52,667 nucleotides of DNA, from contig JAFZKA010000072.1 in assembly GCA_017551925.1 (NCBI GenBank), forward strand, positions 1-52,667, in the 5' to 3' direction. Position numbers and translations under genes: made by a program. Shown here in pieces: positions 1 through 52,667 of the stretch (position 1 is the stretch's first letter; every line of letters starts with the position of its first letter). The notes under the pieces are model-generated. The model made no database searches and was not told the origin of the DNA. It worked only from the letters and a program-made list of their open reading frames with translations. Origin of the DNA: Bacteroidaceae bacterium. Its GTDB lineage: Bacteria > Bacteroidota > Bacteroidia > Bacteroidales > Bacteroidaceae.

Positions 1-42
1 AACCCATTACCTTTGCAACCAACTCTGGTTGCATACGAAACA

Positions 43-123
43 AGTCAACCACCAGTCAACTTATAACAGGAATAAGAATAACCAGAGTCAACTTCTCTTA
101 GGAATAAGACAATCCGAGTCAAC
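43..123. repeat. Four AGTCAAC direct repeats upstream of the DUF4419 gene
   Basis: AGTCAAC occurs at 43-49, 54-60, 86-92 and 117-123. The last two lie in a roughly 31-base direct repeat that begins AGGAATAAGA at 68 and again at 100. They sit 70-150 bases before the likely promoter at 195-202. They could be regulator sites or a decayed tandem repeat; nothing here distinguishes these. Confidence 0.45.
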
Positions 124-194
124 CTTTTTTAGGAACACACATTTTGCAACAGTTTTGCAACGCTTTTTGCTTGGCGGGAGGACAGATGGGGGCA

Positions 195-202
195 TACATT
201 TG
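195..202 (+). promoter_or_regulatory. Bacteroidetes -7 promoter element (TACATTTG)
   Basis: TACATTTG fits the Bacteroidetes -7 consensus TAnnTTTG and lies 19 bases before the chosen start of the DUF4419 gene. No clear -33 TTTG at the usual spacing; TTGG at 171-174 is the closest. Confidence 0.5.
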
Positions 203-221
203 CAGCAAAAATAGAACGGAT

Positions 222-1481
222 ATGAAAAAGATTGTTTTAGCATTTGTGTTGCTTCTGTTGATGGGAACCGGTGTCTCATCGGCCAAGAAGAACAAGAAGG
301 TTTCACAGGATAATGTTGTGTCTGTTACATTGGGGGGCGTTACATTTAATGTAGAGGATGTTGAGATAGCCCAGGATATACTTCCAGTTAAGAATGGTTT
401 TGAACTGGCCAGAAAGTGGGCGCATGGGCCGTACCTGAATTCCAGTTTTGACAATAAGTCAATTGTGGATGCCGATGATAATCCTTTCTTCTCAATGGTA
501 TGCCTTGCGTATGCGCAGCACAGGCCTATAGTTCTGAGTCCCGATATCATGTGGATTATAATATGCAACGGGTTCTCACAGTATGTCAACCGCAATCCGG
601 AGGCTTTCAGAGGTTATCTGGTAAATCATGACGGCAAGGAGACGCTGATAATAAGGACTACACCAGATACGCCAACGTTCCAAAAGGTTGAACAGTTTGC
701 CGCTCTGATTGATAAGGAGACCAAAGGTGATCTGGCCAAACTTATGACCTGTAATTTTACCACTACGAGAATGGTGGAGAGAATGGTGTCACAGATAACA
801 CTAATGGAGGTTGTAAAGCCATATTTTGACTATGTGGAGTATTTGGCAGGATGTGGAATTCCGCGTATAACCCTTGAAGGTACCCCTGATGACTGGAAAC
901 TGTTACGTGAAAAGACTCAACAACTTGGTGAATATGGAGTGAAAACGTGGACTGACCGTCTGGATCCGATTTTAGCTGAGTTCGTGGCTGCATCGGAGGG
1001 AAAGCCAAATCAGGATTTCTGGTGGAATATGGCTATCAAGGGACGTCCCAAGGATTTTCATCTGAAAAATGGCGGAGGATGTTTGCCTGATCCAAGAGAA
1101 ATGGCCACTCCGTTTGACGGATGGTTCCTGGAGTTCATTCCGTTTGATACACGTGGAGCACGCCCCCAAAAAATTGCATACGGGCATGATCTGCCGTCAC
1201 TGATGACAAACGTTCCCGTAATCCAGTATATAGAAGATGATTTTGGAAACTGTATGGGCATCAATGTACTTGAGGTCCGCGCCGGCATAGTAGGCCTTTC
1301 ACAGGATGTGGAAACCAAGACTTTGCGCCCGGAGATAGGCTGGCTGGTAAGGGAGGAAACAAATGCGGAGGTTGATTTTGAAGACATACGCAGCAAAGCC
1401 GCCCAGGTCAAGGCTATGGGCGATGGTGATGCAGTGCTCAAACAACCCATAAACTGGAAAAAGAAACCGAATTCTCTTTAA
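222..1481 (+). CDS. DUF4419 domain secreted protein
   Basis: A 419-residue protein of the DUF4419 family, whose biochemical role is not established. The start at 222 gives a clean signal peptide (MKKIVLAFVLLLLMGTGVSS) and follows the promoter at 195; an upstream in-frame extension to 144 would bury the signal and run through the promoter, so I reject it. The family hallmark region is visible from about residue 50 (an FARKW-like start, then WAHGPYLNSSF) through PIVLSPDIMWIIICNGFS, VERMVSQITLMEVVKPYFDY and the conserved GIPRITLEGTPDDW. It is followed at 31 bases by the next secreted protein on the same strand, so the two are probably co-transcribed. The location is likely periplasm or cell surface. 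Confidence 0.85.
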   Translation: MKKIVLAFVLLLLMGTGVSSAKKNKKVSQDNVVSVTLGGVTFNVEDVEIAQDILPVKNGFELARKWAHGPYLNSSFDNKSIVDADDNPFFSMVCLAYAQHRPIVLSPDIMWIIICNGFSQYVNRNPEAFRGYLVNHDGKETLIIRTTPDTPTFQKVEQFAALIDKETKGDLAKLMTCNFTTTRMVERMVSQITLMEVVKPYFDYVEYLAGCGIPRITLEGTPDDWKLLREKTQQLGEYGVKTWTDRLDPILAEFVAASEGKPNQDFWWNMAIKGRPKDFHLKNGGGCLPDPREMATPFDGWFLEFIPFDTRGARPQKIAYGHDLPSLMTNVPVIQYIEDDFGNCMGINVLEVRAGIVGLSQDVETKTLRPEIGWLVREETNAEVDFEDIRSKAAQVKAMGDGDAVLKQPINWKKKPNSL

Positions 1482-1512
1482 CTTAAGTCCTGGAAACAAC
1501 AAAACAAAAAAT

Positions 1513-2376
1513 ATGAAAAAGCATTTGGTCATATTGTCAGTTCTGCTTCTTCAAGCAGTTTATGTTCCCGTGTATGGTCAGGAAAAAATTGTTTCAGGTG
1601 ATATTATCCGCGGTGTAGTATTTGACAGTGAAGGTCCCATGATGATGGTCAACGTTGCGGAAAGGGATTCAAATAACCGTATCGTGGCACATTGTATAAC
1701 AGATATGGATGGTAGTTTCTCATTCCGTCTTGTTAATCCTGACCATAGAATTCAAATTACATACGTTGGTTATGAAAGTGTTTCTATTCCTATTGACACA
1801 ACCTTTTTTGAGATCAAGATGGAGGAAAATGATGATCTGCCTGCAGTTGAAATCACAACAGATCCGGGTTATGAGAGGTTGGGGCTGCCTGTTCCGATTC
1901 GTGATAATGATATACGCCCCGCAAAAGAAACTATGTCGTTGATGGATCCGGATTCGTGGTATTATGGCTTTTTGCAGAGAAATGCTCCAGAGGGTTATGT
2001 ATGCGGTTATGTGGTCAATGACCCTCAAGGAAACAACATCTACAGCCTGTTTCTTGTAAAAAGCACAAACAAGTATGAACTGGTCAGGAAAAGATTTGAT
2101 TATTCTGAGGCAAGGCCTATTAAAAAGAAATTGGCCCGCCAACTTGAAAAGGTGACGGATAAGCATTTGGCCGATGCCGAAAAAAAGAAAGAGGATGATA
2201 TTAAGCAATCAAGTAATAAAAGAGATAACGGAATCCGTGTGCTCAGTTTTTATGACGACAATATAATATATGTAATGAATCCCAGTCAGATAGCAACTTT
2301 CAAGTCCGGAGGTTCCACCAATCTGCCTGATCAGATATGGAATGATGAATTGCGCAAGTTCTTAAATAATCTTTAA
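1513..2376 (+). CDS. Secreted CarboxypepD_reg-like domain protein
   Basis: A 287-residue protein with a signal peptide ending near VPVYGQ (residues 1-23). Residues about 30-105 look like a carboxypeptidase-regulatory-like (transthyretin-like) beta domain: IIRGVVFDSEGPMMMVNVAE, a DMDGSFSF turn, then a YVGYESVSIPI strand. This module is common at the N-terminus of SusC-like receptors but here it stands alone, followed by an acidic, lysine-rich tail of unknown fold. It lies between two other secreted proteins with gaps of 31 and 58 bases, so an operon is likely. No enzyme motif is visible, and the function is unknown. Confidence 0.7.
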   Translation: MKKHLVILSVLLLQAVYVPVYGQEKIVSGDIIRGVVFDSEGPMMMVNVAERDSNNRIVAHCITDMDGSFSFRLVNPDHRIQITYVGYESVSIPIDTTFFEIKMEENDDLPAVEITTDPGYERLGLPVPIRDNDIRPAKETMSLMDPDSWYYGFLQRNAPEGYVCGYVVNDPQGNNIYSLFLVKSTNKYELVRKRFDYSEARPIKKKLARQLEKVTDKHLADAEKKKEDDIKQSSNKRDNGIRVLSFYDDNIIYVMNPSQIATFKSGGSTNLPDQIWNDELRKFLNNL

Positions 2377-2434
2377 CTCAAGACGCATTTTCAATATAAT
2401 TCCGTTTAGATAACAGAAAACTAAAAAAACTAAT

Positions 2435-3157
2435 ATGAAGAGAATAACCTTTGTTTTAAGCCAGGCTGTATTCAGCATGTTTGCAGTTGTGTGTTCAGTA
2501 TCGGCTCAGGAACTACCTCCTGAGCAGGCCCAAAGGCTTAAGGAGATAGAAGAGATGAACCAGAAGTTTGGGCTTGGTAATTTACAGAATGACCCCAGAA
2601 TCAAACAGATGAATAATGAGAGGCGCCAGCCTATAGAAACTGCCCCTACAACCGGAGGCAGAGTGAACGGGTACATTCTTGATGAGAATGGGAATCCTAT
2701 TCAGTATCGGGAGGTGAAGGCGTGTGAGCGTGATATCGTGGGCCGTGCAGTAATGGAATGGTCTGCAGGCGGTGACGGATTCTTTGACATGATGCGAATC
2801 AGTGACATCAACAACAAGATTTCATTTGAGGCCGAAGGGTATGAGACGCAGACATTGCCGTTTGACCGCGGAACATATCAGATTAGGCTCAAGCCCGCTG
2901 CTTGCACTCTTAAGCCCGGTGATGTGATAAGCGGCCGCGTATCATTGGGTAACTGGGGCAATCCCGGAGGTGTATTGGTAGAGGAGATTGACGGTGACGG
3001 TAAGGTTGTGGCCAGTACCAAAACAGAGAACGGGCAGTTCAAACTGACTATAGTTAAGCCGGGTAATACGCTTAAGGTTTCACTGAACGGATACACTACC
3101 TTTACCGCTCCCATTGAGATATCTAATTATGTTCTTGGACTGCAAAAAATACAATGA
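2435..3157 (+). CDS. Secreted protein with two transthyretin-like beta domains
   Basis: A 240-residue protein with a signal peptide (MKRITFVLSQ to about SVSAQE), a charged linker rich in Q, E and R, then two CarboxypepD_reg-like modules: residues about 73-150 (GGRVNGYILDENGNPIQYRE, later FEAEGYETQTLPF) and about 160-240 (GDVISGRVSLGNWG, a TENGQFKLTI turn, VSLNGYTTFTAPI). The paired GY(E/T)T motifs suggest internal duplication. It overlaps the next gene by the ATGA pattern at 3154, which indicates translational coupling. No catalytic motif is seen; a structural or ligand-binding role at the envelope is an inference. Confidence 0.65.
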   Translation: MKRITFVLSQAVFSMFAVVCSVSAQELPPEQAQRLKEIEEMNQKFGLGNLQNDPRIKQMNNERRQPIETAPTTGGRVNGYILDENGNPIQYREVKACERDIVGRAVMEWSAGGDGFFDMMRISDINNKISFEAEGYETQTLPFDRGTYQIRLKPAACTLKPGDVISGRVSLGNWGNPGGVLVEEIDGDGKVVASTKTENGQFKLTIVKPGNTLKVSLNGYTTFTAPIEISNYVLGLQKIQ

Positions 3158-3837
3158 TTATGAATAAGAGTTTCAAACTGGCTGTTTTAGGCCTGATGCT
3201 GACACTGGCATTGCCGGTAATGTCACAACGGACCAATGAGTATCTCAAACCCTGTGATTACAAGGGCAAGGTTCAACGCAGCGGTGATAATGTACTGTGC
3301 TGGGGCCAGAAGGTGGAACCATCTTTTGCCGAGAGTTATGAGATACAATGTTGGTGCAATAACAAGACAAAAGAATTCAGTCTTAAACTGACGGTGCAGA
3401 ACCAGGAGGACCCTCATGTGCTTGAAATAGATGAGGATCTGGCTTATCAGATCAGGACTTTGATGGATGCTGCTATGTATTCGGCCACAAACCTTCCTGA
3501 CAAGCAATGGATGCAGATGACACTTGAGGGATTGAAAGATGGCACTGGGACTATGGTGTCTGCAGGGATGGACGGTACGACTTTTCGGTTCTACAGCAGA
3601 AATATCGGTGCATCCTGCTGGTCACCGCATGATGGTAACAATGCTGCTCTTGTAAATCTGTTTGATGTCATATACAATGCCATCGGCTATAAGGATGTAG
3701 ATAGAATTAAGTCCAAACTGGACGATATCAAGAACCTGACCCGTAAATACGCATCCCTGTTGCAGGATCCCTACCGCGAATACCTGCTGCTACGCATAGA
3801 CAAGAAACCAAACAACTGGTGGTGGGCTGTAGAATGA
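3154..3837 (+). CDS. Secreted protein of unknown function
   Basis: A 227-residue protein whose N-terminus (MIMNKSFKLAVLGLMLTLALPVMSQ) is a signal peptide. A second ATG at 3160 would give the same mature protein; I keep 3154 because it overlaps the previous stop. I do not recognise the family. The middle (residues 70-170) has alternating hydrophobic segments compatible with an alpha/beta fold, and the sequence ends in NNWWWAVE. Its stop lies inside a terminator-like hairpin at 3831-3867, so it is probably the last gene of the run that begins at 222. Confidence 0.6.
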   Translation: MIMNKSFKLAVLGLMLTLALPVMSQRTNEYLKPCDYKGKVQRSGDNVLCWGQKVEPSFAESYEIQCWCNNKTKEFSLKLTVQNQEDPHVLEIDEDLAYQIRTLMDAAMYSATNLPDKQWMQMTLEGLKDGTGTMVSAGMDGTTFRFYSRNIGASCWSPHDGNNAALVNLFDVIYNAIGYKDVDRIKSKLDDIKNLTRKYASLLQDPYREYLLLRIDKKPNNWWWAVE

Positions 3838-3867
3838 CACAAAAGGATCGTATCCCTGTGTCATTCT
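3831..3867 (+). terminator. Hairpin overlapping the stop codon
   Basis: AGAATGACACA at 3831-3841 pairs perfectly with TGTGTCATTCT at 3857-3867, an 11-bp stem with a 15-base loop, followed by an A-rich stretch. The left arm contains the TGA stop of the preceding gene. On the minus strand the A-rich stretch comes before the stem, so this is a better end signal for the plus strand than for the minus, though it lacks a strong T tract. Confidence 0.5.
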
Positions 3868-3878
3868 TCAAAAAAACA

Positions 3879-3886
3879 TATATTTG
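3879..3886 (+). promoter_or_regulatory. -7 promoter element (TATATTTG)
   Basis: TATATTTG matches TAnnTTTG and lies 28 bases before the BspA-like gene, after the hairpin that closes the previous unit. Confidence 0.55.
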
Positions 3887-3914
3887 CAAATACAATTTGC
3901 ATAACTGACCGACT

Positions 3915-5516
3915 ATGAGAAGAGTCCTTTTGTTCCTATTGTTGTTCTCATGCTATGTTTGCGGTTCTTTAGCGCAGACCTTTGAATCGGACGGAATACA
4001 ATATTGTGTTCTGTCATCTGATGACAAGACTGTTGCCGTTGAGCGTTATTGCGGTGATTCTGTGGGTAATGTTGTTATTCCTCAAACAGTCAGATTTGAT
4101 GATGAGTATGCCGTAAAGGAGATTAAAGGCAGTGCTTTCTATTGTTGCAGCGGTTTAAGTTCAATCATCATACCTGATGGTGTGACAAGCATCGGATATT
4201 CTGCATTTATGTTCTGCAGCGGACTTACCTCAATACACATTCCTGAAAGTGTTACAAGTATAGAAAGCGATGCTTTTTCCTGTTGTGATGGTTTGACTTC
4301 AATAATGGTAGATTCCCAAAATCCTGTGTTTGACAGCCGTGGGGATTGTAATGCAATTATTGAGACTGCAACAAATGCTTTGCACACGGGATGTAAGAAC
4401 ACTGTTATTCCTGAGAGTGTAACCCAAATTGGCGGTTGTGCGTTTTTTGGCTGTACCGGCTTGACTGCGGTAACCATTCCAGATGGTGTAACCAGCATAG
4501 GGTTCTATGCATTCCGCGAATGTAAAGGCTTGATATCAATAGACATTCCTGCCAGTGTGAGCCTCATTGATGGGAATGCTTTCATGTGGTGCGACGGGCT
4601 TGTTTCCGTGAACATACCGGCGGGTGTTACAAGCATTAGGGGAAGTGCTTTCTACGGTTGCAGTGCTCTTAAGTCAGTCAGGATTCCTGCAAGTGTCAAC
4701 AACATTGAAACTGAGGCTTTTGGGAATTGCAGCAGCCTGGCATCAATTGTTGTTGATCCCGCTAACACAAAGTATGACAGCCGTAAGAAATGTAATGCAA
4801 TTATAGAAACCTCCACAAATACTTTGATTGCCGGATGCAAAAACACGGTAATCCCCAAGGATGTTACATGCATAGGCCCAAGAGCTTTTTGGGGCTGTTC
4901 AGGTCTTTCTAAAGTAACCATTCCTGATGGAGTGACAAAACTCTGGTATGAGGCATTCCGTGGTTGCAGCAGTCTCAAGAATATAAACATCCCGTCAGGT
5001 GTCACGGAGATAGGTTCCCAGGTATTTTACGATTGTGATGGCTTGACTGCAATAACTGTGGACAAGAAAAACAGCACGTTTGACAGCCGTGAAAAATGTA
5101 ATGCCATCATTGAGACAGCATCAAATACCTTAATACAGGGGTGCAAGAAGACAGAAATTCCCAAAAGCGTTGCTAAAATAGGGTCACAGGCTTTTGCCCG
5201 CATCAGCGGCTTGACTTCAATCATTATTCCTGATGGTGTAACGGGCATCGGATATAATGCATTTGAGAGTTGTAGTGATTTGACGTCAATAACTATTCCC
5301 TCAAGTGTAACCGGTATTGAATTCGGAGTTTTTGGTTTTTGTAAAAACCTGACTCAAGTGGTATCAAAAATAGAAAAGCCTTTTGAGCTTGAACGTAATC
5401 CGTTTAGTGGAATTTCAGATAATTGTGTCCTGACGGTTCCAGCAGGAACGCGCAGTGCATATATTGCCGCAGGGTGGACCGAAGAAATCTTCAAAGGAGG
5501 AATCATTGAAAATTGA
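3915..5516 (+). CDS. BspA-like leucine-rich repeat surface protein
   Basis: A 533-residue secreted protein of the LRR_5 (BspA) type. After a signal peptide (to about GSLAQ) there are more than fifteen roughly 23-residue repeats of the kind IP(D/E)GVTSIGxxAFxxCxGL. Family members bind extracellular matrix or other cells; the role here is inferred. Three longer blocks share a common core with NAIIET and GCK-T-IP around residues 140-165, 290-325 and 395-430, so larger units were duplicated. The protein ends with a typical BspA cap (TVPAGTRSAYIAAGW) and shows no obvious C-terminal T9SS tail or lipobox. It has its own promoter and is flanked by hairpins at both ends, so it is probably a single-gene unit. 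Confidence 0.88.
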   Translation: MRRVLLFLLLFSCYVCGSLAQTFESDGIQYCVLSSDDKTVAVERYCGDSVGNVVIPQTVRFDDEYAVKEIKGSAFYCCSGLSSIIIPDGVTSIGYSAFMFCSGLTSIHIPESVTSIESDAFSCCDGLTSIMVDSQNPVFDSRGDCNAIIETATNALHTGCKNTVIPESVTQIGGCAFFGCTGLTAVTIPDGVTSIGFYAFRECKGLISIDIPASVSLIDGNAFMWCDGLVSVNIPAGVTSIRGSAFYGCSALKSVRIPASVNNIETEAFGNCSSLASIVVDPANTKYDSRKKCNAIIETSTNTLIAGCKNTVIPKDVTCIGPRAFWGCSGLSKVTIPDGVTKLWYEAFRGCSSLKNINIPSGVTEIGSQVFYDCDGLTAITVDKKNSTFDSREKCNAIIETASNTLIQGCKKTEIPKSVAKIGSQAFARISGLTSIIIPDGVTGIGYNAFESCSDLTSITIPSSVTGIEFGVFGFCKNLTQVVSKIEKPFELERNPFSGISDNCVLTVPAGTRSAYIAAGWTEEIFKGGIIEN

Positions 5517-5537
5517 CACAAATGGCCCCCTGTGTCA
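5514..5537. terminator. Hairpin after the BspA-like gene
   Basis: TGACACA at 5514-5520, starting on the stop codon, pairs with TGTGTCA at 5531-5537 over a 10-base loop, with a T-rich run shortly after. The arms are the same TGACACA/TGTGTCA as in the hairpin before this gene. It separates convergent genes. Confidence 0.5.
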
Positions 5538-5565
5538 TAAAATCCGTTTTTTCTTTATATGCAGA

Positions 5566-6045
5566 CTACTCCAGTGGAATCTCAGGGTGCTGTACAGCCA
5601 ACAGGGAGTCTTTCTGGGAGAGATAAAACATGTACAGGATCACATCCTTGTCACCGCGGTTCTCACCGTGATGGATAGTGTTCACCATCTCCACAACAGG
5701 CTCGCCCTCATGCACTACCTTAGTCTTGCCGTCCAGACCGATGATGGTCAGTTCGCCTTGCACCAGGATACCGTAGTTCATGACCGGGTGATGGTGCCAG
5801 CCTAATTTTTTGCCGGCGGGGAATACATACTTTACAGCCACCAGTTCAGGGCGTCCTTGCAGGTAATCTGGCAGTTCAACACCGTCCCAACTCTGGCTGG
5901 TACGTATCAGTTCGGTGCTCTGCACTTGCGGTGTGGTGGCAGCCTCTTGTGCGTTAGCCTCCTTACAGGAGTTCAGTGATAAACATACTGTTGATAGGCC
6001 GCAAATAAGGGTGGCGGCCAGTACCCATTGAATAGTCCTCTTCAT
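5566..6045 (-). CDS. Cupin-domain lipoprotein
   Basis: A 159-residue protein read from the ATG at 6045, which gives an N-terminal lipoprotein signal with a cysteine in LNSCKEA; a longer reading from 6084 puts the signal too far inside. The cupin_2 domain occupies roughly residues 60-145: motif 1 is G-KKLGWHHHP with a histidine cluster, then YGILVQGELTI, and motif 2 has IHHGENRG. Such small cupins bind a metal and have varied enzymatic or sensory roles, so the substrate cannot be called. It is convergent with the BspA-like gene and divergent from the sigma factor. It probably sits in the periplasm, anchored to a membrane. Confidence 0.75.
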   Translation of the reverse strand: MKRTIQWVLAATLICGLSTVCLSLNSCKEANAQEAATTPQVQSTELIRTSQSWDGVELPDYLQGRPELVAVKYVFPAGKKLGWHHHPVMNYGILVQGELTIIGLDGKTKVVHEGEPVVEMVNTIHHGENRGDKDVILYMFYLSQKDSLLAVQHPEIPLE

Positions 6046-6129
6046 AGTTTCAAATATTATTTTTTTTGATAGGACAAATGTCAAAAAAATAATCGGAAAT
6101 ATGTTCTGATGTTGAAGAAAAAATAATTG

Positions 6130-6137
6130 TAAGTTTG
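6130..6137 (+). promoter_or_regulatory. -7 promoter element (TAAGTTTG) of the sigma factor gene
   Basis: TAAGTTTG fits TAnnTTTG, 65 bases before the ECF sigma start. A -33 TTTG at the right spacing is not evident, so autoregulation by the ECF factor itself or a weak housekeeping promoter are both possible. Confidence 0.4.
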
Positions 6138-6202
6138 TGTCCGCAGTAGAGACGCATTTTGGACGTTTTGCAGTTTAAGTATCAGAAAGGCTTGAAATAG
6201 TG

Positions 6203-6778
6203 ATGAGGAAATCCTTTCTTACAGAGCAGGAACTTGCTTTAGGGTGTGCCCGGAGTGACCGGGATGCACAGGCGGAACTGTATACACGGTATGCAGCAGG
6301 GATCTATGCGCTCTGTTTGAGATACATTGAGGATAGGGAGGAGGCTCGGGATCTTATGCATGATGCAATGATCAAGGCAATGGATAATTTCAAGTCATTC
6401 AAGTATGCAGGTGAAGGTTCTATTAATGCATGGATAAGCCGGATTGCAGTCAATATGGCTATTGACAGGCTCAAGGAGAGCAGTAGGTTCAGGCAAATCC
6501 CGATAGAACTTGTGAGTGGAAGTGAAATAGAGGATGCTTTGGAACCCGATGCCGGACAGGTTGAACAGATACCTGACGGTGTACTGGATGAGATGATTGC
6601 AGAACTGCCTCCTATTAGACGTACAATCTTTAACATGTACTTTGTTGACGGATTCAGTCACAAGGAGATTGCAGGGAAACTTGGCATTACAGAGCGGGGA
6701 TCAACATCCATGATGGCAAAGGCTAGAGCCAGCATCAAAAAAGCGCTATTAAACTACCTAAACAAAACTGAGAAATGA
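6203..6778 (+). CDS. ECF-type RNA polymerase sigma factor
   Basis: A 191-residue sigma-70 family protein of the extracytoplasmic type. Region 2 spans residues about 25-90 (YTRYAAGIYALCLRYIEDRE, DLMHDAMIKAMDNF) and region 4 about residues 130-180 with the helix-turn-helix (MYFVDGFSHKEIAGKLGI). The ATG at 6203 is preferred to the in-frame GTG at 6200. It overlaps the next gene, a single-pass membrane protein, by ATGA; this is the usual sigma/anti-sigma layout, so the sigma factor is probably held inactive at the membrane. Targets cannot be told from this window. Confidence 0.9.
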   Translation: MRKSFLTEQELALGCARSDRDAQAELYTRYAAGIYALCLRYIEDREEARDLMHDAMIKAMDNFKSFKYAGEGSINAWISRIAVNMAIDRLKESSRFRQIPIELVSGSEIEDALEPDAGQVEQIPDGVLDEMIAELPPIRRTIFNMYFVDGFSHKEIAGKLGITERGSTSMMAKARASIKKALLNYLNKTEK

Positions 6779-8178
6779 AGGATTGGGAAAAAACATTGAA
6801 AGATCGTCTGGCAAGCCGTAAGGCCGAACTGCCGGAGTCTGACTGGAATGATTTCCTTTCCAGAAAGGCTGCACATGAAAGTGCTGCCTTACATCGCCGC
6901 AAAATCATTACCGCCGCGATATCAATCCCTGCCGCAGCCGCAGTACTGCTGTTGCTGTTCCTGATACCTTTTAAAAAGACTGTTCCGGATAATCAGATTG
7001 CACAGAATAATCAACCGGAACAACAGGTGATTACTGACAGCATATCTGTTTCTATTGACAGCCATACAATTGAAAAGCCGCAGGTTGAAATAGCGCAAGT
7101 TATTGAGCCAAAGGCTAATACTGAAGATAAATCGGAATCAAAACCTAAGGAGAAGCCTGAAGTAAAACCTGAAGTAAGGACAGGAATGACTTTTGGAGGA
7201 TCAACGCCCCAGCATTATGGATCAAGAATGGTTGCGCAGAATTATTCTTCGGTCAAAGGTAGTATCTATGATTTTGACTCGGCTGAGCCTATGTATTCTG
7301 CCGCTGTGATGATTTATCGGATTGACGGTGCTGACACCACCTATATTGGCGGTACAGCAACCGATGAAAACGGAGAGTTTGTATTTGATAAACTGGGGCC
7401 GGGCAACTATGTTGCCAACACCAGATTCATGGGATATGATGACGCTTACAAGAATTTTACGATAAGTCCTGATGAGGAGAATCACAATCTTGGAAAGATT
7501 ACCATAAAAGGTGGCAGTTTGCTTAATGGACTCGCTGTCAAACCTGTGGTGGCCAAGGTCCAGATGGTTAATGATACCGTACAGTTCAACAGCGCGGCTT
7601 ACAGACTGCCTGAAGGTGCATCGGTAGAGGATCTGGTCCGTAAACTACCCGGGGTGCAGATAGACAGTGCAGGTAACATTACTGTTAACGGCAAGAGCGT
7701 GTCAAGAATCCTTGTAAACGGTAAGGAGTTCTTTAATGATGATAAGACAAAGTCACTGACGCAGCTCACTGCTGAGATGATTGAAAAGGTCAAGGCATAC
7801 GATCAGCAGAGTGATCTGTCCCGTCAGACCGGTATAGATGACGGTAGGGAAGTGACAGTTTTGGATTTACCTGAACATGGTAAAATAATTAAAGGTTCAG
7901 TTTGGGATTTTGACACTGCTGAGCCTCTTGAAAATGCTTCTGTGCAGATATATCGGGTTACCCGTAAAGACTCCACCTTAATATGCAACACTTTGACCGG
8001 ACAAGACGGTTCATTTGTTATCTACAATCTTAAGCGTGGCAAATATGTGGCTCGAGTATCTATGAAAGATTACAACAAGATATGTGTCGGTGAAGTCAGC
8101 TTTAAGGTCCGTTCTGGCTCTCACACATATGATATTGGAAAAATTGCCATCAGAACAATGACCAATCTATCGGATTGA
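6775..8178 (+). CDS. Probable membrane anti-sigma factor with plug-like and CarboxypepD_reg domains
   Basis: A 467-residue protein translationally coupled to the ECF sigma factor. Residues 1-43 are cytoplasmic and charged (DWEKTLKDRL, ESDWNDFLSRK), the part expected to hold the sigma factor. One membrane helix follows at about 44-66, then a Pro/Lys/Glu linker at 111-135 like that of TonB. Residues about 160-245 and 370-455 are two similar CarboxypepD_reg modules (KGSIYDFDSAEP and KGSVWDFDTAEP). Between them, residues 265-365 resemble a TonB-receptor plug (VEDLVRKLPGVQIDSAGNIT, then RILVNGKEFF). There is no beta barrel. Sensing a periplasmic or outer-membrane partner is an inference. Confidence 0.7.
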   Translation: MKDWEKTLKDRLASRKAELPESDWNDFLSRKAAHESAALHRRKIITAAISIPAAAAVLLLLFLIPFKKTVPDNQIAQNNQPEQQVITDSISVSIDSHTIEKPQVEIAQVIEPKANTEDKSESKPKEKPEVKPEVRTGMTFGGSTPQHYGSRMVAQNYSSVKGSIYDFDSAEPMYSAAVMIYRIDGADTTYIGGTATDENGEFVFDKLGPGNYVANTRFMGYDDAYKNFTISPDEENHNLGKITIKGGSLLNGLAVKPVVAKVQMVNDTVQFNSAAYRLPEGASVEDLVRKLPGVQIDSAGNITVNGKSVSRILVNGKEFFNDDKTKSLTQLTAEMIEKVKAYDQQSDLSRQTGIDDGREVTVLDLPEHGKIIKGSVWDFDTAEPLENASVQIYRVTRKDSTLICNTLTGQDGSFVIYNLKRGKYVARVSMKDYNKICVGEVSFKVRSGSHTYDIGKIAIRTMTNLSD

Positions 8179-9079
8179 GATTGTTGTATTCAATTTTCCT
8201 TTGCTTGTCAGCCTCTTTCTTTAATGCCAGGAAATCCTTTGCGGGTTTGATGAATATTCTTTTGTTCTCTCTATTTGAGAATGAGTATAAGAATATCTTG
8301 CAATATGTCCTGAAACACAGCAATATGCTATTGGCTGTCGTGCTATGCAGGTAATTCAACAACAGTTTGTTCCTTATGAATATTGCTTCAACATAACTGT
8401 TCCTGTTCTCTTTTCTTATTGTGGTTGAAGGGGTGTGCTTGCAGAAAGTGCTGTTGATGTAGATTGATTTCCAGCCTTTTCTCCAGGCACGCAGTGAAAG
8501 GTCAAAATCCTCAAAATAGAAGGGAGAGAACAGTTCATTGAAACCGTTAAGTTCCTTGAGTTTTATTGTATCAACAATGGAATTTCCTCCACAGAGATAT
8601 AAGGTGTTGCTGTTCGTAACATCGGTAGTATTCTTATAGTTGAATGTGCGATGCTTGAATACGGGCAATTTGCGGCTTTCAATAATGTATTTACCTGCTC
8701 TGTCACGGATCTCAGTGGAAATGCCGAATATGCTGTTGTCTGTAAAATAGGGGATGGTTACATCAAAAAAATCAAGCGGGAGATCCATGTCATTGTTCAG
8801 CAGCAGGCACAAATCCATTTTTGCTTGTCTTATACCTTTATTTATGGTCTTTGAGAAACCGGAATTGCATTCATTTATGATAACCGAAAGATTGGGGATG
8901 GTAACGTTCTCAAGATACTGGCGTGTTTCATCGGTTGATGCATCATCAATGATTATGATCTCAAATTCTGAAATGGAGTTGCTCTGCTGTATTACGTCAA
9001 CAGTATGAGGCAGATAGTCTTTCAGCAGATGAGCCCCGTTATATGTCGGAATGATAATAGAGACACTTTTTTTATCCAT
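8150..9079 (-). CDS. Glycosyltransferase family 2
   Basis: A 309-residue GT-A fold transferase. The N-terminus shows the nucleotide-sugar site: SIIIPTYNGAHLL at residues 7-19, EIIIIDDASTDET near 40-52 and the metal-binding LLNNDMDLP near 93-101. The middle segment FSPFYFEDFDLSLRAWRKGW with the ED motif is typical of GT2 rhamnosyl- or galactosyl-type enzymes that work on envelope glycans. The acceptor is unknown. The 3' end overlaps the tail of the preceding plus-strand gene by 29 bases, an unusual convergent overlap. It has its own promoter at 9112-9119. Confidence 0.88.
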   Translation of the reverse strand: MDKKSVSIIIPTYNGAHLLKDYLPHTVDVIQQSNSISEFEIIIIDDASTDETRQYLENVTIPNLSVIINECNSGFSKTINKGIRQAKMDLCLLLNNDMDLPLDFFDVTIPYFTDNSIFGISTEIRDRAGKYIIESRKLPVFKHRTFNYKNTTDVTNSNTLYLCGGNSIVDTIKLKELNGFNELFSPFYFEDFDLSLRAWRKGWKSIYINSTFCKHTPSTTIRKENRNSYVEAIFIRNKLLLNYLHSTTANSILLCFRTYCKIFLYSFSNRENKRIFIKPAKDFLALKKEADKQRKIEYNNLNPIDWSLF

Positions 9080-9111
9080 GTGGAAAGTTGTATGGCGTTT
9101 TTTATCCTGTG

Positions 9112-9119
9112 CAAAGATA
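9112..9119 (-). promoter_or_regulatory. -7 element (TATCTTTG) for the GT2 gene
   Basis: On the minus strand TATCTTTG fits TAnnTTTG, 32 bases before the start codon, with a TTGAC about 20 bases further upstream as a weak -33. Confidence 0.55.
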
Positions 9120-9287
9120 GTCCTGATTCTAACATTTTGTCAAGGTTTTGACCCGGTTTTTGATTAAAAGTTGCATTGTGTAATCAGATGTATCGATTTT
9201 ATTGCAAAGTGTAAAAGATATGCTGTTTTTAGTTTGCAAAATAATTGTATAATGTTCAAAAGTTTATCATTTTTTTCATTGAAAATA

Positions 9288-9319
9288 TTTGGTTTACCCG
9301 AATTAAGGGGCTACCTTTG
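9288..9319 (+). promoter_or_regulatory. Promoter of serC (TTTG - 20 - TACCTTTG)
   Basis: TTTG at 9288-9291 and TACCTTTG at 9312-9319 are 20 bases apart, which is the standard Bacteroidetes -33/-7 layout. The serC start follows 39 bases later. Confidence 0.7.
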
Positions 9320-9358
9320 CGCCACGAATCAAAAAACTTTAATAAATATACTCAAATT

Positions 9359-10423
9359 ATGAAGCATAATTTTTGCGCAGGTCCTGCTGTTTTACCGCAG
9401 GAAGTGATTGAGAAATCAGCTCAGGCTGTTTATGATTTTGCCGGCACAGGCATTTCTATTCTCTCTATCAGTCACCGTTCAAAGGAGTTCCAGCCCATTG
9501 TTGATGAGGCTGAGGCTTTGATCAAGGAGATTCTGGATGTTCCCGAGGGTTATTCAGTACTTTTCCTGGCCGGTGGTGCCAGCATGGAGTTCTGCCGCGT
9601 TCCTTATAACTTCCTCAATAAGAAGGCTGCTTACCTGAACACCGGTGTTTGGGCCAAGAAGGCTATGAAAGAGGCTAAAGCATTCGGTGAGGTTGTTGAG
9701 GTTGCTTCATCGGCCGATGCAAACTACACCTTCATCCCCAAGAACTTTAAGATTCCTGCCGATGCAGATTATTTCCACTTTACAACAAACAATACCATTT
9801 ACGGTACAGAGATCCGCAAGGACCTGGACAGCCCTGTTCCATTGATTTCTGATATGTCATCAGATATTTTCTCACGTCCTATTGATGTAAGCAAGTACAA
9901 CTGCATCTATGGCGGCGCTCAGAAGAACCTGGCTCCCTCTGGTATGGCTTTTGTTATCGTTAAGAACGATGCTCTGGGCCATGTTGACCGTTATATCCCC
10001 ACAATGCTGAATTATCAGACACATATTGACAACGGTTCAATGTTCAATACACCTCCCACATTCACTATCTACTCAGCAATGGAGTCACTCCGCTGGCTCA
10101 AGGCTCAGGGTGGTGTAAAGGAGATGGCTAAGCGTGCCGAGGCCCGTGCTTCAAAACTGTACGGTGAGATTGACCGTAACAAGTTGTTTGTTGGTACCGC
10201 TAAGGAGGAGGACCGTTCATACATGAACATCTGCTGGGTTATGGCTCCTGAGTACAAGGAACTTGAGGATGAGTTCATGAGCTTTGCAAAGGGCAAGGGC
10301 ATGGTAGGTATCAAGGGCCACCGTTCAGTTGGCGGTTTCCGTGCATCATGCTACAACGCACTGCCTATGGAGAGTGTTGACGCCCTGATTGCCGCAATGA
10401 AGGAGTTTGAGGCAAATCACTAA
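9359..10423 (+). CDS. serC: Phosphoserine aminotransferase
   Basis: A 354-residue PLP enzyme (class V aminotransferase) that converts 3-phosphohydroxypyruvate and glutamate to phosphoserine, the second step of serine synthesis; it also serves pyridoxal phosphate synthesis in some bacteria. The start is ATG 9359, giving [16 protein letters not shown]; an in-frame extension to 9245 runs through the promoter. Motifs: N-terminal [17 protein letters not shown], the PLP lysine at about residue 189 in [12 protein letters not shown], and the C-terminal [11 protein letters not shown] substrate loop. serA follows after 43 bases. Cytoplasmic. Confidence 0.96.
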
Positions 10424-10466
10424 TAATTGACAATTGATAATTGACAATTAAAAATCGCATAAAGAT
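10424..10466. repeat. Short AATTGACAATT repeats between serC and serA
   Basis: AATTGACAATT occurs twice (10434-10466 region), joined by GATAATTGACAATT, making a small nested palindrome. It could act as a weak hairpin between the two cistrons. Confidence 0.4.
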
Positions 10467-11387
10467 ATGAAAGTATTGGTTGCAACGTCAAAGCCTTTTG
10501 CAAAGGTTGCAGTTGACGGAATCCGTGAGGTTATTGAGGGTGCCGGTTTTGAACTGGCTCTGCTTGAGAAATATACTGAGAAGGCAGCCCTTCTTAAGGC
10601 TGTTGCTGATGTTGACGCTATCATCATCCGCAGTGATATCATAGACGCTGAGGTGTTTGATGCTGCCAAGCAGCTTAAGATTGTGGTTCGCGCCGGCGCA
10701 GGTTATGACAATGTTGACCTGGCATCGGCCACCGCTCATGGAGTATGCGTAATGAATACTCCGGGTCAGAACGCAAACGCTGTTGCCGAACTTGTAGCCG
10801 GTCTGATGATTTATGCTGTACGTAACTTCTACAACGGTACATCAGGTATTGAGTTGCTGGGCAAGAAACTGGGTATCCACGCTTTCGGTAATGTAGGCCG
10901 TAACGTAGCCCGTATTGCCAAGGGATTCGGAATGGAGGTTTACGCTTTTGATGCTTACTGCCCCAAGGAGGTTATCGAGGCTGCCGGTGTACATGCAGTT
11001 GACAATGTTGAAGAGATGTACAAGACCTGCCAGTTCATCTCACTGCACTTGCCTGCAACTGATGAGACCAAGAACTCTATCGGCAAGAAACTTGTAAGCC
11101 TGATGCCTAAGGGTGCCGTTCTGGTTAACTCAGCCCGTAAGGAGATCATCAATGAGGATGAGCTTATCCAGTTGATGCAGGAGCGTGAGGACCTCAAGTT
11201 CGTATCAGATATAGCACCTGCCGCAGCTACCAAGTTTGAGGAACTGTTTGCAGGCCGTTACTTTGCTACTCCCAAGAAGATGGGTGCCCAGACTGCCGAG
11301 GCTAACATCAACGCCGGTATTGCAGCCGCAAATCAGATTGTGGGCTTCATCAAGGATGGTTGCACCAAGTTCATGGTTAACCGCTAA
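10467..11387 (+). CDS. serA: D-3-phosphoglycerate dehydrogenase, ACT-less Lys-type
   Basis: A 306-residue NAD-dependent dehydrogenase that oxidises 3-phosphoglycerate, the first step of serine synthesis. The nucleotide-binding loop is GIHAFGNVG (residues 137-145) and the substrate arginine lies in VNSARKE (R224). Where most PGDHs carry the catalytic histidine (TPHxG), this one reads ATPKKMGAQT with lysine near residue 270. That is the form I know from Bacteroides and Entamoeba enzymes. There is no C-terminal ACT domain, so no serine feedback through ACT is expected. The stop overlaps the DUF1015 start by one base, so the genes are coupled. Confidence 0.93.
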   Translation: MKVLVATSKPFAKVAVDGIREVIEGAGFELALLEKYTEKAALLKAVADVDAIIIRSDIIDAEVFDAAKQLKIVVRAGAGYDNVDLASATAHGVCVMNTPGQNANAVAELVAGLMIYAVRNFYNGTSGIELLGKKLGIHAFGNVGRNVARIAKGFGMEVYAFDAYCPKEVIEAAGVHAVDNVEEMYKTCQFISLHLPATDETKNSIGKKLVSLMPKGAVLVNSARKEIINEDELIQLMQEREDLKFVSDIAPAAATKFEELFAGRYFATPKKMGAQTAEANINAGIAAANQIVGFIKDGCTKFMVNR

Positions 11388-12634
11388 TGGCAATAGTAAA
11401 ACCATTTCAGGGCATACGTCCGCCCAAGGAACTCGTAGAGAAGGTTCAGAGCCGTCCCTATGACGTTCTTAATTCAGAGGAGGCCCGTGCAGAGGCTGCC
11501 GGTAACGAGATGTCTCTGTACCATATAATTAAGCCTGAGATTGACTTTGATCCCATAGCAGAGGAGACTGATCCCCGCGTGTATGCCAAGGCTGCAGAGA
11601 ACTTCAAGAAGTTCCAGGATAAGGGCTGGCTCAAGCGTGACAATAAGGAGCAGTACTATATATATGCTCAGACCATGAACGGCAAGACCCAGTACGGTCT
11701 TGTGGTTTGCGCCTACGTTGAAGATTACCTCAAGGGTAACATCAAGAAGCATGAACTGACCCGCGCTGATAAGGAGGAGGACCGTATGAAGCATGTTCGC
11801 GTGAACAACGCCAACATTGAGCCGGTGTTCTTTGCTTACCCCGATGATGCAGTTCTGGATCAGCTTGTTGCCAAGTATGTAAAGGGTGCTCCTGAGTATG
11901 ATTATGTGGCTCAGGGTGATGGTTTCCGTCATCAGCTTTGGATAATTGACAAGGATGAGGATATCAAGACTGTAACCGAGAGGTTTGCAGGTATTCCTTC
12001 ACTCTACATAGCCGATGGTCACCACCGTTCAGCAGCCGCTGCTCTGGTGGGCGCCGAGAAGGCCCGCCTGAATCCAAATCACCGTGGTGATGAGGAGTAC
12101 AACTACTTTATGGCAGTCTGCTTTCCGGCTTCACAGCTCACCATCATTGACTACAACCGCGTGGTCAAGGATCTTAACGGTATGAGTTCTGCAGAGTTCC
12201 TTAAGGCTCTTGAAAAGAACTTCATCGTTGAAAAGAAGGGTAAGGATATCTTCAAACCCTCAGAGTTGCATACTTTCTCTCTCTATCTTGAGGGCGAATG
12301 GTATAAATTGACCGCAAAGAAGGGTACATTCGATGACAGTGATCCGATAGGCGTTCTGGATGTAACCATTTCATCAAACCTCATTCTGGACCAGTTGCTT
12401 GGTATCAAGGATCTGCGCCGCGACAAGCGTATTGACTTTGTCGGCGGAATACGCGGTCTTGGCGAACTCAAGCGCCGTGTTGACAGCGGTGAGATGAAGA
12501 TGGCTCTGGCTCTCTATCCTGTTTCAATGAAACAACTCATGGATATAGCCGATACCGGCAACATCATGCCGCCCAAGACCACCTGGTTTGAGCCAAAGCT
12601 CCGCTCAGGCCTGGTGATACATTCACTCGATTAA
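11387..12634 (+). CDS. DUF1015 family protein, linked to serine synthesis
   Basis: A 415-residue protein of the DUF1015 family, recognisable from IKPFQGIRPPKE-like start (here IVKPFQGIRPPKE), YADGHHRSAAA at about residue 207 and the GLGELKRRVDSGE block near 350. The strict coupling to serC and serA (one-base overlap) ties it to serine metabolism. No serB-type phosphoserine phosphatase is present in the window, and I recall proposals that DUF1015 proteins fill this gap or carry out a serine-linked phosphate transfer; I cannot confirm this here. Cytoplasmic, no membrane segments. Confidence 0.85.
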   Translation: MAIVKPFQGIRPPKELVEKVQSRPYDVLNSEEARAEAAGNEMSLYHIIKPEIDFDPIAEETDPRVYAKAAENFKKFQDKGWLKRDNKEQYYIYAQTMNGKTQYGLVVCAYVEDYLKGNIKKHELTRADKEEDRMKHVRVNNANIEPVFFAYPDDAVLDQLVAKYVKGAPEYDYVAQGDGFRHQLWIIDKDEDIKTVTERFAGIPSLYIADGHHRSAAAALVGAEKARLNPNHRGDEEYNYFMAVCFPASQLTIIDYNRVVKDLNGMSSAEFLKALEKNFIVEKKGKDIFKPSELHTFSLYLEGEWYKLTAKKGTFDDSDPIGVLDVTISSNLILDQLLGIKDLRRDKRIDFVGGIRGLGELKRRVDSGEMKMALALYPVSMKQLMDIADTGNIMPPKTTWFEPKLRSGLVIHSLD

Positions 12635-12635
12635 C

Positions 12636-12720
12636 AAAAGCGTACGCAAAAGGGACGGTTCCTTCCGTGGACATTTTGAAAAACGTCACGGAAGGAACCG
12701 TCCCTTTTGCGTACGCTTTT
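12636..12720. repeat. 34-bp perfect inverted repeat (MITE/REP-like palindrome)
   Basis: The arms 12636-12669 and 12687-12720 are exact reverse complements, separated by 17 bases. The inner part contains AGGGACGGTTCCTTC, the same terminal sequence that bounds the foldback element at 44691-45003. It begins one base after the DUF1015 stop and may act as a bidirectional terminator, but its length and the shared motif point to a dispersed repeat. Confidence 0.85.
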
Positions 12721-12756
12721 CTGCGTTTTCTGCGTTATCTGCGAGATTTTAATTTG

Positions 12757-12764
12757 TATTTTTG
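12757..12764 (+). promoter_or_regulatory. -7 element (TATTTTTG) directly before an ATG
   Basis: TATTTTTG ends four bases before ATG 12769, so transcription would begin at or next to the start codon, giving a leaderless or nearly leaderless mRNA. Confidence 0.5.
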
Positions 12765-12768
12765 CTGT

Positions 12769-13602
12769 ATGGCAGAAAAGTGGAGTATATACGCAGACTG
12801 GAATCCTTGGCACGGATGTACCAAGATAAGCCCGGGGTGCAAGTATTGCTATGTCTATAGGCAGGATGCCATGTACGGTAGTGAGATAGGGAGTAATCTG
12901 GCTCGCAAGACTGCTGCTTTCAATCTGCCAGTCAAACGTAAACGTGATCGCAGTTGGAAGATTGAGCCAGGAAAAGTGGTCTTTACCTGCTTTACATCAG
13001 ATTTCTTGCTCAAGGATGCCGATGAATGGCGCCGTGAGTGCTGGCAGATGATGCGCGTGCGCAGTGATTTGTGGTTCTATTTCTTTACCAAGCGCATTGA
13101 CCGGTTCATGGAGTGCATACCTGATGACTGGGCTGACGGCTATGACAATGTTCTTGTGGGCTGTACTGTGGAGAACCAGCAGATGGTTGATTATCGTCTG
13201 CCTATATTCAAGGAACTGCCTATCAAACATAAATCAATAATCGTATCGCCGTTAATATCGGCTGTGGATATATCTCAATATCTGGACAGCAGTATAGAAG
13301 AGGTGTCAGTAGGCGGAGAGTCGGGTGTTGAGGCGCGTCTCTGCAATTATGACTGGATTCTGGATTTGCGTCGGCAGTGTGTTGAGAAAGATGTTCCGTT
13401 CCGTTTCCATCAGACCGGAGCCAGGTTCATTAAGGATGGTAAGGAGTATTACATACGCCGTCCGTTCCAGTTGAGCCAGGCTCACAAGGCAAACATAGAC
13501 TATAAGATAGATCAGTTCTATGTGCCTGAAAAGGTAAAGTTCCAGTGGAGTGAAAGCGATTATCATCAAGAGGAGTTATTTGATTATCAAACAAACCAAT
13601 AA
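12769..13602 (+). CDS. DUF5131 (phage Gp37/Gp68-like) family protein
   Basis: A 277-residue protein of the family often annotated as phage Gp37/Gp68 (DUF5131), related to radical SAM proteins. I start it at 12769 (MAEKWSIYADWNPWHGCTKI); an in-frame ATG at 12667 lies inside the palindrome and adds no conserved residues. The N-terminal cysteine cluster (HGCTKISPGCKYCY) is the expected iron-sulfur site, and later segments WFFxFTKR-like (LWFYFFTKRIDRF), VGCTVENQ and SVGGESG are family marks. Substrate unknown. No phage genes surround it. Confidence 0.85.
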   Translation: MAEKWSIYADWNPWHGCTKISPGCKYCYVYRQDAMYGSEIGSNLARKTAAFNLPVKRKRDRSWKIEPGKVVFTCFTSDFLLKDADEWRRECWQMMRVRSDLWFYFFTKRIDRFMECIPDDWADGYDNVLVGCTVENQQMVDYRLPIFKELPIKHKSIIVSPLISAVDISQYLDSSIEEVSVGGESGVEARLCNYDWILDLRRQCVEKDVPFRFHQTGARFIKDGKEYYIRRPFQLSQAHKANIDYKIDQFYVPEKVKFQWSESDYHQEELFDYQTNQ

Positions 13603-13616
13603 AAGTATATGAGATT

Positions 13617-15296
13617 ATGAAAAGGAAATCATTATTTAGATTTGGCATGATGCTGATGGCATTATTGCTTATAAATGTGGGCGTGGCGTATGGGCAAGCT
13701 CAGGTTGTAAAATCTGAGATCATTACAATAGTTGAGGATCCTACGGACATTGAGGAGAATGTTTTTGCTTCCCCTCAAGGGCAAATGGAATGGATTGATA
13801 TTAGTGATCTTGAAGTTGTTGAGAAAGATACTTTGGGCCCAGTATATCAGGTGGTTGATGAAATGCCGGAGTTTCCTGGCGGTAATGCTGCTTTGCTGGA
13901 TTATCTGCGTAAGAATGTTCAATATCCTGAGGTTGCAAAGCAATTTGATATAGAGGGGCGTGTGTTGGTCAGTTTTATTGTGGAGCCCGATGGTTCAATT
14001 GACAGCATAAAAACAGCAAAAAGCCTTCAATTGATGGTTGACATGGCGGCATGTCGTGTTATAGCGGAAATGCCAAAATGGAAACCTGGCAAACAAAATG
14101 GCAAGGCAGTGCGCGTTTCATATACTGTTCCAGTCAATTTCCGCTTGGCCGAAACCAATCAAACGTCAAAGGATAATAACGAAAATAAGAGAGTTGAGAA
14201 ATACTCTTTTACTTCACTTGTCTCTATGGTAACAAAAGGAAACAAGGAAATGAATTCTCCCATTGTGGCCGATGATCCATCGGATGTAAACAATAAGTGC
14301 CTCTCATTGACAACAGCCAAGTCTCCCGCCAAGTCAAGTGATACACAGTTGATGCTGTATTGCAACCAGCCTTTCAGGCATGGTGATACCATTCTTTTCT
14401 CAATTAAGGCCAAAGCAGTAAACAAACAGAAAGTAACAACTGAATTGCATTCCACTCCAGGAACACTTATTGTGCCAAATCCATTTGATTTTTCAGAAAT
14501 AGGTACGGAATGGGCGGAATATTCATCATCATATAGAGTGAATAATCCAAGTTCACAGGCTATTGTTCTTAATCTTGCAGACAAAGCAAAGGGAAACGTG
14601 TGCTTTTTTGATGATATAAAAATTGAGGTGCATCATGCGAAAATGGTTTATATAACTCCAAAACCTGAATTTCCCGGCGGAGTTGAAGCTTTAAAGAAGT
14701 ATCTGTCAGAGAATAACAAATATCCGGCTCAGAAATCGTCATCGACCGTTTATCAGGATGTTAGTTTTTTTGTTGAAGCCGACGGCTCATTAAGTGATAT
14801 CCATGTCGTGGGTGGCTTGAACGAGCAACTTGATGAAGAAGCGATTCGTCTTGTCTCAGGGATGCCCAAATGGATCCCTGCAACTATAAGCGGTCGTCAA
14901 TGGAGGTATTTTGTAACAATACCTATTGCATTTGACAATATGAACATGGTTGTTACGCGCAAGGACGATAATGCTTCAAACCTGGCTTATATGGTGGTTG
15001 AAGATTTTCCTGAGTTTCCTGGTGGGAATGAAGCGCTACTGGAATTCTTAAGACGAAATATTATGTATCCCACTATTGCAAGAGAGAATAATATCCAAGG
15101 AAGAGTGATAGTGACATTTGTTGTAAATAGAGATGGCTCAATATCTGATGCTGAAGTGGTTAAAGGAGTAAGCCCAGTTCTGGATAGAGAGGCATTGCGT
15201 GTTATATCTACAATGCCACATTGGAAACCAGGAATGCAGCGTGGCAAACCGGTTAGGGTAAAATATACTGTTCCGGTGAATTTCAGGTTGAATTGA
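13617..15296 (+). CDS. Secreted protein with three TonB C-terminal domains
   Basis: A 559-residue protein with a signal peptide (to about YGQAQ) and three TonB_C-like domains at about residues 83-178, 349-440 and 464-559. Each starts with PEFPGG and has a YP, a V.F.V..DGS and a MPxWxP motif. Residues 195-340 between the first and second are unrelated and end in CFFDDIKIEV, a pattern seen at the end of jelly-roll carbohydrate-binding domains. Ordinary TonB has a membrane anchor, a proline-rich linker and a single C-terminal domain; here the linker is absent and the N-terminus looks cleavable. It may bind TonB boxes or other proteins in the periplasm rather than transduce energy. Confidence 0.8.
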   Translation: MKRKSLFRFGMMLMALLLINVGVAYGQAQVVKSEIITIVEDPTDIEENVFASPQGQMEWIDISDLEVVEKDTLGPVYQVVDEMPEFPGGNAALLDYLRKNVQYPEVAKQFDIEGRVLVSFIVEPDGSIDSIKTAKSLQLMVDMAACRVIAEMPKWKPGKQNGKAVRVSYTVPVNFRLAETNQTSKDNNENKRVEKYSFTSLVSMVTKGNKEMNSPIVADDPSDVNNKCLSLTTAKSPAKSSDTQLMLYCNQPFRHGDTILFSIKAKAVNKQKVTTELHSTPGTLIVPNPFDFSEIGTEWAEYSSSYRVNNPSSQAIVLNLADKAKGNVCFFDDIKIEVHHAKMVYITPKPEFPGGVEALKKYLSENNKYPAQKSSSTVYQDVSFFVEADGSLSDIHVVGGLNEQLDEEAIRLVSGMPKWIPATISGRQWRYFVTIPIAFDNMNMVVTRKDDNASNLAYMVVEDFPEFPGGNEALLEFLRRNIMYPTIARENNIQGRVIVTFVVNRDGSISDAEVVKGVSPVLDREALRVISTMPHWKPGMQRGKPVRVKYTVPVNFRLN

Positions 15297-15312
15297 TACT
15301 GTCAGGTATATG

Positions 15313-15356
15313 ATAAACAAATGCAGTTGCTCAAATGGGCAACTGCATTTGTTTAT
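15313..15356. terminator. Bidirectional terminator hairpin
   Basis: ATAAACAAATGCAGTTGC at 15313-15330 pairs perfectly with 15339-15356 (18 bp, 8-base loop), between convergent genes. The A/T ends of the stem give a T run on either strand. Confidence 0.8.
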
Positions 15357-15373
15357 AGTAATATGTCAATCGG

Positions 15374-17050
15374 TTATTTGACTATTATTCTTTGGTTCTC
15401 AGTGGGATTGCCTTGACCGCGCAGGGTTACGTTGTAAATACCTTTTGGCATGGCTCCGGTGTTTATTAAAACAGGGTTTTCTTGATTGACATTTGTTGTT
15501 TGGAGTACCTGACCGGACATGCTTGATATTGTGACATTGTCATTAACTCCAGATTCAGATACCTGAATGTTCAGTCTGTCACCCTGTTCAACAACTGTTG
15601 TGTTGAGTTCCATTCGGGCAGGGGCTCTCATTGATGATTTTACAGATGTGTTTATCGGGTCAATAACGTATATACCTTCATATTCATTTCCATAATTATC
15701 TCCTTTTCTTACATACTCATCTGTTGTTATATATATTAAACCGTTTAAAACAGAGACTGCCGTGATTTGAACATTGGTTGTCTGCTCATTGTCTTCATTT
15801 GGCATCTTGAGATATGCTAAAACAGTTCCTGTTTCATTCATAATCTTAATACCATTGATGATAGATCTGAAGTAAACCTCTCTTCTTACAACCCCTTGGT
15901 AATCTGTCCATGGATCGTAATATCCGGGTTTATATTCAACGTCAACTGACAGATATTCCCAGTAATCATCATTATTAAACAGGTTCTGACTTACAAATAC
16001 AGGGGCGGTTGGATAGAAAGACTTATCAACATTCATATATTGGTATTTGCCTATATTGGAATAATAATAAGCATCTCTTGAACTGTATTCCGTGTCTTTT
16101 GTCCATGTAGCGTTGGTGAGGTCTATACCTAATTTATATTCAACATAAAACTCCATCAGGTATCCGTTGTCATCGGTTACAACGTAAGAACTTGGATATT
16201 TTGTACCATTCTCATCATATTTCCAGAACAGGCTTTTCATCTGATCTGAATCAGAAGAATTGATGTAATATGCTTTATCTCCATCAAGAGTGGTGAATTC
16301 TGTTAATGTAACAACAATATCTTCAACATCATAACCATAATAATCCCTCTTTAAATATTTTTCAATATCTGATTTTGAGGAATAGGTATTTTCAGAATCT
16401 GTAATATAGTTATTGCCAATAATCATTTTAACGGAATCGTTTTCTACATAGTAGTCTACGTAATTAATCCATAATTTTCCGTTTGTATCAATTATATAAT
16501 AATACCAGGGATATTTTGCTCCATACTCTTTGGCATTCCAGAAATAATACTGTAGATTTATATAATAACCGTTTATGAATGATTTTTCACTCAAACAAAA
16601 TGCAGCATCTCCATTTACTGTTGTAAAATCTTTTAATACAAATTTGAACTGATTGAAATGCCCGTTTAAAAAGGTCTCAATGTCAGATTTTGTAGAATAT
16701 GTGTTTTGGGCATCAAGATATTGATCTCTTTTAGAGTCTATAGTGACTACTTCAGTGTACCCTGAGGCTTTCTCATAGTAATAATCATAGTCCTTTATAA
16801 TCGGAATGGGGATTGATTTCTTTATTCCGCTTGGGCCAAAACTGTCATATAAACCAACAGTACCTGTTTCGGTCTTGCTGTCAATATCAATCATTGCCAT
16901 ATAAGACTTGCCGTCTTTCGTCAGTTCTTTAGGCAGTGGGCTTATTGATTGCCGTCTGCCTAAACGTGCGCCATTCTGTGCGTCTTGCTGTGCGTAGAGC
17001 GTGGTTGCCGATGCTATCAGCAATGCCACAAATAATGTAACCTTTTTCAT
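15374..17050 (-). CDS. T9SS cargo-like secreted protein with internal repeats
   Basis: A 558-residue protein with a signal peptide (MKKVTLFVALLIASATTLYA). Two related blocks of about 100 residues follow: TYSTKSDIETFLNGHF...DFTTVNGDAAF and TYSSKSDIEKYLKRDY...EFTTLDGDKAY, each leading into an aromatic-rich KYPxxY segment. The last 75 residues (ISSMSGQVLQTTNVNQ, GIYNVTLRGQG, ending IIVK) are a type IX sorting domain, so the protein should cross the outer membrane by T9SS. I do not recognise the repeat family; function unknown. Its base composition is more AT-rich than its neighbours, which may reflect transfer. Confidence 0.75.
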   Translation of the reverse strand: MKKVTLFVALLIASATTLYAQQDAQNGARLGRRQSISPLPKELTKDGKSYMAMIDIDSKTETGTVGLYDSFGPSGIKKSIPIPIIKDYDYYYEKASGYTEVVTIDSKRDQYLDAQNTYSTKSDIETFLNGHFNQFKFVLKDFTTVNGDAAFCLSEKSFINGYYINLQYYFWNAKEYGAKYPWYYYIIDTNGKLWINYVDYYVENDSVKMIIGNNYITDSENTYSSKSDIEKYLKRDYYGYDVEDIVVTLTEFTTLDGDKAYYINSSDSDQMKSLFWKYDENGTKYPSSYVVTDDNGYLMEFYVEYKLGIDLTNATWTKDTEYSSRDAYYYSNIGKYQYMNVDKSFYPTAPVFVSQNLFNNDDYWEYLSVDVEYKPGYYDPWTDYQGVVRREVYFRSIINGIKIMNETGTVLAYLKMPNEDNEQTTNVQITAVSVLNGLIYITTDEYVRKGDNYGNEYEGIYVIDPINTSVKSSMRAPARMELNTTVVEQGDRLNIQVSESGVNDNVTISSMSGQVLQTTNVNQENPVLINTGAMPKGIYNVTLRGQGNPTENQRIIVK

Positions 17051-17092
17051 ATCATAAGCATTTAAAGATTAGTAAACGTGTTGGATATACGG

Positions 17093-17100
17093 CAAACATA
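17093..17100 (-). promoter_or_regulatory. -7 element (TATGTTTG) of the T9SS cargo gene
   Basis: On the minus strand TATGTTTG fits TAnnTTTG, 42 bases before the start codon, in the divergent intergenic region. Confidence 0.55.
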
Positions 17101-17140
17101 ACCAATTATTTTGTTTATTACAACTATAATAAAAAATATA

Positions 17141-17172
17141 TTTGGTCACTAGTGCTAATTGGAGTATCTTTG
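17141..17172 (+). promoter_or_regulatory. Promoter TTTG - 20 - TATCTTTG close to an ATG
   Basis: TTTG at 17141-17144 and TATCTTTG at 17165-17172 are ideally spaced. The likely start codon follows six bases later at 17179, so the mRNA may be leaderless. Confidence 0.65.
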
Positions 17173-17178
17173 AATTCT

Positions 17179-17841
17179 ATGAATGACAACTTTTTTACTG
17201 TTAGAGGGGAGGCGCAGTCTCAGTTCGTGGAGCAGCGTAGCCGTTTTATCTCTTTCTTATGGCATGTAACCGATGCCGAGCAGGTCAAAGAGCATTTGGC
17301 TGCTTTACAGAAAGAGTACTATGATGCGCGGCATGTGTGCTATGCCTATATGTTGGGGGCGGAGCGGACGGAATGGCGCGCGAATGACAACGGTGAACCC
17401 TCTGGGACGGCAGGAAAGCCTATACTGGGGCAGATAAACAGTGCCGGGCTGACTGATGTGCTGATTGCCGTGGTCCGTTATTTTGGCGGAGTTAAGTTGG
17501 GTACGTCGGGACTTACCGAGGCGTACCGCCTGGCTGCCGCTCAGGTAATAGAGAAGGCTGATGTCATTACAGCCTATGTGGAACGTGATGTGACCATATT
17601 GTTCACATATAACATGATGAACGTGGTTATGAAGGCAGCCAAGGACCTTGATGTTCAAGTCGCTACTCAGGATTGGGGCGAGTTTGACATTGATGGATCG
17701 CAGCGTACGTTTGATTGTAAAATGATTCTTAAAGCACGTCTTTCAGTGGCCGATGAATTTGAAACCAAACTGGACGCGATTGCCCGAACCCAATCTGTTT
17801 CTGAAATATTGATTATAAAAACAAATAATAACCAGATATGA
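17179..17841 (+). CDS. YigZ/IMPACT (UPF0029) family protein
   Basis: A 220-residue protein of the YigZ/IMPACT family. I choose ATG 17179 because the upstream extension to 17152 includes the promoter. Family marks are KxSRFI-like VEQRSRFISFL near residue 20, HVCYAYMLG near 55, the central NGEPSGTAGKPIL at 76-88 and VVRYFGGVKLGTSGL at 104-118. Family members have a ribosomal S5-like fold and are implicated in translation or nucleic-acid binding; the exact role is unsettled. It overlaps the GH67 gene by ATGA, an odd pairing that probably reflects shared transcription only. Confidence 0.9.
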   Translation: MNDNFFTVRGEAQSQFVEQRSRFISFLWHVTDAEQVKEHLAALQKEYYDARHVCYAYMLGAERTEWRANDNGEPSGTAGKPILGQINSAGLTDVLIAVVRYFGGVKLGTSGLTEAYRLAAAQVIEKADVITAYVERDVTILFTYNMMNVVMKAAKDLDVQVATQDWGEFDIDGSQRTFDCKMILKARLSVADEFETKLDAIARTQSVSEILIIKTNNNQI

Positions 17842-19946
17842 AAAAAGCAAGTTTTCTTTATGGACTTTCCGTAGCCTTGTTGGCTATAGGTATTCAGTCA
17901 TGCGGAGGTGGCTATGTAAAGCCTGACAACAGTAATGGACATAACCTGTGGCTTGGAGACATTTCAATTATTGAGTCTCCAATGCAATCTGATTCTGCCG
18001 GAGTGGCTTTTGTTGATGAGGTTTCACGCCTGGATTTGAAAGCCCTTGGAGTTGATGATGTGACAACTTTAATAGATAATAGCCATCCAAAGAATCTTGG
18101 CGATGAAGGATATTATATACGTCGTTCCGGAAATCGCGCTGTCGTTACGGCTGGAACATATAAAGGCCTGCTTTATGGCGTGTTCTATCTTAAAAGAATG
18201 GCTGATTGCGGTAATAAACTTGAGGACGGTTTTACGCTGGTTGAGTCTCCTGCATTCAAATACCGTATTCTGAACCATTGGGATAATCCTAATCTGACGG
18301 TGGAACGCGGATATGCAGGCAAATCACTCTGGAAATGGGAGGAACTGCCAGGTAAAATACGCCCTGAATATGAGGAGTATGCACGTGCAAATGCTTCAAT
18401 CGGCATAAACGGAACGGTGCTTAATAACGTAAATGCAGATCCCTGTATGCTTACACGTGAGTATCTGGAAAAAGTAAAGGTTTTGTCAGATATTTTCCGT
18501 CCATATAACATTAAGGTCTATCTGTCATTGAACTTTGCCGCCCCCAAGCATCTGGCAAATCTAAAGACCAGTGATCCGCTTGACAAGGATGTCATCAAAT
18601 GGTGGAATGAAAAGGTTGCCGAGATATACAGTCTGATTCCGGATTTTGGAGGTTTCCTGGTAAAGGCAAACTCTGAGGGGCAGTCCGGTCCGCAAGACTA
18701 CGGCCGTACGCACGCTGACGGTGCCAATATGATAGCCGATGCGCTGACGCCCTATGGCGGAATAGTCATGTGGAGGGCATTCGTTTATGCGGCGACATCG
18801 CCTGACCGTGCCAAACAGGCAGTTGAGGAGTTTATGCCGCTGGACGGCCAGTTCCGTGACAATGTGATTATTCAGATAAAGAACGGACCTGTTGATTTCC
18901 AGCCGCGTGAGCCGTTCAGCCCTTTGTTCGGACAGCTGGAACATACCAATGTCATGGCTGAGATGCAGATTACCCAGGAGTATCTTGGACACAGCAATCA
19001 CATGGTATATCTGCACCCCATGTGGAAAGAGTGCCTTGATTCAGACACCTATCAGAATGGCAAGGGTAGCACCGTTGCTGCTGAAACATTGGGTAAGGTT
19101 CACGGCAACACTGCTATGAGTGCAATAGCCGGTGTGACAAACATAGGTGACAGCGTAAACTGGTGCGGACATCATCTGGCTCAGGCTAACTGGTATGCAT
19201 TCGGCCGTATGGCATGGAATCCTGATCTGAGTTCAGAACAGATTATAGATGAATGGCTTAAACAGACATTCACAACCGATGCTGATTTTGTTGAACCTGT
19301 AGCAGAAATGATGCTTGCGTCACGTGAGGCCTGTGTCAGTTATGAGATGCCGCTTGGTCTGCATCACACATTCAAAGGTCCGGATCACTACGGCCCCGGA
19401 CCTTGGGACCGTTCGTCACGTCCTGATTGGGAACCTGCATATTATCACAAGGCTGCAGCCGATGGAGTGGGATTTGACCGTACGTCAAAGACCGGAACCA
19501 ATGCAGTGTCACAATACCACGAGCCGCTCAGATCACTCTATGACAATGTTGAGACTTGTCCGGAGAACCTGATCCTGTGGTTCCATCATCTGCCGTGGGA
19601 TTATAAGATGAAAGACGGACATACCCTGTGGGATGAGCTGTGCTATACTTATCAAAAGGGAATAGATCAGGCCCGCGGATTTATCAGTACTTGGGAGAGT
19701 GTGGAGAAATATGTTGATCCGGTCCGTTACAAACAGGTTCATGACAAACTGGTACGTCAGGCCAAGGATGCTATATGGTGGCGTGATGCTACGATGCTCT
19801 ATTTCCAGCAGTATTCAAAGATGGATATTCCTGCTGATTGTACGCAGCCGCAGCACACTCTGGATGAACTGCGCAGTTTCCGCCTGCGTATATCCAACTA
19901 TGAAACTCCGGCACTTGACAAACTGCCGGAATATAGTCTGGAATGA
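17838..19946 (+). CDS. GH67 alpha-glucuronidase lipoprotein
   Basis: A 702-residue enzyme that removes (4-O-methyl)glucuronic acid from xylo-oligosaccharides. The lipobox IQSC at residues 19-22 implies membrane anchoring. GH67 catalytic residues are visible: the acid E280 in KANSEGQSGP, and the base pair D353 in NGPVDFQPREPFSPL and E381 in MQITQEYLGHS. Full length for the family. It is translationally coupled to the YigZ-family gene and is followed by a strong hairpin. With the GH43 enzyme 24 kb away it points to growth on hemicellulose; no SusC/SusD pair is next to it. Confidence 0.95.
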   Translation: MKKASFLYGLSVALLAIGIQSCGGGYVKPDNSNGHNLWLGDISIIESPMQSDSAGVAFVDEVSRLDLKALGVDDVTTLIDNSHPKNLGDEGYYIRRSGNRAVVTAGTYKGLLYGVFYLKRMADCGNKLEDGFTLVESPAFKYRILNHWDNPNLTVERGYAGKSLWKWEELPGKIRPEYEEYARANASIGINGTVLNNVNADPCMLTREYLEKVKVLSDIFRPYNIKVYLSLNFAAPKHLANLKTSDPLDKDVIKWWNEKVAEIYSLIPDFGGFLVKANSEGQSGPQDYGRTHADGANMIADALTPYGGIVMWRAFVYAATSPDRAKQAVEEFMPLDGQFRDNVIIQIKNGPVDFQPREPFSPLFGQLEHTNVMAEMQITQEYLGHSNHMVYLHPMWKECLDSDTYQNGKGSTVAAETLGKVHGNTAMSAIAGVTNIGDSVNWCGHHLAQANWYAFGRMAWNPDLSSEQIIDEWLKQTFTTDADFVEPVAEMMLASREACVSYEMPLGLHHTFKGPDHYGPGPWDRSSRPDWEPAYYHKAAADGVGFDRTSKTGTNAVSQYHEPLRSLYDNVETCPENLILWFHHLPWDYKMKDGHTLWDELCYTYQKGIDQARGFISTWESVEKYVDPVRYKQVHDKLVRQAKDAIWWRDATMLYFQQYSKMDIPADCTQPQHTLDELRSFRLRISNYETPALDKLPEYSLE

Positions 19947-20001
19947 AAAAAAGTTGTAAGGAAATTTTATTAACCCTTGGCTAAAATGAAATGGGATAAA
20001 C

Positions 20002-20056
20002 AGTCCCGCCTTTAACTCAAAAATTATAGGCGTCCGATGGGCGCCTATAATTTTTG

Positions 20057-20072
<16 letters not shown>
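20002..20072. repeat. 31-base inverted duplication covering the tRNA-Thr 3' end and its terminator
   Basis: 20002-20032 is the reverse complement of 20042-20072 except for three positions (TAA at 20013-20015 opposite CCG at 20059-20061). The inner 17 bp (20016-20032 with 20042-20058) are perfect and would end transcription from both sides (GH67 and the tRNA). The outer 11 bp copy part of the tRNA T arm and acceptor (AGTCCCGCCTT). Confidence 0.85.
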
Positions 20073-20132
<60 letters not shown>

Positions 20133-20158
20133 TTTCGGCCGCGAAGGTAGTTATTTTT

Positions 20159-20190
20159 TTTGGTTGTATCGGCTTTTTTGAGTTATTTTG
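20159..20190 (+). promoter_or_regulatory. Candidate promoter of the polyene cluster
   Basis: TTTG at 20159-20162 and TTATTTTG at 20183-20190 (one mismatch to TAnnTTTG) are 20 bases apart, 41 bases before the first gene. No other convincing promoter was seen inside the following 20.8 kb of nearly gapless genes. Confidence 0.45.
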
Positions 20191-20231
20191 CAGCCTTAAA
20201 TAATATATATAAAAAATAACATTATTGCAGT

Positions 20232-20960
20232 ATGAAATACGCGTTGGTAACAGGCGGTTCAAGAGGTCTTGGCAGGGCTGTATGTTTACAGCTTGCAACT
20301 CAAGGATATCCTGTGCTGATTAACTATAAATCAAACTCTGATGCCGCCCTTGAAACAAAGAGACTGGTTGAGGAATCAGGCGGTCAGGCAGAGTTGCTGC
20401 CTTTTGATGTCTCCAACCAGAAAGAGGTTGAGTCTGCCGTGAATGAATGGCAGGATGCGCATAAGGATGATTACATTGCCGTTCTGGTCAATAACGCAGG
20501 AATACGCCGTGATAATCTGATGGTGTTTATGCAGGATGATGATTGGAACAGTGTTCTGAATACAAATCTGAACAGTTTCTTTTATCTGACACGCCGTCTG
20601 CTTAAAGATATGCTCTCAAAGCGCTGGGGCAGGATAGTCAATATGGCATCACTGTCAGGTATCAAGGGGCTTGCCGGGCAGACCAACTATTCTGCCGCAA
20701 AGGCTGCACTTATCGGTGCCACTAAGGCTTTGGCTCAGGAGGTTGCTGCGCGCAAGGTTACGGTAAACGCTGTCGCTCCGGGATTCATAGCAACTGATAT
20801 GACCAAGGAACTGCCTGAGGATGAACTCAAAAAGATGATTCCTGTAGCCCGTTTCGGTCGTCCTGAGGAGGTGGCTGCCGCTGTGGGCTTTCTGGTATCA
20901 GAAGGCGCATCGTACATAACGGGTGAGGTTATTTCAGTCAACGGAGGTCTTTATACTTGA
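20232..20960 (+). CDS. 3-oxoacyl-ACP reductase (FabG-like)
   Basis: A 242-residue short-chain dehydrogenase that should reduce ACP-bound 3-oxoacyl chains with NADPH. Motifs: TGGSRGLGRA (residues 7-16) for the cofactor, NNAGIRRDN near 88-96, the catalytic serine in NMASLSGIKG and YSAAKAA for Tyr-Lys, and a C-terminal GGLYT. First gene of the polyene cluster, four bases before the ketosynthase. In aryl polyene systems this is the ApeQ-type step. It could also serve housekeeping lipid synthesis, but its place as the first gene argues for the cluster. Confidence 0.92.
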   Translation: MKYALVTGGSRGLGRAVCLQLATQGYPVLINYKSNSDAALETKRLVEESGGQAELLPFDVSNQKEVESAVNEWQDAHKDDYIAVLVNNAGIRRDNLMVFMQDDDWNSVLNTNLNSFFYLTRRLLKDMLSKRWGRIVNMASLSGIKGLAGQTNYSAAKAALIGATKALAQEVAARKVTVNAVAPGFIATDMTKELPEDELKKMIPVARFGRPEEVAAAVGFLVSEGASYITGEVISVNGGLYT

Positions 20961-20964
20961 AACA

Positions 20965-22185
20965 ATGGGTAGAGTTGTTATAACAGGAATGGGAATATGG
21001 GGCTGTCTTGGCCAGAATCTTGATGATGTACGTGACGCTCTTTATGCAGGAAAATCAGGGATAGGTATTGATCCCGTGCGTAAAGAATACGGCTACAGGT
21101 CAGCTCTTACGGGAATTGTACCCACACCCGTACTGAAAGGTGTTCTTGACCGCCGCCTGCGTGCAGGTATGAGTGAGGAGGCTGAGTTTGCCTATATGGC
21201 ATCACGTGATGCATTTGCTGCAGCCGGCATTGATGATGATTATCTGCTCAACAATGAGGTTGGAGTGATATTCGGCAATGACTCATCGGCCAAACCGGTC
21301 ATAGAGACCAATCGTATCATGGAGGAGTATAAGGATACGGCGATGCTTGGATCCGGTCTTATATTCCAGTCCATGAACTCAACCGTAAACATGAACATGA
21401 GTACCATATTCCATCTGCGTGGCGTCAACTTTACGCTGAGTGCGGCCTGCGCCAGCGGTTCACATGCCATTGGATTAGGGTTCATGATGATACAGCAGGG
21501 ACTGCAGGATATGGTTTTGTGCGGTGGTGCACAGGAGACCAACTATCTCTCTATGGCTTCTTTTGATGCACTGTCAGCATTCTCGGTACGTATGGACGAG
21601 CCTACAAAGGCATCCCGTCCGTTTGACCGTGACCGCGACGGCCTTGTACCAAGCGGCGGTGCTGCGGCTCTGGTACTTGAGGATTATGACCATGCCGTTA
21701 AGCGTGGTGCCAGGATATTGGCCGAGGTGGCAGGTTACGGATTCTCATCGAACGGCAGCGGCGGCATATCGCAACCCAACTCCGATGCGTCATTCCTGGC
21801 TATGAGCCGTGCGCTTAAGCAGGCAGGGGTAAACCCGGATGATGTTGACTATATCAACGCTCATGCCACATCCACACCTCAGGGAGATATGTTTGAGGCT
21901 GTTGCTCTGGCCCGTCTGTTTGAAGGACGCAAGGCATGGATAAGTTCAACCAAGTCTATGACCGGACATGAGTGCTGGATGGCCGGTGCAAGTGAGGCTG
22001 TTTATAGCACACTCATGCTTAACAACGGTTTTGTGGCGCCCAATATCAATTTTGAGAACCCTGATGAGTATTCGGCTAAACTCAAGATAGCAGCCGAGAC
22101 CAAACAGACTGAATTAAAGACTGTACTGTCAAATTCCTTTGGTTTTGGAGGAACTAACAGTGCACTTGTAATCAAGAAGATATGA
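20965..22185 (+). CDS. 3-oxoacyl-ACP synthase (FabF-like ketosynthase 1)
   Basis: A 406-residue condensing enzyme. ATG 20965 (MGRVVITGMGIWG) is chosen; an upstream in-frame codon at 20923 lies in the previous gene and adds no conserved residues. The catalytic set is complete: C162 in SAACASGSHAIG, H300 in INAHATSTPQGD, K330 and H335 in TKSMTGHECW. It overlaps the methyltransferase by ATGA. Among the three active ketosynthases here it is closest in motifs to ordinary FabF. Whether it starts or extends the polyene cannot be told. Confidence 0.92.
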   Translation: MGRVVITGMGIWGCLGQNLDDVRDALYAGKSGIGIDPVRKEYGYRSALTGIVPTPVLKGVLDRRLRAGMSEEAEFAYMASRDAFAAAGIDDDYLLNNEVGVIFGNDSSAKPVIETNRIMEEYKDTAMLGSGLIFQSMNSTVNMNMSTIFHLRGVNFTLSAACASGSHAIGLGFMMIQQGLQDMVLCGGAQETNYLSMASFDALSAFSVRMDEPTKASRPFDRDRDGLVPSGGAAALVLEDYDHAVKRGARILAEVAGYGFSSNGSGGISQPNSDASFLAMSRALKQAGVNPDDVDYINAHATSTPQGDMFEAVALARLFEGRKAWISSTKSMTGHECWMAGASEAVYSTLMLNNGFVAPNINFENPDEYSAKLKIAAETKQTELKTVLSNSFGFGGTNSALVIKKI

Positions 22186-23288
22186 ATCTTTCACCAGCCT
22201 TGAAGGAGGCTTACACAAAAGAACATCTGAGCGCACGTGACGCACAGCGTCTGGCTGAGTTTATAGCATGGGGTCCGATAGTGTTCCAGGCATCACGCCT
22301 GATGATAAAGTTCGGAATACTGGACCTGTTGCGTGACAATGTTGACGGACTTACTCAGCAGGAGATTGCCGATAAGACCAAGTTGTCACTGTACGCAGTC
22401 AAGGTTCTCACAGAAGCGTCACTTTCCATAGGAACTGTTCTGCTGGATCCTGATACGGACCGTTTCAGCTTATCCAAGACAGGCTGGTTCCTGCTCACGA
22501 ATCCTATCACACGGGTTAACATAGACTTTAACCATGACGTGAATTATGAGGGCTGGTTCAAACTGGAGGAGTCACTCAAGGAGGGACGTCCCGCAGGATT
22601 GGAACATTTTGGAAACTGGCCTACGGTGTATGAGGGGCTTTCACAGTTGCCGGAGCAGGTTCAGAAGAGTTGGTTCGGTTTTGACCATTTCTACTCTGAC
22701 CACTCATTTGATGAGGCTCTCAAGATTGTGTTTGATGGCGGCCGTACCGAATCTCTGGTTGATGTAGGCGGTAATACCGGCCGATGGGCATTGCGTTGTG
22801 TTGATTACAATGACAAGGTCAAGGTTACCATAATGGACCTGCCACAGCAACTTGATATGATGCGCAGACAGACAGCAGGCAAGAAGGGTGCCGACCGCAT
22901 TGAGGGATTCGGCATAAATCTTTTGGACCGTACACAGAAGTTCCCCATGGGCCGTCACTTTGATGCCATATGGATGAGCCAGTTCCTGGACTGCTTCTCT
23001 GAGGATGAGATACTGAGCATACTTACACGTGCAGCCGAAGCAATGGACAAGAATACGCGTCTTTACATCATGGAGACCTTCTGGGACCGTCAGCGTTTTG
23101 AGCCGGGCGCACTGTGCCTGACCATGACAAGCCTCTATTTTACTGCTATTGCAAACGGAAACAGCAAGATGTATCATTCAGAATGCATGGAGCGTCTTGT
23201 TGAGAAGGCAGGAATGAAAGTGGAATGCATTCATGACAATCTTGGACAGGGAGGCCACAGCATTATGGTATGCGTTTTAAAAAACTGA
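22182..23288 (+). CDS. SAM-dependent methyltransferase (plant-type O-methyltransferase fold)
   Basis: A 368-residue methyltransferase. Residues about 25-100 form a winged-helix dimerisation domain (FGILDLL, LTQQEIADKTKLSLYAVKVL) and residues 190-340 the Rossmann domain, with the SAM loop LVDVGGNTGRWAL near residue 191 and DLPQQLDMM near 220. This layout is that of small-molecule O-methyltransferases. In the cluster it probably methylates a hydroxyl of the aryl head group; that is inferred from context. It is followed by an ACP after 21 bases. Confidence 0.85.
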   Translation: MNLSPALKEAYTKEHLSARDAQRLAEFIAWGPIVFQASRLMIKFGILDLLRDNVDGLTQQEIADKTKLSLYAVKVLTEASLSIGTVLLDPDTDRFSLSKTGWFLLTNPITRVNIDFNHDVNYEGWFKLEESLKEGRPAGLEHFGNWPTVYEGLSQLPEQVQKSWFGFDHFYSDHSFDEALKIVFDGGRTESLVDVGGNTGRWALRCVDYNDKVKVTIMDLPQQLDMMRRQTAGKKGADRIEGFGINLLDRTQKFPMGRHFDAIWMSQFLDCFSEDEILSILTRAAEAMDKNTRLYIMETFWDRQRFEPGALCLTMTSLYFTAIANGNSKMYHSECMERLVEKAGMKVECIHDNLGQGGHSIMVCVLKN

Positions 23289-23309
23289 TTTAAACAAGTA
23301 AACTGATAT

Positions 23310-23552
23310 ATGGACAGAAAAGAGATTGAAGCGAAAGTCAGAAATTTCATGATTGAGGATCTTGAAATTGATGAGGAAAAGATCTGCCCTGATGCGCTGC
23401 TAAAGCAGGATCTGGGTATAGACAGCCTGGATTTCATTGACATAGTGGTGATAGTGGAGAAGACATTCGGGGTTAAGATCAAGAGTGAGGAGATGGCTGG
23501 AGTTAAGACCTTCAGCGCGTTCTGTGACTATCTGGAGAGCAAGCTTGGCTAA
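23310..23552 (+). CDS. Acyl carrier protein 1
   Basis: An 80-residue ACP with the phosphopantetheine site S39 in LGIDSLDFIDIVVIVEK. It is acidic and helical as expected. The 3' end overlaps the next gene by eight bases. A second ACP at 27066 suggests separate carriers for priming and elongation, or for two pathway branches. Confidence 0.95.
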   Translation: MDRKEIEAKVRNFMIEDLEIDEEKICPDALLKQDLGIDSLDFIDIVVIVEKTFGVKIKSEEMAGVKTFSAFCDYLESKLG

Positions 23553-24444
23553 GAAAGGGGGTAAACCCGCAGAGTGGAAGGGTAGGACTGACGGACTGCC
23601 GTGGATGATACGTTCACTGGTAGTCATGATGAAGGTGATTGACAGGCGCGTCATTTATTGTTTCATGGCGATAGTGGTGCCTTTTTACATGATTTTTCAT
23701 CACGACAGTTATCTGGCTACATACAGATTCTTCAGACAGCGCTTTGGTTTGGGCCGTATCAAGTCATTCTTCAAGGTTTATGCCAATCATTTCCGTTTTG
23801 GTCAGGTCATTGTTGACCGTTATGCGGCCTATGCCGGTAAGAAGTTCCGTTTTGAACTGGACGGTAACGAGCGTTTCATGGAACTTGTAAATGGCGAGCG
23901 GGGATTTGTCCAACTGAGTTCACACGCAGGTAACTATGAGATGGTAGGATATGGTCTTACATCGACCGCCAAAAAGATCAACGGTCTGTTTTACGGAGGT
24001 GAGAGCAAGGTGATGATGGATTTCAGACGCAAGATACTGGCTCTGCACAACGTGAATCTGATTGAGGTCGATGAGAGCATGTCACATATCTTCAACATGA
24101 ATGCGGCAATAGACCGGGGTGAGATAGTGAGTATGACAGGTGACCGTCTGTTCGGTTCATCAAAGGCGCTCAAATGTATGTTCCTTGGTAAGGAAGCCCG
24201 TTTCCCGATGGGACCGTTTGCCCTGGCTGTGCAGAAGGAGGTGCCTATGCTGGCTGTGTTCTCCATGCGTTATCACGGCCGATACAGGGTCTATGTGAGG
24301 GATATAAAACAGGATGAGTCTCTGCCTTTAAGAGCCAGGATGGCTGATATGGCAGGAAAATTCGCTTCAGAACTTGAGAACGTGGTGAGGATGTATCCTA
24401 CCCAGTGGTTCAACTATTACGATTTCTGGAAAACTGATGAATGA
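23545..24444 (+). CDS. LpxL/HtrB-like lysophospholipid acyltransferase family protein
   Basis: A 299-residue membrane-associated acyltransferase. The best start is TTG 23545 (MAKKGGKPAEWKGRTDG), overlapping the ACP by eight bases with GGAGAG just upstream; an earlier ATG at 23485 lies deep in the ACP gene. A hydrophobic segment near residue 30-50 anchors it. The catalytic H-x4-E is in SSHAGNYEMVG, and TGDRLFGSS and FPMGPFALA match the LpxL group. It probably transfers the ACP-bound product or a fatty acid to a lipid or glycolipid acceptor at the inner membrane, as proposed for similar genes in aryl polyene clusters. Confidence 0.85.
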   Translation: MAKKGGKPAEWKGRTDGLPWMIRSLVVMMKVIDRRVIYCFMAIVVPFYMIFHHDSYLATYRFFRQRFGLGRIKSFFKVYANHFRFGQVIVDRYAAYAGKKFRFELDGNERFMELVNGERGFVQLSSHAGNYEMVGYGLTSTAKKINGLFYGGESKVMMDFRRKILALHNVNLIEVDESMSHIFNMNAAIDRGEIVSMTGDRLFGSSKALKCMFLGKEARFPMGPFALAVQKEVPMLAVFSMRYHGRYRVYVRDIKQDESLPLRARMADMAGKFASELENVVRMYPTQWFNYYDFWKTDE

Positions 24445-24859
24445 GTTTGAAAAGATAGATGTACATACGCTTCTGCCGCAGCAGGAGCCGTTTGTAATGA
24501 TAGACAGGCTGATTCATTATGACCCGGTTCGGACCGTTACAACGCTTCAGGTCAGGGCTGACAACATATTTGCCGATGACGGACACCTGTCAGTGGCAGG
24601 ACTGAATGAGAACATAGCCCAGACCTGCGCTGCCAGGATGGGTTACATCAGTCATTCATCGGGAGGTAAAGTGAAGATAGGAGTGATTGGTGCCATAACC
24701 GGATTCAGCGTGAGCCGTACTCCGCTGGTAGGTGAGGTACTGACAACAACAATAGATGTGATTCAGGAGGTTTTCAATGTGACACTGGTACATGCTACAG
24801 TAACCGTAGGGGCCGAAGTCATTGCTGAGACAGACCTCAAAATCGCATTGCAGGATTGA
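24437..24859 (+). CDS. ApeP-like hot-dog dehydratase subunit
   Basis: A 140-residue single hot-dog protein related to FabZ. It keeps the opening LLPQQEPFVMIDRL and the helix ENIAQTCAARMGY with the acidic residue that matches the FabZ catalytic glutamate. However, the HFPxxPxxPG loop that carries the FabZ histidine is replaced by a shorter DGHLSVAGLN. Such proteins (ApeP-like) work as dimers with a partner. The protein at 30479 has the complementary pattern. It overlaps both neighbours, so it is part of the same transcript. Confidence 0.78.
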   Translation: MNEFEKIDVHTLLPQQEPFVMIDRLIHYDPVRTVTTLQVRADNIFADDGHLSVAGLNENIAQTCAARMGYISHSSGGKVKIGVIGAITGFSVSRTPLVGEVLTTTIDVIQEVFNVTLVHATVTVGAEVIAETDLKIALQD

Positions 24860-24873
24860 GATTTGAAACTGAT

Positions 24874-25290
24874 ATGAAAGAACTTAAAGCAACCGTACCC
24901 CTTAATATCCGCTTCAGTGAGGTGGATTCAATGAACATTGTATGGCACGGATCATACGTGATGTATTTTGAAGATGCCCGTGAGGCGTTCGGCAAGAAGT
25001 ACGGTATAGCCTATCTTGATATATTCGGCAACGGCTTTTATGCTCCGCTGGTAGAACTCTCTTTCAAGTACAAGAGTCCCATCATATATGACATGAAACC
25101 GGAGATAACCATCACCTACAAGCCGGTTGATGCCGCCAAGATAGTATTCGATTATGAGATAACAAACCCGGAGAACGGTGATGTGCTTGCTACCGGCCAT
25201 TCAGTGCAGGTGTTCATGGATCTGAACTACCAGTTGGTATGGACCAATCCGGATTTTTATGAGGAGTGGAAGAGGAGATGGCTCGACTGA
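24874..25290 (+). CDS. Acyl-CoA/ACP thioesterase (4HBT family)
   Basis: A 138-residue hot-dog thioesterase. I start it at ATG 24874; an in-frame TTG at 24856 is possible. The 4HBT motif is FSEVDSMNIVWHGSYVMYFEDAR, with the aspartate of the active site, and a VELSFKYKSPI strand follows. It may release aberrant chains or the finished product from ACP. It overlaps the next ketosynthase by 13 bases. Confidence 0.87.
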   Translation: MKELKATVPLNIRFSEVDSMNIVWHGSYVMYFEDAREAFGKKYGIAYLDIFGNGFYAPLVELSFKYKSPIIYDMKPEITITYKPVDAAKIVFDYEITNPENGDVLATGHSVQVFMDLNYQLVWTNPDFYEEWKRRWLD

Positions 25291-26420
25291 TAAGATGCAT
25301 AGCTGATAACGTGGTGTCACCGTTGGGACTGGATTCACGTTCCAATTATGACAGCGTCAAGGCCGGAAAGTCCGGTCTGGCACGTTATGAGTTTATGGGT
25401 AACATAACTACTCCCTTTGTGCTGTCACGTATGGACCGCGGGGTCATTGACGCTCTGTGCGGTAAACTTGGCATAAAGGGTAACTACACTTTCTTTGAGA
25501 AGTTCCTGCTCTGTTCATCCGTTCAGGCGGTAAGGGAGTCAGGCATTGATGCTTCATCAGAGAGGGTGTTGTTCATAGTATCTACCACTAAAGGCAATAC
25601 GTCACTTTTAGGGCAGCCTCAGGATGGGGTGGCCGATGAGCGTGTATTGCTGGGCAAGGCTGCGCATGAGGTGTCACGTTTCTTTGGAAATCCCAATAGT
25701 CCGCTTGTGGTATGCAACGCCTGCATATCGGGTGTATGTGCCCAGATAGAGGCTATGCGTGCGCTGCGCAGTGGGCGTTATGATTACGCTGTAGTGATAG
25801 GGGCTGATGAGCAGTCACCGTTCATCATATCGGGATTCCTCTCATTCAAGGCCATATCCGATGAACCTTGCCGTCCGTTTGACAAGGAGCGTAAGGGGCT
25901 GAACCTGGGTGAGTGTGCCGCTACTGTGGTACTTGAGGCATCGGATGAGATAAAAGGCGGTTGGGAACTGGTTTGCGGCGCAATCCGTAACGATGCCAAC
26001 CATATTTCCGGGCCGTCACGTACGGGTGAAGGCAGTTACCTGGCACTGATGGAGGTGCTTAAGGAGTGCCGCCGTGAGGAACTGGCTTTCGTGAATGTAC
26101 ACGGTACAGCCACTGCCTATAATGATGAGATGGAATCAATTGCGCTATACCGTGCTGGCCTGATAGATGTTCCTGTAACCGGACTTAAAGGCTATTACGG
26201 CCACACCATGGGTGCTGCAGGTATAATGGAAAGCATTCTGTCCATGTATGCAGTACGTGACAATACGGTGCTTGCCACAGGAGGCTATCGTGAGCAGGGC
26301 GTGACCTATCCGGTGAGCGTGAGCAGTGAAGTAAGAGTGTGCAATGGCAGTGAGTTCATCAAACTGCTTTCAGGATTCGGCGGGAGCAATGCCGCACTTT
26401 TGTACAGATTTGTGGAGTAG
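25278..26420 (+). CDS. 3-oxoacyl-ACP synthase (ketosynthase 2)
   Basis: A 380-residue ketosynthase, divergent from FabF but with all catalytic residues: C149 in VCNACISGVCAQ, H275 in VNVHGTATAYND, K304 and H309 in LKGYYGHTMGAAG. The start at 25278 (MARLIRCIADNVVSPLG) is chosen over a GTG at 25266. The replacement of TKSMTGH by GLKGYYGH sets it apart from the other two ketosynthases and is like ApeR-type priming enzymes. It is followed two bases later by a short KS-like protein that may pair with it. Confidence 0.9.
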   Translation: MARLIRCIADNVVSPLGLDSRSNYDSVKAGKSGLARYEFMGNITTPFVLSRMDRGVIDALCGKLGIKGNYTFFEKFLLCSSVQAVRESGIDASSERVLFIVSTTKGNTSLLGQPQDGVADERVLLGKAAHEVSRFFGNPNSPLVVCNACISGVCAQIEAMRALRSGRYDYAVVIGADEQSPFIISGFLSFKAISDEPCRPFDKERKGLNLGECAATVVLEASDEIKGGWELVCGAIRNDANHISGPSRTGEGSYLALMEVLKECRREELAFVNVHGTATAYNDEMESIALYRAGLIDVPVTGLKGYYGHTMGAAGIMESILSMYAVRDNTVLATGGYREQGVTYPVSVSSEVRVCNGSEFIKLLSGFGGSNAALLYRFVE

Positions 26421-26422
26421 GT

Positions 26423-27061
26423 ATGGAGAGGAGAGGACTTGACTATGTAGTGCTGAATCAGGGATATGTCTCTGTGAACGGCCGTGTGATTGAGCATGAG
26501 GCTACGGGGAATGCTCTGCTTACTGAACTGTACCGTAACCATATTGCCGATTGGCCCAAATTCTTCAAGATGGATACTCTGAGCAAAGCCGGTTTCGTGG
26601 CCTCGGAGTTGTTGCTTAAAGAGACAGGTGAACGCCGTCTTGACGGCGAAGAGTTTACCTCCGGATGCGCCATAGTGCTATTCGGTGCCACAGCATCACT
26701 TTGCGCTGACAGAAACTATCAGGAGACTATTCGGGACAAGGATAATTATTATCCAAGCCCGGCGCTTTTCGTATATACTCTGCCTAACATAGTAACGGGT
26801 GAGATTGCTATCCGTAACCATTGGCGCGGAGAGACATCTTTCTATGTACTTGAGGCTCCTGATGCGGTTCAGATGGCCTTTCATCTGGCTTGTGCATTTC
26901 AGAACAAGACAACTGAGAGCATACTTGCAGGATGGGTGGACAGTTCACGCAACGATGATTTCCAGGCTTTCATGACTGTAATACGCAGAGAGGATGCTGC
27001 TGATACAGACTGGCTTGCGGGACAACTTAAACAGATGATTAACATTTTAAACAACAAGTGA
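26423..27061 (+). CDS. Short ketosynthase-like protein without catalytic residues
   Basis: A 212-residue protein that resembles half a condensing enzyme: YPSPALFVYTLPNIVTGEIAIRNHWRGE matches the strand-helix region before the KS cysteine, and the next stretch VLEAPDAVQMAFHLACAF corresponds to the nucleophile elbow, but no cysteine nucleophile or catalytic histidines are present. It lies between a ketosynthase and an ACP. A structural partner of ketosynthase 2, similar in idea to a chain-length factor, is the most likely role; this is an inference. Confidence 0.6.
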   Translation: MERRGLDYVVLNQGYVSVNGRVIEHEATGNALLTELYRNHIADWPKFFKMDTLSKAGFVASELLLKETGERRLDGEEFTSGCAIVLFGATASLCADRNYQETIRDKDNYYPSPALFVYTLPNIVTGEIAIRNHWRGETSFYVLEAPDAVQMAFHLACAFQNKTTESILAGWVDSSRNDDFQAFMTVIRREDAADTDWLAGQLKQMINILNNK

Positions 27062-27065
27062 TATT

Positions 27066-27323
27066 ATGGAAGAGATGATTCTTAAACTGAAGCAGGAGAT
27101 TATTGAGGTTCTTAATCTTGAAGACATCAAACCTGAGGATATTGACAATGACGCTCCTCTGTTTGGTGAAGGTCTGGGCCTTGATTCAATTGATGCACTT
27201 GAACTTATCGTTCTTATGGAGAAAAACTACGGCATCAAGTTGCAGGATCCTGCCAAGGGTAAGGAGATATTCAAGTCCATCAATGTGATGGCTGATTACA
27301 TTCAGAAAAACCGCACCAGATAA
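27066..27323 (+). CDS. Acyl carrier protein 2
   Basis: An 85-residue ACP with the phosphopantetheine site S41 in GLGLDSIDALELIVLMEK. Compared with ACP 1 it has a longer, more acidic N-terminal helix. Its stop overlaps the ATG of ketosynthase 3 by one base, so it is probably the carrier for the KS3/CLF pair. Confidence 0.95.
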   Translation: MEEMILKLKQEIIEVLNLEDIKPEDIDNDAPLFGEGLGLDSIDALELIVLMEKNYGIKLQDPAKGKEIFKSINVMADYIQKNRTR

Positions 27324-28522
27324 TGCCAGAGAGATCAGTGCTGATAACCGGCTGCGGCATTGTAAGTGCCATAGGCCTGGATTGCGGACAGGTGCTTGAT
27401 TCGCTCCTCAAGGTACGCACCGGCGTGGGGCCTCTCAAGTATCTCAAGACGGAACATACGGAATTCCCCGTAGGTGAGGTCAAGTTGTCCGATGAGGAGA
27501 TGGAGCGTATCATGGGCATTGCTCCCGGTACTCCTACCACTCGTACGGCACTGATGGGAATGATAGCCCTGCATGAGGCATTAGGTGAGGCTAAACTGAG
27601 CCGTGAGGATCTTAAGGAGTGTGGTTTTGTGAACGGCACTACCGTGGGCGGCATGGACAAGAGTGAGCAGTACTATCTGGATTTCATTGAGAATGACAGC
27701 CGTAACGCTTACATCGGTACCCATGACTGTGGTTCATGCTCCGAGATGATTGCTGACAGGTTCGGCCGGTTCAAGATGATAACCACCATATCCACGGCAT
27801 GCTCATCGGCAGCAAACGCCATTGAGATGGCGGCCGATATGATCCGTCTGGGTGAGGCCGATATTGTTGTGGCCGGAGGTTCGGAGTGCATCACCAAGTT
27901 CCACCTTAACGGCTTCAACTCACTGATGATACTGGACCATAACCAGTGCCGTCCGTTTGATGCAGAGCGCGCAGGGCTGAATCTTGGTGAGGGTGCCGCA
28001 TTTGTGGTGCTTGAGGAGTCTGGTCATGCTGCATCAAGAGGAGTCAAGGTTTTGGCACGTCTGTCAGGTTATGGAAATGCCTGTGACGCTTTCCACCAGA
28101 CCGCGTCATCGCCTGACGGTGAAGGCGCATATCTGGCTATGAGCAAGGCGCTTAATGAGGCTGGCTTAAAACCGCAGGATATTGATTACGTGAACGCTCA
28201 CGGCACTGGAACTCCCAATAATGACGAGAGTGAGAGCCAGGCCATGAAACGCCTGTTCGGCAGCAGTATGCCACCGGTGTCATCGACCAAATCAATGACC
28301 GGACATACCACAAGCGCATCGGGAGCAATTGAGACCGTTATCTGCATTCTGGCATTGAGAAACGGTTTCATACCTGTAAACTATGCGTTTGAGCACCCTA
28401 TGGAGAACGGCATCGTGCCTAATATGGATCTCAATAAAGGTTGCAGGCTGCGTCACGTTCTCTGTAACTCGTTCGGGTTTGGCGGCAACGATTCATCATT
28501 GGTAATTTCAGCGGCAGAATGA
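27323..28522 (+). CDS. 3-oxoacyl-ACP synthase (ketosynthase 3, ApeO-like alpha subunit)
   Basis: A 399-residue FabF-type ketosynthase with C160 in ISTACSSAANAIE, H293 in VNAHGTGTPNNDE, K323 and H328 in TKSMTGHTTSAS. It overlaps by ATGA a cysteine-less homologue. That arrangement is the KS/chain-length-factor pair of type II systems, including ApeO-ApeC of aryl polyene synthesis. It therefore probably does the repeated malonyl extension of the polyene chain. Confidence 0.92.
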   Translation: MPERSVLITGCGIVSAIGLDCGQVLDSLLKVRTGVGPLKYLKTEHTEFPVGEVKLSDEEMERIMGIAPGTPTTRTALMGMIALHEALGEAKLSREDLKECGFVNGTTVGGMDKSEQYYLDFIENDSRNAYIGTHDCGSCSEMIADRFGRFKMITTISTACSSAANAIEMAADMIRLGEADIVVAGGSECITKFHLNGFNSLMILDHNQCRPFDAERAGLNLGEGAAFVVLEESGHAASRGVKVLARLSGYGNACDAFHQTASSPDGEGAYLAMSKALNEAGLKPQDIDYVNAHGTGTPNNDESESQAMKRLFGSSMPPVSSTKSMTGHTTSASGAIETVICILALRNGFIPVNYAFEHPMENGIVPNMDLNKGCRLRHVLCNSFGFGGNDSSLVISAAE

Positions 28523-29532
28523 GTATGGAAAAGGAATCTGTAAATATTCTGTCAGCCAAGCAGATATCAATCCAGGCCCCGCTGTCTGAGGAGTGGATGG
28601 ACAATCCCCTGAACTACTCAGAGGATTACGTACGTGCCGTTGATCCTGATTTCAAACAGTTCATATCGGCCGGTGACGCCCGCCGTATGGGAAAACTGCT
28701 CAAACGTGCACTGGCAACATCGTTATCGGCACTGCAGGAGGGCGGAATTGATAATCCCGATGCCATTATTACAGGTACGGGATTCGGCAGCATAGAGAAT
28801 ACTGAACTGTTCCTGGATGCACTGGTACGTGAAGGTGAGCAGTTGCTTAAACCCACACAGTTCATGCAGTCAACCCACAATACGGCATCGTCACTGATAG
28901 GAATACACACCCGGTGTCACGGATATAACTCCACATATTCACAGAAAGGATTCTCTTTTGACAGCGCTCTTTATGATGCCTGGATGCAGTTCCGCATAGG
29001 CAGGATAAAGTCGGCACTGGTGGGCAGTCACGATGAAATGTCGCCGGTGTTCTCAGGATTTGTACGCAAGGCCGGACATGTAAAGGAGGGTGAGATATGC
29101 AGTGAGGCTGCCGTCTCGGTACTGTTGGCTGAGAGTGGCAATGCTTATTGTACACTTGATGGCGTGCGCCTGCTTGACACCCCGTCAAGTGATACTCTTA
29201 AGGAGGTTTTAGCCGATATGACTGACGGCGGTATTGATGCCGTTATGACCGGCAAGAGCGGCAACAGTGAAAATGATTCATGGTACGGATTCCTGGACAC
29301 TTTGCTTCAGGGGGTTCCGCAACTAAGATACAAGCCCCTGTTCGGGGTGAACTTCTCATCATCGGCCACAGGATTCTACGCTGCGGCATGCTGCTTGCGC
29401 AAGGGTAGTGTACCGGCAGTTCTTTCAGAATCAGGCAAAGGCGTGGAGTGCAGCAAGGGCATTCTGGTGGTCAATGTGGTTGAGGGACGTCATTATTCAT
29501 TCTCATTATTGAAACCGGTATGTGGAAAATAA
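28519..29532 (+). CDS. Cysteine-less ketosynthase homologue (chain-length-factor-like, ApeC-type)
   Basis: A 337-residue KS-fold protein. The nucleophile region reads NSTYSQKGFSFDSALYDA, with Ser-Gln (141-142) where ketosynthase 3 has the catalytic cysteine; the histidine motifs are also missing. Conserved structural parts remain (ITGTGFGSIENTELFLDAL, PTQFMQSTHNTASS, VNFSSSATGFYAAA). Tight coupling with ketosynthase 3 supports a heterodimer in which this subunit shapes the tunnel and limits chain length. A KS that lost activity for another reason cannot be excluded. Confidence 0.82.
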   Translation: MSMEKESVNILSAKQISIQAPLSEEWMDNPLNYSEDYVRAVDPDFKQFISAGDARRMGKLLKRALATSLSALQEGGIDNPDAIITGTGFGSIENTELFLDALVREGEQLLKPTQFMQSTHNTASSLIGIHTRCHGYNSTYSQKGFSFDSALYDAWMQFRIGRIKSALVGSHDEMSPVFSGFVRKAGHVKEGEICSEAAVSVLLAESGNAYCTLDGVRLLDTPSSDTLKEVLADMTDGGIDAVMTGKSGNSENDSWYGFLDTLLQGVPQLRYKPLFGVNFSSSATGFYAAACCLRKGSVPAVLSESGKGVECSKGILVVNVVEGRHYSFSLLKPVCGK

Positions 29533-29873
29533 TACCATATTCATTGCTGCAGAGCATACTGTTGGCGGCCGGTCAGCTTATGATGAAACTGGCCTTGAAC
29601 AATATGAGCCAATATCAGGGTTTCTGGCGTTTCCTGGGCAGAGAGATGACAAACTGGTGGTGGCTTGGTTGCGGTCTCTCCATGGGTGGCGCTACGGTGA
29701 TGTGGTTCTACATAATGAAGAACTTTCCGCTCAGTGTGGCCTATCCGCTCAGTTGCCTCAGTTTCGTGTTCGGAATGCTGGGGGCGATGGCTTTCCTGGG
29801 TGAGCAGATACCTGTGGGACGATGGATAGGCATAGGTCTTATACTGGTCGGAGCGGCATTAATAAGCAGATGA
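29520..29873 (+). CDS. Small four-helix membrane protein (EamA/SMR-like)
   Basis: A 117-residue protein with four predicted membrane helices (about 4-22, 46-62, 70-90, 98-115) and the pattern of half an EamA transporter or an ArnE-like small multidrug resistance protein (PLSVAYPLSCLSFVFG, GEQIPVGRWIGIGLILVGA). It could flip a lipid-linked intermediate of the cluster product across the inner membrane. It overlaps the CLF-like gene by 13 bases and is two bases from the LolA-like gene, so it belongs to the same unit. Confidence 0.75.
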   Translation: MWKIIPYSLLQSILLAAGQLMMKLALNNMSQYQGFWRFLGREMTNWWWLGCGLSMGGATVMWFYIMKNFPLSVAYPLSCLSFVFGMLGAMAFLGEQIPVGRWIGIGLILVGAALISR

Positions 29874-29874
29874 T

Positions 29875-30495
29875 ATGAAGAAGACATACATTATAGTCAC
29901 GGTTCTGGTCCTGCTCCTTGCTGCGGGGGTGGGGGCTGTTACGTTCCAGGGAACTCAGACTCTGGATGAGATGACAGAGAGCATCGTCAAGGCATGTTCC
30001 GATATCAGGTCCCTGAAGTGTGATGTTGCTCAGACAAGGCGTACGCCTTTTATTGAAGAGCCTTCAAAATCATACGGGACGATGCTTTATATCAAGCCTT
30101 CCAGATTCTGTCTGGATTATAATGACCCATACAGGTGGATACTCAAAGTTGACGGAAACAACATAGTTACAGGGTTTGACGAGACCCAGTTGGACCAGGA
30201 TATGGGAAGACTGTACAAGGGCATATCGGACATGATACTTGGTTGTATGTCAGGCGAGTTGCTCAAGGATAAGCGGACATTCAGGGTGACCGTTACAGAT
30301 ACCGGTGACGAGTGGAAGGCCGTTCTGATACCGGTGCGCCGCGACATGAAGAAGATATTCAATCAGATTGAACTGGGATTTGATCCGGAAACACGATTGC
30401 TCCGTCGTCTCCAGATGAATGATTCGGCCGGAGGCATAACGGAGATTGTGGTAAGCAATGTGAAACTTAACGGAGATTATGAAGCTGATTGGTGA
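29875..30495 (+). CDS. LolA-like outer-membrane lipoprotein carrier
   Basis: A 206-residue periplasmic protein with an N-terminal signal/anchor (residues 4-22) and the LolA fold: VKACSDIRSLKCDVAQTRR, a YGTMLYIKPSRFCLDY strand pair, DGNNIVTGFDE and a long hydrophobic concave sheet. LolA homologues carry lipids across the periplasm, and a LolA-like gene is a regular member of aryl polyene and flexirubin clusters. Here it would hand the acylated product to the outer membrane. It overlaps the following dehydratase by 17 bases. Confidence 0.8.
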   Translation: MKKTYIIVTVLVLLLAAGVGAVTFQGTQTLDEMTESIVKACSDIRSLKCDVAQTRRTPFIEEPSKSYGTMLYIKPSRFCLDYNDPYRWILKVDGNNIVTGFDETQLDQDMGRLYKGISDMILGCMSGELLKDKRTFRVTVTDTGDEWKAVLIPVRRDMKKIFNQIELGFDPETRLLRRLQMNDSAGGITEIVVSNVKLNGDYEADW

Positions 30496-30871
30496 CTTTT
30501 TCAGTATAGAGTCCCCGATGGAGGGCTTGCCGCATGGACAGTCAGGGTTCAACATCATACTGAATCCTGACCATCTCATTTATAAGGCACACTTTCCCGG
30601 ACAGCCTGTAACTCCGGGAGTATGTATCCTGCAGATGATTCAGGAGATACTTTCAGAGCAGGAGGGTATGCCTTTGTTTATCAGTAAGATAAAGAACGTC
30701 AAGTTTATAAACTTGATATCGCCCCTGAATGACAGCAGGATATCAGTGCTGTTCAGTTCCGTCAGTGAGGAGGAGGGCGGTATCAGGGCACAGGGCGTGA
30801 TTGCCCGCAGGGAGAATACCGCCGATGTGTTCCTCAAGTTTTCATTATTTCTTGTAAGAGAACCTTTTTGA
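30479..30871 (+). CDS. ApeI/FabZ-like hot-dog dehydratase subunit
   Basis: A 130-residue hot-dog protein with the motif YKAHFPGQPVTPGVCILQ. H38 sits where FabZ has its catalytic histidine, but Q52, fourteen residues on, replaces the catalytic glutamate. Together with the protein at 24437, which has the acid but not the histidine loop, it could form a complete heterodimeric 3-hydroxyacyl-ACP dehydratase, as described for ApeI-ApeP. Alone it may be weak or inactive. It sits between the LolA-like and GT2 genes with overlaps or one-base gaps. Confidence 0.82.
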   Translation: MKLIGDFFSIESPMEGLPHGQSGFNIILNPDHLIYKAHFPGQPVTPGVCILQMIQEILSEQEGMPLFISKIKNVKFINLISPLNDSRISVLFSSVSEEEGGIRAQGVIARRENTADVFLKFSLFLVREPF

Positions 30872-30872
30872 G

Positions 30873-31607
30873 ATGTCAAGATACTGCATCATAATACCCA
30901 CATTCAATAACGGCGGCACTGTGGCCGGCGTGGTGGAGCGTGCGCTTAAGGTGTGCACTGATGTGATTGTGGTCAATGACGGCAGTACGGACAACACGGT
31001 ATCAGGGTTATGCGGATCTGACATAACACTCCTTACCCATGAACGCAACAAAGGCAAGGGAAAGGCTTTGAAGACAGGCCTGGAATATGCTGCAAGGAAT
31101 GGTTTTAGCCATGCCGTTACCATTGATGCTGACGGACAGCATTTTCCCGAGGATATTCCTGCACTCATAAGAGTGGCCGATGAGCATCCGGACAGGATAA
31201 TAGTGGGGTGCCGAAATCTTACGAGTGAGAATATGCCGCGTCAGAATACGTTTGCCAACCGGTTCTCAAACTTCTGGTTCCGTCTGCAGACAGCTCAGAA
31301 GGTTGATGACACACAGTCCGGATTCCGTGTCTATCCGCTTGATGCGCTGCACGGGATGGGGCTGCTGACAGCCCGATATGAGGCGGAACTGGAACTTCTG
31401 GTCTTTGCTGCCTGGAATGGTGTACGGATAGAGACTGTTCCGGTGCGTGTATGGTACGCCCCTGCCGGAGAGCGTGTATCACATTTCCGCCCGTTCTGGG
31501 ATTTTTTCAGAATCTCCGTTCTGAACACATTGCTCTGCTTTGGCGCACTACTTTACGGTGTGCCGGCGGCATTGGTCAGAAAGATAAAACGTAAGAGCCA
31601 TGACTGA
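30873..31607 (+). CDS. Glycosyltransferase family 2 (dolichol-phosphate-mannosyltransferase-like)
   Basis: A 244-residue GT2 enzyme: CIIIPTFNNGGTVAGVV (residues 5-21), VIVVNDGSTDNT near 31-42, the metal site TIDADGQHFPED near 83-94 and TQSGFRVYPLDAL near 147. A C-terminal hydrophobic stretch (ISVLNTLLCFGALLYGVPAALV) probably holds it at the membrane. GT2 genes occur in aryl polyene clusters and may glycosylate the lipid carrier or product. It overlaps the MMPL gene by eight bases. Confidence 0.88.
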   Translation: MSRYCIIIPTFNNGGTVAGVVERALKVCTDVIVVNDGSTDNTVSGLCGSDITLLTHERNKGKGKALKTGLEYAARNGFSHAVTIDADGQHFPEDIPALIRVADEHPDRIIVGCRNLTSENMPRQNTFANRFSNFWFRLQTAQKVDDTQSGFRVYPLDALHGMGLLTARYEAELELLVFAAWNGVRIETVPVRVWYAPAGERVSHFRPFWDFFRISVLNTLLCFGALLYGVPAALVRKIKRKSHD

Positions 31608-34584
31608 TTTCTTTCTCAAAATATATGACCGGCTCAGGTGCCGCAAGGGGATGGCTGCTCTTATCGTAGCCGTCATTGTGGCTCTCTCAGTATTTTCACT
31701 GTGCCGGTTGCACTATGAGGAGGATATAGCCGGATTCCTGCCTATTGACCGTTCTGACAGCCGTCAGACCGAGTTTATGGAATCGGTGTCAAGGCAGAAC
31801 AGCATCGTTGTCATTTTCCGCGCTGCTGATGATGCATCGGATGATGAAATAGTGAACGCCATGGATCTGTATGAGGAGCAGTGGTTCCGGAATGACACGC
31901 TGGAACTTGTTCCCGATATGAGTGCCCAGGCCGATGAGTCCGTGGCATTGGAACTGATACAGTTTGTGCAGGAGCATTATGCCAGTTTCCTTACTCCGGC
32001 TGATTACCGCCGCATGGATTCACTGCTTTCACAGCCCGGATATATAAGTGAGAGGCTTGAGGCCGACAAACGTTCCCTGCAGATGCTTACCGGCAGTTTC
32101 ACGGCAAACACAATACCTTATGATCCGCTGGGATTGTTCAGTAACGTGCTGTCGGGGTTGGCCGGTATCGGCTCTGACGGTGGATACAGGCTTGTGGACG
32201 GATACATACTGCACGGCACAGAGCCCGCAGGTCTGCTGCTTTTTGAATCACCGTTCGGAGAGAGTGAGTCAGGCCGTAACGCCCAACTGGTGGAACTGGT
32301 TGAAAAGACGGGTGCACAGGTAACAGCAGAAACAGGCATAAGAGTATCTGCGGTTGGTGCTCCCGTGATAGCCGTTACCAATGCCGACAGGATAAAGAAG
32401 GACAGCGTTCTTGCCGTGGCACTGGCTGTGATAGGTATTCTGGCAGTGTTGTGGTTCTCATTCAAACGCCTTGACTATATTCTGTGGATAGCTGCCACTC
32501 TACTCTTTGGAGCGGTGTTTGCTTTGGGACTGATAGGGTGCATAAAAGACTCTATATCAGTGATTGTGATAGGATTAGGGTCAGTGATAGTAGGTATTGC
32601 GGCCAATTATCCGCTTCATTTCCTGCATTCGCTGCGTGATACGGCCGATAACAGGGAGTCATTGAGTGAGATGGTGGTGCCGCTGCTGGTGGGTAACATA
32701 ACCACTGTGAGTGCGTTCCTATGCCTGCTGTTCCTTAAGGCACAGGCCATGCATGACCTGGCTCTGTTCGGATCATTCATGCTGGCAGGTACGATAATCT
32801 TCTCATTGGTATTCCTTCCCGTATTTGCCAGAGCCGGAGTAAAAGATCCAAAAGATGAGGCCAGGGCAGAAGAGAAGCCCATTACAGGCAGCAGCCGTCT
32901 GTGCCGCATTGTTTCGCCTATAGTCATTCTGATTACCATAGCAATGCTGATATGGGGAGGCAGCAGCAAGTTCGATACAGACCTGAACCATATCAACTAC
33001 ATGACTCCGCAGCAGAAAGAGGATCTGCAGTTCATATCGGGCAGTGTGGGGGATGCAGGTGCTGACCGTCTGTCTGTCCTGGCAGGTATGCTTGCCTCTG
33101 AGGCTGAAAAGGAGACTGTAGGAGAGCGTTGGACTGATTTCTGGAAAAATCACCCGCAGGTTATAGCAGAACTCCGTGAGGAGTCACGGAATTACGGATT
33201 TACGGAGAGCGCTTTTGCACCGTTCCTGGAGTCGGTCAGCAGTGAGCCTGAGATAGTGTCGGCAGAGGATGTCACTCCTGTCAATATGAGTGAGGTCATG
33301 GCATCACTGGTAAAATCACTTTCCGATGATTTCAACATGGTGCTGTTCATGTGCGGATTCATTGTATTTGCATTCCTGTGGATATCATTCGGTAAACTGG
33401 AACTGGCTCTGATTTCATTCCTGCCGCTGACTGTGGGCTGGATATGGATTCTGAGCATTATGAACATGCTGGGCATCCAGTTCAATATTGTAAGCATAAT
33501 ACTGGCCACATTCATTTTCGGTCAGGGTGATGACTACACCATCTTCATTACAGAGGGGCTGATGCATGAGTACAAGACGGGTGTAAGGACTGTCGATGAG
33601 CGCCGCAAGAGTGTAATAATATCGGCGGTGATAATGTTCATAGGTATCGGCACGCTTATATTTGCCAAGCATCCGGCCATGCGTTCACTGGCAGAGATTA
33701 CCATGCTGGGAATGTTTGTGGTGGTTGTCATGGCGCATTTCCTGCCGGAGTGGCTGTTCCGTTGGATGACCATGAAGGACGGTAAGGTTCGTGCCATGCC
33801 TGTTACGATAATGCGTCTGCTGCGTACCGCTTTCGCGTTCGGGTTCCTTATAGTGTCAGTTACCGTTTGCACTCCCGTGGTGCTGGTAATGTTCTTAGGC
33901 AAGAAGAGGGAGTGGAAAGACCGCTTTCTGCATAATCTCTTATATCGGTTTGCCAATCTGGTGATACGCAGGGTGCCTGCCGTGAACTTTACGCTTGACA
34001 ACAGTGTGGGTGAGACTTTCAGCAAACCGGCGGTGATAATAAGCAACCACCAGTCACATCTGGACCTTATGTGTCTGCTTATGCTTACGCCCAAGATGAT
34101 AGTCGTAACCAATGACTGGGTGTGGCGCAATCCTATCTATGGCGCACTTATCAGACGTGCCGAATTCGTGCCGGCGGCTGAGGGCATTGAGGAGTATATG
34201 CCTAAGTTCCGCAGTCTTGCAGAGCGGGGATATTCCATTCTTGTTTTCCCTGAAGGGACGCGCTCAGTGGATTGTTCCATACTGCGTTTCCATAAAGGGG
34301 CTTTCCATCTGGCTCAGGAACTGGGCATGGATATATTGCCTGTATGTCTGCACGGTGTGGGCTATGCTCTGCCCAAAAAGGAATTCATGCTCCGTCCCGG
34401 ACATATAACCGTTACCATAGGCAAACGTGTCACTCCTGACGATATGAGTTGGGGGGCCGATGCCAGGGAGCGTACCAAGGCATTCCACAGGTTCTATGAG
34501 AAATGGTATGCTGATTTGTGCTATAAGTTTGAGACTGAATATCAAGACATTCCTGATAGCCTTAAAGTAATAAATGAGAGTTGA
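31600..34584 (+). CDS. MMPL/RND-type exporter fused to a PlsC acyltransferase
   Basis: A 994-residue fusion. Residues about 1-775 are an MMPL-family lipid exporter: one helix near 20-38, a periplasmic loop to about 265, a helix bundle to about 430, a second loop and bundle to about 770, with the membrane GQGDDYTIF in place of the RND charge motif. The rest is a cytoplasmic PlsC-type acyltransferase with the catalytic NHQSHLD near residue 815 and FPEGTRS near 883. MMPL genes are usual in aryl polyene clusters, but fusing the acyltransferase suggests that acylation and export are coupled. It precedes the CrtI-like gene by two bases. Confidence 0.88.
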   Translation: MTDFFLKIYDRLRCRKGMAALIVAVIVALSVFSLCRLHYEEDIAGFLPIDRSDSRQTEFMESVSRQNSIVVIFRAADDASDDEIVNAMDLYEEQWFRNDTLELVPDMSAQADESVALELIQFVQEHYASFLTPADYRRMDSLLSQPGYISERLEADKRSLQMLTGSFTANTIPYDPLGLFSNVLSGLAGIGSDGGYRLVDGYILHGTEPAGLLLFESPFGESESGRNAQLVELVEKTGAQVTAETGIRVSAVGAPVIAVTNADRIKKDSVLAVALAVIGILAVLWFSFKRLDYILWIAATLLFGAVFALGLIGCIKDSISVIVIGLGSVIVGIAANYPLHFLHSLRDTADNRESLSEMVVPLLVGNITTVSAFLCLLFLKAQAMHDLALFGSFMLAGTIIFSLVFLPVFARAGVKDPKDEARAEEKPITGSSRLCRIVSPIVILITIAMLIWGGSSKFDTDLNHINYMTPQQKEDLQFISGSVGDAGADRLSVLAGMLASEAEKETVGERWTDFWKNHPQVIAELREESRNYGFTESAFAPFLESVSSEPEIVSAEDVTPVNMSEVMASLVKSLSDDFNMVLFMCGFIVFAFLWISFGKLELALISFLPLTVGWIWILSIMNMLGIQFNIVSIILATFIFGQGDDYTIFITEGLMHEYKTGVRTVDERRKSVIISAVIMFIGIGTLIFAKHPAMRSLAEITMLGMFVVVVMAHFLPEWLFRWMTMKDGKVRAMPVTIMRLLRTAFAFGFLIVSVTVCTPVVLVMFLGKKREWKDRFLHNLLYRFANLVIRRVPAVNFTLDNSVGETFSKPAVIISNHQSHLDLMCLLMLTPKMIVVTNDWVWRNPIYGALIRRAEFVPAAEGIEEYMPKFRSLAERGYSILVFPEGTRSVDCSILRFHKGAFHLAQELGMDILPVCLHGVGYALPKKEFMLRPGHITVTIGKRVTPDDMSWGADARERTKAFHRFYEKWYADLCYKFETEYQDIPDSLKVINES

Positions 34585-34586
34585 TT

Positions 34587-36077
34587 ATGGAGGTGGTGAT
34601 CATAGGTGCAGGAATGGGCGGATTGTTCTGTGGCGCGCTCTTGGCTAAACGGGGTGTCAGGGTTACCGTGCTTGAGAAAAACAGCACCATAGGCGGCGGA
34701 CTTCAGACATTTGTGCGTGGCGGAGAGACCTATGAGACCGGAATGCATGTGGTGGGAGGTTTCAATGAAGGAGGAATCCTGAACAGTATCTGCCGCTATC
34801 TTGGTATAATGGACAGATTGCGCATACGCTGTTCAGACATGATGCTGTGTGTCAGATACACAGACAGCGGGCGCACATATAATCTGCCTGCAGGCAGAGA
34901 GGCGTTTGTGGATTATCTGTCAGGATTGTTTCTGCATGAGAAAGAGAACATAAGAGAATATGTTGATGCCGTATTCCGTATATCCCATGAGGAGAAACTG
35001 TTCTATCTGGAGAGTCTGAGCAGTAATGAGAATCACTCGCCGGAGTTCTTTATGCCGGCCGATGCCTTCATCGCAAAGTATGTGAAAGATACGGAACTAC
35101 GTGCTCTCCTGGCATCAGTTAATCCGTTATACTCAGGTATTCCGGGACATTCACCTGCTTATATCCACATAATGATCTCAGCACTTTTCATGGAGAACCC
35201 CTGCTGGTTTGACGGCGGTTCCGGACAGTTGGCTGAGGCTCTTAAGAGTGTGATTGAAGATGCCGGAGGACGTGTGCTGACGCGATGTGAGGTGGCATCG
35301 GTCCGTGTATCGGACATGAATGTGGTTTGTGTGACAGATAAGGCCGGTAATGAATATCGTGGGGACTGGTATATCAGTGATATACACCCGTGTACCCTGA
35401 TTCCGATGATTGACGGCAAGGCTTTTACCGCAGGTTACTGCAGCCGCATTGAGAGCATTCCTGACACGGCATCGGCTTTCAAGGTGTTCATCAAGCTCAA
35501 ACCGGGTGCAATACGTTTCCCGGGTCATCCTGTATGCATTATTGACAGCAAGGACAATGTATGGAAAATGGCCCGGTATGAAAGCGGGGAGTGGCCTCAT
35601 GGCGCAAACTGCTTCTTCGGCGAGGGCCGGGACGGATGGGCTTCACACATGACAATATATTGCCTGATGGACTTTGAAGAGGTCCAGGAGTGGGAGAATA
35701 CCCATTCCGGACATCGTGGAGAATCATATGAGGCATGGAAGAGGGAGCGCACAGACAGGGTCGTTTCACTTGTAGAAAAATGGTATCCCGGAATAAGGGA
35801 ATGTGCGGAGGATATTTTTGCATCGTCTCCGCTCACTTTCAGGGACTGGTTTGGTACCCGCAGGGCAGGCGCTTACGGCCTTTTCAAGGATTGCGGCAAC
35901 ATAGCGGCATCACTTATTCCTATCAAGACAAAGGTTAAGAATCTGTTGCTTACAGGACAAAATGTAAATATGCACGGAATTGGTGGAGTACCGATGACTG
36001 CAATTGAAACCATTCAGACTATATTTGCAGATGATTCTGTACTGAACGGAATAAAAGAGGTAATAGCAAACAAGTAA
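34587..36077 (+). CDS. FAD-dependent oxidoreductase (CrtI/phytoene-desaturase-like)
   Basis: A 496-residue flavoprotein. The ATG at 34587 gives MEVVIIGAGMGGLFCGALLA, a dinucleotide fold at residues 3-33; a TTG at 34581 is less likely. Further marks are GGGLQTFVRGGETYETGMHVVGG and the C-terminal LLLTGQNVNMHGIGGVPMTAIET. The family includes carotenoid desaturases and retinol saturases, which act on conjugated chains. In this cluster it could introduce or remove double bonds of the polyene or oxidise the head group. Such a gene is not part of the minimal E. coli or Vibrio aryl polyene set. Confidence 0.85.
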   Translation: MEVVIIGAGMGGLFCGALLAKRGVRVTVLEKNSTIGGGLQTFVRGGETYETGMHVVGGFNEGGILNSICRYLGIMDRLRIRCSDMMLCVRYTDSGRTYNLPAGREAFVDYLSGLFLHEKENIREYVDAVFRISHEEKLFYLESLSSNENHSPEFFMPADAFIAKYVKDTELRALLASVNPLYSGIPGHSPAYIHIMISALFMENPCWFDGGSGQLAEALKSVIEDAGGRVLTRCEVASVRVSDMNVVCVTDKAGNEYRGDWYISDIHPCTLIPMIDGKAFTAGYCSRIESIPDTASAFKVFIKLKPGAIRFPGHPVCIIDSKDNVWKMARYESGEWPHGANCFFGEGRDGWASHMTIYCLMDFEEVQEWENTHSGHRGESYEAWKRERTDRVVSLVEKWYPGIRECAEDIFASSPLTFRDWFGTRRAGAYGLFKDCGNIAASLIPIKTKVKNLLLTGQNVNMHGIGGVPMTAIETIQTIFADDSVLNGIKEVIANK

Positions 36078-36103
36078 TAGAAACGAGTAATATAAAGGAC
36101 GAT

Positions 36104-37399
36104 ATGAACACTTTCAAGTTAAAGCTCATATATCCCAAGTGGCAGAAACTAAGAGGCCAGACAACTTTCAACCTGCCGCCTCACGGACCTGTGGCATTTG
36201 CCGCCACGCTACCCGAATGGGTGGATGTGTCATTTACCGATGAGAATGTTGAGCCTATAGACTTTGATGAAGAGTGTGATGGTGTAGCGCTCTCAATGAT
36301 GCTCAGCACTCAGGTCAAGCGCGGATGGGAGATAGCAGACGAGTATCACAAGCGCGGCAAACTGGTTGCAGCGGGAGGTATCTCCACCATGCTTCATGCC
36401 GAGGAGATGGTAAATCATGTGGACAGTGTCTTTCTGGGTGAGGCCGAGGGCCGTTCCGAGCAGATGATGATTGACTGGGTGAACGGTGACTTGAAGAAGA
36501 TATACAACTACATGGGCAATATGCCTCCCATTGAGTCTGTAGGCCCCTGTCGCCGTGACCTCTATAAACGTGAACTTTATAACCACAAAGGCGTGCAGAT
36601 GGTGGACCTGTTCCATGCCAGCCGCGGATGCCGTTTCAGTTGCTATCCCTGTGCAGTGTCATATCTGGGAGGCCGTAAGTTCCGTCCGCGTCCTATTGAC
36701 AAGGTGGTTGAGGATATGGCTGCCATTGATAACAACCGCCTGTTTATTGTAGATAACTCATTGGCACAGAACAAGGAGTGGGAGAAAGAACTCTTTACCG
36801 CTATTGCTCCTTTGAAAAAGAAATGGATAAGCCATACCATTGAGGATGATCCCGAGGTTCTGGACCTTGCCGCCAAGGCAGGTGCCTGGTATGTGTATCA
36901 GGCGGTTTATGATACATCGGACTATATCAAGGAGCGCGTAAAGCGCTATCATGATTACGGAATAGGCGTTGAGGGTACCATCCTTCTGGGACTTGATAAC
37001 CAGACCGAGGATGACATTAAGCGTCTGATAGATTTCCTTGGTGAGATTGACCTTGACCTTGCAGAGTTTACCGTAATGACTCCGTTCCCGCACACCAAGG
37101 GATATGATGACCTGCTGCGCCAGGGACGTATCTTTGACTTTGACTGGAACCATTACAATGCAGGTCAGGTGGTGTTCCAGCCCAAGCATATGAGTCCGGA
37201 ACGCCTGCAGGAACTATATGACTACGCATGGAAGAGTTTCTATGCCAGTGAGAGCCAGGAGCAGAAAATGTTCCGTCTGTTCTGCAATGTGGCTCTGCGT
37301 GAGATGGAAGAGGGCACATACCGCCCGCGTGACCGCAGGCTTGCCAACAAGTCATTCGGCCGCGATGTTGACAGAAGTGTAAGAAATGTAAATCTATGA
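36104..37399 (+). CDS. B12-binding-type radical SAM protein
   Basis: A 431-residue radical SAM enzyme. Residues about 1-130 resemble the cobalamin-binding domain of class B radical SAM proteins (DFDEECDGVALSMMLSTQ, LVAAGGISTMLHAEE) but the DxHxxG base-off motif is not evident. The iron-sulfur cysteines are C176, C180 and C183 in HASRGCRFSCYPCAV, followed by GGRKFRPRP. Later, EGTILLGLDNQTEDD and MTPFPHTKG are typical of this group. Relatives methylate unactivated carbons or form rings. A head-group or chain C-methylation is inferred. It overlaps the small gene after it by four bases. Confidence 0.88.
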   Translation: MNTFKLKLIYPKWQKLRGQTTFNLPPHGPVAFAATLPEWVDVSFTDENVEPIDFDEECDGVALSMMLSTQVKRGWEIADEYHKRGKLVAAGGISTMLHAEEMVNHVDSVFLGEAEGRSEQMMIDWVNGDLKKIYNYMGNMPPIESVGPCRRDLYKRELYNHKGVQMVDLFHASRGCRFSCYPCAVSYLGGRKFRPRPIDKVVEDMAAIDNNRLFIVDNSLAQNKEWEKELFTAIAPLKKKWISHTIEDDPEVLDLAAKAGAWYVYQAVYDTSDYIKERVKRYHDYGIGVEGTILLGLDNQTEDDIKRLIDFLGEIDLDLAEFTVMTPFPHTKGYDDLLRQGRIFDFDWNHYNAGQVVFQPKHMSPERLQELYDYAWKSFYASESQEQKMFRLFCNVALREMEEGTYRPRDRRLANKSFGRDVDRSVRNVNL

Positions 37400-37758
37400 A
37401 AGTATCACCAGATTATTACGACGAGATATTTGATTTCAAGGGCGAATGGGATATGCCCTCATCATGCGGTCTCAAGATTCGTTCGCTTGACGGCAAGCCA
37501 TGCGTTATCGTAACGGAACTGTATCAGGATAATCCCGGTACATCTGTGACATATGCCGGAAAGAAACTGGCAGAGCAGATTTGTGAGGCCAAGGGGTTGA
37601 ATCTGAATGAAATAATATACGTTGAGTGTAATCCCAACACCAATTCCAAACTCTCTTTCTATGATGAGGAGTTCTTTCAGGTTGATTTCAATGCCGATAT
37701 TCAGCATCGTTACCGTCAACTTGACAGGACAGAGGTTATGAAAATGACTGCAGACTGA
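37396..37758 (+). CDS. 120-residue protein of unknown function, coupled to the radical SAM gene
   Basis: I do not recognise a family. It is soluble, acidic and without signal or membrane segment. Repeated short strands (KPCVIVTELYQDNPGTSVT, IIYVECNPN, SFYDEEFFQVDF) suggest a small beta-rich fold. Its ATG overlaps the stop of the radical SAM gene, and its stop overlaps the ATG of the esterase by one base. The strict coupling suggests it works with the radical SAM enzyme, perhaps as a substrate-binding or chaperone subunit. Confidence 0.7.
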   Translation: MKVSPDYYDEIFDFKGEWDMPSSCGLKIRSLDGKPCVIVTELYQDNPGTSVTYAGKKLAEQICEAKGLNLNEIIYVECNPNTNSKLSFYDEEFFQVDFNADIQHRYRQLDRTEVMKMTAD

Positions 37759-38639
37759 TGCTCGGAAAGTTATTGTTGCTCATACCACTTATAATTATTC
37801 CAGCCAGGAATAGTTTCACGCCGTGGGCAGGTCAGGACAGACGTGCTCAGGATGTGATACTTACACCGTATATAACTGATGACAGCAGGAATGCTCCTAC
37901 GGTAATAATATGTCCCGGCGGCAGTTATTGCTGGCTTGATGTAAAGGGTGAAGGTATTGAAGTGGCTGAGTGGCTTAATGAGCAGGGCGTATCGGCTTTC
38001 CTTTTGCAGTACAGAACCGCCGGGTTCGGTGCCTATTTTACGCGTTATCGCTATGTGGCACGCGGAAACCGCCATCCTGATATGATCTGTGACGTACAGA
38101 GAGCAATCCGCTACGTTCGTGAGAATGCAGACAGTCTGGATATTGATCCTGATAAAGTGGGCGTATTGGGCTTTTCCGCCGGCGGGCATCTGGCATTGTG
38201 CTCAGCCTGTTTCAGCGAAACGGATTATACTGATTTACCCCAAGGACTGGCCACGGTATCGCTCAGACCTGCTTTTGTAGGCGCTATTTACCCTGTAGTC
38301 ACAATGAGCGGAGAATATGCGCATAAGCGTTCACGCCGCGGATTACTGGGAGAGTGGGGCAAGAGGAACAAGGCAATGAGAGACAGTATGTCTGTTGAAA
38401 AGCATATCCCCTCTGACTGCCCGCCGGTGTTCTTTGTAAATTGTAAAGATGATCCGGTGGTTGACTGGCATAATTCAGTTTTGCTTGATGAGGCGTTGAC
38501 AGAGGCCGGTATTGAGCATACTTATATACAATATGAGACCGGCCGACACGGATTCGGTGTCAGTGAGGTTTATGGCACCAGGGAGTCCAGGCAATGGAAA
38601 TACAGGTTTATTGAGTGGCTGGACCAGATAGGATTTTAA
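37758..38639 (+). CDS. Alpha/beta hydrolase (HSL/BD-FAE-type esterase)
   Basis: A 293-residue hydrolase with an N-terminal hydrophobic stretch that may be a signal or anchor. The oxyanion motif is ICPGGSYCWL (residues 51-60), the nucleophile S140 is in GVLGFSAGGHLAL, the acid is in CKDDPVVDWHN and the base in GRHGFGVS. The family cleaves acyl and carbohydrate esters. In the cluster it may release the product or remove an acetyl or aryl ester; as it could be exported, a role on plant-wall esters is the alternative. Coupled to both neighbours. Confidence 0.83.
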   Translation: MLGKLLLLIPLIIIPARNSFTPWAGQDRRAQDVILTPYITDDSRNAPTVIICPGGSYCWLDVKGEGIEVAEWLNEQGVSAFLLQYRTAGFGAYFTRYRYVARGNRHPDMICDVQRAIRYVRENADSLDIDPDKVGVLGFSAGGHLALCSACFSETDYTDLPQGLATVSLRPAFVGAIYPVVTMSGEYAHKRSRRGLLGEWGKRNKAMRDSMSVEKHIPSDCPPVFFVNCKDDPVVDWHNSVLLDEALTEAGIEHTYIQYETGRHGFGVSEVYGTRESRQWKYRFIEWLDQIGF

Positions 38640-38642
38640 GTT

Positions 38643-39938
38643 ATGGAAAAGGATATAGAATTTGAAAGCCCTGAACGGATCAAGGAATTCCAGGAGGAAC
38701 TGCTTAAAAAGCACTTGTCTTATCTCAAGTCAAATTCTGTCTATTACAGAAGGCTGTTTGACAGTTACGGCATTAAAACAGAAAAGATAAGACATCTTGA
38801 GGATCTTGTCAGGATTCCGTTTACAGAGAAGAAAGACCTTCAACTCTACAATGATGATTTCTGCTGCGTTCCGCGCAAAAAGATAATAGATTACATAACC
38901 ACGTCGGGCACATTAGGTGATCCGGTGTTGTTCGGATGTACTGAAAAAGACCTGCAGCGCTTGGCATATAATGAGAAAAAGTCATTTGAGTGCGCCGGTC
39001 TGACCGATGAAAGCGTGCTGCAACTTATGACCACGCTTGACAAGCGTTTCATGGCAGGCATGGCCTATTTCTTGGGGCTTAGGGAGATGGGCGCAGGTGT
39101 GATTCGTGTAGGCAACGGCATACCTGAACTGCAGTGGGATACCATACGCCGTTTTCACCCTGATGCCATAATGTGCGTTCCGTCATTCATTCTGAAACTG
39201 ATTGATTACGCTGAGTCACACGGTATTGACTATCATTCCAGCAGCATACGCCGCATAATAGGTATAGGTGAGGGCTTGCGTGACCAGAATTTCGGTTACA
39301 ACCTGTTGGGCCGTCAGATTCATGAGCGTTGGCCAGAGGTTCAACTGTTTGCCACATATTCATCAACAGAGATGGGTGCCACATTCAGTGAGTGCGAGTA
39401 CGGAATGGGCGGTCATGTGCATCCGGAACTCATTATTGTTGAAATTATAGGCGATGACGGTTTTCCTGTAGCCGACGGTCAGCCTGGTGAGGTCGTAGTG
39501 ACCACGCTTGGTGTTGAGGGCATGCCTTTGCTGCGTTTCCGCACCGGCGATATAGCCTGCAAGCATGTTGAGCAATGCCGCTGCGGCCGATGGTCATACC
39601 GTCTGTCACCGCTTTTGGGCAGAAAGAACAACATGATCAAACTCAAGGGTACCACACTGTATCCGCCTGCCATATATGATGTGCTTGACAACACTGATTA
39701 CGTTGAGAATTATGTGGTTATTGTACGCAACAGCGAGGCCGGAACTGATGAAGTACTGGTTAAGGTGGGACTCAGGCATAATCCGGAATTTGATGCCATC
39801 AAGGAACTCAAGGACCGTTTCCGTTCCCGCATACGTGTGGCTCCTGAGATTGAGATCTGTCCGGTTGAGCAGATCAATGCAATCAATTATCCGCCTACAG
39901 GCCGCAAGCCGGTCAAGTTTATTGATGAGAGAAAATAA
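38643..39938 (+). CDS. Phenylacetate-CoA ligase-like adenylating enzyme
   Basis: A 431-residue member of the PaaK branch of the ANL superfamily, which activates aryl or other carboxylic acids with ATP. The phosphate loop is TTSGTLGDPV (residues 86-95), the adenine region YSSTEMG (239-245), the ribose aspartate in FRTGDIA (299-305), and the hinge/C-domain starts around KLKGTTLYPPAIYD. It has all expected parts. It would load the starter acid, as ApeH does in aryl polyene systems, though it is of the PaaK type. It is four bases from the esterase stop and overlaps the next acyltransferase by one base. Confidence 0.87.
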   Translation: MEKDIEFESPERIKEFQEELLKKHLSYLKSNSVYYRRLFDSYGIKTEKIRHLEDLVRIPFTEKKDLQLYNDDFCCVPRKKIIDYITTSGTLGDPVLFGCTEKDLQRLAYNEKKSFECAGLTDESVLQLMTTLDKRFMAGMAYFLGLREMGAGVIRVGNGIPELQWDTIRRFHPDAIMCVPSFILKLIDYAESHGIDYHSSSIRRIIGIGEGLRDQNFGYNLLGRQIHERWPEVQLFATYSSTEMGATFSECEYGMGGHVHPELIIVEIIGDDGFPVADGQPGEVVVTTLGVEGMPLLRFRTGDIACKHVEQCRCGRWSYRLSPLLGRKNNMIKLKGTTLYPPAIYDVLDNTDYVENYVVIVRNSEAGTDEVLVKVGLRHNPEFDAIKELKDRFRSRIRVAPEIEICPVEQINAINYPPTGRKPVKFIDERK

Positions 39939-41068
39939 TGATTATGGAGAGAGAAACCCGTTTTGACGATATCCGTCCATACAGGGACGATGAGATTCCG
40001 GCAGCAATGCAACGCATTGTCTCTGACCCGTATTTTCCGCCTATGGCACAGTATGTCTATCCGGACCGGACCGTAGATGAGGTTAAGGAGATATTTCTCA
40101 GTTGTCATAACATCTTTGAGTTCCAGACAACCGTGATGAAACAGGTTAATGAACAGGTCATTGAACATACTACTGACGGCCTTACATTCGGTGGAATTGA
40201 ACGGCTTGACCCCTCCAAGCGTTACCTCTATATAAGTAATCACAGGGATATTGTGCTTGATTCCTGTCTGCTGATGTATATCCTGCATACAAACGGTCTC
40301 AAGATTGGTGAGATAACATTCGGTTCCAATCTTATGAAAGGCCAGATGGTTATAGACATAGGCAAGAGCAACAAGATGTTCCGTGTGGAGCGTGGCGGTA
40401 ATCCGCGTCAGATGTATCTCAACTCGCTTCATCTGTCAGATTATATCAGATACGCCATTACAGAAAAACATGAGTCCGTATGGATTGCCCAGCGTAACGG
40501 TCGCACCAAGGATGGCATTGACCACACAGACCAGGGGCTTATCAAGATGCTCAGTATGAGCGGTGGAAAAGACCGTGTCCAGTCTCTTGCGCAGTTGAAT
40601 ATTGTGCCGGTGTCAGTGTCATATGAATGGGAGTCCTGTGACATTCTTAAAGCACTTGAACTATATGCATCCCGTGACGGTAAACCATATGTCAAGAAAC
40701 CGGGTGAGGACCTGAACAGCATTATTACCGGAATAACCCAGCCCAAGGGCAGAGTGCATATTGAATTGTGTGAACCGCTGACAGCGCAGGAACTGAATGC
40801 TATCCCCTCAGATTATGTCGATGCGCAGTTCCGCCACGCTGTAGCGGAAATTTTGGACAGGCGCATCTGCAGCGGTTACCGTTTGTATCCGAATGCCTAT
40901 ATCGCCAGCGATATCCGTTCCGGTAGCAATCGTTTTGCAGACCGATACACACCTGAGCAGTATGATGCCTTTAAGGCGCGTCTTTCAGAATTGGAGAAAT
41001 ATGGTACGGATCCGGTGCTGCGTGATTTGTTCCTTGGCATTTATTCCAACCCCGTCATTATTGAATAA
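39938..41068 (+). CDS. PlsC-like acyltransferase
   Basis: A 376-residue 1-acyl-glycerol-3-phosphate acyltransferase-like protein. The acyltransferase motif reads SNHRDIVLDS (about residues 100-109), where His and Asp are five residues apart (H102 to D108 in H-x5-D) rather than the usual H-x4-D; QRNGRTKDG near 190 takes the place of the PEGTRS motif. These variants are seen in a group of Bacteroidetes acyltransferases. ATG 39944 is an alternative start. Last gene of the compact run; it may acylate the product or a carrier lipid. Confidence 0.8.
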   Translation: MIMERETRFDDIRPYRDDEIPAAMQRIVSDPYFPPMAQYVYPDRTVDEVKEIFLSCHNIFEFQTTVMKQVNEQVIEHTTDGLTFGGIERLDPSKRYLYISNHRDIVLDSCLLMYILHTNGLKIGEITFGSNLMKGQMVIDIGKSNKMFRVERGGNPRQMYLNSLHLSDYIRYAITEKHESVWIAQRNGRTKDGIDHTDQGLIKMLSMSGGKDRVQSLAQLNIVPVSVSYEWESCDILKALELYASRDGKPYVKKPGEDLNSIITGITQPKGRVHIELCEPLTAQELNAIPSDYVDAQFRHAVAEILDRRICSGYRLYPNAYIASDIRSGSNRFADRYTPEQYDAFKARLSELEKYGTDPVLRDLFLGIYSNPVIIE

Positions 41069-41094
41069 ATAAAGCATATTCAAAAATTTATTTG

Positions 41095-41102
41095 TAATTT
41101 TG
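41095..41102 (+). promoter_or_regulatory. -7 element (TAATTTTG) before the CotH gene
   Basis: TAATTTTG fits TAnnTTTG. It marks a new transcription unit after the polyene cluster, 73 bases before the chosen CotH start. Confidence 0.55.
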
Positions 41103-41175
41103 CACCCTGTTACGAGATTTTTTCATTAGTGCTGTCTGACAGTTCTGATGTCCTTTTTTGTATAGTATAGAATTG

Positions 41176-43284
41176 ATGAGATTTATTCTTAAAAATAGGG
41201 TTCTTGGGCTTGTTGTGCTTTCTCTGCTTTGCATGTTATGTACGTCATCGGTATATGCTCAGTATTATATGAAAGTATTCCGTAATGATGGTGCAAGAGT
41301 CCTGTTTGATGTAGCAGCGATTGACAGCGTAGGGGTAGAAGAAACTTCAGATACTCAGGATAGCAATTATCAGTTGGTTATTTATTCCTATTACGGCCAG
41401 CCTTCAGCATATTTCAGTACCAATCAGGTTGACAGCATATCGTACAGTTGGATTGACAAGGACTTTACCGCCGCTTCATATAAGATTGAGACGGTTTCAA
41501 CAAATATGTTTCCATATTTGAGTGATGACGGTTGGGCATGTGTCAGGTTCGTTACAACTCCGCGCAATCTGCTTTTGAATGATGATAATCTGAATAAGAT
41601 AAGGGTTTCAGATTTATCCGGAAGACCAAGCGAACAGTTTGAGATAGGTGACAAGGAGTTCCAGGAATCAGACAGCACCTGGCAGATAAAACTCAGAATC
41701 AGCAGCAGTTCTGATACCAAGGCCTCAGGAACACTGTCGTTGGTTTTTGATGATATTGTTGTTCTGTCAAATGCATTTACCCTTGAAAGTGTTTCGGTCA
41801 GAATGAAGTCTGTCAAGATTACATTTGCCCAAAACATGACTCTTGACAAAAAAACCAATACATATACGGCCTGTGTTCCCACTACTACAAATTTCTCAAC
41901 ACAGAAATTCATGTTCACTCATGACGGTGACAGCGTTACTGCCAACGGTCGCCTGATGGTGAACAAACAGTTCAATGTAGTTGATGCAAGCAGTCCGGTT
42001 GCTGTGTCTTTATGGAAAAACGGTGTTCACAAGGACTTTACCTTGAAAATGACGAACTCCGGACTGCCGGTAGTAAGAATCAATACCAGAGGGAAAACTG
42101 TTGAAGACAGAATCAACTGGGTTGACGGTGCAATCATGAGGATAGAGAATCCTGACGGAACCGTTGATTTTGAGGATACTTTGAGCCTGCGTGGCCGCGG
42201 AAACGGTACATGGACCGAGACAGAAAAAAAACCATATGCTCTAAAACTCAACAAGAAGGCCAAGATTCTGGGCATGAAAAAGCATAAGCGCTGGATTCTG
42301 CTGGCAAACTATAAAGACCGTACTTTGCTCCGCAATGAGGCGGCATTCTGGCTGTCACGCCAGACAGAACTTCCATACACCATAAATGGGCGTTATGTAG
42401 AGTTGGTTTGGAACGGCAAGCATATGGGAAATTACTACCTTTGTGAACAGGCCAAGATAGACAAGAACCGTATAGATACATATGAACCAAATCTTACAGA
42501 TCCGGCCGAAGGCGGATATTTTGTAGAGATTGACGCATTCCTTGATTATTACTCAGAAACCGAAAAAAAGAAAGAGATTGGGTTCTGGTCCTCAAGATTC
42601 AATCTTCCATACATGTTCAAGGATCCTGATGAATCAGAGATTGATGCAAACTCAGAGTCATTCAAATATTTCAGGAATCTTGTAGATCAGTTTGAGGCTG
42701 TTCTCATGGATGAGAATAAGGTCAAGAGACACGAATATGAAAAGTATATAGACGTTGACAAGGCTATTGATTATGCTCTGATACAGGAACTCACATTGAA
42801 TCATGATGCATATAACACATGGCCTAAAGACGGACCGCATAGTGCTTATATGTATGTTGATACGCTCGGTAAGTTGTGCTATGGCCCGGTTTGGGACTTT
42901 GATTACCATACATTCATGCCAACCTGCAATAACGGCGGTAAAGATCTTGCCAAGCAGTGGGTGGTATTGAATATTACAGCCAAGTCAAGTACCGGCAGAT
43001 ACTATTTCAGTTATCTGCTCAAGGATTCCAAATTCAAGAATCGTCTTATAGAACGTTGGGATATGTATAAGGATAAATGGAAGGAACTGCCTGACTATAT
43101 TGATACAATGGCAGACAGCATTCGAGTATCGGAATCATATAACTGGGATATCTGGGGCTTGGTAAATCCGGGTGGTGACCAGAATCAGGACAAGGACCTT
43201 GGATTCCAGGGTGCTGTAAACCGTATGAAACAGGGATTCAACGCCCGTTGGGAATGGATTGATGTGAATATTCGTAAACTCTAA
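41176..43284 (+). CDS. CotH kinase family secreted protein
   Basis: A 702-residue secreted protein. The ATG at 41176 gives a signal peptide ending in SSVYAQYY; an in-frame TTG at 41158 is less likely. Residues about 29-55 are a short Bacteroidetes module (QYYMKVFRNDGARVLFDVAAIDSV). The CotH domain covers about 290-650: SLRGRGNGTWTETEKKPYALKL, HKRWILLANYKDRTLLRNE, GNYYLCEQAKID and the metal site YGPVWDFDYH. CotH proteins are atypical kinases; many in gut Bacteroidetes are surface proteins near glycan genes. It is 18 bases before the GH43 gene, so they are likely co-transcribed. Confidence 0.88.
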   Translation: MRFILKNRVLGLVVLSLLCMLCTSSVYAQYYMKVFRNDGARVLFDVAAIDSVGVEETSDTQDSNYQLVIYSYYGQPSAYFSTNQVDSISYSWIDKDFTAASYKIETVSTNMFPYLSDDGWACVRFVTTPRNLLLNDDNLNKIRVSDLSGRPSEQFEIGDKEFQESDSTWQIKLRISSSSDTKASGTLSLVFDDIVVLSNAFTLESVSVRMKSVKITFAQNMTLDKKTNTYTACVPTTTNFSTQKFMFTHDGDSVTANGRLMVNKQFNVVDASSPVAVSLWKNGVHKDFTLKMTNSGLPVVRINTRGKTVEDRINWVDGAIMRIENPDGTVDFEDTLSLRGRGNGTWTETEKKPYALKLNKKAKILGMKKHKRWILLANYKDRTLLRNEAAFWLSRQTELPYTINGRYVELVWNGKHMGNYYLCEQAKIDKNRIDTYEPNLTDPAEGGYFVEIDAFLDYYSETEKKKEIGFWSSRFNLPYMFKDPDESEIDANSESFKYFRNLVDQFEAVLMDENKVKRHEYEKYIDVDKAIDYALIQELTLNHDAYNTWPKDGPHSAYMYVDTLGKLCYGPVWDFDYHTFMPTCNNGGKDLAKQWVVLNITAKSSTGRYYFSYLLKDSKFKNRLIERWDMYKDKWKELPDYIDTMADSIRVSESYNWDIWGLVNPGGDQNQDKDLGFQGAVNRMKQGFNARWEWIDVNIRKL

Positions 43285-43302
43285 CCGATTATTGTCTTAA
43301 TT

Positions 43303-44676
43303 ATGAACGTTTTATTTAAGTCAGTTTGCAACAGACGGCATATTCGTCTTGTTATGGCTGTTGCAGCCTCTTTTCTGATGTTGGCAGGATGCAAGGAGCC
43401 GAAGGCTCCGATAAAGGTGTGCATCTTTCCTGGTGATTACCCTGATCCTACCATTCTGCGTGACGGTAATGATTATTACATGACCCATTCAAACTTCACC
43501 TATTATCCCGGCCTGCTCATCTGGCACTCTACAGATTTGCTGCATTGGGAGCCGATAGCACGTGCGGTACAGGGCCATGACTATTCAATCTATGCTCCTG
43601 ACCTGTGTAAGGTGAACGGCAAATATTACATTTATTATCCTACCAGCAGCGGTGAGAACTTTGTTGTTACTGCCGATAAGATGGAAGGCCCCTGGAGCGA
43701 GCCTGTAAAACTGCGTGTAAGCGGCATAGATCCCGGTCACGCCATGGATGCCGAAGGTAACCGCTATCTCTATACCAATGACGGTCATGTCGCACCTCTG
43801 TCGGCCGACGGACTCAGCATTACAGGCCGTAATCAGAAAGTATATGATCCCTGGCAGTATCCCGAGGAGTGGGAGACAGAGGGCATGTGGCTTGAGTCAC
43901 CCAAGATCCTTAAGCGTGGTGACTGGTACTATCTGGTAAGTGCCGAGGGAGGTACTGCCGGTCCTGCAACCAGCCATATGTGCGTTGTGGCCCGCAGCAA
44001 GTCTGTAACCGGTCCCTGGGAAAACAGCCCCTACAACCCGCTTGTTCACACCTATTCCATAGATGAAGAGTGGTGGTCAAAAGGTCACGGTACCCTGATA
44101 GATGACCCTGAAGGCAACTGGTATATTGTTTATCACGCCTACAGAAACGGATTCCACACTCTGGGCCGCAGCACCATCATAGAGAGTGTAAACTGGACTA
44201 AGGACGGTTGGCCTGTGCTGGCTGAGAAGGACGGTGCCAAGTGGGTGAACGGAGGCTTGCAGGACTATGATTACCTGCGCCATTACGAGAACCCCATCAT
44301 GTGGGCCAAATGGGAACCCGGCTTTGATAACGGCACCCTGATGACCACCACAGCTGTTGATGCCTCTTATGAGATAACCGCCAAGTTCAACATCGGCAAG
44401 GACAGTCGTGCCGGCCTATACCTCTTCTATAATGAAGAAGCATACATCGGCGTTCAGGATAATGAAGACGGAGCCTTCTATGTCAAGATCAGAAATGACC
44501 GAAACAAAGTCACTGTCTGGAAGAGCGCTGACGGAACCAACTGGATTGAAGTTCAGAAAAACGTAGATGTTTCAACCTACCACCACAACGTCTATAAAGG
44601 CTTCTTTGCCCTTCGTCCCGCCTACTTCCTTGCCGGCACCGCTACCCTGGAATCCTTTATCTACAAACCTTTGTGA
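43303..44676 (+). CDS. GH43 family glycoside hydrolase lipoprotein
   Basis: A 457-residue five-bladed propeller glycosidase (xylosidase or arabinofuranosidase type). It has a lipobox LAGC with C30. GH43 residues: base D48 in DYPDPTILRDG, pKa modulator D143 in SGIDPGHA, acid E198 in MWLESPKIL. The last 150 residues form a beta-sandwich (YEITAKFNIGKDSRAGLYLFYN) as in GH43 proteins with a concanavalin-like domain. The substrate is probably arabinoxylan or a similar hemicellulose. It is followed at once by a foldback repeat element. Confidence 0.92.
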   Translation: MNVLFKSVCNRRHIRLVMAVAASFLMLAGCKEPKAPIKVCIFPGDYPDPTILRDGNDYYMTHSNFTYYPGLLIWHSTDLLHWEPIARAVQGHDYSIYAPDLCKVNGKYYIYYPTSSGENFVVTADKMEGPWSEPVKLRVSGIDPGHAMDAEGNRYLYTNDGHVAPLSADGLSITGRNQKVYDPWQYPEEWETEGMWLESPKILKRGDWYYLVSAEGGTAGPATSHMCVVARSKSVTGPWENSPYNPLVHTYSIDEEWWSKGHGTLIDDPEGNWYIVYHAYRNGFHTLGRSTIIESVNWTKDGWPVLAEKDGAKWVNGGLQDYDYLRHYENPIMWAKWEPGFDNGTLMTTTAVDASYEITAKFNIGKDSRAGLYLFYNEEAYIGVQDNEDGAFYVKIRNDRNKVTVWKSADGTNWIEVQKNVDVSTYHHNVYKGFFALRPAYFLAGTATLESFIYKPL

Positions 44677-44690
44677 TGCAATGTCCGCAT

Positions 44691-45003
44691 TAGGGACGGT
44701 TCCTTCCGCGGACAACGCAGAACTGTCAGTCTGGGGAGCAGACGCTCCTTGGCTACGCAAGACCTCTTCGGACCCTAAACGGCAAACTCGTCCTTTTGCC
44801 CACCTACGGTGTGCAACGTTCCTCGGACAGTGCCGTTTTTAACGGGATCCTCTCAAGGTCTTGCGCTTAACGACAAGTCACTGAATGCTCCCCAGACTGA
44901 CAGTTTTGCTACTGCAAATCGCAGGCTTTGTTACCGATACCCCCAAAAAGTTCTGTGCAACAAGAATACCATGATGGTTTGTACACAGAAGGAACCGTCC
45001 CTA
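44691..45003. repeat. 313-bp foldback element with nested inverted repeats
   Basis: Terminal inverted repeats TAGGGACGGTTCCTTC (44691-44706 and 44988-45003, perfect 16 bp) enclose further perfect pairs: 44721-44740 with 44886-44905 (20 bp), 44757-44765 with 44856-44864 (9 bp) and 44777-44784 with 44831-44838 (8 bp). No convincing ORF is inside. The ends match the inner arms of the palindrome at 12636-12720. It fills the whole gap between the GH43 stop and the convergent oxidoreductase stop. A MITE-like or structured RNA element is possible. Confidence 0.8.
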
Positions 45004-45011
45004 TTGTGTCT

Positions 45012-45980
45012 CTAATCCATCGGATAGACTACATCCCAACTTTTGCGGAGGTGGTCCATTATTTTCATGATGTCCAGAGTCTCCTGGTGCGGCATGTAGG
45101 GTGATTCAAGCCAGCCGTTCTGCAGAGCATCCTTACAGGCCAGTACCTGATGCTCATATCCGGTAATCTGGCTAGCAGGTTTGTCAAATCTTGCAACAGG
45201 CTTGTAATCGTTATATACCGTGATGCTCTGCGGACAGTTTATGTTGTCCACAAGCAGATAACCTTCTGTTCCGCATATTTGGCCGATTCGTCCGCACAGG
45301 CACATGGCGCTGGACTGCAGGTTTGCTATGCGTCCGTCTGTGTATGACCAACTGATGTTGTTGTGCATGTCCATGCCTGTGGGGCCTTTTATGCAGTTTG
45401 ATGTCTCGTTAATTACATCGGCCCCAAAGTACATACGGCAGAAGTTGATGCTATAGACGCCAAGGTCCAGTAGCGCGCCGCCGCAAAGGTCAGGACGCAG
45501 TATGCGCTCCTTGAACTCCATCATATAGCACAGGCTGGCGTTGAGCAGGCGAGGCTTTCCGATAGCACCGCTGTCAAGCAACTCCTTGACCTTAAGTGAC
45601 AACGGCATATACCGTGTCCAGATAGCCTCTGTAATGAATATGCCTTTCTTGTGAGCCAGATTAAGCAGAGCATCGGCCTCACGTGCATTGGCCGTGAAAG
45701 CCTTCTCACAAAGCACGGGCTTACCTGCGTTTATGGCCAGGCTTGCATGCTCAAAATGATGGGAGTGTGGCGTAGCGATATAAATCAGATCCACATCAGG
45801 ATCCTCCACCAGCTCCTTGTATGCCCCGTAAGATTTCTCAAATCCCCACTGACGTGCAAACTGAGCGGCCCTCTCACCGTCTCTTGCCGCAATAGCATAC
45901 TTCATTGAATTGTCCAGACCCGTAAGCGTCTCGGCCATCTTATCAGCAATCCATCCCGCACCAATAATTCCAATCTTCAT
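45012..45980 (-). CDS. Gfo/Idh/MocA family oxidoreductase
   Basis: A 322-residue NAD(P)-dependent dehydrogenase. The Rossmann motif GIIGAGWIADKMAETL is at residues 4-19, and the EKP-like motif reads LCEKAFTANA near residue 95, with Ala in place of the usual Pro. The C-terminal domain includes DLGVYSINFCRMYFGA. The family oxidises sugars, inositol or related diols; the substrate is not evident. It is convergent with GH43 and has a promoter-terminator remnant 40-100 bases upstream. Confidence 0.88.
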   Translation of the reverse strand: MKIGIIGAGWIADKMAETLTGLDNSMKYAIAARDGERAAQFARQWGFEKSYGAYKELVEDPDVDLIYIATPHSHHFEHASLAINAGKPVLCEKAFTANAREADALLNLAHKKGIFITEAIWTRYMPLSLKVKELLDSGAIGKPRLLNASLCYMMEFKERILRPDLCGGALLDLGVYSINFCRMYFGADVINETSNCIKGPTGMDMHNNISWSYTDGRIANLQSSAMCLCGRIGQICGTEGYLLVDNINCPQSITVYNDYKPVARFDKPASQITGYEHQVLACKDALQNGWLESPYMPHQETLDIMKIMDHLRKSWDVVYPMD

Positions 45981-46018
45981 AATACAATAAGGTTAGCAAT
46001 GATTTTATGCGAATATAC

Positions 46019-46048
46019 AAAAAAAAACACCTGATAGTTTGACAGGTG
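46019..46048 (-). terminator. Rho-independent terminator on the minus strand
   Basis: Minus-strand ACACCTG/CAGGTGT (46042-46048 with 46026-46032) with a 9-base loop, followed by eight T residues (46026-46019). It lies 39 bases before the oxidoreductase start and so cannot be the end of that gene. Confidence 0.75.
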
Positions 46049-46050
46049 TC

Positions 46051-46081
46051 AGGGACTACCAGGATTTAACGTTGCAAATAT
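46051..46081 (-). other. tRNA 3'-end-like fragment behind a promoter
   Basis: Minus strand: TATATTTG at 46081-46074 is a good -7 element. After a few bases comes AAATCCTGGTAGTCCC (46066-46051), which reads as the end of a tRNA (T-stem strand CCTGG, acceptor strand TAGTCCC, then T). The tRNA body is missing. Directly after is the terminator at 46048-46019. It may be a deletion scar or an attachment-site copy, or a tiny RNA. Confidence 0.45.
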
Positions 46082-46193
46082 AAGTGTCTTTTCTTGTATA
46101 AGCAAATGACACACAGTAGAACTTGAAATGTCGCGCGAGGATTTCAATAAGATTATGTCAACGGCACAAATCTATTAACGTTAACTGTATAAT

Positions 46194-46227
46194 AAAAGGG
46201 CGGTTTCTTATATGAATCCGCCCTTTT
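46194..46227 (-). terminator. Terminator of the PD-(D/E)XK gene
   Basis: AAAAGGGCGG (46194-46203) pairs perfectly with CCGCCCTTTT (46218-46227) over a 14-base loop; on the minus strand the stem ends in a T run. It lies 17 bases after the gene's stop. Confidence 0.8.
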
Positions 46228-46243
46228 ACTATTAAGTCTTGTA

Positions 46244-47212
46244 TTATTGCAATGCTCTAATCTCTTCTTGAGAAAGACCTGTGTATGAAGATATCGCTTC
46301 AAGTGTCAATCCGTCAGCCTGCATCTTTCTTGCAATTTCAGCAATAGTCTCAGCACGCCCTTTGGCTAAACCTTTAGCCAAACCTTTTGCTTCCCCTTTG
46401 GCTAAACCTTCAGCAAGGCCTTTCTTGAGAGCGTACTTGCGCATTGCGCTTTGATCAATCTCCCACATCATCTCATCTAAATATCTGCTCTGTGCTTCTG
46501 TTTCCATGTTTGCAAACATACTTACTTCAAACAACTTATCCAAATTTTTATCTTTCATTTTTTCTGGACGGGCCTTGAGCTGCCCCATGTTCTTTATAAG
46601 GTACAGCATGATGTCCGTCTCATTTGACAGTTCATCCACACCTTTTAAGAATTTGGGCAGTTCCACCGTAACAAAGTTCAGAGTGTTATTCATCAAAGAC
46701 CTTCCATCCTCCCTGTTAATCAGGGCATATTTGTTGATGATTTTGTCATTGGGTGCCACCTCTGGCAGTATGAAATTGGCGATACCAATCACATAGGTTT
46801 CTGGGAGAGTGTAATCATCTATACCTTTCTGTACACATTTGCTTACGGCACGGCTGGCGTAATAGACCATACGGTGACTGAATTCATCGCGCTCACCGAA
46901 CTGCATCTCAATGTTGATTGGCCCATACTCCGTCTGGCATCTGATGTCATAGATAACGCGCTTGCTCTCAAAACTGTCACCCTGCTGTTCCTGCGGCCCA
47001 AGTTCAACGCTCTGGATATGTTTTTCCGGTAGGATGCTGTCAAGGAGCATCTTAAGAAGGTCTTCATTTCCGGGGGTGCCGAAGACGGTCTTGAAAGCGA
47101 AATCATACTTGAGGTCAATGTATTTGATGCCCAAAAGCTTGGCTTTCCTGTTAAGTTCATCACGCTCTGCGCTTCCCGCAGCACTTTTTGAATTCTCTTT
47201 TTTGTTTTTCAT
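46244..47212 (-). CDS. Rpn/PD-(D/E)XK nuclease family protein (transposase-like)
   Basis: A 322-residue protein of the PDDEXK_2 / Rpn family. ATG 47212 is chosen over TTG 47218. The N-terminal part has KYDFAFKTVFGTPGNEDLLKMLL (residues about 34-56), then the nuclease core with D in VIYDIRCQTEYGPINIEMQ (the E-x-Q motif). The C-terminal quarter holds a repeated GLAKGEAKGLAKGLAKGRAE stretch, a hallmark of this group, and ends with a SYTGLSQEEIRAL helix. Family members promote DNA rearrangement (Rpn) or act in phage defence; this copy appears intact. It has its own promoter and terminator. Confidence 0.88.
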   Translation of the reverse strand: MKNKKENSKSAAGSAERDELNRKAKLLGIKYIDLKYDFAFKTVFGTPGNEDLLKMLLDSILPEKHIQSVELGPQEQQGDSFESKRVIYDIRCQTEYGPINIEMQFGERDEFSHRMVYYASRAVSKCVQKGIDDYTLPETYVIGIANFILPEVAPNDKIINKYALINREDGRSLMNNTLNFVTVELPKFLKGVDELSNETDIMLYLIKNMGQLKARPEKMKDKNLDKLFEVSMFANMETEAQSRYLDEMMWEIDQSAMRKYALKKGLAEGLAKGEAKGLAKGLAKGRAETIAEIARKMQADGLTLEAISSYTGLSQEEIRALQ

Positions 47213-47306
47213 AAACAATTGTTTTTATGGTTAATAAATAAGCGAAACAACACTTGCAAACAAACTCGTTTCCAGATATTACAACCTAAAATGCACTCGG
47301 CCGATA

Positions 47307-47314
47307 CAAAAGTA
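47307..47314 (-). promoter_or_regulatory. -7 element (TACTTTTG) of the PD-(D/E)XK gene
   Basis: Minus-strand TACTTTTG fits TAnnTTTG, 94 bases before the start codon. Confidence 0.45.
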
Positions 47315-47350
47315 TAATATGTGTTTTTTGATAATTGCAATTATAACCTA

Positions 47351-47467
47351 TCATTTCTGGTCGGAAATAGACTTGAAATTATTTAGGACCTCGTTACGAC
47401 GTATATTGACTAAAGGTAGATGTTTGTCTCTTAGAAGAAAATTTAGTCTCCCTCTTTTTGATGACAT
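47351..47467 (-). CDS. 38-residue ORF, possibly a truncated gene
   Basis: A short ORF (MSSKRGRLNFLLRDKHLPLV...) beginning 15 bases after the 46-residue gene on the same strand. It is basic, with no domain I recognise. It may be the remnant of a longer gene, for example a toxin partner of the preceding small protein; it may also be non-coding. The rest of the surrounding gap (47213-47350) holds only the promoter at 47307. Confidence 0.3.
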   Translation of the reverse strand: MSSKRGRLNFLLRDKHLPLVNIRRNEVLNNFKSISDQK

Positions 47468-47482
47468 CAAATGACAGATTTA

Positions 47483-47623
47483 TTATAACTGAATGCTGAA
47501 ATTATGAGTCTTTTTATCAAGAAGTTCTTTGCGTTGAACTTCTTTTGTCTTACGCATTTTTTCAATGAAATCCAATACCTTCTTAGGTGGATTTTCAATT
47601 ACAATTTTTTCATTGCTTTCCAT
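47483..47623 (-). CDS. Small 46-residue charged protein
   Basis: A small ORF (MESNEKIVIENPPKKVLDFI, then EKMRKTKEVQRKELL) with a matching promoter TATTTTTG at 47653-47646, 22 bases upstream. The charged helix EKMRKTKEVQRKEL follows a PPKKVLDFI segment, a layout common among small Bacteroidales proteins found next to toxin-like genes. An antitoxin-like role is speculative. The promoter and composition make it likely that it is expressed. Confidence 0.5.
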   Translation of the reverse strand: MESNEKIVIENPPKKVLDFIEKMRKTKEVQRKELLDKKTHNFSIQL

Positions 47624-47645
47624 AGTGTATCATTTTTGTTTGTGG

Positions 47646-47653
47646 CAAAAATA
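47646..47653 (-). promoter_or_regulatory. -7 element (TATTTTTG) of the 46-residue gene
   Basis: Minus-strand TATTTTTG fits TAnnTTTG and is 22 bases before the ATG at 47623. Confidence 0.5.
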
Positions 47654-47772
47654 TAAATCATAATACATATCTCCAAATAAATAGGTTGGATAATTATGAG
47701 TACAAAGGAAGCCTCTCATTCATTCATGTTGTTTTTTTTGTTCTAATAATGAATATAATTCAAATAGTTCCT

Positions 47773-47780
47773 TATATTTG
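47773..47780 (+). promoter_or_regulatory. -7 element (TATATTTG)
   Basis: TATATTTG fits TAnnTTTG and lies 66 bases before the small secreted-protein gene at 47847. Confidence 0.55.
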
Positions 47781-47846
47781 CATTGTTCCCATATCTTTTT
47801 GTATATATTATTCCGATGGGAACAGTAAGTATGTAGAGTTGTGTTT

Positions 47847-48311
47847 ATGAAAAGGCTATTTCTTTGTTTTCTTGTGGCATTACTGGTATGCCCTGTGTTC
47901 AGTCAGAATACTCTGACAATCCATCAGAAAGATGGTCAGCAATTCAGTTTCGGGTTTGAAGATAAACCTGTAATTACTTACACTGAAAATGATCTTGTGC
48001 TCAAAACAACCAAGACAGAATTACATTACCCTTTATCGTCACTAGCCAAGTTTACATTCACCGATGTAGAAAACGCTGTAGCTCCTATAAAGGATGGTAA
48101 TTCTGCTCAGTTGGTTCTTGACAACTATGTTGTGAGCATAATTGGTGCCAACCCCGGAATTACAGTTTCAGTGATAGGTACCGATGGCAAGAGCCTTGCT
48201 ACATATAAGACCGATGACAACGGTGTGGTAACCTTCAGTGTTGCGGAACTACCTGAAGGCACCTACGTAGTCAAATCAGAATCATTAACCTGCAAAATCC
48301 TTAAGAAATGA
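47847..48311 (+). CDS. Small secreted protein with T9SS-like C-terminal domain
   Basis: A 154-residue protein; the ATG at 47847 gives a signal peptide (MKRLFLCFLVALLVCPVFSQ), an in-frame GTG at 47841 is less likely. Residues 22-70 form the module LTIHQKDGQQFSFGFEDKP...LSSLAKFTF that is common at the start of Bacteroidetes surface proteins. The last 70 residues (ISVIGTDGKSLATYKTD, LPEGTYVVKSE, ending ILKK) look like a type IX sorting domain. There is almost nothing between the two parts. It overlaps the next gene by ATGA. Confidence 0.72.
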   Translation: MKRLFLCFLVALLVCPVFSQNTLTIHQKDGQQFSFGFEDKPVITYTENDLVLKTTKTELHYPLSSLAKFTFTDVENAVAPIKDGNSAQLVLDNYVVSIIGANPGITVSVIGTDGKSLATYKTDDNGVVTFSVAELPEGTYVVKSESLTCKILKK

Positions 48312-49420
48312 AAAGAATATTAATATTGTCTCTCCTTTGTGGAGTATGTGTTTGTTCTCAAGCTCAGTATTATCTGAACGTTTTTAAGAAGAACGGAACC
48401 AAAGTGGAGTATTTAATCTCTGATTTGGATAGTGTTACATTCTCACCATACGTTTCTCCTGTAATTCCTGTTAACAAAAAGAACATATCGAAACTTGAGA
48501 TGACATATGTTGAGAACTATTATACAGGTGATTTTGAATCGTCTTATGTAGTTTCATTCAATTATGATAATAAGAACAGGGTTTCTGAACTGTCATCAGA
48601 AGATGGTACTGTTAAACTTGATTATTCAAATAACGGTATTATTCTTGCAAAATCAGAAAGAAACGACACTTTAGTAAAATTTCTGTTGGATAATAGTGGA
48701 TATGCAAAAACCATTATTTCTAAATCAACAAGGGTTAATGTGGAACGTAATGGCGATTATATATCCAAGATGGAAGCAGGACCGGCATCAGGTGAGCCTG
48801 AACCAGGCCATCATTACATGAGTTATGGTTTTGTACATGATAATGGCGTACTAACTCATTTGATTGGGAATGGAACTAAAGTGGAACTACCATACCGTTA
48901 TAATTATTTGAACCCTGCAATCAATGTTGACCTTAACTGGTTTATTTTTTCAGGTGGACAATTGGAATATGGTCCGATGTGGCTGGGGTACTGTGGTAAT
49001 ATAAATGATAGACTATTTGAATTCCCTTCAATGTATTATACAAAGACAGATTCTTATATTCCTCTTCATGCTCTTGCTCAAGGTAAACCAGGGGGAACAT
49101 ACCACTATGAGCATAAATATTATGTTTTGGATACAGATTTATATGCTGAAAATAATATCACAATAGTAAATGGCTCAGACGGATACCCAATAACGATAAC
49201 ATATTCTCTTAACGTAAAAGAGTATGCTCATTCCTTTGATTACGTAGTTGAGAATGATACCATATATAAGAATAAGGAGATTACGAAAGGAGATGTTGGT
49301 GAAGGTGAGTTCTATATTAATTATAATGCTTCCATGGTGAGCGGTACAGAGAAAGATGGTCCAACCGGTGTTATTGTTGGTACCAACGATATAGTTTATA
49401 ATTTCGAGTACAAGCAATAA
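48308..49420 (+). CDS. Secreted DUF4595-like protein
   Basis: A 370-residue secreted protein with a signal peptide ending in CSQAQ. It starts with the same module as the CotH protein (QYYLNVFKKNGTKVEYLISDLDSVTF), followed by a region of repeated strands (VVSFNYDNKNRVSELSSEDG, VKLDYSNNGII) like the YD-type turns of DUF4595 proteins. No lipobox or T9SS tail is evident. Translationally coupled to the small T9SS-tailed protein, suggesting that the two form a surface unit. Function unknown. Confidence 0.65.
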   Translation: MKRILILSLLCGVCVCSQAQYYLNVFKKNGTKVEYLISDLDSVTFSPYVSPVIPVNKKNISKLEMTYVENYYTGDFESSYVVSFNYDNKNRVSELSSEDGTVKLDYSNNGIILAKSERNDTLVKFLLDNSGYAKTIISKSTRVNVERNGDYISKMEAGPASGEPEPGHHYMSYGFVHDNGVLTHLIGNGTKVELPYRYNYLNPAINVDLNWFIFSGGQLEYGPMWLGYCGNINDRLFEFPSMYYTKTDSYIPLHALAQGKPGGTYHYEHKYYVLDTDLYAENNITIVNGSDGYPITITYSLNVKEYAHSFDYVVENDTIYKNKEITKGDVGEGEFYINYNASMVSGTEKDGPTGVIVGTNDIVYNFEYKQ

Positions 49421-49458
49421 AAGATTTCTGGAATCTCATAGGTTCCTATCTGCAGGAG

Positions 49459-49541
49459 CCGGAACAATAGAATTGGGACCATTAGCGGAGGGCGTTGAGC
49501 GGAGAGCCCTGGAGATGCCGGTCCCAATTCTATTGTTCCGG
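49459..49541. repeat. 22-bp perfect inverted repeat with inner hairpin
   Basis: 49459-49480 (CCGGAACAATAGAATTGGGACC) begins the left arm; 49520-49541 is its exact reverse complement. Inside, AGGGC and GCCCT form a smaller hairpin. It starts 38 bases after the DUF4595-like stop and may end that transcript, but its sequence is like a dispersed palindromic repeat. Apart from this, the gap to carA holds the leader described next. Confidence 0.75.
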
Positions 49542-49619
49542 CGGTGCTCCCAAGGAATAATAATGCTAAAATTGTTGAAAACTTATTCACCTTATTATAC
49601 ATGATTGGAGGAAAAGCAG

Positions 49620-49627
49620 TAACTTTG
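49620..49627 (+). promoter_or_regulatory. -7 element (TAACTTTG) of the carAB leader
   Basis: TAACTTTG fits TAnnTTTG and ends four bases before ATG 49632. No other promoter-like site lies between the terminator at 49719-49755 and carA. Confidence 0.55.
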
Positions 49628-49631
49628 CGGC

Positions 49632-49718
49632 ATGTTAAGAAAAAGAGGAAATATAAGTTGCTCGCCAAAGCATAAGCAGACCGGTGGGGATAATGTTTCC
49701 AAGAGAAATATTTTTTAG
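49632..49718 (+). CDS. 28-residue leader ORF upstream of carA
   Basis: A 28-codon ORF (MLRKRGNISCSPKHKQTGGD then NVSKRNIF) that starts directly at the promoter and stops at 49718, one base before a terminator hairpin. The layout of short leader ORF, terminator and biosynthetic operon is that of attenuation. There are three arginine codons but no run of one amino acid, so the signal sensed is unclear. It could also be a non-coding leader. Confidence 0.4.
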   Translation: MLRKRGNISCSPKHKQTGGDNVSKRNIF

Positions 49719-49755
49719 AAGGAGGAATTGTTGTTTACAGTTTCTCCTTTTTTTT
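49719..49755 (+). terminator. Terminator hairpin between leader and carA (candidate attenuator)
   Basis: AAGGAGGAA (49719-49727) pairs with TTTCTCCTT (49741-49749) with one G-T pair and a 13-base loop, followed by a run of eight T (49748-49755). It lies 41 bases before carA, inside what must be the carA transcript. Confidence 0.65.
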
Positions 49756-49796
49756 ACTCTGTGATTGAGAAGAGTTTAACACAATAAATAGAGAGA

Positions 49797-50858
49797 ATGA
49801 CAGTATCATTGATTTTGGCCGACGGCACCTGCTTTAAGGGTGAATCATTCGGCTATGAACATCCCGTAAGCGGTGAGTTGGTATTCAACACCGCTATGGC
49901 AGGTTATCCTGAGATCCTGACTGAGCCTGCATCACGCGGTCAGTTGATTGTAATGACCTATCCGGTCATCGGTAACTATGGTATCCAGCCCATGACAAAT
50001 GATGAGAATGGACTTCCTACCAATGCTGAAAGTGGAGAGGCACAGGCACGTGCTCTGATAGTAAGCGAGATCAGTGACTATTACAGCCACTGGAACGCCA
50101 AGGAGTCACTCGCAGAGTGGATGAAGCGTGAGAAGGTAGTAGGTGTTATGGGTGTCGATACCCGTGAACTTACCAAGCATATCCGCAACCACGGCAGCAT
50201 GACCGCCAAGATTCTGTTTGACGGACAGAAGAAACCTGAGGAGTATGCATATACAAACCTGCTCCCTGAGGTATCAGTAAAGGAGCCTGTAACCTACAAT
50301 GAGGGCGGCAAGAAGACTGTTGTCCTGGTGGACTGCGGCGTAAAGGCCGGTGTGGTACGTTGCCTTATCAATGAGGACCTCAAGGTGGTACGCGTTCCAT
50401 GGAACTATGACTACTCAAAGATAAAGATGGACGGTCTGGTAATATCTGACGGCCCTGGAAACCCCAGTTACTGCAGTGAGGTTGTAACCAAGTTGCAGAA
50501 ATTCATGGCCAAGAACGATACTCCGATCCTGGGTATCGGTATGGGATGCCTGCTGCTTGGTCTTGCCGGCGGTATGGACACTTATAAGTTGAAGTTCGGT
50601 CACCACACTCAGAACCAGCCCGTGATACTGGCAGGTACAGACCGTTGCTACATTACCACACAGAACCACAACTACGCTATCCGTGAGGATTCAGTTGTGG
50701 GTCAGTGGAAGGTATATCTCAAGAACCTGAATGACGGTTCAGTTGAGGGCATCTACAACACACGCAAGCCCTGGGTAGGCGTGATGTTCCACTCAGAGAG
50801 CGATCAGGTAAACACTGACGCAATGTTTATTTATGATGATTTTGTTTCAAAACTCTAA
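49797..50858 (+). CDS. carA: Carbamoyl-phosphate synthase small subunit, glutaminase cysteine missing
   Basis: A 353-residue CarA. The N-terminal domain is typical (LADGTCFKGESFGYEHPVSG, NTAMAGYPEILTEP, VGVMGVDTRELTKHIR). The C-terminal class I amidotransferase domain should carry the cysteine in GICLGHQ, but it reads GIGMGCLLLG: Gly248 replaces the cysteine and Cys251 takes the histidine position. H332 and E334 in FHSES are kept. Glutaminase activity is therefore doubtful and ammonia may be the nitrogen source. carB follows after 12 bases. The enzyme supplies carbamoyl phosphate for pyrimidines and arginine. Confidence 0.9.
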   Translation: MTVSLILADGTCFKGESFGYEHPVSGELVFNTAMAGYPEILTEPASRGQLIVMTYPVIGNYGIQPMTNDENGLPTNAESGEAQARALIVSEISDYYSHWNAKESLAEWMKREKVVGVMGVDTRELTKHIRNHGSMTAKILFDGQKKPEEYAYTNLLPEVSVKEPVTYNEGGKKTVVLVDCGVKAGVVRCLINEDLKVVRVPWNYDYSKIKMDGLVISDGPGNPSYCSEVVTKLQKFMAKNDTPILGIGMGCLLLGLAGGMDTYKLKFGHHTQNQPVILAGTDRCYITTQNHNYAIREDSVVGQWKVYLKNLNDGSVEGIYNTRKPWVGVMFHSESDQVNTDAMFIYDDFVSKL

Positions 50859-50870
50859 CACCCTGATATT

Positions 50871-52667
50871 ATGGCATTGAAGAAATACAAGAAAGTGCTG
50901 CTCCTGGGATCAGGCGCGCTCAAGATAGGTGAGGCCGGCGAATTCGATTATTCAGGTTCACAGGCCCTCAAGGCACTTAAGGAGGAAGGTATTGAGACCA
51001 TCCTCATCAACCCGAATATTGCAACAGTACAGACCAGTGAGGGTGTTGCTGACAGAGTTTATTTCTACCCTGTAACCCCGTTCTTTGTTGAGAAGGTTAT
51101 TGCCAAGGAGCGTCCCGATGCAATCCTGCTGGCATTCGGTGGTCAGACTGCTCTGAACTGCGGTGTGGCTCTGGAGACCAGCGGTGTTCTGGCCAAGTAT
51201 AAGGTAAAGGTGCTGGGTACTCAGGTTAAGGCCATCATGGACACTGAAGACCGCGACCTCTTTATCAAGCGGCTGGATGAGATAGGCGTACAGACCATCA
51301 AGAGCCACGCTGTTGAGACCATGGACGATGCACGTGCCGCTGCACGTGAACTGGGTTACCCGGTTATCATCCGTTCAGCATACGCTCTGGGCGGTCTGGG
51401 TTCAGGTTTCTGCGACAATGAGGAGGAACTGAACAAACTTGCTGAGAAATCATTCTCATTCTCACCGCAGATTCTGGTAGAAAAGAGTTTGAAGGGCTGG
51501 AAGGAGATTGAGTTTGAGTGCGTGAATGACAAGAGCGGCAACTCAATCATAGTCTGCTCAATGGAGAACTTTGACCCGCTGGGCATACATACCGGTGAGA
51601 GTATCGTAGTTGCTCCTACACAGACTCTGACACACCATGAGGTGCAGAAACTTGAGGAACTGACCATCCGCATAGCCCGTCACGTGGGTATAGTAGGTGA
51701 GTGCAACATCCAGTTTGCATTTGATCCCCTGAGTGAGGATTACCGTGTGATTGAGGTCAATGCACGTCTGAGCCGTTCATCGGCCCTGGCATCAAAGGCT
51801 ACAGGTTATCCTCTGGCATTTGTGGCCTGCAAACTGGGTCTGGGCTACAACCTGTATGAACTCAAGAACTCCATCACAAAGGATACTACAGATTTCTTTG
51901 AGCCCTCTGTTGACTATGTAGTCTGCAAGATTCCGCGTTGGGATTTGAGCAAGTTCCACGGTGTGGACCGTGAGATAGGTTCATCAATGAAGTCTGTTGG
52001 TGAGGTTATGTCCATAGGCCGCAGTTTTGAGGAGGTTATCCAGAAGGGTATACGTATGATAGGCCAGGGTATGCACGGATTTGTTGAGAACAAGAGCATA
52101 AAGTTTGCTGATCTTGATAAGGCACTCAAGGAGCCTACCGACAAGCGTCTGTTCGCTATCAGCCAGGCTTTCAGTGAGGGTTACAGCATAGACCGCATTT
52201 ATGAACTGACCAAGATTGACAAGTGGTTCCTGAACCGCCTGAAGGGTATTGTCGATATGTCCAAGCAACTGCATAAGTGCAAAGGCCTGGACGGCCTGAA
52301 CGAGGACCTGCTGCGCAAGGCCAAGAAGATTGGTTATTCTGATTTCCAGATTTCACGTGCCATCGGTCTTGAAAAGAGCCTGGGCTCACAGACCGGTCTG
52401 CTGGCTGTACGCAACAAGCGTAAGAGCCTGGGCATTGTGCCCTTTGTCAAGCAGATTGATACACTGGGCGGTGAGTATCAGGCCAAGGAGAACTACCTCT
52501 ATATGACATATAACGGTCAGGCACATGATATACCTTTCTTTGATGACAAGAAATCAATCATAGTCATAGGCTCAGGTGCATACCGCATAGGTTCATCAGT
52601 TGAGTTTGACTGGTGCGGCGTTCAGGCTTTGAACACCGTCCGCAAGGAGGGCTACCGCAACATCGTA
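50871..52667 (+). CDS. carB: Carbamoyl-phosphate synthase large subunit (cut by window end)
   Basis: The first 599 codons of CarB, open to the last base of the window; the full protein is about 1,070 residues. It opens [20 protein letters not shown], then [26 protein letters not shown] and the ATP-grasp domain with [17 protein letters not shown]. It forms the first phosphorylation half and the oligomerisation region, and the last bases enter the second ATP half ([20 protein letters not shown]). It ligates bicarbonate, ammonia and two ATP to carbamoyl phosphate. Co-transcribed with carA. Confidence 0.95.

Follow-up and report, generated by a model that had tools for sequence, protein, structure and literature searches.

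A flexirubin-type operon of gut Bacteroidales lacking a tyrosine ammonia-lyase gene and carrying a radical SAM/orphan-protein pair

Judged by its sequence, the block of 23 open reading frames at positions 20232–41068, all on the + strand, is an aryl-polyene operon of the flexirubin type (flx) from Bacteroidales. It lies in a 52,667-nucleotide stretch of DNA from a Bacteroidaceae bacterium (contig JAFZKA010000072.1, the window). By sequence comparison we show the identities and order of its genes, the absence of the FlxA family from the genome and the genus, the absence of DarB and the conservation of FlxY. It is likely that this flx-type operon of gut Bacteroidales is reduced at its start, altered in its tailoring and working as proposed below. 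The initial annotation held that the product could not be named from the sequence. This stands for the exact product, but a class can be proposed, namely a methylated aryl polyene carboxylate built on an FlxY-activated aryl acid, which is probably a hydroxycinnamate.

Four of the proteins, FlxB, FlxJ, LolA2 and FlxY, exceeded the NCBIfam flexirubin cut-offs (Table 1), in agreement with the aryl-polyene/flexirubin type suggested by the initial annotation. The enzymes it listed were mostly matched by Pfam, except that the 212-residue KS-like protein was recognised only weakly and the MMPL match of the exporter (18.2 bits) lay under the Pfam cut-off of 20.5, HAE3 also being below its cut-off. The 212-residue protein had no match in Pfam or NCBIfam, and its profile did not match KS2 (hhalign E 0.36). 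The hotdog dehydratase was likewise without a Pfam match. The active-site cysteine and both histidine motifs were visible in the sequences of KS1, KS2 and KS3, and the cysteine-less KS is a probable chain-length factor. By Pfam, the FlxJ-family protein is of the O-methyltransferase type. There are two PlsC-type domains in the operon, one of them fused to the MMPL protein. The EamA/ArnE-like gene was missing from the earlier gene list. Several genes had been taken as new to this type of cluster. The PaaK-like ligase proved to be the flexirubin enzyme FlxY, the CrtI-like flavoprotein precedes FlxY in many flx clusters, and the esterase, the radical SAM protein and the 120-residue protein (p120) all recur in Bacteroidales clusters and are thus not peculiar to the window.

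Table 1. Features of the operon and its upstream region (positions in the window)
Feature	Position	Strand	Basis
Candidate Bacteroidetes-type promoter, TTG ... TAnTTTG	20160..20190	+	pattern count; weak; one base short of TAnnTTTG
FlxB-type SDR ketoreductase	20232..20960	+	NF053542 411 bits, cut-off 340
Ketosynthase KS1 with Cys and His motifs	20965..22185	+	PF00109/PF02801, motifs read in sequence
FlxJ-family methyltransferase, putative ring methylation	22182..23288	+	NF053543 600 bits, cut-off 560
Acyl carrier protein 1	23310..23552	+	PF00550
LpxL-like acyltransferase, start uncertain	23485..24444	+	PF03279
Hotdog dehydratase (FabZ/ApeP-like)	24437..24859	+	FabZ 31 bits, below cut-off; conserved position
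4HBT thioesterase	24856..25290	+	PF13279
Ketosynthase KS2 with Cys	25278..26420	+	PF00109/PF02801
212-aa protein	26423..27061	+	weak profile match to Cys-less KS (hhalign E 5e-4)
Acyl carrier protein 2	27066..27323	+	PF00550; NF006617 above cut-off
Ketosynthase KS3 with Cys	27323..28522	+	PF00109/PF02801
Cys-less KS, probable chain-length factor	28519..29532	+	PF13723
EamA/ArnE-like membrane protein, 117 aa	29520..29873	+	PF00892; ArnE below cut-off
LolA2 flexirubin carrier	29875..30495	+	NF053544 127.1 bits, cut-off 125
FabA/ApeI-like dehydratase	30479..30871	+	PF07977 26 bits, cut-off 23
GT2 glycosyltransferase	30873..31607	+	PF00535
MMPL-type exporter with C-terminal PlsC fusion	31600..34584	+	PF01553 at residues 808-917
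CrtI/CrtD-like FAD oxidoreductase	34581..36077	+	PF01593; recurrent upstream of FlxY
B12-type radical SAM protein	36104..37399	+	PF04055 above cut-off
120-aa orphan protein (p120)	37396..37758	+	no family match
BD-FAE-family esterase, hydrophobic N-terminus	37758..38639	+	PF20434 84.2 bits, cut-off 26.8
FlxY aryl-CoA ligase	38643..39938	+	NF053551 684 bits, cut-off 520
PlsC-like acyltransferase	39938..41068	+	PF01553 24.3 bits, cut-off 23

The one-strand layout with overlaps or small gaps was also confirmed. Neighbouring genes as called are spaced by −68 to +26 bases, and the −68 value hinges on the start of the LpxL-like gene (GTG at 23485), as an ATG at 23605 would give +52. KS1 has an alternative upstream start, a GTG at 20923. 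The gene order was conserved across 24 Bacteroidales genomes and was looser in the class-wide sample; being kept in so many genomes, the arrangement is more than chance, and the 23 genes are presumably read as a single transcript. The consensus for Bacteroidetes-type promoters is TAnnTTTG. An Rfam search of the window returned nothing besides tRNA. The host is a gut bacterium of hoofed animals. The GC content was about 0.47–0.51 in the operon and 0.38–0.50 in the surrounding DNA, and was not used as a sign of transfer.

The flxA–flxY cluster of Chitinophaga pinensis and Flavobacterium johnsoniae has the FlxB, FlxJ, LolA2 and FlxY families in common with the window and, going by its description (PMC3992019), is alike in its KS set, dehydratases, glycosyltransferase, exporter and acyltransferase. 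In contrast, the window has no FlxA-family gene anywhere in its genome, no DarB, and a PlsC–MMPL fusion. The radical SAM protein, p120 and the BD-FAE esterase go unmentioned in the flx description of that article. As described in PMC12940132, Bacteroides xylanisolvens pBGC-12 is likewise an flx-type cluster in gut Bacteroidales; literature searches on aryl polyenes of the gut and rumen gave mostly surveys, with PMC9248904 and PMC12940132 among the papers. The core enzyme list also matches the gene table of E. coli apeA-R (PMC8253772), with type II PKS logic, two ACPs, two dehydratases, a chain-length factor, a thioesterase, a methyltransferase, LolA, an RND exporter and acyltransferases, as would be expected of a proteobacterial-type operon primed by chorismate-derived 4-hydroxybenzoate. 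However, the starter enzyme named there is ApeH, acting on 4-hydroxybenzoate, whereas the ligase in the window is FlxY and not an ApeH-type acyl-ACP synthetase; unlike the window, that table has no radical SAM, CrtI or esterase entry; and chorismate lyase (UbiC, PF04345) was found in none of 12 genomes, the window's own included, with a positive E. coli control. An operon primed in this way is highly improbable.

FlxA is the first gene of the cluster in four genomes of the same family (G067, G584, G589, G597) and one of the same order (G093), but not in the window. The earlier observations that the window holds neither a tyrosine ammonia-lyase (TAL) nor a DarA/DarB pair held true, for the lyase and DarB also on a wider scale. 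The aromatic ammonia-lyase family of FlxA and TAL (PF00221) was detected in none of 37 genomes of the genus, that is, the window's own (97% complete) and 36 relatives, and DarB had no match in the window's genome at E ≤ 0.001 and was above cut-off in none of 61 genomes. FlxY exceeded its cut-off in 65 of 396 genomes of the class and 43 of 298 of the family. PF00221 was not found in 13 of the 44 family genomes carrying FlxY (at E ≤ 1e-100); two of these 13, G041 and G576, are each assembled as one contig. Outside the family, it was present in all 30 FlxY-bearing genomes tested (30 of the class's 65, the family's own left out). The lyase label switches at least four times on well-supported branches of the FlxY tree, by which loss of the lyase with retention of FlxY occurred repeatedly in the family.

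The FlxY of the window, with a mean identity of 0.51 to 26 lyase-associated FlxYs, retains 62 of the 63 columns invariant among them, and the sole deviation, A240S, is common to the lyase-bearing G584 and G597. The FlxY sequence thus gives no hint of decay, nor of a changed specificity accompanying loss of the lyase. The lack of FlxA and DarB could also mean that the cluster is decaying and non-functional after losing its first gene. We give this very little weight, as all 23 frames are open, the KS motifs and the FlxY constraint are intact, the complete 23-gene set is present in three genomes of the same genus (G010, G017, G005) and the radical SAM gene is found in 23 of the 36 same-genus genomes. 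According to PMC3992019, which gives the activities of FlxA and FlxY and a pathway scheme, C. pinensis FlxY is a 4-coumarate:CoA ligase that also accepts cinnamate (with 121-fold lower efficiency), 3-indoleacrylate, indole-3-propionate, 3-chlorocinnamate and 3-phenylpropionate. In view of this range, the FlxY of the window might activate another gut aryl acid, such as ferulate, phenylpropionate or indoleacrylate, giving a head other than 4-hydroxyphenyl, but no FlxY column change follows lyase loss and we consider this rather unlikely.

Since no FlxA-family lyase was found, the cell must either import the starter or obtain it by another route. Presumably, plant hydroxycinnamates are taken up from the gut surroundings; an unrelated tyrosine lyase or some other route to 4-coumarate may be the source. 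A phenyllactyl-CoA-type dehydratase was tried as a source of coumarate and rejected (PF06050 in none of 13 genomes). The operon's own esterase might free coumarate or ferulate from plant xylan and feed FlxY: it has a hydrophobic N-terminus and adjoins flxY, members of the BD-FAE family are feruloyl/acetylxylan esterases, and the operon is bordered by GH67 and GH43 genes. However, among 21 radical SAM loci with no FlxY found in the stretch, 14 have the esterase (one of the 14 being incomplete), and G584 and G597 carry it alongside FlxA, whereas none was detected in five lyase-less genomes with FlxY (G556, G617, G631, G001, G027). Its distribution follows the lipid/acyltransferase part no less closely than the starter. 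These presence counts led us to downgrade a dedicated role as coumarate supplier, which is improbable.

The CxxxCxxC motif of the radical SAM protein (Cys 176, 180 and 183) was invariant in alignments of 6 and 16 rows. No NCBIfam member was above cut-off and no PDB sequence match was obtained. Its N-terminus reached 20.8 bits with the cobalamin-binding family PF02310, under the cut-off of 32.1, and a Rossmann-like domain appeared there in a low-confidence model (pLDDT 59.9), overall too poor for active-site reading. Foldseek returned 17 matches to this model at E ≤ 0.001, including AprD4, MgmA, TsrM, CysS, MiaB and RimO; the nearest structures include MiaB and RimO, with TM-scores near 0.3. 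These two are, to our knowledge, not B12 enzymes. The motif together with the predicted N-terminal Rossmann-like domain would be common to the window's protein and AprD4, MgmA, TsrM and CysS. In p120, Cys 24, 63 and 78 were invariant in 33 rows, and its model (pLDDT 79) had no PDB fold match at E ≤ 0.001.

The p120 gene lies directly 3' of the radical SAM gene in all six stretches from other families and in 74 of 80 named loci. Flx- or dar-type neighbours accompanied the radical SAM gene in all six of these stretches, two of which (L298, L299) were counted via CrtI, p120 and MMPL or a distant DarB-like KS and not via FlxY; at L289, L292 and G099 no flx neighbour was recognised in the stretch examined. 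The named strain Caecibacteroides pullorum AN421 (L243) has the radical SAM/p120 pair, with no FlxY in the stretch examined, and may represent a variant with an alternative ligase. The radical SAM gene was not found in genomes G041 and G067, nor within the clusters of G576, G702, G584, G589, G093 and others, and is thus dispensable for flx clusters. It is conceivable that the pair replaces FlxA and converts tyrosine into the aromatic starter through radical chemistry, as it occurs in genomes of this genus that have no lyase, and in G452 the p120 gene directly follows FlxA just as it follows the radical SAM gene here. Against this, radical SAM and FlxA coexist in five loci (G597, L223, L229, L230, L297), and G041, although it retains FlxY, has neither of them anywhere in its genome; on these grounds we rejected such a substitution, the chance of which is slight. 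In addition, G576 and G702 have no lyase genome-wide and no radical SAM gene in the cluster examined. The pair presumably adds a further change to the polyene part, perhaps a second methyl group. The literature search found no paper naming both "flexirubin" and "radical SAM", and the pair, which is present in flx and dialkylresorcinol operons, seems to be undescribed.

In the proposed pathway, FlxY would activate a hydroxycinnamate, most likely 4-coumarate, as its CoA thioester. Using malonyl units, the type II KS/chain-length factor, the ketoreductase and the dehydratases would then lengthen this starter into a conjugated polyene carried by the two ACPs, and FlxJ would methylate the ring. The thioesterase would release the acid, which the LpxL- and PlsC-type acyltransferases would attach to a lipid, and the MMPL protein and LolA2 would transport the product to the outer membrane. 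The anchor is thereby presumed to be a lipid and not a dialkylresorcinol.

The flx gene set, which belongs to a flexirubin-like yellow pigment, is already known; the absent lyase and the radical SAM/p120 pair set the operon apart from the published flexirubin systems. We tentatively suggest, as a possibility short of even chances, that gut Bacteroidales have repeatedly dropped the tyrosine ammonia-lyase and scavenge dietary hydroxycinnamates for an outer-membrane polyene, with an undescribed B12-type radical SAM/p120 module regularly tailoring flexirubin-type polyenes throughout the order. As a conserved element of a well-known pigment pathway, the radical SAM/orphan-protein pair offers a target for finding new carbon-modifying chemistry. 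If the suggestion is true, bacteria would need plant phenolics released by the gut community to make a membrane pigment, and diet would be linked directly to the chemistry of the cell envelope.

The operon lies on contig C73 of a 2.6 Mb genome that is 97% complete. The picture of 23 genes on one strand with small gaps (at most 26 bases as called), drawn in the initial annotation, holds; Pfam and NCBIfam scans bore out its gene list and added a small EamA/ArnE-like membrane protein. The MMPL-type protein carries a C-terminal PlsC-type domain fusion (residues 808–917), and a second PlsC-like gene closes the operon. FlxB, FlxJ, LolA2 and FlxY all scored above the curated cut-offs of the NCBIfam flexirubin models, LolA2 by a margin of 2 bits. 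The PaaK-like ligase, previously taken as new, is thus a known flexirubin gene, since it matches the FlxY model and the Chitinophaga-type counterpart has been assayed: in Schoner et al. (PMC3992019), C. pinensis FlxY is a 4-coumarate:CoA ligase preferring coumarate 121-fold over cinnamate, FlxA is a tyrosine ammonia-lyase, and FlxV is named alongside FlxB as a possible reductase. The CrtI-like protein may, judged by position, be the FlxV counterpart. Such clusters are already a known kind, the gut included: PMC9248904 reports 268 clusters, spread over five of six classes, in a flexirubin cluster cloud, and the gut species Bacteroides xylanisolvens is reported to carry a flexirubin-like cluster (PMC12940132). 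LolA2 is linked to flexirubin loci in PMC11885536.

Coordinates of features in the window and in loci (L numbers) from other genomes
Feature	Location	Strand	Remark
559-aa protein	window 13617-15296		three TonB_C-domain stretches
GH67 gene	window 17838-19946		flanks operon
tRNA-Thr gene	just before operon	opposite
Operon	window 20232-41068	+	23 genes
Radical SAM gene	window 36104-37399	+
p120 gene	window 37396-37758	+	120 aa
FlxY gene	window 38643-39938	+	aryl-CoA ligase
CotH gene	window 41158-43284		flanks operon
GH43 gene	window 43303-44676		flanks operon
Transposase-like gene	window 46244-47218	-	PDDEXK_2 nuclease family
~565-aa protein gene	L038 6708-8405
~565-aa protein gene	L168 3595-5274
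~565-aa protein gene	L298 3615-5321
~565-aa protein gene	L299 2566-4269
Alternative AMP-ligase	L243 15124-16440		438 aa

FlxY scored above its cut-off in 65 of the 396 class genomes and in 43 of the 298 family genomes. When regions from 24 genomes, several of them partial, were compared, a recurring order emerged (optional genes in brackets): (FlxA)-FlxB-KS1-(MT)-ACP-LpxL-(MT)-DH-TE-KS2-short KS-ACP2-KS3-CLF-(EamA)-LolA-DH-GT2-MMPL-CrtI(-CrtI)-(radical SAM-p120)-(esterase)-FlxY-(PlsC). All 23 genes were present in the same-genus genomes G010, G017 and G005; the operon is again followed by GH43 in these three, and has GH67 upstream in G017 and G005. In a class-level sample of 30 genomes, FlxY was frequently separate from the core within the stretch examined, and CrtI-like matches occurred in 12. 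Two further same-genus genomes, G001 (L204/L190) and G027 (L205/L191), bear a divergent flx cluster, with FlxY at 56–58% to the window and grouping with that of genome G106 on the FlxY tree; radical SAM, CrtI, esterase and FlxJ were undetected in the stretch examined, which is partial for G027. A Bacteroidales-type cluster of this kind was also seen in a record titled Clostridiales (L271), probably a mislabelled metagenome bin.

Of 36 same-genus genomes, 23 carried the radical SAM gene. It was found in 43 of 392 across the order (E<=1e-120; 18 family labels) and in only 2 of 396 in a class-wide sample (E<=1e-80), both of the same order; it is missing from many flx clusters. Eighty named loci came from rumen, omasum, other ruminant gut sites, horse faeces, Tannerella and others, including Caecibacteroides pullorum AN421 and Candidatus Colenecus caballi. 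The gene and its partner p120, both listed as new here in the initial annotation, recur well beyond the window: p120 was present in 74 of the 80 loci, always immediately downstream of the radical SAM gene (0–194 bases). CrtI accompanied the gene in 70 loci, the esterase in 67 and FlxY in 59, FlxA was within reach in three and DarB in two. Among loci chosen by radical SAM, median identity to the window was 89% for that protein, 77% for FlxY and 42% for MMPL.

In six of six further stretches from other families (L294–L299) p120 again lay downstream. Neighbours were MMPL, CrtI, esterase, FlxY and PlsC-like genes in L294, L295 and L296, FlxA, FlxB, DarG-like and DarH-like genes in L297, and in L298 and L299 only CrtI along with MMPL or a distant DarB-like KS; no recognised flx neighbour was found in the stretch examined of L289, L292 and G099. 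In other families, a protein of about 565 residues lies between CrtI and radical SAM; that of L038 belongs to the C45 autoproteolytic acyltransferase family, and those of L168, L298 and L299 appear similar at their N-termini. In Tannerella (L290, from genome G452, and L291) radical SAM leads a darA-B-G-H-like row, in which a protein without family match is presumably DarA, DarB, at 543, fell short of its cut-off of 550, DarG lay above the subfamily and below the equivalog cut-off, and DarH exceeded its cut-off. On a different contig from this radical SAM and its dar-like neighbours, G452 has a four-gene row, FlxA-p120-FlxY-PlsC-like (L081/L082, oriented 16503-20957), with no polyketide core adjoining.

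The CxxxCxxC motif of the radical SAM protein was invariant in 16 rows, and its B12-binding domain match scored below cut-off. Structural neighbours at E<=0.001, obtained with a weak query model, included AprD4, MgmA, MiaB, TsrM, CysS and RimO, among others; our best guess, a tentative one, is a second C-methylation. Three cysteines of p120 were invariant across 33 rows, and its fold matched no known structure. In the searched library, which covers few subscription papers, none paired flexirubin with radical SAM, or joined arylpolyene, radical SAM and Prevotella.

The BD-FAE-family esterase gene adjoins FlxY in the window, and it was tempting to regard its product as a coumarate-releasing enzyme, but it is retained in 14 of 21 radical SAM loci without FlxY in the stretch examined (one of the 14 incomplete) and occurs together with FlxA in genomes G584 and G597. 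Six of these 21 loci (L243, L253, L255, L261, L266, L270) carry an AMP-ligase unlike FlxY, after the PlsC-like gene or, in L266, after the esterase. This points to starter loading as the changeable end of the pathway.

The absence of DarB, first noticed in the window, holds genome-wide (NF053539, no match at E<=0.001), and none of 61 genomes scored above cut-off. The polyene acid thus probably forms its ester with a partner other than a dialkylresorcinol. The LpxL-like and PlsC-like acyltransferases, which the operon shares with APE clusters in the gene table of PMC8253772, point to a lipid as its putative anchor. The operon is real, conserved and of the flexirubin kind; with two defining parts, FlxA and DarB, searched for and not found, it falls outside flexirubin clusters strictly defined.

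The missing tyrosine ammonia-lyase likewise extends beyond the window: PF00221, which covers the histidine, phenylalanine and tyrosine ammonia-lyases, was found in none of 37 genomes (its own and 36 of the same genus; completeness 62–100%). Of the 44 genomes in the bacterial family that have FlxY at E<=1e-100, 13 lacked it (seven of the window's genus, and G041, G556, G576, G617, G631 and G702) and 31 had it, G067 included, a count of any PF00221 member that may include genomes with histidine ammonia-lyase only. PF00221 was present in each of the 30 FlxY-bearing genomes tested from other families, as well as in G106, G111 and G099 in the same search. A 30-row FlxY tree requires at least four changes of lyase label on well-supported branches. 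This repeated lyase loss within the family and the radical SAM/p120 module are what is new relative to the literature found.

Neither chorismate lyase (0 of 12 genomes searched) nor a PF06050 dehydratase (0 of 13) fills the starter gap. FlxY kept 60–63 of 63 invariant columns in 12 lyase-less rows, versus 61–63 in nine lyase-bearing controls; judged by these columns, FlxY itself is unaffected. Plant cell walls contain ferulic and p-coumaric acid bound to arabinoxylans and lignin, according to the abstract of PMC9695934, and ruminants and horses are the main sources of the named records closest to the window's genus. With neither the lyase nor these two candidate substitutes found, and FlxY unaffected, we infer that these bacteria obtain their hydroxycinnamate starter from an external source.
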